A DNA stretch of 64,000 nucleotides, taken from Anagrus nilaparvatae. Taxonomy: Eukaryota > Arthropoda > Insecta > Hymenoptera > Mymaridae. The position numbers and the translations under genes were made by a program. Every line of letters begins with the position of its first letter. The first letter of the stretch is position 1. The stretch lies in the NCBI GenBank assembly GCA_022575985.1, contig JAKSXM010000139.1, positions 62,001 to 126,000 of the forward strand. The letters are read 5' to 3'. This document shows positions 1 through 64,000 of the stretch, piece by piece. The notes beneath the pieces were generated by a model. It was given only the letters and a program-made list of their open reading frames with translations, ran no database searches and had not been told where the DNA came from.

Positions 1-225
1 ATAAATGATATTTTTTTCCTGAACAAATTATTCTTTTTATTTTATAAACCTTGTATTTTTTAATATTAATAATTAATAATTTTTTCTTTTCTTTTTATGA
101 ATGTAATAGGAAATAGGTTAGAATAAGGTAAAATAAAAAAATAATTCAATTATTAAATAAAAATAAATTTTTCGTTTATTAAAAACTTAAAAACTAATTA
201 CATACAAAATAAAAATTTAATATAT
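1..225. other. AT-rich 3' flank of the polymerase gene
   Basis: No gene is seen here. The segment lies downstream of the minus-strand polymerase stop codon. On the minus strand an AATAAA hexamer at 175-180 sits about 46 nt past the stop and is a plausible poly(A) signal. No terminal inverted repeat of a Polinton can be recognised before the window edge. Confidence 0.5.
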
Positions 226-3200
226 TTATATTTGATTTTCAATTATTTTGTAGTGCCCATGAGGCAATGTATCAGTTGATTCTGGAAGTAGTTGGCGCTT
301 GTTATCGTAAGGTGACAAAGCTAATTTCGTCTGCTTCTCGGTGACAATGGTGTGAAACTTGGATCTAATGGTGTATTGATCCCTGTAGAGTAATCGATTC
401 TCAAAAAGACATCTTTTGTAATCACTTTCGTCAATAGTTGTGTTGACGACGTTGGAGTTGATTCCTTTAAGTTTTTTAGCAAAAACTTCATCTTCAAAAA
501 GGACTAAATAAACTTTACTTCTCAAACCAATAAATTCCAGGATAATTCGACCGCAGCATTCATCCTTCATTTTGCCAACAATTTTTTTATTGTGATGTTC
601 GATTCCATAGACATTTGGAATTTTATAGTCAGATGTATCAAAGTACTGGTAGTCGTTTTTCATCATCTCATAGATGTCGCTACCTTGGATGTCGTAGATC
701 AGAGAATCGGTATCACAATACAACAGCTTAGCCTTGTCACCTATCCTCTTTCTCATGTAGTTGTAGTGGAATTCATAAAGACACACCTTGGAAATGTCTA
801 AGATTGAAAAACCTGCATAGATTGGTTTGTCGATGTATACTTCTGTCTTTCCCATTTCAATAGCTACAAATTCTGGTGTAAAAATCGTACACCTCTTGAA
901 GTTAGGTTTCGATACCAATGATTCAACACCCCATCGACCTGGCCAATAAGTTCTTAACTTGATATCGACACGATTTCTCACATTTTCCATGGTTTTTCCT
1001 AGAAACAAAATAAAATCCCATATATATTAAATAAAAATTTTTCTTTTAATTATTATGAACAAATTTAATTATTTTAATTACCGTATATTGCGTTGTTCAT
1101 AAGCTTATAAAAGTTTTTCTCAAATTCGTTAGTAGAGTTTGTCCTCATTCGTGTATTCAAATCTATGTAACTGGCCAACCAAGGTCGCTGTTGGAATTGC
1201 AGCACGCGATGAATTTTTTTAATTTTCAACCCAGAATCAAGAACTTGTTCCAAATATTTGTAATGGATGACATATTTTTCTTTGTCGTAGAGTGTGGCTA
1301 ACAACTTTTCTTGTTTACTGCCAGGTGGAGTAGCATGTTCTGGACAAAACGGTAAGTCCTTGTGTTCATCGTGTAATTCTTTAGGATACTCGAGATCGAC
1401 TTCGAGAATATATCCAACAGGTGAATCATCTTTCACAAAGAAGTTCGTATGACCAAAATCTTTTTCATCAACCCATTTAAATTCGCTATAAGGAAGTGGA
1501 TGTTTCATTGCCCAGCCATAGAGGTTGTTGACGTCATAATACATAATATATTTGACTTCTTCATCCTTATCATAATTTTCTGGTTTCATATATGGATTAT
1601 TAGCCTTTGCGTATCGATTACTACATTGACTGATTCCACCACGTATACCTTTTTCCATAAATAAAACCATGTCAATGTCAGTGAGAAGATCTAATTCTAC
1701 TTGTGTATATTTTAACATAGCGTCCCATGAAAAGCCTGGAGTAGTATAATAATGCATGGGATCTAATCCATATGTTTTCATACCACTATCTCTAAAGCTT
1801 TCACAGACCTAAAAAAATAAAAATTTTATTAAATAATAAGTTTAACATAAATAATATAGTCAGATAAAGTATATATTTTACCTCAGCTAGTAGCATGACA
1901 TCAGTTTTCAGATATAAATCTGAATATTCTCCCAAGGTGTTGATACGGAATGTATTCCACACACGTTGAGCATGAATATAATCTTCTCTTGAAATTGGCT
2001 TACCAATCAAGACATTATCAAATTCTTCTTTGGGTGGTAAAGCAGTTTCTTCCAATTTTTCAAGACAGTCTAAGTAGCTATATGGAAATACTCCTTTTCT
2101 ACATAAAAGAGTAATTAGTTCATCACTTAAACCTGGAAATTGACTCTTCAATGTATTATGTTGCTGTAAGTAAGATGCAAGTTTGTCTAACGATGAATTC
2201 ATAAATTTATAAGAGTCAATGAACTTGAATTTGACTACAATATCATCTTTTGATGGTATCTTGTACTCTTTCTGAAAAACTTTAGTGAAGGAAATATACT
2301 TTTCCTTAGTTTGAGGTATGAGGTTGATTCTTCCGGGACAATGGGTTGCAAGATCTTTAATGAGCAAATGCGAATCGTAGCCTGCCAAATTGTGAAATAC
2401 AACTGAAACTGTTCTTGAATCTTGGTAGTTAAGGTTACATTCAATATGTGCTGGGCCTCTAAATTTTCCCGTAAGATGGCAGTGATCTGCTGCTTTGCCA
2501 CGTTTTTTATCTTTCTCGATAAAACCCTTAATCCCACAGATGTGACATGTGGTTGCATTATCGTAAGCCTTTTGCTCTTCCGGTGTCAAAGGTAGCATTG
2601 GTTTTACATCCTTAAAAGTTGCTTCAGCAAACGTAGAAAAATCTGCTAATTCTTTAACAAACCATTTTGCTGGTTCTGGGCCTCGATAAGATCTATAATA
2701 CGATAGTTGGTCATCGTAGCTACATTTCAAATAATAACCAACACTAAAAGCTTCGTGAACTTGGCAAACATTTCCACTTTCATTATCTGTTGGCTTTTTC
2801 AATAAGGACTCAAAGTCTGCATAAATGACGAAAGGCATCCTTTCTTGGTTAGAAAAATTCTTAAACTTGATACTTTTCTGAAACTCGGCATCCGGTAACT
2901 TAACCTTACATTTATTTAATGTTGAACAATCTTCTTCATGTTTTTTTAAATCTTTCACTGAGTGAAAATAATGAAGACATCGGTCACAAACCTCTTTTTT
3001 ATTCTTATTATTACTAGCTTGAGCACCTAACAGACTTCCTAACTTTGTTATATAAACATAATGTTGTTTAGGCAATTCTTTAATGATTTTTTGTTTTTTG
3101 CTAGCTTGAACTATTGTTTTTTCTAATCCAGACATCATCTCTTTCATCATAGCATCGTATTCATCATCAAAAGCACATTCATCGTATTCATAAAAACATT

Positions 3201-4317
3201 TATCACCATTTGATTCTTCATATTCATAATTTTCTTGAATTAGCAATAAGTTGCAGTGATATTTTTTTCTTGATTTAGTCGAGTAAAAAGGACTTGCTAT
3301 ATGCTTATCTTCACCCGGTTTTTTTTCATTTTTATATTTTTTTAAAATAAACACGTTTATTGAAATTTCCGGATTATCATCTTCAAATCTTGAAATGTTA
3401 GATACTTCCATTGGATAGGTGAACCGTTGATTAAACTTGATTTTCAGCTCTTTTTCTAATTTATTCAATTTACTGAGTCGTTGTAAATTTGTAGTATTAA
3501 TTGTAGGATCCTCTTTAGCTTTTTCACGAATAATGCCACACAATATAGCCCATTTAAAACACTCATCATCATCAAAATTCTCAGGATTAATGCATACTTT
3601 TTTAAAAAAAATATCATCTGGTAAATCTAAGTATGAAGATCCTGCGTGAATAGGATTATACTTGCTGACATGGATTTTCAAAAATTGAATGGACGCCAAT
3701 GACCAGCCTGATTCGTTTTCTTCAAATTCATCAACACCTTTCAATAACACATCTCTTACATTCTCCGAATACCATTCTTGAATATTTGTTCCTGGGAAAA
3801 TTGCAGTAGCTGGTGTATTAAAAAATTTATTTTCAACATTGCTTTTAATTTCACATTGAATTTTATATTCAGCAACCAGGACCGTATAAACTTTAACTGC
3901 TCCTTTTTCTTGCATAATTCTTGTTAAAACATCATTAAAAACATTAAAAGCATCTTCCAAAAACGATTTAATATCTAAATGCTTTAAATTTTTGATAATT
4001 CCAGTTTGAATATTATTTTGAAAAGCAATTTCCAATGGGATCCATTTCACAGAGAGGTTGCTAACTCCTTGTCCACTCTTGACCGTTAAGGAAGTTAAAG
4101 TATCTTTAACATTGATGAGATAAGCATATATGTAACTGCAGGACTGTTTTTCTGGTCCCGTTTTTGCTTGGTCAGTAAACAGTTTAGCTACCATTTCCAG
4201 GTGCAAGCGATTTTGCAGAAGATGATCAGGAATGGAGTCAGGAAACGCTTCACAAACTACCAAACTTGCATCAGCCTCTTTTTGAATTTGCTGACATATG
4301 CTTGCTATAGATGCCAT
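226..4317 (-). CDS. Protein-primed family B DNA polymerase of a Polinton/Maverick-like element, three exons
   Basis: This replicative polymerase would copy the linear DNA of a virus-like transposon. Coding exons are 4317-1882, 1808-1082 and 998-226. The introns at 1881-1809 (phase 0) and 1081-999 (phase 1) have clean GT and AG ends. Together the exons encode about 1311 residues without a stop, about the usual Polinton PolB length. A C2H2-like finger (CDRC then H and C, about residues 443-464) is followed by exonuclease motif I YADFES (~500), an endonuclease VII-like CHIC...DHCHLTGK block (~589-626), exo [12 protein letters not shown] (~640) and exo [14 protein letters not shown] (end of exon 1). 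Then come polymerase motif [11 protein letters not shown] (~900), motif B split by intron 2, and motif C YCDTDSL (~1147). All catalytic acidic residues are present. The ATG lies 1 nt after a spliced leader acceptor. Assignment to Polinton rather than a related adintovirus-like insertion is inferred. Confidence 0.88.
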
Positions 4318-4318
4318 G

Positions 4319-4383
4319 CTATAAAATAGTTTAATAAAAAAAATATATAGAATTATGAAATAATAATAAATTTATATACTCAC
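4319..4383 (-). other. Intron in the 5' leader of the polymerase gene
   Basis: Read on the minus strand, a consensus donor GTGAGT at 4383-4378 and an acceptor TTTTATAG ending at 4319 bracket 65 bp. The initiator ATG (4317-4315) follows the acceptor by one base. With the two coding introns this makes three host-type introns in the gene. The exact leader exon start is unknown. Confidence 0.55.
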
Positions 4384-4702
4384 ATTCTTTGATGAATCCT
4401 AGTACGATGTAAATAAAACAGTTATAAAATTTAAAAAGTTATTTAACAGTTATAAAAAATATAAAATATTATAACAATTATATAAACTATAAAAATTATA
4501 ACAAATATAAAAATATAACAATAACAATAACAAGAATAAAAACTTTATAACAGAAAAAATAACAAAAAGCACAATGGCGACGCAGCGAATCACTTCAGAA
4601 AACTCAAGTTGGAAAAAACAACAAGAGCCGAAGGCTAGTTTTGAATTGAGTTGGAAGGAACAACTCCAAAACTAGAATAACTTTTCCCAGCTTAGAGCCG
4701 CT

Positions 4703-4711
4703 CTTTTATTC
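4703..4711 (-). promoter_or_regulatory. Possible TATA-like element of the polymerase gene
   Basis: On the minus strand the sequence reads GAATAAAAGAGC. It lies about 320 nt upstream of the leader donor and about 80 nt downstream of the X-box/CRE pair. Its position fits a core promoter for the minus-strand polymerase transcript, but AT-rich matches are common here. Confidence 0.25.
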
Positions 4712-4792
4712 ACATGTTCAGTTTACAGCGCTCCAATCACAGCACACTTCACCCCCCCACTCAAAAGTGAAAGTAACCCCCCACCACCGCGC

Positions 4793-4805
4793 GTTGCCTA
4801 GCAAC
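4793..4805. promoter_or_regulatory. X-box-like palindrome GTTGCCTAGCAAC
   Basis: GTTGCCTAGCAAC is a perfect palindrome around its centre and matches the RFX-type X-box pattern of two half sites. It lies 3 nt before a perfect CRE (TGACGTCA, 4809-4816). RFX and CREB/ATF binding is known for such sites. Use in this promoter is inferred. Confidence 0.45.
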
Positions 4806-4808
4806 GAA

Positions 4809-4854
4809 TGACGTCAATGGGAATCCCAAATCCCTGGAATTCCCATTGACGTCA
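4809..4854. repeat. CRE-containing inverted repeat
   Basis: A perfect 16-bp inverted repeat, TGACGTCAATGGGAAT at 4809-4824 and its complement at 4839-4854, is separated by 14 bp. Each arm carries a complete TGACGTCA. The right arm is also the start of the 71-bp tandem array. Confidence 0.8.
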
Positions 4855-5220
4855 TAAACCGGTTTTAACTACGCATTAAATAAATAAAATGATGATTCAT
4901 CTTTTTGGGATTCCCATTGACGTCATAAACCGGTTTTAACTACGCATTAAATAAATAAAATGATGATTCATCTTTTTGGGATTCCCATTGACGTCATAAA
5001 CCGGTTTTAACTACGCATTAAATAAATAAAATGATGATTCATCTTTTTGGGATTCCCATTGACGTCATAAACTGGTTTTAACTACGCATTAAATAAATAA
5101 AATGATGATTCATCTTTTTGGGATTCCCATTGACGTCATAAACTGGTTTGAACTTCGCATTAAATAAATAAAATGATGATTCATCTTTTTGGGATTCCCA
5201 TTGACGTCATATACCGGTTT
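4839..5220. repeat. 71-bp tandem repeat with six CRE sites
   Basis: Five full units and a partial sixth have an exact 71-bp period. TGACGTCA occurs at 4847, 4918, 4989, 5060, 5131 and 5202. Units are nearly identical; later ones carry CTGG or ATACC variants after the CRE. The array lies between the divergent polymerase and plus-strand genes and looks like a viral-style enhancer. The enhancer role is inferred. Confidence 0.85.
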
Positions 5221-5295
5221 TTATTGCGTTGTTATATTATTTTTGTTCTAAATATAATTTCATATATAATAAAAAAAACAATAGCTGTAAAAATA

Positions 5296-5745
5296 AAAAA
5301 TTTCACGCACGCACGCACGCACGCACTACAATATAAATATATGGCGACCATTTTGAAATAGAAAATATAAATGGCCGCCATCTTTAAAAATACGCTTGTG
5401 CAACTACACGCAGTCATATTAAATTTATACATGCACGCACGCACGCAAAAAAAAAATGGCCGCCAAATATGATTCATGCAAATGCATGGCAGCCATATTT
5501 TAACCACGCACGCACGCAAAATGGCTACCAAATATGACATAATGCAATTGAACGGCAGCCATATTTGATTCACGCACGCATGCACGCGATACAATGAATT
5601 AAATGGCGGCCATTTTCAAATAAAAAATATAAATGTCCGCCATCTTGAAAAATACTCTCGTGCAACTGCACAGCAGCCATTTTTTATTCACGCACGCACG
5701 CGTGCAAAATGGCCGCCAAATATGATCACGTGCAATTGCACGTGC
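5296..5745. repeat. Array of GCCAT palindromes and ACGC microsatellites
   Basis: About ten copies of ATGGC(N)GCCAT or a half of it, for example near 5371, 5484, 5553, 5603, 5634, 5671 and 5708, alternate with (ACGC)n runs such as 5304-5325. The copies are imperfect, so this is an old or degenerate satellite. GCCGCCATCTT at about 5374 matches the YY1 consensus and GCCAT is the Pho core, so a regulatory role is possible. Confidence 0.7.
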
Positions 5746-6622
5746 CAAAAAATAATCGATACCCTGGGACGTCCGCTTCCACTCTCACCCCCACCACCTG
5801 TGCCAGGATCGACAATCCCCACCATGCGACCTCCCATGTGACCTTCCCCCACCCCCTGTGCCAGGATCCCCATTACCTATCTACTGGCGAATTAATTCTC
5901 CCTGAAAGAAGAATCAAACCAAATTCATACAAATGGAAGCCTATTGAATATGCACCTAAGGGATCAGATTATATTGGAATGATAGGAAGTAAAAGAAACA
6001 AAGTTTATTTAGACGACTTTGATGAAAATAATTTTGATGGTGTTAAATACAAAGATATTCCTTTATACCCTGCATTCGTAGGAGGTTTAGGATTTAAAAT
6101 GGTAGATGATGGCATTCGCTTAGAATTTAAGTATGTGCTTCATAGTGATTTAAATAACCTTGATGATTATCACAGCCTCGCAAGCTCTGATTGGGATTTT
6201 TTTGACAACACAGAAGGAAGGTAAAATTTAACTTTTAAATTATTCAGTTTTATATATTTTATTAAATAATTTACTGATCTGATCAATTATTTATTAGGAC
6301 TAAGCTCAAATTACCAGATGATATAGTACCAATACCAACTGATTCTGAATTTTCAATAAATACTGAAAAAAATAAATACGTTGAATTTATCACCTCTGAT
6401 GTAAGAACAGATATGGGTCAAACCACATTACCATTACTAGATCTTCAAGAAGTAACTCCTGTGCCTAGAGTTCCATTATCTGGTGCCAGTTTGTATTATA
6501 AACAAACTAATGGGGCTGGATTTATAGGCATTAAATTATTTACGAAAAATGTTACTTCCTTAATTAATGTAGAATCAATAGAAACAGAATTAAAAAATGC
6601 AAAGTTAAAATTTACCACATAA
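5709..6622 (+). CDS. Spliced gene of unknown function next to the Polinton-like polymerase
   Basis: I do not recognise this protein. Exon 1 ends at 6220 and exon 2 runs 6298-6622. The 77-bp intron (6221-6297) starts GTAAAA and ends TTATTAG, with two bases of an AGG codon left of it and one right. From the first ATG it would have about 278 residues. Residues from about 58 on look coding: acidic and aromatic, with DDFDENNFDG and YPAFVGGLGFKM, and no membrane segment or signal peptide. The first ~55 codons read through the GCCAT repeat and a Pro/Thr-rich stretch, so the true start may be an upstream exon spliced at the CCAG near 5850. It is divergent from the polymerase and may be another gene of the same element. 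AATAAA follows at 6738. Confidence 0.5.
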
Positions 6623-7192
6623 ATCAGCATAATCAAATATTTCTTTATTAGCAATTCCAATTACAAATATTAAAATAATCCTTAAAAACAGCTCATAAAA
6701 AATCGAAAATCCTGAACAAAATTTTGAATACACAAAAAATAAACATAAAATTGTAATGTAAATTACCTTGTCAAATAAGCTTTTTTTAAAAAAAAATCTT
6801 CGCTTTAATCTTTTACCGCAATACCTACATTGTGTCAAATTTATAAAAAAAATTTTTTTTACATTTTTTAATGATCTCATATTCCTTTAATAAAATACTT
6901 TGATTTAAAAATATTGACCACAAACTCCTTTATTTACATTTTTTTTAAAAAGTGTTTGTTTATATTACCATAAAAAAAATAAAGCCAATTCTATTTCAAT
7001 TTATTTCAGTTTAACATAATCATTATAAAATGAGAAGAGCGATAGAAACCCAAAAAAAGTATTTTAAAAAAATAAGCCCAAAAATCTTAATTTTACACTG
7101 CATAATAGCAAGACACGTAAATATAAATTATATTTCGTGATTTCCTAATATATAAATGTGCAATTTTTTATTTTTTTTAATTTCGTATAATA
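6623..7192. other. AT-rich spacer with a weak minus-strand coding signal
   Basis: A minus-strand reading from 6880 encodes a short basic peptide with a CRYCGK motif and then reaches a good donor, AAG then GTAATT, near 6765. The rest of that frame is hydrophobic and looks like intron. I cannot link it to another exon, so it is noted but not called a gene. Confidence 0.2.
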
Positions 7193-7282
7193 TTATAGTC
7201 GTCCTCTTGCCCTCTTTCTGATCATTTCACCTGCCCTATTACGCTTGTTTTTAGTGTCCGCGAAATTTTTTTTGCTCGTCAT
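7193..7282 (-). CDS. Possible short, highly basic peptide or last exon
   Basis: ATG at 7282 opens a 29-residue frame ending at TAA 7193. It is rich in Lys and Arg (KNKRNRAGEMIRKRARGRL at its end). The frame is open upstream through KLSKKRK to an AG at 7312-7311, so it could be the last exon of a longer gene. Its base composition is less AT-rich than the surroundings. It might be a DNA-binding core-type peptide of the virus-like element, but that is only inference from charge and place. Confidence 0.25.
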   Translation of the reverse strand: MTSKKNFADTKNKRNRAGEMIRKRARGRL

Positions 7283-7489
7283 CTTTCTTTTTTTACTTAA
7301 TTTTCCCTCTCTAAAAAATTTAAAACTGAGTATATATACTCATTTTAAAATTCTTTTTTTTATATACCCAAGAACATGCATTAAAAAACGCGTGCTGTAA
7401 CGTATGTGGACGCGTGTCGGTAGATTCCAAGCGCACGCGTCGAATTTTGGAATATACGTGCGCCAGTTTTTTGTTACTTTTTCTTATTT

Positions 7490-7735
7490 TCATTTTTTAT
7501 TATTATACTTTGTGCTACTCTCTCTTCTGTGTGCTTTATATGTATATGCCTCCTGAAATATATATAATATAATTGGAACCATAAGATGCACCTGCGAATA
7601 TCCCTTTTCACTCATATAAACCACCTTATATGTAGGGAATTCGTAAGTGTAAGATCTTTCATCTAACTTATTTTTTGCTACTCTATCGGCTACTATAACT
7701 GCTACTTTTGCTACTGTTGTATTACTACTAGTCAT
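7490..7735 (-). CDS. Possible first exon of an unknown gene
   Basis: The minus-strand frame starts MTSSNTTVAKVAV and its first ~50 residues look coding (YEFPTYKVVYMSEKGYSQ), with a TATAAAA-like run just upstream. A donor CAG then GTGCAT at 7592/7591 would end the exon after codon 48. The phase does not fit the acceptor before the basic frame at 7310, so a middle exon would be needed. No family is recognised. Confidence 0.22.
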   Translation of the reverse strand: MTSSNTTVAKVAVIVADRVAKNKLDERSYTYEFPTYKVVYMSEKGYSQVHLMVPIILYIFQEAYTYKAHRRESSTKYNNKK

Positions 7736-9990
7736 CGTTTTTTATATGTTTTATAAAAAATAGTTACAGTATTACTATTTTTAATTTAGAAAAAATTAAT
7801 GAACTTAAATGTCAATTATTTACACTTTCGTAAATTTTGTGGAGTCATTTTTATTATTGGAGTATAATGTGATTTTAAGGCTTCTAGTTTAATTATTTTT
7901 GATAGATCTATGGATCAAAACATTAAAATTATTTTTATTCTATCGACATTAATCAGTAATGCCCAAAAAAGTTTATGGTGCCCAGTAAATTTTTTGTTGC
8001 ACTAAATGAGATAAGGGAAATTTGCACCAAATCATAACTAATTATCTAAGGAATGGTTGTGTGTTATGTGACCGCCTCGCCATAATATTAAGAAATTTAG
8101 TGACGATTAAGGTTTTTAACTATACCCTATATTGTACTAATCGAAGTATTGAAAAATTACTTTCTCACATGCTTTTAAATTCGGTTTTCTCCTAATCCCT
8201 TATGATATTAAAAGTTTTGAGTTATCCTCCTATAAAAAGTACCTTTTTTTGAGTTTTAGTTAAGCATATATTTTTGGTAAATGATAACAGGAACTTAACC
8301 AGGGAGGGACTCGAGAGGCTTTAGCCCTCCCCCCAAATTTTTCCTTTTAATGTAATTTTTTCAAAAGTGAGGGAAAATTCAGTTAGGACATAGGAAGGAA
8401 AAATTTTACGTTTGACCCCCCCCCCCCCGCCCTCTCTATCAAACGAAAATCCTATGTACCTGATGATACCTTACCCCTGACGAATGAATATTATATACGA
8501 ATCTAGACAAAAAAAATTGAGTGGCCCAAATCACAGTTTATAAGGATCAATTAATGTGCAATATTTTTCAAGAGTGGTTTGAATGTACTAGTTTGCACCG
8601 AAAAATCACATTTTTACACAACTCCCTTCTCTCCTTAAGGGTCCAAAATTTCTTATTTGAAATTAGCTGAAATTTCATCTATAAATATCATCAATTTAGC
8701 AGTTCTCCTCTTAATCGCTATCAAAAAGGCTTATATTTTCTAGTGAATAAATACAAAATTTATAGATTCCATACAATTTAAACCTAAAAGAAAATAAAAT
8801 GTTACAGAAGTAAATTTAAGGTTCTTTGAAAAATTTTAAACAATAAATAAAACTAAAAATAAAAAAATAAAAAGTATACATTTTAATTACAATACCATTA
8901 AAAATAACCTGATTTACAAAGTGTGAAAATACAGGAAATATTAACTCTTATACTTTTTTCTCTATATATTTTCATTTGACAAGACTACAATAAAAATTGT
9001 ATTAAGTTTTTTTTTTGTATGCCCACTATTTTTCGTCTCATTAAATAAATGTCAACTTAAATAAATTAATCACATTAAAATGATCTTTTTAATATAATAA
9101 GATAAAAGGAAATCTAATAGGAAGTATAAAAGAATCTATTGTTATTTTTCTTATTACTCTACATTTTTTTTTTTTAATCATCTTTATTTTAGTGTGAAAA
9201 ATAAATATTTTTCAAAGAAATATGTTATTATTTTTTTATTTTCTAAAAAAATGTATATATATTTTTTTAATTTTTAATAAGATTAAATTTGTATTTCACA
9301 CTCATAATCAATTCATGAGTTATTAGTAATTTGATACCAAAAAATTTTTGCTTAAACAAACTTTTTAGGATTTTAAAAAAAAGTAAAAAAAATAACTGGT
9401 TTATGAACTCGAAAGTAGTATAAATATGTTCATTATTAATCTAACACACATAAATGAATTAAATACTAATTGAGCTGAAAATTGGACATTTTATGTTTTT
9501 TTGGTGCCATGATAACCGTAGTGATTATAGAAATATTAGAAAAAATTATATATAGTTTTATATTTAAATAATTTACACTTCGAATAGGTTGTCTCATGTA
9601 AGGGACATTTTTTCCTATTTTACCTTATTGGAGAGACTTTGTGAATCTTGGAGGGCAAAATTTCAAGATGTTAATCAGAAAACTCAATATATCATGCGAA
9701 AATTTCCAAAATTATTACTGTTTACAATAGATGTATAATAACTAATCATTTATTTTATCAATTCTTTCAAAAAATTGCTTTTAAATCGAAAATTACATTT
9801 CTTAAAACATTCCCAAATTTTTCTTATTTTCTAAGATTTTTAGTTTTTTTGTGTAACTTGGCCTGTATCCATTGACCATTATTATACTTAATTGAATTCC
9901 CTGTTATTAAGTACTCCACGTGAAAATAATCCAATTTAATTTGACTATATTGTAAATTGTATAAATTTATAATTTTAATTTTTATAAAAA
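7736..9990. other. AT-rich intergenic stretch
   Basis: No coding or RNA gene is seen. It contains a poly-C run near 8417-8430 beside a purine/pyrimidine-biased stretch (8298-8440) that resembles other poly-C regions in this window at 48.0 and 53.7 kb. Confidence 0.4.
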
Positions 9991-10029
9991 GACATGCACT
10001 GTAAAAAGTAACTTCCTTATATTAACAAA

Positions 10030-10390
10030 AAATTAGAACATTTTCAAAAGTTTAGTAAATTTTCGAAAACATTTGGAAATATTTGAAAAAAATTGTAAAT
10101 TTACTAAATTTAGTATCTTATCAAAAAATTCGAGTATTCTCGATTTTTTTTTGTGAAATCGCAAGAAAAATTGATAATTTACAATTTTTTTCGAAAATTT
10201 ACAAAAAATAGTTGTAAATTTACGAAAAATAGTTGTGAATTTATAACTTTTTTCGTAAATTCACAAAAAAAATCGAGAATTCTCAAATTTTTTGATAATA
10301 TACTAAATTTAATAAATTTACGATTTTTATCGAATATTTACAAATTTTTCAAAAATTTACTAATTTTTCGAAAACATTCTATTTTTTTAG
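10030..10390. repeat. Fold-back (palindromic) element
   Basis: Two imperfect arms of about 170 bp pair around a centre near 10208. TTTAGTATCTTATCAAAAAA on the left faces its complement TTTTTTGATAATATACTAAA on the right, and CTCGATTTTTTTT faces AAAAAAAATCGAG. The plus-strand open frame across it (10153-10464) is low complexity. It is probably an old MITE; no target duplication is evident. Confidence 0.6.
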
Positions 10391-10399
10391 AAAGTACAC

Positions 10400-11583
10400 T
10401 GAAAAAAATATTTGTTTCGACAATTGAAGAAATTTTTAAAATGATTCCTGGAATAGAATTTTGAATCCAACAATCGTTTTAGGCCAAAAACTTATCAGTA
10501 TATCAATATTAATGTAGAAATCCTCAAAAAATATATTATATTCAGGGTTTAAAATAAAAAAGTAAATAATTCAAAAGTTATATACCGGTGGTTTTTGAAG
10601 TTGCTAATTCAAAAATCAATATAAAAAAGATATAGAAAATTTTATCCCACATGAGGTCCAATCCAAACAAATTAAAACGCCTATTTTTATCAGAAACCTT
10701 AAATTTTCACGGAAAATTTTTTTAAAATAGTCATGTTTGCTCTATAAAACTAGCATGAAAGTCATATAAATGGTGAAAAACAGTTGTTTCATAACTTCTG
10801 GGCTAAATTTAATAAAGTCTCCTGGAGGAATAGATTTTGAAAACAAGTTTTCTTAATTTTTTTTCATCGAAATTATAAAATTAAATATTTAATAAAAAGT
10901 GTTATTTAGTTTCAGCAGATTTTTTAAACTAAAGCACACGCATAGTTTCTACACTAATATAAGTGAAAACTAAAAATTGTCGCTTTATAATTCTGAATCC
11001 CATTAAAAATAACACTAGAAACTTTAAAAAAAAAATATCTAACATTACACAGCAAAAAATAACAAAATTTTTTTTATTGTTTTATAATTATCTTTTAAAA
11101 CCCCTCTGCCATTCTTTTAAGTTAGTGAAAGAAAATAATAATAAAACCTAATATATAAAATAGTGTTTCATTTTATATTGCTTTTGTCTTCAGGGCTGGA
11201 CAATATTATATGCACGAGTTTTATATATACGAAGTGAATATCAGATGATAATAAAAAAAAAGAATTGAAAATTAAAAAAAAATACCATCAGTTTTGGTTG
11301 TTGTTATTATTGCATATGGGTAGAATAAAAGTTGTAGAATATGTGTGTATTTTATACGTGAGCACATTATGCATAGAATACACCTGGTATTAGCTGCCCT
11401 TACTTTATCTTTTTTTTTGCAAAAGGTGTTACACTTGATTTTATACATCAAACTTTGCAATTTATGAACTCTGTTTTATACTTTAAATTTTATTTTTTTT
11501 ATTAATTTAAAAAAGTTTGATGTTGCAACTGATTTTTAGTGAAATAAAAATTGCTTGTAGTGGAAAAATTTTCAACTTTATTT
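10400..11583. other. AT-rich intergenic stretch
   Basis: I see no gene, RNA or clear repeat apart from a CACTGAAAAAAA motif at 10396, of the kind found at insect MITE ends. Confidence 0.35.
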
Positions 11584-11622
11584 TTTTCTCGAAAGAGAAA
11601 TGAGTTCTAAATGTTATAAATA
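11584..11622 (+). promoter_or_regulatory. snRNA-type promoter module, copy 1
   Basis: TTTCTCGAAAGAGAAATG is followed by TATAAATA at 11615, exactly 25 nt after the C of CG. This is one of the two copies with TATAAATA instead of TATATAAG. A transcript would start near 11645; no known RNA is recognised there. Confidence 0.5.
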
Positions 11623-13848
11623 GAAAGATTCGGTTTGCAGATAATTTCAAAAATTTGTTATATAAAATTATTAATTAATATTTTATCTCTAATTAACATG
11701 TAATATTTTTATTCTATTATAAATAAATAATTGAAAGTACGAGTTAGCTCATTTTTTTCTGCCTTTTAAAATTCTCTAGAATACTCTCGAGAATACTCTT
11801 CAATAGTATCAAATGTTGGGCAATACTTTTGCGCCTTTTTAGAACTTTTAAGATATTTCTTTTTAATAGAATTATTTAGTATATAAAAAAAATCAAGCCT
11901 TTCAAAAGATACCTGATGTCGAAAAAACATTTTGCAATTACAAATATAAAGCATTTTTTTTTAAACAAAACAATCTGAATTGAAAATATAAAAAAAAATT
12001 TAACAAAATTCGCAATCTTGACTCATGTACGTTAAAATTAAAATTTGTTCAAATATTAAATTTACACTAAATCTTGTACTTAAACTCGTAATCATGTCAG
12101 TGCATTAATACACGCGTATTCTCCCTTTTTTTGGTTATTCTTAGTATAATATACAACCTAATATTTCTAAATTTCTTATATTTTTGATGAGTACAGTCAC
12201 GAAAGAGGTAAAAAAATCGTCGGTGTGGCCTCGCATTATAAAAATTGTAATGAATGAACATCACTTTTTATTTTTATTTTTCTATTCTTTTATTTTTTTC
12301 ATTATTTAATTTTTATTGTCTGAAAACACATAATAAATGATTCTTGTTTTTCAAAAAAGTGAAATTTTTATTAAAAATTCTAAGAATTTAATCATTTTTT
12401 TCAATGTAAATTGTCATCTTTTTAGAATATATATGAAAGGATTAATAAATATTTTACTATTTTTTTTGAAATTTCTGAAAAGCAAAAATCTAAAGAACTA
12501 ACTTACTCACAAAAAAACATGACATTAAATTTTTATTTCAGAAATGATTGATGAAATAATTTCATACTAATAAAAAAAAATAATGACGTTAATTTTTTTT
12601 AATACCCCCAAAATTCATCATTTTTTTCTTCTTGTCAAAAAATTAATACCCAAGAAAAAAATATAAAAAAAAATTGTCTCTTACGTATATTTAAGCTTGA
12701 CTGCACATTTAACTGTAACGTATTATTAAATACTCTTAGAGTACTTAAAACCGTTAAAAAAAAGTAAAAACAGAAAAAATGCTCTCCTTTTCATTTATGG
12801 TCGGTATCTTACTTAAAAAGCTAACTACTCTTGTTATAATTTAGTATTACACATAATAATATCCAAGTTGATGATGATTTCTTTAAAAAAATATTTTTTA
12901 ATTTGATGAGTCACGGATATTTTTTTGTAAAAAAAAAAATTTTTTGATATTATATGCAATTATTTTCATTTAATAAAAATTTATAATTATTTTAGTATAC
13001 ATGAGATTGAAACAACTGATTTTTAGTTTCAGCTTTTTTTGGCTGTGTTACGCCCTATACTGTGTATAAATTTTTATTTTATAAAGGGTTATAAAATTAA
13101 GTTTAATGGATTTGTAAAAAAAATAACATGATATTATTTTATTTCAGGTTTACTTATGGCTATACTTTTTGTTTATTTTACAGATTATTTTTTATGGGTG
13201 CATTGCATTAAAATATTAAATTTTGAAAATATACGAAATACTAATATGAAATTCTGGACTGTTCTTGTTTTTCTTTGAAATTTAATTATTGAAACTGGTC
13301 TTTAAAAATTTAATAAACATAAATTTATTTATTTTATTTTAGTTTACATAGTTTTTGTGAATTTTTTAGTATGTACTTTTTTTATGGTGGATATTTTCAA
13401 CAATGTGGTATAGTTTGTGCCAAAAAATAAAGCATTTTCGTAAAAAATCAATTGTTTATGCAAAAATGTGTATTTTTATGGTTTTTTACTTGTAAAATCT
13501 TTATTTTTTGAGAAAAGTTAATAAAATTAAAAAGGCTGATACCTTGTAAAGAGCTTAAAAAAGCCATCCAAACCGATTTTTGAAATTATTATTTAAACAA
13601 AAGTTATAAGCAAATTAAACTCTTAAATTAACTTTTTAACTGTGAGAAGTAAAATACCCTGAATCGTTTCAAATTTTCTCAAATAATAATTTAAGTGTTG
13701 AAGAATAAATGGGCCAATTTGGAACAAAAAATTATTTAAATTTTTTTAGTTATTAGCAATTGAAAATAATATAATATGGGTTTGTGTTGTTTACAATTCA
13801 TTTATAAATATTTACATTAAAAATTTACTGCTCAATATTTCAAAAAAA
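11623..13848. other. AT-rich intergenic stretch
   Basis: No gene is recognised. Only short open frames and simple A/T runs are present. Confidence 0.35.
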
Positions 13849-13887
13849 TTTTCTCGAAAATGAAAAGGGATTGCAAGGGTATATAAG
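13849..13887 (+). promoter_or_regulatory. snRNA-type promoter module, copy 2
   Basis: TTTCTCGAAAATGAAAAGG precedes TATATAAG at 13880 with the 25-nt spacing. Its spacer (TTGCAAGGG) and the upstream TTTACTGCnCAATATTT match copy 3, so the two are recent paralogues. Confidence 0.6.
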
Positions 13888-14950
13888 TATGTACATAATG
13901 AATAAAGTAACCTAATTTTATTTTTAAAAAAATTGTTTGCTTCATTTATTTTTAATTAACTGTTTTGTTTAGTATTTCTTTGCGAGTAAATGTTTCTTTA
14001 GTAATGCCGATATGTTAGGAATCTGTTATCTTAATACTTAAGTATCTGTTACTCTAAAAACATAAGATAATCTTTTAATTTGAATTGAATTATTTATATT
14101 TTTATAAGTATATTAAAGATTTCTTTGGATCGAAGTAATGTCCGGCTACCATTAATATATTATACTATACCAATATATTTCATAACCCACTTTTTTTTTA
14201 GTTCCGTGGATAATTCGACTTGCTAAAGCCGAATGCGGGGTCTATTTCGAGCTGAAAGTGGCCAATTAATTGTGATTAAAAAATTATAGCAAATTGAGCC
14301 TAAAATTAAACAAAATTGAGTTATAAATGCTGATAAGCTTCAAAAATTTGTGAGTTAAGCAAAACTTTCTGATGTACTTTAACTTACAGTACATACATTT
14401 TCTAATACCTAATACTTTAGATTAATTGTTTATACAATTTTCAATTGTTTAAACTATTTGTAAATTTTATTTATTTTTTTTAATCAAATCACGTGCGAAA
14501 CTAAGTTACGTATATTTTTTTATACCCTGAAACTAGTCGTCTAATTATTATACAAAAACAAGTTGTAAAAAGAAGGATCAATAAATAAATTAAAATAAAT
14601 ATGTTTTGATTTAATTAATTAAAAATACCTTAATGCAAATTTAAAGCTCAATTTCACGAAAAATTAAATGGACGAATAATTTTTAATAATATACTGCGTA
14701 TACTTTTAAATATTTTTATGCCCTCTCGGGCGTAAAATTTGGCACGAAATTTTCTGCACTCGTTTTCTAGAATTCATATCATACATATTTTTGTACAAGG
14801 AATTTAAAAAAAAATTCAAAATGTTTGATTGTTCAAACAAATACGACATGATCATAAATGAATAAGGCCAAATATCTCAGTTTCAAAAAAAGGTTACGAT
14901 ACACTCAGTGCTCATAAGCTACCTTAAGTGCTTTATGAAATATTTGTGCT
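13888..14950. other. Intergenic stretch with dispersed-repeat fragments
   Basis: It contains a copy of a dispersed repeat around 14868-14910, shared with 57.58 kb, and a GCCCTCTCGGGCGTA hairpin-like stretch at 14721, shared in form with 59.17 kb. No gene is seen. Confidence 0.4.
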
Positions 14951-14994
14951 ATTAATAAATATAATGTATATGAGCAATTATTTTAAAATTCATA

Positions 14995-15944
14995 CACGTA
15001 AAAAAAATATAAGACAAACTGAACGTATTACGTAACTGAAATATGATTAGTATTGTAAGTTTGTTGAATGGAAAGATTAAACGTTGAATTGTCAAATAAA
15101 AACATTAGACCAACAAATACTTTGTTGATTCAAGCAAAATTAAAATCGTTAAGTTAACCACTTAAATCTTTGTTGAATCAACATAGTGTTAGATAAACCA
15201 ACAACCTACAACATTAATATGATAATTTTAATAGTTAGGTCAATGCTTTTTCTTTTATATTAAAATATTTATTCATTCTTTCTCTTTCTATCCTTTTATG
15301 TATTTAACACCGCGGCCGGCGACAAGTCGAAACCTGTTCTTCAGCAGCGCGCTTTTGTTTATATTATTATTCATTATTATTATAATAAAGAAATGGAATT
15401 TCCTAAAAATTATTTATGATAGTTTTAACTATTATTTTTAAATAATATGCATTTCGCTGGGTATGCATAATTTACTCTGCATATAATTTCGAAAATTATT
15501 ATCTGTAACATATAGTACTTAAAATTTTTTTATTAAATACAACTGTCCTGTTAGCAGAATGGATAATCACGCTGTCTCGGAAGCCGGCGGACTCAGTTCG
15601 ATCCCAGTAGCAGTCAAAATTTTTCTTCGGTTTTTTTTAACAGATTTTAAATTAATAAATATATAAGTACATAAATAAATATAAAAAAAATAATTAACAA
15701 AAAAAAAAAATTATTAATAAAAAAAAAATACCCTAAATAAATATAAAAAAAATAATTATCAAAAATAAATAATCAATAGAAAAAAAAAAAAAAAAAAAAA
15801 AAAAAATAATAAAAAAATAATTTTTTTTAAACAAAATTTTCACTCTGTTTGAATCAACTAAGTAACTATGACAATTCAACAAATACTTTGTTGGCATATT
15901 TCAACAAAGTTATTTGTCAATACAACTTAGAATTTTTTTCCGTG
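14995..15944. mobile_element. 950-bp MITE nested in the fold-back element, TA target duplication
   Basis: The ends read CACGTAAAAAAAATA and, inverted, CACGGAAAAAAATTC, flanked by TA on both sides. Removing the insert restores the fold-back arm exactly as the intact right arm has it (ATACTTAATTCG), which fixes the boundaries. Subterminal repeats share ACAAATACTTTGTTG. TA duplication and short TIRs suggest a Tc1/mariner-type MITE. Confidence 0.75.
15544..15612 (+). repeat. tRNA-like SINE head
   Basis: TTAGCAGAATGG (A-box-like) at 15551 and GTTCGATCC (exact B box) at 15597 are spaced as in a tRNA, within a GC-richer segment. The acceptor stem does not pair well, so this is a tRNA-derived repeat or decayed tRNA rather than a working gene. 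A-rich repeats follow (15660-15810), including a poly-A run of about 26 at 15781. Confidence 0.5.
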
Positions 15945-18313
15945 TACTTAATTCGAGCCTGGAATCGTAAATTTTTTTTTTGAGGGCACATCGATATGAC
16001 CCGTATTTTCAGATAGTTTAAACCTTCAGAAAACCGAAAAAAATCGTGAACAAGAAATCGGCGATAGGTGCCAAAAAGATTTTTTCACTTTTATGTCAAA
16101 AAACGTGTTTTTCGTATCTGAGCTACCCTAAATTTTCAAAATAACTTTTTAGGTAAAAAAACGTTTTTAAAATAGATAAGAAAATCTGATTGCCAGGGAA
16201 AAACCACTCCAGAAGAAAAAAAAACTTATCTTTTTCGGATGAAATTTAGCCAAGTTATCGTCAATTTAAGATTTTGCTCAAATTCGTCTTAAAAAAGATT
16301 GAAATTTTATTGAAAAAAGCCTGTTTCTGAACCTTAAACATGCATTATTCGCTTGATTTTCATCGTAAAATAATAATTTTTTTTTTAAAATCGATTAATT
16401 TTTTCCTGGCAATTCATTTCTCTAAGAAAAAAATTATTTTTATTGACAAAATTTTAATTTTTAGATCAAAAACTGTGTTAAGGGTCGTTTTACCTAAACT
16501 TTTTTTTTGATAATCGAATTTTTTTTTTCTGTTAATTACTTTATATAAGACTCAAGAGTATGTAAAAAAAATTTATTTTTAAATTCTCCCCCCTAAGTAT
16601 ATTTTTTGGCCTGTTTTGCGCGCACCGTCAAACGTACTTTTGATAAAATTTAACGGTATGGCTCTATTATTATCTTACATATCTTCTAACTATTGTTAAA
16701 TAGTTAGAAATTATGTCGGAACCGGTCACTGATAGAAATTATGAGCAAATTTAGCTAATATTCGCGATTGTTTATGACGCCAAATTTAGCCGTGCCAAAA
16801 TGGTAAAAAATAGCAAATCGGCCCAGCAGTAGGGGTAAAATCAGCTACAAGTTCAGTATGAAAACCGGAAGGATAACTTTATGGCTCCAAAATCACTAAT
16901 AACTTATAAGTATACTTAAATATACAAAAAAAAAATGTTTTGTTAAATTTCTACGAAAAAAAAATTTTTATTCTTATTTTGAAAACTATGTTTTTACACC
17001 TTCTAATTAAGATTTCTCTAAAACTACTCAACTGATTTTAATTTTTTTTGGTCTAATATATTTTTTGAAAGTTCCTTTACGTAATAAAAAAAAAACATTA
17101 ATAATTTAATAACTAAAAGTACCGAAAAAATTATTCCAAAACTTCAAAGTCGTTTTACTCGAAACAACGTCTATGAAAACCATGTACACGATTACGCGAT
17201 AACTTCTGCACCGATTTACTTTAAATTTACTAAGCAACTTAATAAATGCACTAATTTCGGGATGACGTCGAGTTTTTTTTTTTTATGTTCTCAAAAAATT
17301 TTTACAGCTGCTTTTGCCCAAAAATTATAGGCTTTTTTTTTTCATTTTAACTTTGTGTAGCCGCCATTTTGTTCCTAATTAATTTTTTTGAAAAAACTCG
17401 ACGTCATCCCAAAATTACGGGTTTTAAGTCTTACCAATTTTTTTTTTGTATGTTTTAGATTATCCTAAGTCAAGATATCCTGTACATAACTTTGGATTAT
17501 TTTTTTTCAGAGACGCAAATACACCCCTCTTACGCAAAAATGACGTCACAAAAAACAAAAAAAAATTTTTTTTTTTAATTATTAATATATTTCTAAACAA
17601 TAAAAAAAATTTTATTTAAATATCTCTATCCGTTATTTCACAATCCTACCTTGAAAATCAGCTAAAATATCGACATATTTAGGTAAAACGACCCTTAAGT
17701 AAATCTTGCAAGTAAATCTTGCTACTTACAGTTTTCAAAGGCTTTTGACCTAAAAATTGAAATTTGGTCAATAAAAATAATTTTTTTCTTAGAGAAATGA
17801 ATTGCCAGGAAAAAATTAATCGATTTTAAAAGAAAAATTATTATTTTACGATGAAAATCAAGCGAATAATGCATGTTTAAGGTTCAGAAACAGGCTTTTT
17901 TCAATAAAATTTCAATCTTTTTTAAGACGAATTTGAGCAAAATCTTAAATTGACGATAACTTGGCTAAATTTCATCCGAAAAAGATAAGTTTTTTTTTCT
18001 TCTGTAGTGGTTTTTCCCTGGCAATCAGATTTTCTTATCTATTTTAAAAACGTTTTTTTACCTAAAAAGTTATTTTGAAAATTTTGGGTAGCTTAGATAC
18101 GAAAAACACGGTTTTTGACATAAAAGTGAAAAAATCTTTTTGGCACCTATCGCCGATTTCTTGTTCACGATTTTTTTCGGTTTTCTGAAGGTTCAAACTA
18201 TCTGAAAACACGGGTCATATCGATGTGCCCTCAAAAAAAAAATTTACGATTCCAGAATCCAGGCTCGAATTAAGTATCAATTTTAAAATAATTGCTCATA
18301 TATACATTCTGAT

Positions 18314-18640
18314 TAATAATGAATTTTTGTCATCTGTCAACTATCAAACTTTTATTAATTAAATTATTGACGTGCAATTACATGATCCTTCGGATAGTGC
18401 CAATGGTCAATTAAAACAGAATCAACTCGACAAAAAAACTAACATTTTATTGCTGCATTATACAAGTGCTATTACCTTTATCAGTAAATAGTATCAGCAG
18501 AAATTATTTAAAATTAAAACTTATTATTAGCCTATAACAACTAACTTCGCATTCATGTATAAAATAAGCAAAATAATTCAAAAACATTATTCCAAGCTAC
18601 TTTAAGATTTCACTAGTTGTTCAGTATTTCAAATCATTTA
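18314..18640 (+). repeat. Duplicated non-coding segment, copy A
   Basis: It matches 19682-20000 at about 70-80% by eye. Shared stretches include AACTATCAA, the ATGGTCAAT block, AGTATCA(G/A)CAGAAAT, and GTATTTCAAATCAT at the end. Copy A abuts the fold-back element, which has separated it from any upstream promoter module. Confidence 0.65.
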
Positions 18641-19476
18641 CTACACTGTAAAAAATCTTGTCCGGATATTAGTGTAGGCAGTGACTAAAAAAAAAGTATT
18701 ACTGAAAAATCGCGGGCAAGGAATTTTCTATATTTACCTACACTAAAAAAAAATTCCGGTTGCGGCAACCAGAATTCCAGCTTTGAAAAATAAATTTACA
18801 ATTTTATCTGTAAAAATAGATGTTTTAAGAAGAGTAACTTAAATTTTTTATACTTTTCAAAAGTTAGTTAGTTAGTTAGTTAGAGGAGCAAGATATTATG
18901 CTCGAAATATAGGATTTTTAAAAATTAAATAAAAAAATATTTGTCTGGAAAAGGTCGTATTTCATTATCACAAACTTATCCATTAGACCAGAGGTTAAAA
19001 TTCAAAAATAAAGATTTATTGTATTAATTTATTCAAATCAATTTTGCAAAAAGGAATTAAATAAGTAAATTTTTAAATAATAAACAAAATTAATTTGCAA
19101 GGTAAATTTTTAAAAATTGTAAAAAATTTAAATCATCCTCCTCAAAAAGTTAATTTTGATGGACTGATTTGATATATTAGATCATTTTCATTTTACACTA
19201 ATTTTGACTTAAAAAAAAATCCGTTTGCCGAAAATGGAGATATTCTGTTTGTGGCAATCGTAATTTTTTTTCAGTGCTTAAAAACTATAATTTTTTTTAA
19301 ATGTAAACTTTTCACAAAAGGAATTTTATTGCCCAAATATTCATATATTTAAAAAATTTTCTTTTCAAAATTTAACTACATAATCATGAAAACTGGTGTT
19401 TAATTGTATAGTGCATAATATAATATAGTTTCCTGTTATTTACTAATAATTTACTGCACAATATTTTAAAGAAAAT
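18641..19476. other. Intergenic stretch with palindromic fragments
   Basis: It holds a (GTTA)n run at 18861-18883 and a GGTTGCGGCAACC palindrome at 18757 beside an ATTCCGG repeat. No gene is seen. Confidence 0.35.
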
Positions 19477-19515
19477 TTTTCTCGCAAGTGAAAAGGGGTT
19501 GCAAGGGTATATAAG
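19477..19515 (+). promoter_or_regulatory. snRNA-type promoter module, copy 3
   Basis: TTTCTCGCAAGTGAAAAGG is followed by TATATAAG at 19508 at the 25-nt spacing. The duplicated segment copy B begins about 170 nt downstream and could be transcribed from it. Confidence 0.65.
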
Positions 19516-19681
19516 TAGATGATTTATTGCGAAAAGCATTTAAATTTAAAATAAAAATATTTGCTTTATTCATTCTGAATTAAATGCTATTGCTTGTAAA
19601 CAAATGTAAATTATCAATGGAGATTTTTTTGGTATATTTTCATGCATCTATAATAAATTTGATATAAATATGAATTCGATT

Positions 19682-20000
19682 TAATTATGAATCTTCGTCA
19701 CCTATCAACTATCAAGTTGATATTTTGAGTCAAATTATCAATGTAGAATCAGTGATCCTTAGGTTTGTGCCTTCAATGGTCAATGAAAAATCGATTAAAG
19801 AAATTTAAAACTAATATTTTCTACTGCTTTATATATTATGCAGATGCACTTTTATGCCTTACAGTAAAAAGTATCAACAGAAATCATTTAAAATTAAAAC
19901 TAAGCCATAACTATACAGAATCTTGGCATTCTTGTATAAAATAAACAAAATAATTCAAAACCTTTGTTCTAGGCTAATTGGTTAGTATTTCAAATCATAA
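19682..20000 (+). repeat. Duplicated non-coding segment, copy B
   Basis: This is the partner of 18314-18640. It lies directly downstream of promoter module copy 3. No open reading frame is shared between the copies, so any product would be RNA. Confidence 0.65.
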
Positions 20001-23000
20001 ACTGTAAAAATATATTGCTTGAATTTTTTAAGCAAAACTTGTACATATATATCATTAAAATCAATTTTTTTCATATGGATGGTTAAATGGTGATGATATA
20101 CATTGGATATACGTTTACACTGGGCTCGGTTGAGTTGAATTTCAGTTGAAATTAAGCAAAAAGTTGTGTAAAAATTGTCAAATATCTTAAGATCTCTAAT
20201 TCAGTGTGTAAACATACCAATTTTTAATAATTAAATAAATTTTTGGCCATATAACAACTGGAAATAATTTTAATAAACTATTTGAATGTCTGCTTGAAAA
20301 TTCACGAAATATATTTTTACAGCGGGGACTTTTAAAATGAATTAATATTGATCTAACAAAACTGCATAATTTAGTAGTTATTTATTTTATAATAAATAAA
20401 AAAAAAATGTGTATGACATTTTCGTGATTTAAACAAAAGAATAAAAATATATTCGTGATAAAAAAAAATAGAATTTTTAAGATATGCACCTAAAACAATA
20501 AACTTAAGTAGGACAAATTTTGCTATATATAAGTAAACATAATTGATAAGTTATTTCACTACTTATTTTGTTTTGAAGAAGACTGTAATTATTCAAAAAT
20601 TTTACAAAATTGGAGGATTTGAGTATTAAAAGTTTTACTTCAGAGATAAATTTCAGGTTAGTGTTTAAATAAAAATTTTACTCATAAGTAAAAATTGATT
20701 AGCTTGATTTTAATTTTAGATAAATCATATTAACAATGCTAATATTGAAAAAATTAAGCAGATATAAATATAATAGAGAACAGTTAATGGACTAATTTAA
20801 CTCAAAGCATAACTAAAAAATTTTCGTGAAAAGTCTAATAAATGAAAAATATAAAAATAAATTAAAAAGAATAAAAAATTATCATTTGATCCTAAAAAAA
20901 AATTATGTTGAACAAAAAACAAGTTGAAAATTATTTTTTAAGGTTTAGGACTTAATTTAAAAAACTATTTGCATTTTAATATATTAAAAGTAACATGATT
21001 GCAGATGGTAAAAATATTATTGATATAAAACTGGATTATTTTTCTGTTGTTGGATAAATTAAATAAAATTCAGTAATATAAAACTGTACTGTTTGACGAA
21101 ATTTAGTTAAGTAATTTTTAAATATTGCAAAACTAATGAGAAAGAATCTAGTAAATATTGTTCGAATCATTAATTTGTGTAAATGAATTCTAAGATCTAA
21201 TATTGGCATTCAAAATTCACAATATTTACGTTAAATATACTTTTAGATCAAAATTTAAATCTTTTTGATGCTTAAAAATTTTGTTTGTTTAGATTTATTC
21301 GGGTTTGACAAAAAATTAAATTTATATTAAATTTATAGGTTTACAATATAGTTACAGCATAAAACCAAAAAAATCATCTATATGTAAATGTAAATGTTAT
21401 TTATTTACAATTAAACAAAATACAGTAATTAGTAGTAAATAATTTGTGACTAGCATAAAATAATTTATAAATAATCTAAATATTAAATAATAGCATAATA
21501 TAAAATTTAGAATATTATTAACATAGTTAATATAAAATTTAGTAAATTTAAAATATGTTTCCGTATAGTTTAAATAATTTTTATCAGATTCTTTTTCAAG
21601 AGTGTTGCAATCTTTGACTGTTACTTAAAAATTTTCTCAAATATAATTTATTGCTTAATTTTTTAATAATTTACCCAAAAAATAGAAAATTAATCCAGTT
21701 TTTAATTTATAATTTTTCTTTCATCCATGAATTACGTTAATTTTAAAATATTAATTATGAATATACTTTTTTAGTTAAAATATTAAATTTTAAAAATGTA
21801 ATTTTTAATTAAATTTTTTTTCCTATATTAATAATTTTATGAACTAAAGAATATTTTTGTATAATTTTTACTTAAATTAATATTTTTCATTTATTAGACT
21901 TTTCGCTCCTCTAATTGGCTGGTAACCTTGGCGTGGTTTAGAGGCTTAAGTTGATCATACTGAGATGAGTATTTTTGAAAGTAAACAACTCATATAGCAA
22001 AAGGTTCCGTATACTTTTTAAGATTTACTAAAGAACAATTGAAGAAAGAAATTGAATATCATGCAGTTTCAAGACCAAATACCTAAGCAGGTTACGAATA
22101 ATAATTTTCCAAATTATTTTTGCAACTAGTTAATTGCAAAAATTTTATTTAAATTTACAGTTTGTGACACAACCAAAATCAGCCTCCTTAATGATACTAC
22201 ATTCAGATTTAAACATAGTTTTCATAATATTTTTTATTCCTTTATTAATAATCTTAATTATATTTTCAATTATGCATTTATATGCTTATTTTTTGCTAAA
22301 TTTTAAATTTAAATACAATCATTTTTTACAGCATGTACAAAAAACTTAACTATGCACAAAGATTTTTATTTATTTATTGAAAAAATTTGCAAAAATTATA
22401 CTTATTTTTTGTATGCTTATATAAATTTTAATTGTCAAAATTCATTGAATAAAAATTTATAAATTTAATAACTGAATAAAAATTTGGATTTCTTATTTTC
22501 TTATAATAATCATTTTACCCAGTACATAATTTTTTGAAAATAGATCAAAGGGCTAAAATTCAAACTTCGCTTTTGTGAAGAAGATTTTCGTATGCATAAG
22601 AGACTGATCGATGATGTCTAGTTTATGAACGTGAATGACAAGTATTAATTGCTAACGCGCTTGAAAAAAAAAATTTTCTAAAAGTTTCACACGTATTTAA
22701 GATTTCTTACAAAAAATCAAAATATAATAATTTTTATGAATTCATAGTACCTTCAAATGATACATCAAAAATCATATTTCTTATTTTGTAAATGCACCAG
22801 TTACGAGGAACACTTTTCTCAGATATCTTTACAATATTATAAAATGTATTGATCTACCTGCTACTTCTTTGTAGGATATAATACGAATCATAATAATGAA
22901 GAGCAAAAAACTCAAAATTCAGACAGTAATTATTAATTTAAAGAATAATTTAGTATACAATTTGGAATTCTCTCTAATACAAAATCGTTTAATAAAAGCT

Positions 23001-23051
23001 AAGTAAATATATCATAAAACTTTAGTTTTATAAAATAATATATGCGTGCCT
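20001..23051. other. AT-rich intergenic stretch
   Basis: No gene is recognised. A small plus-strand frame at 22134-22349 is hydrophobic and AT-driven, and I do not support it. Confidence 0.35.
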
Positions 23052-23090
23052 CTTTTATATACTATAAAATACTTTTCTCTTGCGAGAAAG
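23052..23090 (-). promoter_or_regulatory. snRNA-type promoter module, copy 4 (minus strand)
   Basis: On the minus strand TTTCTCGCAAGAGAAAAG precedes TATAAAAG starting at 23059. The CG lies at 23084-23083, again 25 nt before the TATA box. It would transcribe towards lower coordinates. Confidence 0.5.
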
Positions 23091-24627
23091 AAAATACCAT
23101 CTAGGTGTTAATAACGAAAAGAAATTTTTTCAGTGTTAAAGTCAAAACTTTGTTTACTTAAATATGAATATTTTTAAAAAATACAATTTTTTACCTTTAA
23201 AAGTTTGTTTTTTTCGATTGCCAAACTTTATTTTACAATATAAAACTAAAACAAAACTATCATGGAGCAGAGATTTTTCGAAATCCTACTTGTAATTTAT
23301 AATGAGTAAAAAAATTTTGGATCGGTCTACTAAAAACTGATGAAAATTAAGACTTAAAACCAAGAAAAAATTTTCAAACCAAAAAGTAACCTAAAATTCA
23401 AACCTTACAGTAGTAAAATAAATTATATTCCAAAAATTTAAATTTTACTGAAATAAAAGCGAATTAAACAAAAAGCCGATATTTTGCTTTAAAAAAAATC
23501 CCCGAAGAAGATACTTTATTTTTTTCAAAGCAAAAAAAAAATGCATCAATATGCAACATATTTCTATTTACATTTTTTAACAATAGTCCTATTCGTTAAA
23601 TACCCATTGTAATAATAAAAAAGAACTCTTACTTTTTATATTCTTTACAAAATATTCTCTATTTTAAATTTTTAAAAATAAATACATATACCTGATGCAA
23701 AAAAATAAAATAAATCTTAACACTCTTAAAAAAAAAAAAATCTTCAAAATCTTTACACTTTTTTTTTGTCACCTTTTTTTTCATTGACGCGTCGATTTTA
23801 AATAAGTAAAAATAGAATAATGTAAGCTCACAGAAGGGGGTGTCTATTGTAGTCAATCTCTATTTTTTTGCAAAAAAAATACAAGAGACATCTTATAGAC
23901 ATTGATTTCTTACGTGTGCATTGCAATTTTTGAATGACGCTTAATCTCTTAGAAACTATTTTCAAAAAAAACTTACCGCAGTCATTGTGTCCCAAAAATT
24001 GTATAAAATAAGATGACTTTGCGGGGGTGAATATTTAGAGCAAAAAGTACGAAAAAATAAAATTTATGATGACATGTATAAAACTTATTGAACACGTGCC
24101 ATTCTTACATAAAACTGACAGTTTTCTTTTTTTTTTTTCAAGAGGATATATTTTTAAGAAATTTTTTTTTTTTTCTTTGAGACTCAATGACTTTAGAATT
24201 GTTATTTGTACTATATTAGATCTTTTCCAAGTTATTTAATCTGTATGTATAATATAAAAAACTGTTGAGAAATTAGTATTTTCTATTATTAAATTTCTGT
24301 AAGTTGTATAATACTTGCTATGTAGTACTCGAAATTTTTTTTTGAATGCGTAAGAGAAGGAATAAATAATAATGGGTCAGTACTTCAACGAGTACTTTTG
24401 TTATTTTTCTACATATAAATCTTATTACAAATTTATTGAATACTTTCTGATTTATTTAAAAATTTTTTTCATATATTAGTATTCGTTAGTATTTAAATTC
24501 TGATAAGATATTTTTATTTGCTTAATTCTATTTAAACAATTAAATTTATTAAAGCTTATTATATGATAAAAGCTTGAATATGCAATTCCCAACTACATTA
24601 TATTATAAACTACAGAATTTTGTTTAA
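23091..24627. other. AT-rich intergenic stretch
   Basis: No gene or RNA is recognised. Confidence 0.35.
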
Positions 24628-24667
24628 TTTCTCCCGCAAGTGAAATGACTTTTTAAAAGTATATAAG
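24628..24667 (+). promoter_or_regulatory. snRNA-type promoter module, copy 5
   Basis: TTTCTCCCGCAAGTGAAATG precedes TATATAAG at 24660 with the 25-nt spacing. A T-run at about 24734, roughly 45 nt after the expected start, could end a short Pol III transcript. T-runs are common here, so that is weak. Confidence 0.65.
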
Positions 24668-25340
24668 TAGAATAAGATTATGAAATAATTAAACTCAATA
24701 AAATTTATAATTTAAAACTTAAATAAGTATTATATTTTTTTCTTATATTTTTTATAAGCTGTTATAATGTCTGAATTTCGAAGTGCATAGTATATAGGTT
24801 ATGTCTTGATTGTAAGTTGATCAAATTGTTTTAAATCTAATAGTCTCTTTGGTGTATCTATGGATGTACTATACATATTCATATAATTATTTACTACAAT
24901 TTACTGAAGCCCTGTCTGCACCAGATTAATTATTTTTAATCCTTAGGGCTTTGACTATTAATAGCGCTATGTAAAAGTTAAAGGACATGGGATTAAAAAA
25001 TATTAATATGGTTAAAAATAATAATGGCTTAACCAAAATAATTTGAAAATGGATTTGGATAATAGCAACTAGAACACTACTAGAACAAGCAAACTTGTAA
25101 AATTTTTCTATTTTTGATGAACGATTTAATATTACAAGAATATTAAAAAGAATTCATATGCACTGAGGGTTATCGACGGGTTATACTCTATGTAAATAAT
25201 TACGAACCTAAAGTATCAATTTTCACAAAAAATACGTAAACTATAACGAGTAATTTAAGTCCTAATAGAATACTAAAAGATAGAAAATTAATTTAAAATG
25301 TTACTGGTAAAAAAAGTAAATAATTTTTTGTTTTATTACG

Positions 25341-25361
25341 CAATTGCTTGATTTACAGTCT
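25341..25361 (+). promoter_or_regulatory. Distal conserved element of the promoter family
   Basis: CAATTGCTTGATTTACAG and its flank lie about 95 nt upstream of copy 6. Related copies precede copies 7 (28335), 9 (30305), 10 (about 39205, minus) and 11 (about 40872, minus). This could be a distal sequence element or just shared repeat sequence. Confidence 0.5.
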
Positions 25362-25430
25362 TTTTATATACCTATAATAAATTTTACTTGCAAATATTTT
25401 TTCTTAATTGATTGTAGAATCTTTTCTGAT

Positions 25431-25469
25431 TTTTCTCGCAAGCGAAATGACTTTGTAAGACAATATAAG
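25431..25469 (+). promoter_or_regulatory. snRNA-type promoter module, copy 6
   Basis: TTTTCTCGCAAGCGAAATG precedes AATATAAG at 25462 with the 25-nt spacing. The downstream sequence (ATTAAAATTTATTAA, then TATACTTTA and GCGGTTAGAA) is homologous to that below copy 11. Confidence 0.6.
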
Positions 25470-25707
25470 TGATACAATACCACAAACTGCACTTATTAAA
25501 ATTTATTAATTAGAGTTCAAATATACTTTACTGTAATTATTAATATATGCGGTTAGAACGCATCTTTTTGAATTTGTAATTTTGCAAGATATTTTCGTTG
25601 GCTTTTTCTTTTCATGAATATTAAAACTATGAAATTACACATATTGATCCTTTTTAATGTATACTTTATTACCAATATTAACCAAATTTTTAAAACATTT
25701 AATACAG

Positions 25708-28004
25708 ATATGGGTCAATATTTGTGAACTGTATATGACTTTGCATGGGCGGGTCTCGAAATGTACTCCAAAGTATGTTTGGTCGAAATTATATATAAAA
25801 AAAATAATTTTCCCCAATTTTTAGCTTTTTAGATTCAATCTTCTATTTTTTACAGCGATTTTTGTTTTTTTCAATTTTTTGAAATTTTTAATTTTTGAGA
25901 AATTTATGTTCCTTAATTTTTCTCGCAAACGCGCACTTTACAATAAAATTTTTTTTCCTTATAGCACCCCATAGGAAATTTCCCGTAGAATTCGATTCTG
26001 GGGTCCAAATTTTTTTTTGAATTGCGCATGCGCGAGAAAATCAACTTTCTTGCTTTGCCTTTTCTAGCTTATATGCCACAGCTGCAGACAGCTCAATTTT
26101 CATCCTGTTGGTCTCAAATTGTAGGTTTTTTCATATACTTTCAGCATATGAAATCATTTTTTTGGGTAAATTTATTTTAAAAGCACTAAAATTGAAAAAT
26201 AGCGATTTTTAAAAAATCATTTTTCACAAATTTTGAATTTTCTGCCAAGTCACGTGACCAAATGAAAATCTGACTGAAAATTCGGATTCAGCGGAAAATT
26301 CTACATAAGGATACCAATTTTCGTCTTATTTCATTAAATAGTTTCTAAGATATCCCATTTTAAAAATAAAGATTAAAATTGACTTTTTTTAAAAAACCCT
26401 AAAAATGGGACTCTGACTTTAATTATCATATCTGCTAAACAAATAATTATAAAAAGACGAGTAAAAATTTTTTGGAAACTAAGGGCTTGTAAAAAATTTT
26501 TGAGGCCTATAGAACTCGTTTCTTTTAAAAATTAGAATTTTGGCAGCAATTTCAAAATTGGTCATTTTTGGGTAAGAATAGGGATTTGGTTTATTGACTA
26601 TCGCCATGAGAGAATTAACAACAAATAAATGTGGTGTACGATAAATAAATGTTGATACGTATACCGAAAAAATGAGACCAATGGAAAGTATTTTGGTTAG
26701 CTGGCGAGGGTTGCAGCTTTCTATTAAAGATTATGAAAAAAATCCTATTTTATAACATTGTCGTATTTTGTAGCTATTCTATCTTATTTTCAATATTCCG
26801 AATTTTCTAGTTACATAATGAAAATTTTGACGAAATTTTCGAATTCCTCGAGAAATTTTACAAAAGACCCCCTTTTTGGAAAAGTTTGGATGTTTCCGTA
26901 ACGCTATAGAAATAAAAGAAATAGCAAAATACTAAATAACTACAAAATACCACAATGTTATCAAATAGGATTTTTTTCATAATCTTTAATAGAAAGCTGC
27001 AACCTCGCCAGCTAACCAAAATACTTTCCATTGGTCTCATTTTTCGGTATACGTATCAACATTTATTTACCGTACACCACATTTATTTGTTGTTAATTCT
27101 CTCATGGCGATAGTCAATAAACCAAATCCCTATTCTTACCCAAAAATGACCAATTTTGAAATTGCTACCAAAATTCTAATTTTTAAAAGAAACGAGTTCT
27201 ATAGGCCTCAAAAATTTTTTACAAGCCCTTAGTTTCCAAAAAATTTTTACTCGTCTTTTTATAATTATTTGTTTAGCAGATATGATAATTAAAGTCAGAG
27301 TCCCATTTTTTAGGGTTTTTTAAAAAAAGTCAATTTTAATCTTTATTTTTAAAATGGGATATCTTAGAAACTATTTAATGAAATAAGACGAAAATTGGTA
27401 TCCTTATGTAGAATTTTCCGCTGAATCCGAATTTTCAGTCAGATTTTCATTTGGTCACGTGACTTGGCAGAAAATTCAAAATTTGTGAAAAATGATTTTT
27501 TAAAAATCGCTATTTTTCAATTTTAGTGCTTTTAAAATAAATTTACCCAAAAAAATGATTTCATATGCTGAAAGTATATGAAAAAACCTACAATTTGAGA
27601 CCAACAGGATGAAAATTGAGCTGTCTGCAGCTGTGGCATATAAGCTAGAAAAGGCAAAGCAAGAAAGTTGATTTTCTCGCGCATGCGCAGTTCAAAAAAA
27701 AATTTGGACCCCAGAAATCGAATTCTACGGGAAATTTCCTATGGGGTGCTATAAGGAAAAAAAATTTTATTGTAAAGTGCGCGTTTGCGAGAAAAATTAA
27801 GGAACATAAATTTCTCAAAAATTAAAAATTTCAAAAAATTGAAAAAAACAAAAATCGCTGTAAAAAATAGAGGATTGGATCTAAAAAGCTAAAAATTGGG
27901 GAAAATTATTTTTTTTATATATGCTTTCGAGCAAACATACTTTGGAGTACATTCTGAGACTCGAAAATCCAAACTATATACACTTCACAAATATTGACCC
28001 ATAT
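25708..28004. mobile_element. 2.3-kb near-perfect palindromic (fold-back) element
   Basis: Arms of about 1.07 kb (25708-26780 and 26932-28004) mirror each other around 26856. ATATGGGTCAATATTTGTGA at the left end faces its complement at the right end. GAGACCAATGGAAAGTATTT at 26671 faces AAATACTTTCCATTGGTCTC ending at 27041. The arms are about 95% complementary, so the element is fairly young. There is no transposase frame, and the short open frames inside are mirror-image artefacts. It sits within the promoter-module array, between copies 6 and 7. No clear target duplication is visible. Confidence 0.85.
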
Positions 28005-28484
28005 AAGATTGAGCATAATTTACTAAAAATAAAATGGAATGTTATAATAGAAAATTTATAAAAATTATTTATTGATCACAAAAATTGCATTTTATATTTA
28101 AAACCGAGTTTAAAACAAGTATTAAAATATACACAAAATTTTTATCAATGAAAATCTGATAATAGTAAAAAAATACGTCAAGAATTTCTAAAAACCTGCA
28201 TGTAGGAAAAAACTCGGTAAAAAAAATTTTAAATTAATTTATCATAACAGTAAATAAGCTTTGTTGATTAAACATTACTAAATCCATGCTATACAATATT
28301 ACTTGGTCATAATTAGTACGCCATTTTACAAACGCAATTGCTTAATTTAAAGTCTATTGTGTATATAAAACAAATTTTATTTGCAAATATATTTCCGATA
28401 ATTAAGTTTATTACAGCTAACTAGTTAATTTTTAATATAGAGATGCAAAATTTAATGAATGGATTAAACAAATCCTTTTTGCTT

Positions 28485-28523
28485 TTTTCTCGAAATTGAA
28501 ATTACTTTCTAAAAGTATATAAG
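28485..28523 (+). promoter_or_regulatory. snRNA-type promoter module, copy 7
   Basis: TTTTCTCGAAATTGAAATTAC precedes TATATAAG at 28516 with the 25-nt spacing. Its distal element at 28335 (CAATTGCTTAATTTAAAG) is diverged. Confidence 0.6.
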
Positions 28524-28600
28524 AAGAAACTAGATTCAACAAATTTGCCAAAATTTTTTATTTAAAATTTGATAATAATCATATGCAATCATAATTATAA

Positions 28601-29406
28601 GCGTTTGTAACCTACAATAGGGTCAACGAGCTACCATCTCGCGAGAGTGATGTGAACGATTTTTCTCCCTGAATCCTCAATACTCGTGAGAGTAAATTTT
28701 GTTGAAAAAATAAATAAAAAAAAACATTTTTAACCTATTTTTAAATTTATTAATTAATAAATGTTGTTAAACTTAACAAATAATAAATTAAAAAAGAGCT
28801 CAAATATAATTAACTAATAAATATTAAATTATTATTATCTTAATAAACATAGTACAAAAGCAAACAAATAAGAGAAAAATAACAAATTATTATACAAAAA
28901 GTGATATTTTTATGGTCTATTATTTATTTTTGTTTAAAAAAGATGAAATTAATTTTAATATTCTGATTTATTGGAAAATTCAGAATAAGAATTCGCTTTT
29001 ATGAAACTGTTTGTAATAAATGCCTTGATAGCCTTATTCAAAAATTTTGTTGGTTGAGTCCTAAACAAGATGTCACCTTTCGGATAACATCTGAATAAAT
29101 CTAAATGACATCTGAACATCTAAATAAAATTAAATATAGGTTGTTCTTGTTAGAACATGAAATACTAAACTCAGTTCAATTCAAATATTATTAATATCAA
29201 TTCTTTTTACAACAATTATTACTTTTTGATTTACAATTTTTAATAACCAAAAAAAAATCAAATTTATTTATTTACCATCTGAATCTAATCGCATACTACC
29301 AATAACTCAATAAAAGCAATTATGACATTAAAAAATTAAGCAATCAATGTTGCTTAGTAACAGATAAAAATTTAAATTAAAAATATTTAATATTTGCGTT
29401 CGTAAC
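28601..29406. repeat. Possible insertion flanked by GCGTT repeats
   Basis: GCGTTTGTAAC at 28601-28611 and GCGTTCGTAAC at 29396-29406 flank a ~790-bp stretch containing the palindrome TCTCGCGAGA at 28636. A GCGTT target duplication is possible. It would explain why the spacing between promoter copies 7 and 8 (1.33 kb) is about double the local unit. No coding content. Confidence 0.3.
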
Positions 29407-29816
29407 ATTCTTCCCCAGTACAAGACTTGTTGAAGTCTTACTCACATAAGATCAGGCCAAGATCAAGCTTTTCTTTGGATCATTTCTAAATTTCACATTT
29501 CTTGCTGAAAGTAATTCTGTAAAATTTAAAAATATCACAATTAAATTTCAAAAAATGCCACTGATTTAAAACTAGTGTATCTGGGAAAGAAAATATTTTA
29601 AATTATTAACAGAGAGCCCAAAACGGGTGCCGTAATATTTAACCTGAAAATATAATTTTATGCACACTAACTACAAAATGATAAAATATTAGTGATATTT
29701 TTTTTGTTCAATTATATTCAAATAATGAAATGTATCAATCATCATGTATTGAATATATGTTATTAGTTAATTCACAATATGTTAATATGATTTATATATT
29801 CATTTTCTTTTTTAGT

Positions 29817-29855
29817 TTCTCCCGCAAGTGAAATGATTTTGTAAAAGTATATAAG
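29817..29855 (+). promoter_or_regulatory. snRNA-type promoter module, copy 8
   Basis: TTTCTCCCGCAAGTGAAATG precedes TATATAAG at 29848 with the 25-nt spacing. It is almost identical to copy 5 across the module and into the downstream TAAATTTTATAATTTTAAA. Confidence 0.65.
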
Positions 29856-30463
29856 TATGTAAAAATAAATCAGCGTTAAATTTTATAATTTTAAATTAGA
29901 ATATATTTTTTTATGAAAGTTTTATTAAATTGATATTATGCTTTCAAAGCACGAACTATAATAGGTTTCTTTTCAACCCAAGTTGATTAAATTTTTGAAA
30001 ATCTTATAAACTCTTTAGAATATTTTCTGATTTTCATGATGGTCGTCTGCGAAGACTTACTATTTTCATTAAATATACTTTCTGAGATATTTTGCAAATG
30101 GATTAGTTTTATTATATAATAAGCAATTTAAAATTTTTATTATATTTTGACAATACTAGTTATAGCCAAAAATTTTATTTTTTCTGGAATTTTTATATAT
30201 TTTATGTTCTGTTTAATACAGGCATTTTATAATAAATAATAATAATTTTATGATAAAATATGTATAGTTAATTAATACGCTGTTTCGAGCGCTGTTTTAC
30301 CATACAATTGCTTGATTTACAATCTATCGCATAATAAATATGTGCAACGGCTTTTCCTAAACTATATTCAAATACTTTTTATGTGTTTAGTCAATTCTTA
30401 ACATAGAAGCCTGCAGGATTTACACAATCGATTCTTTAAATATTAATTATATATTTTTTGATT

Positions 30464-30502
30464 TTTTCTCGCAAGCAAAACGTCTTCGGGAAACTATATA
30501 AG
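30464..30502 (+). promoter_or_regulatory. snRNA-type promoter module, copy 9
   Basis: TTTTCTCGCAAGCAAAACG precedes TATATAAG at 30495 with the 25-nt spacing. Its distal element is at 30305. It is the last plus-strand copy of the cluster. Confidence 0.6.
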
Positions 30503-33500
30503 AGTAAATGACATAATGTTCAAAGCATATACTTTTTTAAAATTTATCTGAAATTTAAATATACTTTTTTATATCCCTTTCTTGTAACATTTGCTTTTGG
30601 AACGTATGTGATTAATATATTCAATCAAATCATTAAAAATTTGATGGTAATTTTGCAATATTTCTTGTTAATTGATGATTTGATATATTATTTAAAATGA
30701 AAATATTACTTAGCAATTTAAAAATTGTGGTGCATTTTCATTAAAATAAAATATTAACTATACTTCTTTGTATTATTTATATGTGTATAATTATCGATAT
30801 TTATCGCATATTTTAAATATAAAAACGAATAAATTTAACTAATAATAATAAAATAAAATCTTAAAACATGTTTAAAACATTAGACAAAATTTTAATTAAA
30901 TAAATGAAAATTATAAACTAATTTATTTATAAACCTCGCAATAAAATGCTTGTAAACCACAAAAGATACATGTAAAACAAGCATTGAAAAATATAAAAAA
31001 TAATTTATGATTCTTTAAATTATTAAATAATCAAAAAACTTTCAAAAATCTGCATCGAATAAACATTATTTAATTAATTTGTCTTAACAGTAAATAAAGT
31101 TTTCTGAAAAAAAGTTACCATAATAATTGTTCGAATAACACAACGAAATAGAATAACATGCAAGAAAACACCAATAAAAATTACCAATAAATAAAAATTA
31201 CAACCATCTGTCTAGATCTACATCCTAAAAATACAATTTTATGCATATTACATAAAAATTTTTCAAAAAAAAAAAAATTAAGTACTAATAATAACGTAAG
31301 GGTAAATAAAAAAAAAAAAATATATATTTATGCATCATAAATTACAAATAATAAAAAAAAAATTGCATATTAGTCATCGAGTTTTCCTTTTATCAATAAC
31401 AAATAAACATTAAATAACAACAAAAAAGCACCCCCTTTTTAGATGAAAAAAAAATTTTTTATATATATTTTTTTGTCGTACTTATTAATCTTGACTTCGA
31501 ATTTATTCCCATAAATAAAATTTTAATATAACGTACTTTTTTAAAAATCTTTTGATAACAATCATATATTTTTATTCTGTCTAATGGAAAATCCTAACAT
31601 AACATCCATTTATTTCTTATAGTATCGATCTAATCAAATATAAATAAATCCCTCACTAACTCACATACATAGCTATAAATGCTACATTAAACACATACTT
31701 ATAGAAAAAAAAAATAAATTTCTGCATTGGTTCAAAAAATAAAGTAAGACTTATAATCTTAATATAATACATATAAATTTACGATAGTATTTTATACAAG
31801 TAATCACATATAAAGAGAAAAAAGGGGACCCAAAAATAACCCTCGAAGGTGTATACTGTATATTATAAAAATATAACGTACCCCTGCAAAACTTTTTTTT
31901 TTGAAAAGGGGAGGAGGAGGATAACAGGAGAACGACACGACGTAATGTTATATATAATTGTATATATATATCATATAGGTTCAAAAGGGCGACATATTCG
32001 AAATTGCACTTGGATATGGTGCACTTGTATTTATTGAATATATATGGGAAGATCTGGCTAATTTTATCAAAGACGAATTTATTTTGGATACTTTAGTAAA
32101 ATAAATTTTGTAGTCTTTGGTATTATATGTTAATTAGAACTATAATAATAATAACTATGTAAGAGTGTAACTAGTTTTGTATATTAAAAATAAAGGCAAA
32201 TAATAATAATAATTCTTTGGTATTAGACTTGTGATTCTGTTATTATAATTAAGGGTTGCTGTATTTACAATTGCTTGAACCAATTAGGTCTAAACAGACT
32301 TTTTTATATTATTAATTATGGAAAAAATTATTAAAAACATTTGTCTAAAATATGAAGAAGCGAAAATTTTTTCACAAAAAGAATAGTTTTTCACTTTACT
32401 ATTTGAAATAGTTCGCTCGTTTGGTGAAATTATTACTGTCTGTACAATAGCTAAAATTTTAATAAAAAATACTTTTCTTTAATAGCTATAAACTTCTTAT
32501 AGCTTTTTTAATGACACTAAAATAAGGATTATTAGTAGTCCAATTTTTAGGCTGTAATGTTATTACACAGAATTTATTTTTGACCATATTTGAACAAAAC
32601 CATTATCAACTACATCGGTTTTAACTTTAAATTGATTAATAAGCTTATATTTTAATCCTAGCAGACTCCTCGCCAATAACTAAGAAAAATTAAATGCATC
32701 CTTTGGTCAAACGAACTATCTGGACCATTCTTTATTTTTCCAACCTTGAGTCATAATATATATATTATTTCGAACAATTAGAACAAAAACTGAGATATTT
32801 GAACTCGATACCAAATACCATTCTGATAAATAATTTCAAAAAAAATTTTATAGTCAAAAATAGTTGGATTACCCCATGTATATTATATATAGTATAGGTG
32901 CGTGCGTGCACGTGGAAATCTTTTCATCAAATGTACTGCTTATATACTTTAACCTTTTGTATTTTGGATTTCATGTAGGGAAAGGTATAGGGTCCCTTAA
33001 AATAATGTAAGGTTTTTTCTATTTTTTTTTTTATTTTAGTTAAAAATTTATACACGTCAATGTATTGGAATTTTAGATATGGTTTATATATATGTGTGTT
33101 TATATATTTGAATTCGTACAGTATAGGTATTTTTTTATGCGTGTGTGTATACGTGTCTACTTGACTGTATTCGCACGCGTCGTGTGGGTTTTAATTTATC
33201 AAGTGTCGATATTGCTTTATTTGCATGAAAAAGCGAACACCTACTGTGCATTCATTCTGAAGTGTACAGATTTTTTTTTTTTTTATTTTATTGTAATCTA
33301 CAATATTTTTAGAGTGCTTATTATTTTTCTTGCAGATTTGTATATGAGCAAATCCAGTTTCTTTGGACTTTTTTTTATATTGGATAAAACGACAAATTTT
33401 CACCAAAATTTTTGTTTTTTTCAATTGGGGTTTGCTTAAGTTTTTCAAGTCTACAGATGGATAGTAAATACGCTTGTTCATCAGGCCTAAAAGAATTTTT

Positions 33501-34159
33501 TCTCGAATCTGATGTAACCAAACAATTAATAATTTTTATAGTTTCATTTTTTACTCTAAATATATCAAAATACTTATAAATGATTTCAATCTGTTCTATA
33601 AACCTAAATTCAACAGATGTGAGAAAAATTCATTTAATGCCCAAAGACATTACCTCAAAAAAAGTCTATTCTCTTACGTTCCTAACATAAATTCCACAAG
33701 TAATTTCAAAATTAATAGTTTAGGAGTTTACTTCTTTTAATGTTTTGTGGTGGTACAGCTGGGTTGTATAATAGATTAATAATAAATAATTTTTTTTTAT
33801 TAATTCAAAATTTCAACAGAACTACTACATATTGCATTTGTTACTATTTATATTCAAAAAATATTAATGCACAGTTTTTTTTTTTTGTTTAATTCATTTA
33901 TAAAGGTGAATTGCTCAACTTGTTGATTTTAGAAAAAATGAACCAATTTTGAATTTGATCAATTTTGACTAGCATAGAAAATTGAAAATGATTGACAAAT
34001 TTTTTTAGATCACTGATCAAAGCATTGATTTTAGATTCTAAAAATTGAAGTTAAAAAATTGGGTCATCAAATGGTGATAATATGGTGTATACCAGTTTGA
34101 AAATTAACAATTAATAATTAATAAAAAAGAATATTAAATTTAATTAACTTAAAAAATAA
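30503..34159. other. AT-rich intergenic stretch
   Basis: No gene is seen. A GT/TA-rich stretch at 33085-33180 carries TATATATGTGTG-type simple repeats. The open frames here (31751-31984 and 33092-33481) are low complexity on both strands. Confidence 0.35.
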
Positions 34160-34404
34160 TGTGGGATTTGAGTCAACCTGAAGATAATTGCTAATTTGAT
34201 TATTGTATTTTAATTAATATTATTTGAGATTTTGTAAAGTTTGAGAATGAGTCAGTCAGTAGTAGTTGTTGTTTTTAGTTAGTCTTGTCATAGAGTCTCA
34301 GTTATGTCAGAGTCTTGTCTAGTATTATAATAAATGCGTGTTTTTTAATTATGCAATATCAATAAAGGTGTTTAAATTATTTTGATGCCCTAACCAATCC
34401 CACA
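34160..34404 (+). repeat. 5' LTR of a non-autonomous LTR retrotransposon
   Basis: This 245-bp repeat starts TGTGGGATTTGAG and ends CCAATCCCACA, so it has TG...CA ends within a short inverted repeat. It is identical by eye to 36210-36454. AATAAA lies at 34361. ATAA flanks the element on both sides (34156-34159 and 36455-36458). Confidence 0.93.
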
Positions 34405-35251
34405 AATTTTGGGGAACCCTCCGGGATTGCAACATCTTACTTGTAGGATGGTTAGGGCCAAGACGACGTTGGTGAACTAGTGAAGAATAAAGTGAAGTAA
34501 AGTGAAGTAAAGTAAAGTGAGTGACAGAGAGGTTCCTAGATTATATAAAAGATTTCAAGGCGGCGAATTCTTATCCTTGGCTGTGGCACAGTTGTACCTT
34601 GGAGGAGGTATACAGGAATTTCAAAAGGACATTGGCGGTCCGAAAGAGGTTAGTCACGAAAACTGCAAGAGGCGTTATCGTGCAAGAGGTATACGGTTTT
34701 GCAGGTGGCAAATACCGTATCATAGAGAAGAGATTCCTGAAGGACAAGTCTTCTAGAGGACGAAGTCTTATCCTTGGCTGTCGTGCAGCGGTGCCTTGCA
34801 GGAGGTACCTAGGAGCATTTGCACTGGACACAGGCGGTCCAAGAAGACGAGTTTACAGAAGGAGTTCTGTAAGTACGACGATACCTTGGAGGAGGTACTT
34901 AAGGTGTAACTACTAAGGATACAGGCGGTCCAAAGAAGTTGCATTTACGGAAGGAGTTCTGCGAGTACAAGAAAGAAGATTTTAATTGTCGCAGGCGGTG
35001 AAAATCACGGTAGAAGAAACAGGTGTCCGGTATACGCAGGCGGCGTTTACCATAAAGAAGAGCGTAATTGTCGAAGAACTGCAGGCGGCAGTTGCTAAGA
35101 AGAAAATTTCAATTTTCTCAGGCAGCGACTTTTGTGACAGTAGAATCCAGCGATCGCAAGAGGCGGTTACCAAAAGAGAAGGACACGAAGATTTTTGCAA
35201 ATTTTAACTGTTAAAAATACGAGAGCAAGCCGGTTAAGGTAATTGTAAAAT

Positions 35252-36121
35252 ATGACTAGAGAAAAACTTAGTGAGTTTCAGGCTAAGCTTGATCAGATAA
35301 TGAGCCAAATAGAAGCACTGAAGGCGGAGAACCAGATGCTGAAGGAGCAGCAATTGGCGTTATCAGTTTCTAGGAGCAGAGAAACGACTCCGAGTTCGCA
35401 ATCATTGGAGCAAAGGGTGTATCAGCCTCCTATACTATTAAGGGATGCGGCGGATTCACTTCCGAAATTTTGTGGAAACGATCCAGCAAAACCAGTCCAT
35501 GAGTGGACCAGAGTGCTGCAAAATAAAATTATCGCTTTTCAATGGACGGAACTAGAAGGATATTTGGCGGCAAGCGGAGCCCTAGAAGGCGCAGCAAAGA
35601 AGTGGGCAGAAAGTCATTCGGAGATCAATACATGGGCCGATTTAAAAGCTGGTCTTGAACGAGAATTTAAGTCAAGGACATCACCAGCGCAAATTTATGA
35701 GAAGATAGCAGCAAGGCGGCGCAAAAAGGACGAAAATCCTGTGGATTATTTGCATGGTATGAAGGCTCTTGGGCGTCAGGCGAACATGGAAGAGAGAGAT
35801 ATTCTGCGTTACGTCATAAAGGGCATCACGGACGATGAGAAGACAAAACTCATGCTGTATTCCGTTCGAAACTTTGAGGAGCTGCGAGATCGCTTAGATT
35901 TTATTGGAGATGCACTTACTGCACCTAAAGAATGTAAAAATAAAAATGACGATAAAAATAACGAAAAAGTTGCAGGTGCGCAGAAGGTTAAACAATGTTA
36001 CAACTGTGGAGACGATGGTCATGAAAGCTTAGACTGTCCAGATAAGGAGAAAGGTGTAAAGTGCTACAGTTGCGGAGAATTTGGGCATATCTCAACTACG
36101 TGTCCAGAGATGCAAAATTAA
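35252..36121 (+). CDS. gag: Retrotransposon Gag polyprotein with two zinc knuckles
   Basis: This 289-residue capsid/nucleocapsid protein would package element RNA. Residues 1-35 form a short coiled coil (EFQAKLDQIMSQIEALKAEN). Residues ~70-200 match the retrotransposon Gag core (GAAKKWAESH, then the EREFKSRTS and PVDYLHGM blocks). Two CCHC knuckles close the protein: CYNCGDDGHESLDC and CYSCGEFGHISTTC. The frame is intact from ATG 35252 to TAA at 36119. No pol frame overlaps or follows. Codon use is less AT-rich than the surroundings, as expected of a recent arrival. Upstream frames in the leader (34517-34916) arise from its repeats and I do not call them genes. Confidence 0.93.
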   Translation: MTREKLSEFQAKLDQIMSQIEALKAENQMLKEQQLALSVSRSRETTPSSQSLEQRVYQPPILLRDAADSLPKFCGNDPAKPVHEWTRVLQNKIIAFQWTELEGYLAASGALEGAAKKWAESHSEINTWADLKAGLEREFKSRTSPAQIYEKIAARRRKKDENPVDYLHGMKALGRQANMEERDILRYVIKGITDDEKTKLMLYSVRNFEELRDRLDFIGDALTAPKECKNKNDDKNNEKVAGAQKVKQCYNCGDDGHESLDCPDKEKGVKCYSCGEFGHISTTCPEMQN

Positions 36122-36209
36122 GTAAGAAAAGGCGGTAAACGGGACTCAGACAAAGGTCATCAGGAAGGTGTGTCCACCTGAGGCAGGTGAACAGTCAGGA
36201 CGGCCGAGT

Positions 36210-36454
36210 TGTGGGATTTGAGTCAACCTGAAGATAATTGCTAATTTGATTATTGTATTTTAATTAATATTATTTGAGATTTTGTAAAGTTTGAGAATGA
36301 GTCAGTCAGTAGTAGTTGTTGTTTTTAGTTAGTCTTGTCATAGAGTCTCAGTTATGTCAGAGTCTTGTCTAGTATTATAATAAATGCGTGTTTTTTAATT
36401 ATGCAATATCAATAAAGGTGTTTAAATTATTTTGATGCCCTAACCAATCCCACA
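36210..36454 (+). repeat. 3' LTR of the gag-only element
   Basis: Identical to the 5' LTR over 245 bp. Identity implies a very recent insertion. Confidence 0.93.
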
Positions 36455-39003
36455 ATAATACATTCAAAAATTCAACAATCAAAAACTCAAATAAAAACAT
36501 AAAAATTCTTTCAAAAAAAAATTTTACCCTACAACATAAAATCACGATTAATCACCCTAAATCTTTCATCAGTAAATGAAATGCGCAATCATCTAATAAA
36601 ATGCACGTTTCATGAATAAATATCGCAGTCATTTTTATAATGACAATTTTTTGTTGTTGTTCCTACATAATACATAAGCCATAACGAATATCGTGTGCCA
36701 GTACATAAACAGACCCTTATTATTATTTTTATTTTTCAAAATCTATTGTTCAAAAAAAAAATTCTTATACAAGTATTTTATCATACTAACTACACTAACC
36801 ATATGTGCTGTATCTATAAATACACAATCACGCAGTTAAAAATTTTTTTTAAACCTTTCCCAACGTCATAAAAAACAATTTTTTTTTTTAAATCTTGCCC
36901 TATGGCTAAAAAAAAACTATTGTATTTTATTTTTATATTTTATTAAAATTTCCAGTTTATACTACTTAAATAGTGGGTATTTTAAAAGTAATAAAAAAAA
37001 ATTTGAATTAATTATTGTATTGTGTTAATGCAAAAAAGTATAAACCACAAAATTAAATACAAGTACTACTATGTGAAGCTTTTTTGTTTTTTTAAAGGGT
37101 TTTATGATTTGTATTTAATTAAATTAGATTATAAAAAAAAAATATGTTTTTTTTTTTATTTTTATTAGTGGAATAAATAATATTTTAGATTTTATTTGTG
37201 ACGGTTATTGTATTATTAGAATAAATTTTGGCATATTTTTTTTTCAAGAAAATTTTATTATGCATTTAACGAGAGTTTGTAGAAAAGATTATATTAATTT
37301 TTGCACAAATTGTTGGGAGAATATTTAACTTGTATCGTAAAAATTTGTGTTTTTTTGGTCGTAAATTATTAACTGGATTTTTAGTGTTTAATTTTTAAAT
37401 TTTATGCCTAGATACTGATATTAAAGTAGTTTTAAAATAGTATATTTTTATCCTAGACCGCAAAAATAAAAAATGGCCCATGCAATCCGAAACGAAGCCG
37501 AAGATGGCAAACTGTGATCTAGGACACTCTTTTTTTATGGCCAAGAGCAAAACATAATTTTTCTTCGTAAGTGGCAAGAATACACGTATTTTCGAGTTGC
37601 ATATAAAAAAATAATTGAAAAAGTACCTTAAATTTAGGTTTAAAAATTTTCTGAACAAGTTTACTATTTAGTTACTTAATTTATACATCCATCAAATGGT
37701 TAGGAAATTCGCACATATAATATTTTTATTTTTTTATCTTGATTTTATTTTATTTTTTATGCCTACTTGTTTCCCAAATTGAGGCGATCCTAAGAACTAG
37801 TTTCCAATAAGAGTTAGTGCAAATGTACTCCTCTTCTTAAAAGTTTGTGCTAATTAAATTAAAAATACATTAATTTTTTATTATATTAATTTATTTTTTT
37901 ACCAGTGGAGCAATGGAGCAATGGACCTAAAATGGGTTAAGCGAGATAAAACCTTTTTTGCGTTTGGGAAGAACTTAAGTTTCTTTAAGAATTATTTGAA
38001 TATTTACCCCACTTTAGGGGTTGATATCTCGTTTCGTAGGGATTGTATAAAAAAACGGGCTCCGGAAATGAAAAGAGCGACCCGAATTACCTATTGGGTG
38101 AGGTTTTTAGCCTAAAATATGCAGTTTATTACTGAAAAGAAAGGTCGGTTAGGCCTTAATAGGTTAATGAGTTTTTAGTAGCATAAACAATTGAGACATC
38201 TTAAAAATTATAAACTGAACAATAAATACTTGAAAAATATAAAGTTTTAAGGTAGTTTCACAATTTTTTTTGCACAATAAAAATGTCTACCTATTTATAA
38301 AGTTTAAAAAAAAACACCTTTTTTTTCTTAATTGAGACTTAGAGTTAGTGCTTACTAAAGCCTAAGGAATAATTTTTTTTTTTCTCTCTCTCTCTCTCTG
38401 AACAACTTCAAAGTATATGTGAAAATAAAAAAAATTTCTTAGGGTACATTCAGTTTCATGATTTTTTCGCAATTTGGCAGGAATTTGAAAAAAAAGTAGA
38501 AATAGCCCATGTCATTTAAATGGGAAATAGAGGTGCAGTGGGGCACGTCTTAAAATCATTTTAAAAATGGCAGAACCGACTTTTCCACGTTTTTGAGTCA
38601 TACATGAAATATTTAGGGGGTCCCCGTCACGAAAAACTCAATTTGGGAAGTAACGGACACCCTAATAATATGGTATACATAATAAATATCAATGTATACC
38701 AGTTTTTACACGATTCTGTTAAAGACCTTTGCGTGAAAAATACGGCATAACTTTGTGAAAAACGCGGTTGAAAAGCACACAAAATATAACAGATACATAA
38801 TTAGCTAAATTATCAAATCACTACTACTAACTAAACAATATTATAAAAGAGGAAATCAAATTTTGAATGATTGAATTACTTTTTAATGTCAAATGTAATG
38901 AAAATCATTTTAACCGCTAATGATTATGATTGTAAATATGAGTATTCTCAAGTTTCTAATAATATGTTATGGAATGTATACTGTATGAACAATCTTGTCT
39001 CTT
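36455..39003. other. Intergenic stretch
   Basis: No supported gene. A (TC)n run lies at 38383-38399. GC-richer repeat-like DNA at 37440-37560, 37915-38100 and 38450-38650 may be old transposon fragments. The open frame at 37921-38115 is not convincing. Confidence 0.35.
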
Positions 39004-39042
39004 ATTATATACCTTTAGAAAATCATTTTACTTTCGAGAAAA
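39004..39042 (-). promoter_or_regulatory. snRNA-type promoter module, copy 10 (minus strand)
   Basis: On the minus strand TTTCTCGAAAGTAAAATG precedes TATATAAT starting at 39011 with the 25-nt spacing. A distal element resembling the others, followed by AAATTTTATTTGCAAATAT, lies upstream near 39160-39205. Confidence 0.55.
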
Positions 39043-39483
39043 AAACCAAAAATGATTTTTATAATGCATTCATTAAATTTTGCATCTATATATATATTGA
39101 GAATTGACTAGTGATATATTAAACTGTAATAAACTTAATTATTTGAATATAGCTAAGGAAATATATTTGCAAATAAAATTTATTGGTACAAATCAAGGAA
39201 TTGCTATTTGAAATGGTGATAGTTATTTATAGAAACGTAATCTTATCTAATATTGATATTGTAATATTATTTTTAATTTATTGTTAAAATTGTTTATAAT
39301 TGTTTTTTGTCAAATGTCACGTGCAAAAATGCAAAAAAAAAGTAAGAAGTAGACCCAAATAATTAATTAATAATTATTTGACTATACATGCAGATATTTA
39401 TAAATTCTTAACGTATTTTTTTACTTTTTTCAGATTTTCGTTAATTTACTATTATAACATTTCTTTTTAGTTATATTTATATA

Positions 39484-40543
39484 TGTTACGGTTAGAGTCC
39501 GATCTCTGGCTAAAGCTAAGACTAACCGGTTAAAGCTAGCTTTAGCCAAGCCGTGTTGGCTAAAGTCCGATTCTCGACAATTTTTATTTTTTTGTTCAAC
39601 TTTAACCGGTATCGCTTGGATAAAGCTAACATTATCCAAGCGAGCTGGATAAAGCCCGATTCGTATAAAATTTAATACAATATAGTAACAAACCAACAAA
39701 CATCTAGTAACTTTTTTTAAAAAAATTTTATTATTTTACCGCTATCATATTTTTGTATTCAATTTTTAAATTTTAAATTTTTTAATATACAATTAGTCAA
39801 TTAACTGTAATTTTATACAACACATATTGATACTTCAAAAATATCAGCTGAAAAGAAATCATTACGTCAGCTTGCAATAATGGAATCTAAATTTGATGGT
39901 CAAGGTTTTCAAAGATGCAACTACAAACAAGGTTGCAAAAATAATAAATGCAAGTGCAAGACAAACGGGCTTAAATTTAACTCAAAATGTCACAGTAGCT
40001 TATCATGTGCAAATAAATAATATTTAAAATTTTTATTTTTTTCAATTCATATTAATTAATTGTTCTTTTTTATTGACATGTAAATTAAAAAATTTATTCA
40101 AATGCAAATATTTATTTAGATTTTTTGTCAAATAAAAACATATAATTTATATTATAAGTTAACCGTATAAATTTTATTTAAAAATTTTATAAAATTTATT
40201 TAATTATATTATATTGTAAAATAAATAAAATTACAGTTAATTGACTAATTGTATATTAAAAAATTTTAAATTTAAAAATTGAATACAAAAATATGATAGC
40301 GGTATAATAAAAAAAGTTACTAGATGTTTGTTGGTTTGTTACTATATTGTAATAAATTTTATACGAATCGGGCTTTATCCAGCTCGCTTGGATAATGTTA
40401 GCTTTATCCAAGCGATACCGGTTAATGTTGAACAAAAAAATAAAAATTGTCGAGAATCGGACTTTAGCCAACACGGCTTGGATAAAGCTAGCTTTAACCG
40501 GATAGTCTTAGCTTTAGCCAGAGATCGGACTCTAACCGTAACA
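39484..40543. mobile_element. Ginger-like DNA transposon derivative, 1060 bp
   Basis: Arms of about 325 bp (39484-39808 and 40219-40543) are inverted copies starting TGTTACGGTTAGAGTCCG and rich in GGCTAAAGC/GGATAAAGC subrepeats. TATA flanks both ends (39480-39483 and 40544-40547), a 4-bp target duplication. The central loop carries a transposase-tail relic. TGTTAC ends, a 4-bp duplication and the Cys-rich tail fit the Ginger group of integrase-type transposons. Assignment is by motif and memory, not alignment. Confidence 0.75.
39814..40020 (+). pseudogene. Relic of the Cys-rich C-terminal tail of a Ginger-type transposase
   Basis: The open frame includes EKKSLRQLAIMES, then a G-Q-G-F block and RCNYKQGCKNNKCKCK, and ends with CHSSLSC and TAA at 40018. 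This Cys pattern (C-x3-GC-x3-C-x-C ... CH-x4-C) is typical of the tail of Ginger-like integrase-transposases and host genes derived from them. The usual Cys in the middle of the tail is replaced (GLKFNS). The DDE integrase core is missing, so the element cannot move itself. A local ATG at 39880 would give 46 residues. Confidence 0.65.
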
Positions 40544-40710
40544 TATATATACTTATTACGGAAAATAATAAGTATAATTCCAATCATTCTTGCTCGAATT
40601 CGAAGGAAATTCTTAACCGCTATTAATGATTATATAATATAATAAAGTATAGCTCAAATTCGGAGTTAAAAATTTTAATGAATACAAATTATATTATTGC
40701 ATCACGTTTA

Positions 40711-40749
40711 ATTATATAGTCTTAAAAAGTCATTTCACTTGCGAGAAAA
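40711..40749 (-). promoter_or_regulatory. snRNA-type promoter module, copy 11 (minus strand)
   Basis: On the minus strand TTTCTCGCAAGTGAAATG precedes TATATAAT starting at 40718 with the 25-nt spacing. The distal element lies at 40852-40872. The Ginger-like element starts about 170 nt downstream, so a transcript would run into it. Confidence 0.65.
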
Positions 40750-41296
40750 AAGTCAAAAAGCATTCTATAATCAACAAATGAATTTTAAATATAATCACAG
40801 TATATATATGTATACTGTGATATAATCACAAACAAAATTTATTATACAAAAGACTGTAAATCAAGAAATTACTTGATGAAACAGCATATTAATTATGTAC
40901 GTGTGTTAAATGCTTTAATAAAATTATTATTATTTGTATATGTTTTACCTAAGCAAAAGATAAAAATTTTAATAATTCGTAAAAAAAAAATTGTTTTATA
41001 AAAAATAATAATTAAAGAAAAAAAACTCACATTTTTCAGTTATACATTTGATAATATAACAATTTTAGAGTACATGAAGTAAAAATAATAAAATTATTTA
41101 TTTACATGGAGGCGTTTGTCAGAATAATAAAAAATTTCATTAAAGATTTACATCTGACAGAAATTTAATTAATAGACTGATAAGTAATATTTACATTATA
41201 TTTGATAGAATACCAAATACATAATAGCACAATTTAAACTTTATTTTAGTGGTGAATATTTGTTCCAAAAGTAATTTTAATATAAACTCATTTCTT

Positions 41297-41335
41297 CTTA
41301 TATACTTTTAAAAACTCATTCCACTTGCGAGAGAA
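41297..41335 (-). promoter_or_regulatory. snRNA-type promoter module, copy 12 (minus strand)
   Basis: On the minus strand TTTCTCTCGCAAGTGGAATG precedes TATATAAG starting at 41304 with the 25-nt spacing. Confidence 0.62.
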
Positions 41336-44300
41336 ATTAAAGAGGATTGGTAAAAAAATAGCCTTCAAAAATGTTTACAAGGAAGATCGACAAATTTACT
41401 TTCAAAAGACGATTACTGCCGAAGATAACGTAAAAATGGCTCACTGTTTTCAAAATTTAAATGGAACTGGAAATGACCCAAAAAAAGGAGTTTCTTACGA
41501 GAGTTAGTGGGTTAGTGTAAATATAGCTCTCACCTTAAAAAAATAACATCTCGAGGGTAATGTAAGCTAATTAAATTAAAAATAAAGGAATGGACCAAAA
41601 ATGGACGCGAAAAATGGGCTTACCATACCTAGAATAATTTAGCTACATTGGGACTTGTAAATAAGAACCAGTATTGAGACTAATATAACTAGATATCTTT
41701 GCTAAATCCATATTCACTGGTTCGGAATTCACAAACCAACAAACGGTTTTTTATAAAAATTCCCTTGAATGAAAAAAATAAAATATGGTATTATTAAATG
41801 ATTTTTAAATTTAAAAATCAATTGTGCTATTAAATTTAGTTTTCCCTAATTAAATAGATATTCCAACTAACCCATCAAGTAGTTTTACAACGAAGGGTCA
41901 CTAAATCACATTGGATAAAATATATTTATACACCATTATATATATAAAAAGCTTAGTAGTATGTAACTCAATACAGCTTTGTTGAATGTTAATAACCCGA
42001 AAAAATAACAATGTTAAATCTTAAAACGATATCAATTTTATTTGTATATTATAAGCTGAAAAATAAACATTTGATGTTGAAAAGTGTAATTACTAAAAAA
42101 GCATGTTAATACACGTTTTAAAAAGCATAAAAACTATTTAAAATTAAGGTTAAAATTTAATTAAAATTCAATTAAATTAAAAAAAAATAAGTAAACAATT
42201 TAAAACTTTATTTGCGCTTTATATAGTAGTTTGTATTTCATTAAATAGTGACAGAAATTATTATTAACCAAAACGAGAAATAAAATTTTAATCAAAGTAA
42301 AAACACATTTTGATAATAAATCGAGTAATAAATAGTCCAAATTTTGACATGAAGACACAATTACATATATCCGGCTTTGTTTGAAGAAGAATTGCTTATT
42401 ATTTACAAAAATTATTCACATCCCCCATGAAAAAAAGTCAAGGGATTTTTTACGTCAATCACGTGAATTATGTGATGCGTAAAGGTACAGTCATGGTTGA
42501 TGTTATTAAAAATATTTTTTGTGGGATTATTATTAGCTATTCTGTAAACTTAAAAAAATACGTTTTTTAAAACTATCGTTATGAGTCGTTAAAGATGGGT
42601 AAAAAATTTGATGAGCTTAGACATGTAGTTAAAAAAAATTCTGTAAAGAAAAACTGTTTTTAAAATTCCCCTAAAAATTAAGAGGATTCGATTGCAAAAT
42701 AATATTATATACACGTATTTTTATACGTGGATCAATCCAGACAAATTTACTGCAAATAACATTAAAATTCTAGGCTAATTATCAAATGTTTAAATACGAA
42801 TTTATTAATTTATACTTATAGAGTATAAGACTCTATTGAAAAATTTTAACATATTTTTTGGATATAATATATTGGTTATTGACATACTTTCTTAAAACTT
42901 TTTGATAAAATTTTTGTTGTTGGTATTTTTAAGTTCAAATCATTTAAAACACAAAAGTTGAACATTAATGATATGTAATTTAGAGTTTTTGAATCATACG
43001 GTGCGTACCAAGTGCGATACCATTTATTTTAAAATAAAACATGATCATAGGAGTATTTAGTAAATGCAAACATCACAGGTGCGAAGAATTCAAATGAAAT
43101 TAAAATCAAATTTTTATTCATAGGGTATTAAAATAATGCAGCTATTATATTATACTAGTTTATTACACCTGGGTTGGTAAAATATTTCATGAACATCTAA
43201 TAGTAGCAAATTTATCTTTTTCAGCATTAATCAAAACTAGGAAGTTTTAAAATATGAAGAATTCTTGCTGAAGTAATGCTACAAGAGTTTTAATAAGATT
43301 ATCAAAACAGAATCCCCTGAATAATGCTTACCCATGTTATTTATATTATGTACTATATTTTAAGAAATTCAATTGATTCTAAAAAACTCCTGAAATGATG
43401 GTATTTTTACCCTAAAATCCTGGTATTAAAAAGTTTCTAAAAAATTTTTGCCATCGTATAATAGTAAAATGTAATATAACCTGTAAAAACTGCTTTAAAT
43501 CACTCATGCACATTAAATTTTGAATCATAATTCCTATATTAATAATTTATTCATTGCTAAAATAATTTTAATTTAATATTCAAAAATTTTTCAAAAAAAA
43601 AAAAAAACATTTTTGTACCAAAATATTATATATAAGTAAAATTTTTATTTATAAACGTGATGTTTATTTAAAAAGTATATTTGCACAGATGTCCTTTGAA
43701 CTTGTTTGTTCTTAAACATAAATTTTTATACATTTATAAGTAAATACAGGTTAGTTAAAACTTGACAGTTTTATAAATATAATAAGAACAAACTAAAATC
43801 CAAATTTATAACAATGAAGTCAAAAAATAATGCAAAAATAAAAACCATCTGCTTGGCCTTAAATTCAAATAAAATTATTTTTGGTGCATACAAGTTAAAA
43901 TCATTAAAAGATTTAAAAAAATTAAAACCTTCGCAAATAAAAATATCATAATCAGTCATAAAAAAAAATTATTAGAATAAAGTAATATTTCAATGTAGGT
44001 CCTATAAATAATAATATAAAATTACAAAAAAATATAATATATATGATAAAAAAAATAAATAATAGAATTTTTATACATAGAGAAAAAAAAGTGGATAAAT
44101 TGGGGGAAGAAACGTTAGCAAAATGCACGTGCACGGGCACGCGTCCCCCTATTAACAAAGAGCCTGCTCGCATATAATGTAAGTACACTTTTTGTGTATG
44201 AAGAAATTTAAAAAGATAAAATTTTATGTATAAGGGGTTGTTCAGGTAATTTTATGGGTTGGTTTTGTGATTTTTTGGAAATTATTTTGTTTTTGAGGGT

Positions 44301-46450
44301 TTTTCAAATTTGAGAAGATTTTTTTTGCGTTTTAGTCTTCAATTTTGGTTGCAGCTTTGAGTTCTAAAAACTAATTTTAAATTGTACAATGTTTTTCAAA
44401 TCTTAGATAATCTGAGCCTAGAACCTAATTTCCAAATTTTAGATACTTAAATTAGTGACCTGTAATAATTAATCTAAAACCTTTGAATCTCTCCAAATCC
44501 AAAAAATATTAATACAAAAACTAATGTGAATTAATTAATCAAACCAAATACAACAAAAAAATGCTTGTATAAAACAACCTGAATTTCCCCATATATACCA
44601 AAATCTCAATAATAAAAATTTTGTTACATGCATTCAAATATATTTTTAGGGCCTAGAAGCATAACATTCTCTATGTGTCAAAAAATAATAACAATAATTA
44701 TTATAATATGCAAGTTTGTGAATTCACGTATAAATAAAAATCTTTTTTAAAACACAATTCAACCAAGTGTTGAAATTCGCGCCCGAAAAAATCTACGATT
44801 AGATTAGCTTTCTAAAAAAAAAAAAACACTGATGTGTTGTTTAACAAAATTCATTATACAAAGGTGTTAGTTTTGAATTAAAAAATAATATACCCTAAGG
44901 TGCAAATTAAACACGTGCAAAATTTAAAGATTTTTTTAATGATTAAGAACGCAGAAATTATTTGTTATGAAGTGAAATAAAAAGTTTTATATTGTGGGTG
45001 AACTAAAATAGGGTGTCAAAAAATTCATTTATTTATACCTATTTAATTTTTTTGTTTTTCTTTGTTTGTTTAAAAAAGGGTTTATATTATTATTTTTTTA
45101 GCTTCCGGAACACAATTTAATTAAATTGCTTTTAGTTTCATTTTTTTAAATTTGTTTGCTCAGATGCTCTACATAATTAAAAAAATTTTTTTTGAAAAGT
45201 AATTTGGGTATTATAATCAGGTGTAAATAATTTATTTTTAGTTTTTTTAAAGGTGTAATTTTAGATTAAATAAGGTTGTTGAAGGTGCTAAAATTTTTAA
45301 ATTGTACTTGAGCTCAATTATTAGATTATCGTTGCAGATATTATTTTAAGAAGTGCATGCTTTTAAAATCAATATAAAGTATGCTAAGTAAATGGGGTAG
45401 TGAAAGCCAACATAGCTTATAATGCATTGTCACCTAGAACTTTGCATACTGAGATATTTAATCTTCAAAAAGTGTTGATTTTTTGCTTTCAGTAATTCTC
45501 AAAAATAAATTATTTCACCCTGCAGAATTTAATGGCTATTTTCATATTTATCACAGTATTTTATTAAAATATATCATAACACGGTTACTTTGCTTAAAAT
45601 TGCAAGCAGAATCGGAAATTTGCTTAAAATGAAAAATCATAAATTAAATCATCTGTTAAAAATCAGATGCGTACCCTAAAAATTAAATTCTCTGCTTGAA
45701 AATTCAAGCAAAGCAACTTAACCGTGTATTCAAAAGATACTTTCAGTTCATAATTTCATTGATATTCGGAGACTAAAAAAACATTGGTATGATTCTCTAG
45801 CAGTTTTGACTTAATAATCAATTTTGAGATAAAAGATTTTTCTTTATTTTCTATATTTTCAAACCATCAAGAGCCATTTTTACTTTATTTGCCGCCTAAT
45901 CCCACCTATGTAAGGTTAGAGAAAATATCATAAATGAAATTCCTGATATTATTATTTTGCCCTAAATAGTTTAAAATCACCTTAACCTTATTACCTTGTT
46001 GATGGCAAGTAAACTAAAAACTTCCATTCACATGTAAAATATTTTTATAGCCATAATAATCAAATAAATTAATTATTTCGACAATCATTTCAAAATAGCC
46101 AATTTTTAAACAATGGAACAAAATATTGGTTTTACCTAATATTTTACCTTGTGATTTAAAACATAGTTAGAAAATAGTCTTTTTTTGTCCTAGATATGCA
46201 AATTTTATTTCATCAAATACAGAATTTCTAGTTCGTCACATTGAATTGCATCTCCTATAAGTATCTCCATGAATAAAATAAAAACTTACTTTTTTACTAC
46301 GCCTAGAATATTGAACAAAAAAATAATAAAATTTTTTTGTACTTTTTTTTTTATAAAAATGCAATAAAGAAGTTTTTCTTTTTTCACTTATCATATAAAA
46401 AAAAATTTTTTTATATAGTAAATTTAAATTTGATCCCCGGAAGCTTCTTC
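41336..46450. other. AT-rich intergenic stretch
   Basis: No gene is recognised. A dispersed repeat at 46117-46210 is shared with 61718-61890. Confidence 0.35.
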
Positions 46451-46592
46451 TTCTCATCATCATCATCATCATCAGCAACAAAATCTATATAATATTATAT
46501 AAACCAAGGGGAGTCTAATGAAATTCAAAGAGCAAAAACTGGGCGAGATACTTGGTATCCTGTTGCAAGAATACCCCGGAACTCCCGTCGGG

Positions 46593-46620
<28 letters not shown>
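46451..46620. repeat. ATC and TC microsatellites flanking a GC-richer segment
   Basis: (ATC)n at 46454-46473 and (TC)14 at 46592-46619 flank about 60 bp of GC-richer DNA (46537-46591) containing CCCGGAACTCCCGTCGGG, which could form a short stem. No RNA family is recognised. Confidence 0.6.
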
Positions 46621-46624
<4 letters not shown>

Positions 46625-49600
46625 TGATTTTAAATATCTTATGATGAGTATTATAAATAATGTATATTACCAAAAAAGCTTTTATTAAACACACTTACAT
46701 TTATATGTAATTGATAGATATGTATTGTAATGCTTTTTCTTTTATGATACACTTTTTTTTTTATTTACAGTTCAAACAGATTTTTTTTCTTTCTTTTTTA
46801 TTGAAGTAAATGTTCCTCTGTATTTAATTATATTATTTTTTTTTAAATTCAATATTTATAAGACCTATATTTAAACTAGGACGTTTTTTTGTATTTATAA
46901 AAACTCTGCATCCTTTTAATTGAATAATATGCACGTATAGCATACAAAAAAAATGGATTTCCTTAATGTTTACTTTTTTTTTTGGGTTCCTTTTTTTTCT
47001 TCTTCTTCTTCCTTTATTTTGTAATTTTTTGTATTTAAATGGTTTTTTAATTGTGATTTAGGCTGTAAAGGAAGTTTACTGTCATTTTGAAAATGTATTA
47101 TTTTTATTGAATATTTTTATAATTGACAAATGAGTTATTGACAAATTATTTATAAATTGCTTTTAGCTTAACATAGATAACAGGTTGCTCTACTTGGATT
47201 CTGCTTAATTGTATGAAAATTCAAACGATTTGAAAATTTCTGTTTGAATTTTGCTTGAAATTTTTGGTGGTTGATTAAAATTTTAGGATCCCATTAATAT
47301 GTCCCATTAATATATATTAATCAATAATATCAATATTTAATAATCATTAATTAATAATAAATTTGATATCCTTAAATTTTAAAAGCACCCCTTTTAAAAT
47401 GTAGTTTCGCAATATTTAAGAATATTTTTTGGGCCAATGACTACAAAATTTTGGATTCCGGGGACTAAAAAAATAATAATTAATCTTGAAATTTTCAAAA
47501 ACATTCTATTTTATGGAAGTTTTTGTAATTGAAAGGTTTTGTACTTATTATTAACCCCCTCGGAGCCCAAAAGTACGTAATCAGCGAACCAAAAAGCATT
47601 CATCACTTCAGAAAAATATATTTCGCAGACAGACTTTGAGAGACAGAGAACAGATTTTACAGTAGATTGGAAGAAAATTTTCTATCTAAATAAAAATTTC
47701 GCTTACCCCCCTCCCCCTTCATAAGATCTTACTTAAAATTACATAACTTATTAATTCTTAAATACGTATTAAAATAATTATTACTTTGTGTTATAATTTA
47801 ATTCACTTTAAAAATATAATACATATATCTTTTATTCATAAAATAGTTTTTATTAATTTCCTGATTATTTTAAGGAATAATATAATGCAAGTGGCGCGAA
47901 AGATGTTTGATATATTTTTGAAAAAATCAAAAGGATTAAATTTTAGGTAAACTCAAGAAAATAAAAAAAAAATTTACAATTCATAAATAAATCTTACGTA
48001 AGATATTTTCAACCCCCCCCCCCCCCTGAGTAAGACAAAATAAGAAAATCCAAAACATCCTTTCCCCCATTTTTGACTTTAGTAATTTATGGATAGCCGT
48101 TTAAAGTGTATGCTGAAAACAAATCGTATTTTTTAATTTTTTTGAAAATCTAGTTTTAAGCGTTTATGGCCGAGGAGGGCTGGTGCGAAAAAAAATTCAC
48201 ACAAAAAAAACGTTAGATTCCCCATCGAACAGGGTCAAGTAGGTCCAAAAAGGTTAACACGTCGAAGAGTTGTGTTATTATGAAAATATGAGAAAATATG
48301 TGAAAAAAAATCGATTTTTATACGTTTTTTGAGATAACGCATAAGGGAAAGAGATTAGAGGTCTAAAACCAACGCGAAAAATTTTCTTTTTCGATATCCA
48401 AACACATTAATCGAAATTAACTATTCAGGGTGAGTGCGAATTCACCTATCTTACACGGCCAAGCTCTTTGAAGGGAAAGCCCTAATTCCTCATAGAAAAG
48501 ACTGGAATTGGGAGTGTATCTGTATAAAGATTCTTGTTGATTTGTATAAATAAATTAGATTATCAGCAATAATAACCTTATCCCAAAAATTTTACGATTT
48601 CATAAAAAGTAGATATGCAAGAAATTCAAAAATTAAATTAAAAAAAATATTTCTTTATTGATATTATTCAGAGCCTTTTTAAATGCATTAAATCAATATA
48701 ATTTTTTAAAATATATAAAATTTAATTAAAAATTAGACTTGAGTAATTTTAAAAGCACCAAATTTACTTTATTATAGGTTAAGCATTCAAACTTTTACGA
48801 GGCTTATCTCAATAATCAATTCTTTAAAAAAAAAGGGTCCTTTTATTATTAAACGTATCTATGTCTTATCTACAAAAAGAATATTTGGATGATTTTAAAA
48901 TAATGTTTTCACGTGTAAAATTTTAAATCACATAATCATAATAATAATACATACTTTTTTAGATAATACTTTTTTAAAGGCTCTTATATCGGATTATTTG
49001 CTTTTTTTTTATTTTTTAGATTAGGGAACAATTTTTTTGAACCTTTTGAATTTAGTTTATTTAGTGAATGAATTAAAAAGAAAATAAAAAAGCCATTATT
49101 GCAATGAATTATTTTATCCAAACGATGATCGGATTGAATTCTTCTTTAAGTACTCTGTGCAAAGATTATTTTTTATTATATAAAATAATAAGGATAAAAA
49201 GTAAATTTTAAAAAATAAAGTTATCTTTTAATGTTTTATTGACATTTGTAATTTTAATAATGGGGGTTTAATCTTGGGTTTGTATTATTTTTAATTTAGT
49301 ATCTGAAGTTTTAAAAGACCAAAATTTAATTGAAATGTATTGATAATTGTTTTTAGTAACTGCAATTATTAGTATCAAGGACTTTTGATTTTTGATTTTT
49401 TATTAAAAAAGGATGATAGACTTTAAGGTTTGGGAAAAATAGTCCTTAAAGCGCAGAATCTTCAGAAAAGTCAACTTTTCCTTAAAAGAAACATTGAAAA
49501 TTTTTATCTGTACAAATAACATGAAAATGTTCCATGCTATTTTACAGTGACTTCAAACATCAATCCCAATTTCTTATTTTCGTTAATTTGATTTTTGACA

Positions 49601-51100
49601 TAATTTTTTTTTTATATGTAGCATCAAAAATGAAAATTAGTTCCAGAAACATGAGTTTTTGTGACAACCATAGCAGAAAAATATGAAAACTGTATAAAAG
49701 TAATCAATTTAAGAAATTCTTTGAAAATGAAAAAAAAAATTTTTAGACGAAAAATTTTATACAAAAAAAATTTTATACCCAACAAATGATACCTGACTAC
49801 GGCTCATATTTACAATAGAATGCAGTTTCTTTTTTTGTTACGGAGGGTAGCGTGTTTAATGAAACGTCATGTGTGCAATTTAGATATGGATTTACAAAAA
49901 AAAGAAATTTTTTTTATTCTCAGATTTTTATGGATGTTATTTACACTTAAATAAATAATTTTTTTCTTGAATAAAAGATCTAATAGTTAAGTTATTTTTA
50001 AAATTGAAATTTATTTCTTAAAATGCAATTTTTTAGTTTCAATAACTTGATTTTTTTGTTACAAAAGTAATTTATGCAAAAAATAAATTTTTATTGTTTA
50101 CCAACATTCATGTATACATTTGAAATGCAAGGTATTCAGTACAGGTTACTAATACGTAAAAAAGCCACTACGTGGCCGAAAAAGACGGATTTTCTTGCCC
50201 CTGATGCAGAAATAGTATAATTACGAGTCCGTGTCCAGAAAAGTAAAGAATGGCCCAAATCGCACGGAAATTTCAATAACGGTTAAATCATTTTCTGAAA
50301 AAAAGTGTCTTACTTATAATTCATTGACTCATATTCAAATTCAACCTTCGATGATTCAAAAAAGGAACTTAAAATTCATAAATTTCCTGATTTTTTATAT
50401 TCCCTTCACAATGCTTCCCAAAGAGATTAACGCATGTGGAAATATAGCACATATAAATTAAAATGCACAAAATGAATTCAGCAGGCTCTTCTACACCTGT
50501 ACGCTCCTAACTTTGGGTTATCATTTACAAATAATTTCAAATTCTGAAAGTGAATTTTCAGCTGCTAAAGGATTATATTTCGCAGCTGTCTGAGTGATTC
50601 TTTAAAATATATCGATTTTTGATGAAATCTTAGTTTTAACGTTGAAGTTAATCCAGAAGTTAATTTAAAACGTTCCTTGTGGGTTTAAGGCATGGGTCTG
50701 AAAATCCAGCATAATCTTGAATGTATCTGAAAAAATGAAGTCAGGAAGATTAGTTTCTATTTTAACTTAATTAAAGAAAAGACAAAGTTAAAAACCTTTT
50801 TTAATCTTGAACCAAAAAATATAAACATTTGGTTGTATTTTCTTATTACGGGCTATAGTTGCATACAATCATCCACATAAAACATATTCGAAATCCATAT
50901 TCTTCATATTTACCCCTCGAAAAAAAATTACATAATTATTAGCTGCCCCGTAATAAGGCGCCAATAATCAACATTTAATATTAGAATCAAGACAAGGACA
51001 TATCCGTATTATTTGTATATTCAGGAACAAGGAAGGAACAAGATATCAAATACATACAACCACTACCAAGAAACCGGCGCGTGCTTAAACCCCACCAACC
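46621..51100. other. AT-rich intergenic stretch upstream of the asense-like gene
   Basis: No gene is seen. A poly-C run of 16 lies near 48010-48026. A less AT-rich repeat-like stretch at 48160-48500 may be an old mobile element. It probably includes regulatory DNA of the proneural gene, but I cannot place sites. Confidence 0.35.
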
Positions 51101-51104
51101 AAAA

Positions 51105-51122
51105 ACAACTGTGTATAAAAAC
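51105..51122 (+). promoter_or_regulatory. Possible TATA box with adjacent E-box upstream of the asense-like gene
   Basis: CAACTG (an E-box) lies 4 nt before TATAAAAA at about 51115. Autoregulation through E-boxes is known for fly proneural genes. The distance to the ATG (about 870 nt) would imply a long leader or a leader intron. Confidence 0.25.
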
Positions 51123-51980
51123 AGGCTTTATCTTATTATAAAATAAATCCATCTCTTTTTATTTATTATTTTCTACATAAGTTCGTCTTCATTTAATGGC
51201 GCGCGCACTTATATATATATGTATATTTATATGTATGTGTATTATACATAATTTATACTAAAACATGCGCGAGCAATAAACGAAAATAAGCCGGTAGACG
51301 CTGAAATTTAAACCATCCGGCAACCGGCATCAGTCAGAAATTTATTCCCCAACTCATTTCATTCTCCACGCGGATACCATAAGGAACGTAATAATATTAT
51401 AATAACGTGCGTGTTCTTGTTTTTTTGGTTCACACAACATAGTTTTTTTATTTTTTACATATTATGCTTGTATGTATATATTCAAATAATGTGTGTACAT
51501 AAAAAAATGACATAGCTACCACTTTTTTTATTTTTTAACACAAGAGTTAGTTTTAGAGTTTTTGGTACGTTGGTTAATTACGTATCAACTGTGAAAAAAA
51601 TAACTGAGTTTAAAGTGGTGACAGTGAAAATAATAACAAAAAAAGTATATTGTTTTTTGTTATACTTTTATACCTACAAAAATTTTCTTGTATACTTTTA
51701 AATGCGTATATTTCTTTTGAATTTTTAAATTTATCGAAGGCTATTTAAATATAGCCAATAATATTAGACGGAGCTTTATATATTTAAATTATTTATTTCT
51801 ATTTATGTGGTTCTAATAATAAAAATTAAATTCTACAAATTTTATTATTAAAAAAGTGCTGTGTTTTTAATTTATTAAAAAGTGACTATAAATAAAAGTG
51901 TTTTTATACATTTTATTTCTAATGAATAAGTTTAAAAAAATAAAATCAATGAAAAATATAATTAAAATTTTAGCCCTAAA

Positions 51981-54862
51981 ATGACTAGAATGGGCGTAAC
52001 ATTATTTTGTAATCGTGTTGATAATAATAATGAAAGTGAACAATTAATGTTACTAAGAACACTTAAAGATAACGATAGAAATATTATTGAAAATCGTCAT
52101 AATTTTGATTTAGAACAAGAAAATAAAAAAATTAAAAAAATGCCACAAGGAAGAAAAAATTCTCAGAATCAACAAAATAATATAACAACATATGATTCAA
52201 CAAGATTAAAAAAGCATGGAAAAAATGGTCAACCACCACCAGTAGCTGTTGCCCGAAGAAATGCTAGAGAAAGAAATCGGGTAAAACAAGTAAATAACGG
52301 TTTTGCAACATTAAGATCTCACATACCAAATCATGTTGCACAAAGTTATGGTGACAGAGGTAAAAAATTATCCAAAGTTGAAACGTTAAGAATGGCTGTG
52401 GAATATATCAGAGGTTTACAAAGATTGTTATCTGAAGCTGATGGTTTAGATTATGACAGTAATTCAAACACTGGTGTATTAAATGAATCTATTCCATCAC
52501 CAACTGACAGTTCTTATTCAATTAGTACAACACATAATGGTTCAGCTAATGGTGGAGATGTCATGTGTTTGACAGGAGAATTTGATGAACATCAATCAAT
52601 ACAAGAGGAAGCAAATGTTATTGCGGATGAAGAGGATGGTGATTCTTACCTTATGGAAGAAGAAGATGAAGAACTTGAAAAAGACAGAAGGGAGAAACGT
52701 TTCCGGGAGAATTCTGGAACGAACAATCGGTATGCATATGTTCCTTTTAGAGTTGTTACCTTTTTTTTTTTCATTTCTTTATTTTTTTGTATTATTATTT
52801 GGTTATTATTGATAGAAATGGGAGGATTTTTGTATGAAACAAAGGATGTATAGGGTTATATTTATTGATTATTTCCTTCTTCTTTTGACGTAATAAAAGT
52901 TTTTTGCGATGTTTGGAAGTATATAATATGTAGAATTAGTACTTTCAGGTTTGCAAGATGGATTAATTGAATGAAATGTCTTGTATTACGGATATGTCCA
53001 CCAAACTTGAAAACAAAAGAATAAACATATCAACAAAAGGGTTAATAATATTGCAAAAAAATTACAAATGACATAAATTTAATCTACAAAATTTAGTAGA
53101 AAGGTTAAGTCGAGGGTTTAGTTAAACAATACTTATTTCCTGGAAAAATAACTTGATGGATAAATTATGTTGTTGAAAAGTCAATATTAATTAAAATTTT
53201 GACTAACCTATTATTAGCATGTCTCAAGCAGCTCGGACCGGTCCCTATACTAAGAGCCGCCCAGCTTCGATCTCAATTATTATGTACTTCAGTTCAACTA
53301 TTGTGTAACCCAAAATATTCACGCCAGATACTCTTCTTATCGCCCTTTTTATTGTAATAGAATATAAGAATATTTAAGTTTAGCAAAATCTCCCGCTCGC
53401 ATAATTTAATATTGCATAACTTAACGAAATTATAGGTAATACTCTAGTTAAATCTGGGTTAAGGATTTTGCTAATTTAAGGGTGAAATATTAATTTTTCA
53501 TTCAAAAATCCCTGAAATTCGTGATCAGCGACCCAAAAAACCCATAGGACCAAATCTAAACTCAAAGTGCTAATGTAGTTTTTGCATATTTAAGGGTGTT
53601 TAACCAATTTCTTCCGAAAAAGACCTCAAAATTCGTGATCAGCGACCCCAAAATCTACTTTAGTAAACCAAACCTCATGACGGCCAGTAACTGAGCACCC
53701 CCCCCCCCCCCCCACGAGCTGACTGCAGTATAAATTATGTATTGAAACCAAGAAAATAATGAAATATAATTGTTAAAATTAAAGGATATACTTGAGTTAG
53801 AAACCTGGTTATACCTGAAATTGAAACTAACGTTTACATAACGTATATAATTATGTTAATTTTTTCTAGTTTATTTTATTTTTTGCATATAATTTCTATA
53901 CTTAAATTATCAAATTTCATTTGCAAAAAGTACAGGAACTTTCAAGGAAAAAAATTTCTGATAAAATACACAGAAAGTGCACATAAGATTGCTCTGCTCG
54001 TTGTTCTGTTTAAATTACGTTAAATTATCAAATAAAGCCTTTAAATTATTTTAATTACTTGAAAATTTAAACAAAATTTTAGAGCAAATCGACAGTGTAT
54101 ATTAAAAAAAAAAATTATAAAATTTGTTTCTTTTGTCAGGGCTATCACATATTATAATTAAGTCATTTAACATGTTTTAAATATTACCTATTACAGTCGA
54201 CACAAAAACTAAAGTTTATTTTTTTCAACAGACTTTCTGAGAATCAAAAAAGGGAGAAAAATCCTTTGGCAGCCGTACGTCGAAGATGCAATTCGCCCAC
54301 AAATTACTACAACCAAAGACAAATATCTATTGGCGATGAAGAAAATATTGAACCCAGTGCAAATTCTCACAATAATAATAATAATACAAACAATAATAAC
54401 AATAATATTTTAACACAATACCCAGCATCAATAATAATGCATTCCTCACCACCAAATTCGTTAATCGTAAAACGCGAAATATGCCCACAAATTGAAGATG
54501 ATAGTTTATGTAACACACAACAAAGTGGTGCATTAAGGTCACCAAGTTACGAATTAAATGAAACTCATCATCATCAAGACACATCGCGTTTAATTAACAT
54601 AAAATTAGAAGAAACAGCAAATGAAACATCAGCTGAAGATGTATCGTTAATGGAACATCAGGATAATAGTCCTTCTGTTCATCATCATCAATTCGTTTAT
54701 TTAGCAAGTCCAGAAACAATACCAACTGGTGGCCAAATTTATTATAAACAAGATATTGTCGGCGAAAGCAATGAATTCCTTGACTACGTCAGCTGGTTTG
54801 ACGAACAAGGTAGATTAGCACATTTAGGACCAACACATGTTCAACGAATGGCACATGTTTGA
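51981..54862 (+). CDS. ase: Achaete-scute family bHLH transcription factor, asense-like
   Basis: This nuclear factor would pair with Daughterless and bind E-boxes to promote neural precursor fate. Exons are 51981-52729 and 54232-54862. The 1.5-kb intron starts GTATGC and ends CAACAG. It splits an Arg codon in phase 2, giving about 459 residues. The bHLH domain spans residues ~91-155: basic region [17 protein letters not shown], a short loop SYGDRGKK, then [18 protein letters not shown]. Acidic runs and Asn/His-rich repeats follow. Near the end, [13 protein letters not shown] resembles the conserved C-terminal motif of this family (fly Asense LLDYISSWQEQ). Short KRE/KLEE acidic-basic motifs are also asense-like. 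Unusual is a tail of about 15 residues after that motif. Asense rather than scute is my judgement; family membership is certain. Confidence 0.9.
52730..54231 (+). other. Intron of the asense-like gene
   Basis: The 1502-bp intron has a GTATGC donor and a pyrimidine-rich TTTTTTTCAACAG acceptor. Reading through the donor adds a hydrophobic tail and a stop at 52851-52853, so retention would give a truncated protein that keeps the bHLH domain. Inside are a poly-C run at about 53698-53713 and two copies of ATTCGTGATCAGCGACCC (near 53518 and 53632). Confidence 0.8.
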
Positions 54863-55270
54863 CGTGTGTAGCGGCCGGTACTCGCAGACACGAGGTAATT
54901 TTAAAATATAGTAAAATAGCTGTTTTTTTTTGTGATTCTTTTGTTAGTTCTTTACTTTCGATATTTAAATACCATAATTTTTATGCTTTAAAATTTTTTT
55001 TTATGGATATTTTTGGATGCTGTATTGAAAATAATTGAAACATAAAATCTGTTCTTTTGTTTTTCATTTTGAAAATTAGATTTAAGATTATGGAAATTTG
55101 GTGCTTTAGAAAAATAATTCCCACGTGTTCTTAAATAATCTTATCTTTGATGTATTTATTTATTTTTTAAATTAAATTAAATTAAAAAAACAAAATATTT
55201 AAAAAAAATTTCTTCAAAAACAAAAATTTTACTTATTTTTTACCGTTAAAAAATAAAAAATATCAATAAA
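54863..55270 (+). promoter_or_regulatory. Probable 3' UTR of the asense-like gene
   Basis: AATAAA at 55265-55270 is the first good poly(A) signal. TGTGAT at 54933-54938 is the K-box core, known in fly proneural and E(spl) 3' UTRs as a microRNA target. A single hexamer could occur by chance. Confidence 0.4.
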
Positions 55271-58200
55271 AGCATAAAAAAAATCTATGACAAAAAAAAA
55301 ATTTTTTTTCTTCTTCAATGGATCATAAAATAAATATTTTTAATATAATATAAAAAAATTAATATTTTTTTATTGATCTGTTTTCTTCTTAAAAATTCTT
55401 TTAAAAATTAAAAAACAAGTTTTATCACATAAAATACAACCAAAATTTTTATTGTACTAAATTTTTAAGAAATTAAAGCCATGAAAAAAAAAACAATGGT
55501 TGACTAAAAAAAATTTCTAAGAAAAATTAATGATATTTTCCAATCTATGAAATATGATTTTTAAACCACAAGAATATTCTTTTTTAATTAAAAAAAAGTA
55601 GCTATTCATTATTGATTATTCAAGAAGTAGCTTGTAGTAAAATACAATAGAATCATAATTATGTTCGATTACGTGTATTATTGTATCTATTTTTTAGAAA
55701 ATCAATAATTTAATGGTTACTCAACTTAATACAATTTTTATTCATTAAGTTTATTGTTTTTCTAGTAGCTTTTGTTTTAATTTTTTATTTTTATGTTAAT
55801 TTTATATTTTTATGCTGTTACCTGTTTGATTCAGAGATATGATAATATAGAGTACATAATTATAGGGGGATTTGGATTCTTGTTTTGGTTTTTGTCAAAT
55901 TTTAGTACTTAACATTAAGAATCAGAGTTTTTTGGAATAATTTTGAGTTATTTAGCTCATACTTGGAATAAAGCTACTGTTATTTTGTTGTGTCTGCTCA
56001 CGCATATAAAAAATTAGTATATAAACCAAAATAACAATTTTGTTTACTAAGTTTAGTGTGGCTAAAAGTCACTATAAATTTTTAGTAAAATTTACTAATA
56101 AAATTGTTTATAAAACTAAAACCTCAATTTATTTAGTAGAATTTACTATTTTTTTGGTTATATTTACCAATATTTATTCATTTCTGTTTACTAAATTCCG
56201 ACCTAAATTCGTTTAGGCTAATTTTACTATTCTTTTTTTTGCGTGCAAGCTGATAAAAAAAATTGGGCAGTTGAATACCTGCGCGAGTAATATACCTGCT
56301 CGTTTTGCTTTGATTTTGGGTAACAAGGTTCGTCATAAGAACTGGAATTAATTTTACAAATTATTAGCATAAATTTTTATTGATCATTTTTATGAGTTAT
56401 TGTGAATTTATAAAATCGTTTATAATAATAAAATTAATATCTGACAAGTTTAATTCAATACCCCCAATAAATAAAATTACACACTGGGCGCAGATACCAA
56501 AAAATCTTTTTGTTCACAACTTTAATTTGCATATGAAACGTTCCTAAGACGTTTTGTGCTACCTATATAAACATCTGAATATTTCTTCATTTTTGATATT
56601 ATTATCATTATTGCTAAAACTAAATTTTTTTTTCTCAGATACTCAGATAATAATTTTTTCCACACTAAAGCCATCCCTAAAACCAATACAAACAAATATT
56701 TTAAAATCTAAACTTGACAAAAAAATACGTTGCATTAAATTGCGAGGGAAAATCAATTTTTATATTTTTACAATATATAAACTTTTATAAACCGTTAAAC
56801 TGTCATTTTCTGTGTATCTAACAACAACAAGGAAAAAAAAATCTTTTGAATTAACACCATATTCATGTGCATTTCTTGAGTACCCTTCGTATTATATGAA
56901 AACTGTCATGTGAGTAAAAAAAAATAATAATGAAAAGAAAAATATATATCATACTTACTTACTGTCCTTTAAAGGTACTCCCATATAAAAAATGAAAAAA
57001 GATAGCTAAAATAAAGTATAGAGTATTTGTACTTTGTAGAAACATTTGTGCACTTAAAATTTTTGAATGCATGCGTATAGTCTGTCTTATGGTCTGTCTC
57101 GTATGATAAAAAACATTCAAACATTTTAAGATTTCTTAATTGTATATAAACTTGGTCCAAAACTGAAATATCAACTGAAAGCTCATTTTAAAGATTTAAA
57201 AACTTTTTAAATTACTTTAGGAACTTGTAATTATAAACGATTGGTAAATTTTAAACTGGTTAATTATTTATAAAATAAAAGCTAAAAACGTTCAAAATTT
57301 TATAAACAAATGGCTATAACTCACGATAAAAAAGGTTTTCTCAACAATTTTCCCACGGCTTTTCCAGCTGAAATTGGATGCTCTTCAATGTGAGCCGGGC
57401 AGAATTTTGATCCAAGCCGCCCAGGCCTGGAACTCTTTGGCTTTACTAATTGCTTAAAAGCCACACATTTTAATATGTTGAATTTGTTTAAATAATTCAT
57501 TTTTTTTCATTTTCTTGTTCAAAAATGCACATAAAACTTCAACTTTTTTTGGATACATTTTTATGCATGAAAATGGCTAAATATCTCAGTTTCAAAAAAA
57601 GGGCTACGATACACTCAGAGCCAACTCAATGCCACCTTAAAACAGTTACTTTGTTTTTTTTCTTTATATAACTTAATAAGAATTTCACCTTTTTTAGTTA
57701 ACTTATTAATGCTCAAAAATTAATGCTCATTTCGAGTCCAGTCCAAAAAAGTTACAAAATTCTATTTTTTCAATTTTTATAGTTTACACAGAAAATTTTT
57801 ATTTTAATAAGAATTTAAACTCAATTTATCATACACATTTAAGCATATAATTCATAGGGTCCAAACCATGCCCAATCTTTAAGTAAATTGATAAACCAGA
57901 AAATTAAAAAAAAATAATAATTAGGCTGAAAAAAGTCAATTTTAAAGCATTCAAAAGACATCTGAGTTGTATCCTAAACTAATTTATCGTCTCGCACTTA
58001 ACAATTTATTTTTTTAATGGTTTTAATTTTAGAATTGATAGTGTAGAATTCCAAGAAAAACAATGCATTAAAAAATAATGAAACAGTACTTTTAAAAAAA
58101 ATTTTATTTATTAACCTACTTGAACCATATGTGGTTTTATTGTAAATAAAAAGTGGTTTTTCATTTCCAAATTTCATTAAAATTCGATATTTTTATTAAA

Positions 58201-59077
58201 AAATAAAATACTTTACCGTTAAAAATGGAAGTGGTTTTATCCGTAACGGAAGGACTCTGGGAAGGACATTAAAACATATTTTCTAACTTGGATATAATAA
58301 AAATAAAATTTATTTAAAAAAAAATTAAAATATAAAATTTTTACCACTTGGTCTACTATCCCTGCGGGTGTTCTACTTGTGCATTTTCACATAATAATTA
58401 AACCTACCAATATGATATAAATTACGTACACGATACCCGTTAAAGAAACATGAATATACATAAATATTAAAATAATGTTATACATTAAATTTTTTTTGCA
58501 TGTGTTGGACATACCATTGGCCACGTGGCTATTACATTATTTTTAGTTGTTAAAAATTTTTTTTTAAAATTAGTTTCATCTCTCTTACACTTATTAATTT
58601 TTTTATAACACATAATTTATACATTACGTACCTACATTTACAAACTATATTGATTGCACTTGTACTTAAAAAACATGGGAGGTTATATACACCGGAAGTG
58701 GTCCAGTGCGTACCATGTGTTACAGGAAGTAACAAACGTATATTGTACATATTTATTGTTTTTTTTCATGAGAATTCAATTCCTTTTTTTGTTATTTACT
58801 GGGTTTTTTAATTTATTTTTTTTTTTTCGATTAACGAAATTAGGTTTAAGTCAAAAATAGAAATTTTTTAGAGGGGTGATAGATTTTGATGTTAATATAT
58901 GGTATACAGGTGAATTTAGGGGAAAAATTTAGGTTATGATTTTTGTAACCTCATAATAAATAACATGGGTAAAGTTTTGAGATTATTCCATTGATATTTT
59001 TTTATTTTTATCACGATACTCTTTAAAAATGTGCATATTTTTTATTCTAATTTACTTTATACTCGAAAGCAACATTT
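55271..59077. other. AT-rich intergenic stretch
   Basis: No supported gene. It contains the second copy of a dispersed repeat (57574-57620, shared with 14.87 kb) and a GC-richer fragment at 57350-57440. Confidence 0.35.
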
Positions 59078-59116
59078 TTTTCTCGTAATTGAAATCACCA
59101 AGTCAGATTATAAATA
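59078..59116 (+). promoter_or_regulatory. snRNA-type promoter module, copy 13
   Basis: TTTCTCGTAATTGAAATCAC precedes TATAAATA at 59109 with the 25-nt spacing. It is isolated from the main cluster and closest in form to copy 1. A strong hairpin lies about 80 nt downstream of the expected start. Confidence 0.5.
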
Positions 59117-59173
59117 GGTAAGATTCGTGAAGAGAATAGGTAGAATTCGTGAAAGAAATAAAATAAAGTTTTT

Positions 59174-59260
59174 GCCCTCCCGGGCGTAGGTTGGCAAAAA
59201 ATATTGTATTGTATTGTATTGTGAGCACTAGAACTCGTGCTAGTGCTCACGCTAGTTCCA
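59174..59260 (+). ncRNA. Candidate hairpin RNA downstream of promoter copy 13
   Basis: GCCCTCCCGGGCGTAGG is followed by a (TATTG)n run at 59201-59222. A perfect 11-bp stem then pairs GTGAGCACTAG (59221-59231) with CTAGTGCTCAC (59240-59250) across an 8-nt loop. It is too short for a normal miRNA precursor by itself. No RNA family is recognised; the call rests on the upstream module and the stem. Confidence 0.3.
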
Positions 59261-62200
59261 AAACTTTTACGTCCTCGATACTTAATATACTATTTCTTCC
59301 CACTGACAAAAAAATGTTATGTTTTACCCTTGGTCGTAAAATAAGAATGCCTTTGATTGCAGTTTTCCATCGCAATTTACGCGCGAGCTCGGGCATTTTT
59401 AACTTTTACAGCCTGTAAGATAAAAATATAATATTTCTGGAAAATTTCTGGTCAGTGGTCCTTCACCATATGTCCAACAAAGGCGTTATTTCTCGCCTCA
59501 CTAACGCAGAAAAATCATAGGACCCTGGATTATTTTTTATTATTTTGGCCATGGATAGTACTATTTTTTTAATTTGTACTACATCTCGAAACACATTTAA
59601 AAAACTTATCTTAACCTTAAGCATTTTAGAAATACACTTTTTAAAATATACATTTTTAGTAAATTTTTTCATAGTTTTTTATAGTATATTTCCCAAAAGG
59701 GTTAAGGTAGAGAAGTGGGTGGAGAGCCAATTTCAAGCTTGTGCTATTGCAGTCCCAGGAGGTCCATTCAAATAAATTCAGAGTATAAAGGCATTTTTTT
59801 AAACTGTTTAAAACAATTGCATAAAAAAATGAATATTTAACATCTTATTCATTATTTAAACAACAATCATTAGAAATTAAATAATTCTAAAAAAACATTT
59901 AAAAACAGTAATTACACTCATTAAGTTAATTAATTCAAACAAAGAAAATAAAAACAAACATTTATTTAATCATTATGATTAGAATTTTAAAAAAAATAAT
60001 AGTATAGGGTTAAGTATTTATTTTTATAAATAAAATACACAGACACAAAAAAGAATTAGGTCTTTTAACTGACAGCAGGAGAGCCTTTTGCTATGCAGAG
60101 TACAAATAACATATGGTTCATGCTTTCATTATCCAAATTCAAAATATGTATACAAAGTCTGTCGCAACATTAATATTATAAACCAATTCGTTTTTTTCCT
60201 CAAATTCGTATATTTTTGTACAGCCAACAATGCTTTAAGATTTTTATGATTGTTAGATATATATAAATATTGTTAACCATATGTTCTGCTTATTCGTTTC
60301 TTTAACGCATTTTACACAAACTTTTGTGTCTTTTTTTTTTTCAAGGTCGAATTATTTTTCTATATATAGGTATTGTATTTTTAGTTAAAAGCACAAGAAA
60401 TTATTATACAGTATGTTATAGATTTTTTTGGGGGGTATGTTAGTACTTTTATTTTAGGGATTTTGGACGTCGTGAGAATATAAACCTGACAGTAATATCA
60501 CATTTTAAGCAGGATAAAAGTTAAATGTTTTTATTTTCTGTTTATTTTTGTTTTTGTCCAAAATACCCTAAAATATGTAACAGGGGGGTCAATTAAGTTT
60601 GATAGTTTACGTTAAAATAATTATGTAATTAAATAGATAAAATTCTGTCAGTTGAGCTAATTGAGGAACTAATTGGGGCAAAAATAATTTTTACCTTCTT
60701 TATCAGAAATTTTCGTAGTTAGTGTTCAGCTATTTTCTCAAAAAATTTTTAAGAAATTGCAGCTAAATATTTTACCAAATTCAGCAATCTGTTCCTCGAT
60801 CTGTTCAAGAAGTTTGTGTATATTAGCTTTAAATACTTCAATAATCCATAAGTAATATTTTCATTTTACATATTTTTCTCATCGCGCAAACTTTTTTTTT
60901 AATGTTCGAAATAAAAATTTTTTGTCCCTAATCGTCCCAAAATTTTTATGTACAACCCATTTAAGTCTCGTTTTGGATTTAAATGGTTTAATTGCAATAA
61001 TTATAACATATTTAAGTTAATTACAAAATAACATTTTGATGTTTTTTAAATTTAAAATTTGTTAAAAAATTTTTAAATTTCTTGTTTGTTTTAATTTATA
61101 ATTAGTAATAAATATTTTTGGTAATTAATTTCTCATCAAAATGGTATTTAATGTATGAGAAATTTTTAAAAAAAGTACTTACATATAAATCGTGATGATT
61201 GTATTACAATAATTGTATGTTAGACATGATATTAAGTAAAATACACATGTTTTAAAGACATGAAATTAATCTTAAATATTAATCACTTTAATACATTTTT
61301 TAAATATGTTATACAAAAAAATAAACTAAGGATCGTGCTAAGGATGAAAACGTAAAGTTAATTATAACATAGTTTACTTTCTTAAATACTAAATGTAATT
61401 ATAAAAATGATTAAATTAGGAAAAAATTAATTTTTTTAGGATAATTTGGTTTTTTAAATTGAAGCAATGCAACGGTTAAAAATTTCTTCGAAAGAAATTA
61501 TAAATGAATTAAAAATTTTAAGTAAAATTTTAATCGAGAAGTTATAGCGCAGCATATACACCTTAATTTTTTATTTCTAGACTTTAAATGTAAAAAAAAT
61601 TTTTTGGTCAGTGGTCCGAAAATATATGTATTTCTATGTCACTGCGCGACCGACTATGTGTTTTCGTTTTCCGTGTTTTCTCATAACTGACGCTGAAATA
61701 GCTATTTTAAACATAAGACACAATATTGGTTTTGACTTTACATGAAGTTGGATGCAGATGGCATGTAAAAGTCAAAGCCCATATTTTGTCCCGTGATTTA
61801 AAACATAGTTTTACATGTAATGGGCAAAAAAGCCGTCTCCTTAAAGTAGAAAATAGGCTATTTTTGCCCTAGATATGCAAAATTTTATACGCCCCTAAGC
61901 CAAAAAAGGGCTACGTCTCAAATTTTTGGGCAGTCGGACAAAGTCAGTTTGCCTTTTAAGTATTTTTACCCTGCATTTTACTCATGTAAAATAAATACAA
62001 ATTTTGTGCTAAAACCTCAAGAAGTAAATTTTTACTGCTAAAATAGTATATAAAATATCAAGGGCGCGAAAGTTTTGGTACTATCTTGATCCCTAGCATG
62101 AATTCTTGGTAAAATTCCAAGTCCAGTCTTACGCCCTGTAAGGGCAAAAAAATCTTTTTTAGATTCAAAAAATATTTTTAAAAATAAAATTTTCCCAAAA

Positions 62201-64000
62201 ATTCTGTTATCCATGGTATATTTATTTGAAACAAATTTTTTAAAAATTCACTACAAGAATAATATTTATAATTGCATTTACATATTAAAATAGGGTAAAA
62301 AATAATTTTTAACCGCAACCCCTGTTTTCATATAATTACTGTGTAATTATTTATTAGACTGTAACAATTAAAGTCGTATGTTGGAAAATTATTTTATAAA
62401 ACTTATTCTGTTTAAAAAAGGGAGGAAAAAAAATTATAAAAAAAAAATAATAAAAAATTCAAGTTTCTTTGTAGTTACCCGATACTTTAAAAACCAATAA
62501 TGGAATATTCAATCCAGACTGTTTTATTTTTTCAAAACATAAAATAAATAATCAAGTTTATTTATTTATACAACTAAAAAAAATTTTTTATGTCGACAAA
62601 GTATCTTATCTTATTTTTATTTTGCCTTCATTCACTAAATTCTTTATTTTTTTCAATGATGTTGATTAAAAACTTTAATTCTTCAGTTATGAGTGTAGTA
62701 GTTTAGTAATATACTGCACTTATGGACATACTTTTTAGTTATATATTTTTTTATGAATCACACATTAACAGTTTGGTTAATTTATATTGAAGCAAAATTA
62801 TTATTAATTTTCTTGGAAAATTATAATTTAAAATTTCATTTATAATAATATTTAGCTTTAATTTTTTTAAATTATTTTATTTGATTAATTATAAAGTTAG
62901 ATTGGCGAACTATGTTTTCTTCTGCGTTCTTATTCACCCTGTTATTCACAGTAATCCCAGAATGTAAAATATAAGCTTGTTTTCTGATGGTTTTATAATA
63001 GCAAAGAACATAATATTTGATAATAGTTGGCATTACACTGAGAAAAAACCAAAAAGAAATAATCCTTAAATCGGTCCTTAGAATATTTTCTGACTGAGGT
63101 AAAAAAAATTCTTTTGCAACAAAAGTTCTATTAGATCATAGAAAAACACAAAATTAAAATATAGAGGGTTATTTAACTTAATTGATGCTTAATGTTTTTC
63201 CAAATGTCATAACCTAACTCGTAGGCTAACTTATACCCACAAAATTGATCGACCTGAATTTGAAAAGCACATTATTTGACAAAAACCAAAAACAACAAAC
63301 CCAAAATAGCAATTAAGTAAATTTTTTTGTAAAAATACTAATTAAAAACTACCAAAAAATTAAATTAAATAAATAAATAAATTAATAAAATTTTCAACGC
63401 ATCTTTTTTATTATGAATTTAAAGGCGTGATGACCTCACTTTGTCAATTGCTATGAATTAAGAGTTCGTCTGTATCTTTTTTAAACTACTCAAAATATAA
63501 TATTAATCATATGTTACACTGTTAATTTCGTTTTTTTTTTTTAAATAAGATACTTGGTATCATATTATAAATATACTCGATAGTAAATATAAACTCAAAT
63601 AAATTTAAGCTTCCGAGTCATACATTTAATTTTTTTTATCTTAAGCAGATTAATCTGTTTTATAAGGTTTCCTTCTATGTTATAAAATTTGTTTGTTTTT
63701 TTATATTAAAATTCATAAATTCTTATCAAATTTTTAATTAATAAATTTAAAATTTCATATTTTTTATGTACACTGAGATAAATTATAAGTTGTACTGATG
63801 ATATCATTTATATAGTTGAATAAATTAAAATTTTTTTTTTTAAATTTCAAAATTATTTAAATTTTTGAAAATTCCAACAAAAAAAATGAAAAAACAAAAT
63901 TTTTCTTATCTTTAACATTTTTTATTATCAATAAAAAAAACTGTTTAATTCATAAAATTTTAATAAATATCATTTTTTATTATGTTTCAGTGTATTTAAG
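59261..64000. other. AT-rich intergenic stretch
   Basis: No supported gene. Repeat fragments include GGTCAGTGGTCC (59450 and 61607) and 61718-61890 (shared with 46.1 kb). TACACTGAGA at 63033 and 63770 resembles MITE ends. Confidence 0.35.

What the first reader, a model, noticed from the sequence alone, without database searches (positions are those of the whole stretch)
11584..59116. Thirteen bipartite promoter modules with an invariant 25-nt spacing
A CTCGCAAGTGAAA-type element is followed by TATATAAG, TATAAATA or a close variant at 13 places: + at 11584, 13849, 19477, 24628, 25431, 28485, 29817, 30464 and 59078; - at 23052, 39004, 40711 and 41297. In all 13 the CG of the element starts exactly 25 nt before the TATA box, although the spacer sequence varies widely. 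Taking a 21-bp element starting 8 nt before the CG leaves a 12-nt gap to TATA, the known geometry of Drosophila U6 promoters (PSEA plus TATA). Rigid spacing under sequence drift suggests selection on promoter function. No U6, 7SK or other known RNA follows, so the cluster may drive undescribed small RNAs.
Basis: partly seen in the sequence, partly recalled or inferred. Interest (0 to 1): 0.88.

Follow-up and report, generated by a model that had tools for sequence, protein, structure and literature searches.

The report
Thousands of stand-alone snRNA-type promoters
This insect genome, probably a wasp's, holds more than 6,000 close matches to a short two-part promoter built like the one in front of its own U2 splicing-RNA genes, 13 of them in this window, and each likely drives a short non-coding RNA of unknown job, an arrangement that recalls the thousands of one-promoter piRNA genes of nematode worms.

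Summary
All 13 modules are present; ten simulated windows gave none. In 12 of 13 the spacing is unambiguous; 23052(-) has overlapping TATA boxes at +23 and +25. The element is not special to this window: the exact 16-mer TCTCGCAAGTGAAATG occurs 1,001 times in the 489-Mb genome, the whole module 6,225 times with up to 3 mismatches; reversed controls give 0 and 1. Of 100 places listed by the 16-mer alone, 80 have TATAWAW at exactly CG+25. Flanks are mostly unrelated, so it is not a transposon. The module matches the genome's own U2 promoters (9 of 9 scored: CG at -55, AATATAAGG-type box at +25); U6 has a similar core but a spacing of 29. No known RNA or long ORF follows. Listed places cluster in chromosome domains; tandem neighbours 130-184 bp apart imply short products. 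Best explanation: SNAPc/Pol II units making short non-coding RNAs, working like nematode motif-dependent piRNA loci. No RNA data were available; transcription and Piwi loading are untested.

The parts
11584..11622 (+). module: PSEA-like element and TATAAATA; predicted RNA start about 11645
   Evidence: start by analogy with U2 (CG+55)
13849..13887 (+). module, TATATAAG; duplicate of 19477; predicted RNA start about 13910
19477..19515 (+). module, TATATAAG; predicted RNA start about 19538
24629..24667 (+). module, TATATAAG; duplicate of 29817; predicted RNA start about 24690
25431..25469 (+). module, AATATAAG as in most of the U2 genes scored; predicted RNA start about 25492
28485..28523 (+). 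module, TATATAAG; duplicate of 39004; predicted RNA start about 28546
29817..29855 (+). module, TATATAAG; predicted RNA start about 29878
30464..30502 (+). module, TATATAAG, 647 bp after the previous one on the same strand; predicted RNA start about 30525
59078..59116 (+). weakest and isolated module, TATAAATA (5 mismatches to the genome pattern); predicted RNA start about 59139
23052..23090 (-). module with overlapping boxes TATATAAA (+23) and TATAAAAG (+25); predicted RNA start about 23029
39004..39042 (-). module, TATATAAT; predicted RNA start about 38981
40711..40749 (-). module with the exact genome 16-mer, TATATAAT; predicted RNA start about 40688
41297..41335 (-). module, TATATAAG; predicted RNA start about 41274

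Best explanation
The 13 modules match, in element and in spacing, the two-part promoter that stands in front of this genome's own U2 snRNA genes, and each is predicted to recruit SNAPc, TBP and RNA polymerase II to start one short, separate non-coding RNA about 55 nt after the CG. Shown: the sequence match and spacing shared with the U2 promoters, over 6,000 matches genome-wide, mostly unrelated flanks, clustering of the listed places, and absence of known RNAs or long ORFs in the loci examined. Inferred: SNAPc binding (from the match to snRNA promoters), choice of Pol II over Pol III (from the U2-type rather than U6-type spacing), a start at CG+55 (from U2), and short products (from tandem neighbours 130-184 bp apart and an AT-rich stretch after the start in some of the sets). 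Speculative: that the products are loaded into Piwi as in nematodes.
For: U2 match: in 9 of 9 U2 upstreams scored the best match to the full module model lies at CG -55 (shuffle p at most 0.007), with a box AATATAAGG (6), AATATAAAG (2) or AATAAAAGG (1) read at +25. Own U6: the same core best at -60 in 9 of 10, TATA at +29. Literature: Pol II snRNA promoters have an 8-bp gap and U6 a 12-bp gap in Drosophila (PMC4227766 passages). Numbers: 1,001 exact 16-mers, control 0; 6,225 modules with up to 3 mismatches, control 1. Spacing: +25 in 80 of 100 places, +24 zero. Flanks: similarity in 13 of 1,770 upstream and 7 of 1,770 downstream pairs of 60 loci. Ten paralogous pairs: identity 0.93 and 0.97 in the two boxes, 0.77-0.87 elsewhere. 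ORFs downstream in 60 loci: median 25.5 codons sense, 24.5 antisense. Clustering on C1: 97 of the first 100 places lie in 21.2-36.4 Mb; 8 gaps under 1 kb within that domain against 0.6 expected. GC drops to 0.146 at CG+62..+80 in 42 genome loci (0.263 at +150..+390, p 3e-7), and is low in the 13 window modules too.
Against: No transcript, ChIP or small-RNA data exist here. Only U2 and U6 were compared; U1, U4 and U5 were not reached. Both sets contain near-identical copies, so the 9 U2 and 10 U6 genes are only about four independent cases each (my grouping by eye). In 3 of the 9 U2 genes (the near-identical L080-L082) a box shift of +2 scores slightly higher than 0 (2.3 against 0.4). The modules' second box is more TATA-like than U2's. 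There is no clear initiator at CG+55; YR at +56 is only slightly raised (24 of 66, p 0.014, uncorrected). The GC dip is weak in 19 places chosen by the 16-mer alone (0.216 at +62..+80, 0.19-0.21 further on). PSEA similarity to U6 is modest gene by gene (shuffle p 0.01 to 0.33). 17 of 100 16-mer places lack a TATAWAW box.
Confidence: 0.66

Rival explanations
1. The modules are Pol III type 3 promoters like U6, making small Pol III RNAs that end at T runs.
For: A true TATA box follows a PSEA-like element, and hymenopteran telomerase RNA is a precedent for extra type 3 genes (PMC9841428 passages).
Against: Spacing is 25 as in U2, not 29 as in the genome's own U6 genes. Starts of TTTT runs show no clear peak and no cleared body downstream.
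Confidence: 0.14
2. The modules are SNAPc/TBP sites with no useful product: decoys, or relics of snRNA-gene duplications that keep only the promoter.
For: Nothing recognisable follows the promoter in the loci examined; thousands of copies exist.
Against: Relics would not keep both boxes and the spacing in unrelated flanks, nor show higher identity in the boxes than in flanks in old duplicates (six of the ten pairs were chosen by a pattern covering part of the promoter). No snRNA remnant was found in the 20 of 47 loci scanned.
Confidence: 0.1
3. A mobile or repeated element carries the promoter.
For: Thousands of dispersed copies; a few pairs share long flanks (for example L049/L066 and L051/L067).
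Against: Only 13 and 7 of 1,770 pairs share flanks. Two viral-contig matches have other spacings.
Confidence: 0.04
4. The modules are ordinary Pol II promoters of short secreted or other small proteins.
For: A TATA box about 30 nt before the predicted start.
Against: Downstream ORFs are no longer than antisense or upstream ones. Some tandem modules are 130-184 bp apart, which leaves little room.
Confidence: 0.06

Closest known systems
Insect Pol II snRNA promoters (PSEA plus PSEB; U1, U2, U4, U5)
   Same: Element, spacing and, by prediction, distance to the start match the genome's own U2 genes.
   Different: No snRNA follows in the loci examined; the second box is usually a full TATA; over 6,000 matches instead of tens.
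Nematode type I (Ruby-motif) piRNA loci
   Same: Thousands of single-promoter units whose motif derives from snRNA/SNAPc promoters, clustered in chromosome domains in some species, each making one short RNA (here predicted) (PMC6436959 passages).
   Different: Other phylum; the module keeps the complete two-part promoter with TATA. The nematode low-melting stretch is scored at +20 to +40 after the start; here the dip begins about 7 nt after the predicted start and is weak in one set. Products unknown.
U6 and other Pol III type 3 promoters
   Same: PSEA-like core and TATA.
   Different: Spacing 29, not 25, in this genome.
Human and mouse PSE/TATA-dependent transcriptome
   Same: snRNA-like promoters outside known genes (PMC3472747, PMC3509611: search listing and start of abstract only).
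   Different: Described there as Pol III units; size and clustering not compared here.

Membership tests
Pol II snRNA-type promoter | PSEA matching the species' own Pol II snRNA genes | tested here: met
   9 of 9 U2 genes scored, best match at CG -55
Pol II snRNA-type promoter | Second box at the Pol II spacing | tested here: met
   U2 box read at +25, modules at +25 in 80 of 100; in 3 of 9 U2 genes a +2 shift scores slightly higher
Pol II snRNA-type promoter | SNAPc and Pol II occupancy | not testable with these tools
   no ChIP data
Pol II snRNA-type promoter | Same features in U1, U4 and U5 of this genome | not tested
   U5 search unanswered; U1 and U4 not asked
snRNA gene (U1 to U6, 7SK) | Known snRNA downstream | tested here: not met
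   no Rfam family at a module in the window or in 20 of 47 other loci
Pol III type 3 (U6-like) promoter | PSEA-TATA spacing of the species' own U6 | tested here: not met
   29 in U6, 25 in modules
Pol III type 3 (U6-like) promoter | T-run terminator at the end of a short body | tested here: inconclusive
   no clear peak of TTTT starts in an AT-rich background
Nematode-type motif-dependent piRNA locus | snRNA-derived promoter at thousands of loci, clustered | tested here: met
   clustering seen in the listed places only
Nematode-type motif-dependent piRNA locus | Low-melting stretch about 20 to 40 nt after the start | tested here: inconclusive
   dip at CG+62..+80, earlier than in worms; weak in the 16-mer-only set
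Nematode-type motif-dependent piRNA locus | Capped precursor of about 28 nt and Piwi-bound RNA with 5' U | not testable with these tools
   no RNA data; no position with fixed T downstream
Transposon family | Shared sequence beyond the promoter | tested here: not met
   13 and 7 of 1,770 pairs

The most novel reading that the evidence does not exclude
This insect independently evolved a worm-like system in which thousands of one-promoter genes, built by co-opting the U2-type SNAPc/Pol II promoter, each make one short capped RNA that feeds a Piwi or other Argonaute pathway, outside the long-cluster piRNA precursors known in arthropods.
Probability: 0.3. Interest if true: 0.96.

Novelty: new variant of a known kind. 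Interest (0 to 1): 0.86.

Why it matters
Arthropod piRNAs are described as products of long precursors, while nematodes make theirs from thousands of single SNAPc-derived promoters (PMC6436959 passages). Thousands of intact snRNA-type promoters in an insect would mean that co-option of the snRNA machinery for mass production of small RNAs happened more than once, or that a large class of insect short RNAs has been missed. It gives a simple prediction: RNA 5' ends at CG+55. Eight literature searches in the held open-access library (capped lists of titles and abstract starts) listed no paper that I recognised as describing such a system in insects. One paper does say that in most insect genomes thousands of PSE-starting sequences with a telomerase-template-like region could be predicted (PMC9841428, passage), so PSE-like sequences in large numbers have been met before, as candidates for telomerase RNA.

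Tried and rejected
Rejected: U6-type Pol III geometry (own U6 genes have spacing 29). Rejected: transposon family (flanks unrelated). Rejected: viral origin (2 IMG/VR matches with other spacings, +21 and +24). Rejected: protein-coding targets (ORF lengths as in antisense). Led nowhere: a fixed T or initiator position downstream, T-run terminators, k-mers enriched downstream (the top words are AT-rich). Not reached: U5 (RF00020) and a SNAPc-subunit search (PF12251), both unanswered; U1, U4 and Piwi searches were planned but never sent.

Limits of my sets: the pattern forced TATA at CG+23, so none of the window's 13 modules is in it. For composition counts I dropped 5 of those 47 loci (L047, L048, L051, L066, L067: no proper box, or duplicates), leaving 42. 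L107 was cut short by my own region error and left out, so 19 of 20 were counted; there the strict box at +25 in 14 of 19 is my count by eye. Of 27 U2 matches I fetched 13 upstreams and scored the 9 best; L089-L092, upstream of U2-like copies with a different 5' region, were not scored. Six of the ten paralogous pairs were chosen by a pattern that includes part of the promoter, which favours conservation there. Lists of genome places are capped at the first 100; totals are whole.

Full report
What is there. All 13 modules exist as described. Counting from the C of the invariant CG, the consensus of 66 loci from -6 on is TTTTCTCGCAAGTGAAATGAnTTTnnaAGTATATATAA (column counts for 55 loci). The spacing is 25 nt in 12 of 13; at 23052(-) overlapping boxes allow 23 or 25. 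In 256 kb of the 276-kb host contig there are no others above threshold, and 12 of the 13 lie in 29.7 kb, upstream of an achaete-scute bHLH gene (51981-54862 +). The best-named relatives of that protein are hymenopteran (Trichomalopsis sarcophagae, 57% identity), so the organism is probably a wasp. Some window modules are old local duplicates.

More than chance, and genome-wide. The genome (488.7 Mb, 393 contigs) holds 1,001 exact copies of the 16-mer TCTCGCAAGTGAAATG (488 + and 513 -), the reversed pattern none. The complete module with up to 3 mismatches occurs 6,225 times, the reversed control once. Only 11 of the 13 window modules fall within 3 mismatches, so the true number is probably higher. 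Spacing was tested without asking for it: of the first 100 listed 16-mer places, 83 have TATAWAW somewhere in +15..+37, and in 80 this includes +25; 2 have it only at +23, 1 only at +30, 17 have none. GTATATAA with the box at +24 has no match (a spacing I had set wrongly and which serves as an off-by-one control). Of 20 places fetched from that list, 19 were readable; 14 have a strict box at +25. In the other fetched loci, a scan with the upstream element alone found 11 new elements, all 11 with a TATA-like box at +25.

Not a transposon, not coding. With the module masked, only 13 of 1,770 upstream pairs and 7 of 1,770 downstream pairs among 60 loci show similarity. In ten paralogous pairs the two boxes are the most conserved parts (0.93 and 0.97 identity against 0.77-0.87 elsewhere), with the caveat that six pairs were chosen by a pattern covering part of the promoter. 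Downstream ORFs are no longer than antisense ones (median 25.5 and 24.5 codons). Rfam finds no known RNA at a module in the window (three matches below the curated cut-off, at 8380, 9572 and 57434, none at a module), and none in 20 of the 47 other loci except one far below its cut-off and 1.4 kb away from the module.

Which promoter. The genome's 10 U6 genes carry a similar core at -60 in 9 of 10, with TATA 29 nt after the CG. U2 genes carry it too: in 9 of 9 scored, the best match to the full module model lies at CG -55, and the second box (AATATAAGG in 6, AATATAAAG in 2, AATAAAAGG in 1) starts at +25. In three near-identical copies (L080-L082) a box shift of +2 scores slightly higher. Many of these U2 and U6 genes are near-identical copies, so they are not all independent. 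L084 and L085 read GTCGCAAAAGAAATG, box AATATAAGG. So the modules share element and spacing with the Pol II U2 genes, not with the Pol III U6 genes. In Drosophila, Pol II snRNA promoters have an 8-bp gap and U6 a 12-bp gap, the same 4-nt difference; there the PSEB or TATA box affects efficiency but not the choice of polymerase (PMC4227766, passages). Assigning Pol II here is therefore an inference from spacing and likeness to U2, not a proof.

What it makes. By analogy with U2, RNA would start near CG+55. Among the first 100 listed places, tandem neighbours lie 130, 184 and 390 bp apart and convergent ones 292 and 733 bp, so at least these products must be short or run through the next unit; divergent pairs lie 99, 123, 140 and 213 bp apart, which limits nothing, and in the 99- and 123-bp pairs one partner lacks a TATAWAW box. 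In 42 genome loci (all with a box at +23) GC falls to 0.146 at CG+62..+80, against 0.263 at +150..+390 (p 3e-7); the 13 window modules agree (0.108-0.154), 11 new ones partly (0.177 against 0.248), and 19 places chosen by the 16-mer alone show only a general drop after +62 (0.19-0.22 against 0.28-0.30 before) with no separate valley. No fixed 5' T and no clear initiator appears, and T runs show no clear terminator pattern.

Where they lie. On contig C1, 97 of the first 100 16-mer places lie between 21.2 and 36.4 Mb and 3 before that (the list stops at 36.4 Mb by its own limit); inside that domain 8 gaps are under 1 kb where 0.6 would be expected. So the listed modules form chromosome-scale domains and local clusters; the other contigs were not examined for this.

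Known precedents. Nematode type I piRNAs come from thousands of single units whose upstream motif descends from the snRNA/SNAPc motif, in clusters or dispersed, with a low-melting stretch that helps release short precursors (PMC6436959, passages). The present modules work like this in outline: a SNAPc-type promoter, thousands of copies, clustering, an AT-rich stretch after the predicted start in most sets. They differ in phylum, in keeping a full TATA, and in the position of the AT-rich stretch; the RNA itself is unknown. Membership is therefore not claimed. Hymenopteran telomerase RNA shows that this insect order has recruited snRNA-type promoters before (PMC9841428, passages). Eight searches of the held library, with capped lists, showed me no such system in insects, though one of these papers mentions thousands of predicted PSE-starting sequences in insect genomes.

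Verdict. The best reading is a U2-type SNAPc/Pol II promoter used at thousands of stand-alone short-RNA loci. What the RNAs do is the open question, and one small-RNA dataset would go far to answer it.

Noticed in passing
window 25740-27973: Long nearly perfect inverted repeat (arms 25996-26405 and 27307-27716, 410 nt, 100% complementary; outer arms 93%, inner arms 94%) between modules 25431 and 28485; could fold into a long hairpin RNA or be a recent palindromic duplication.
   Followed up: partly
window 226-4371 (-): Reading frames, of which two match Pfam DNA_pol_B_2 and Endonuclease_7, as in Maverick/Polinton-like elements (label recalled).
   Followed up: no
window 35249-36121 (+): Retrotransposon gag-like ORF with zinc knuckle (Pfam Retrotrans_gag, zf-CCHC) in a GC-richer stretch.
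   Followed up: no
window 51981-54862 (+): Achaete-scute bHLH gene, apparently in at least two exons (second exon recognised by eye), next to the module cluster; whether the cluster regulates it is untested.
   Followed up: partly
L089-L092: U2-like matches with a different, GC-rich upstream and 5' region: possibly diverged U2-like RNAs or pseudogenes.
   Followed up: no
L095, L103: Both modules are followed by the palindromic word GGTTCCTCAnAGAGGAACC, possibly a repeat inserted downstream.
   Followed up: no
window 4835-5221: Tandem array of a 71-bp unit, 5.5 copies, 97% matches.
   Followed up: no
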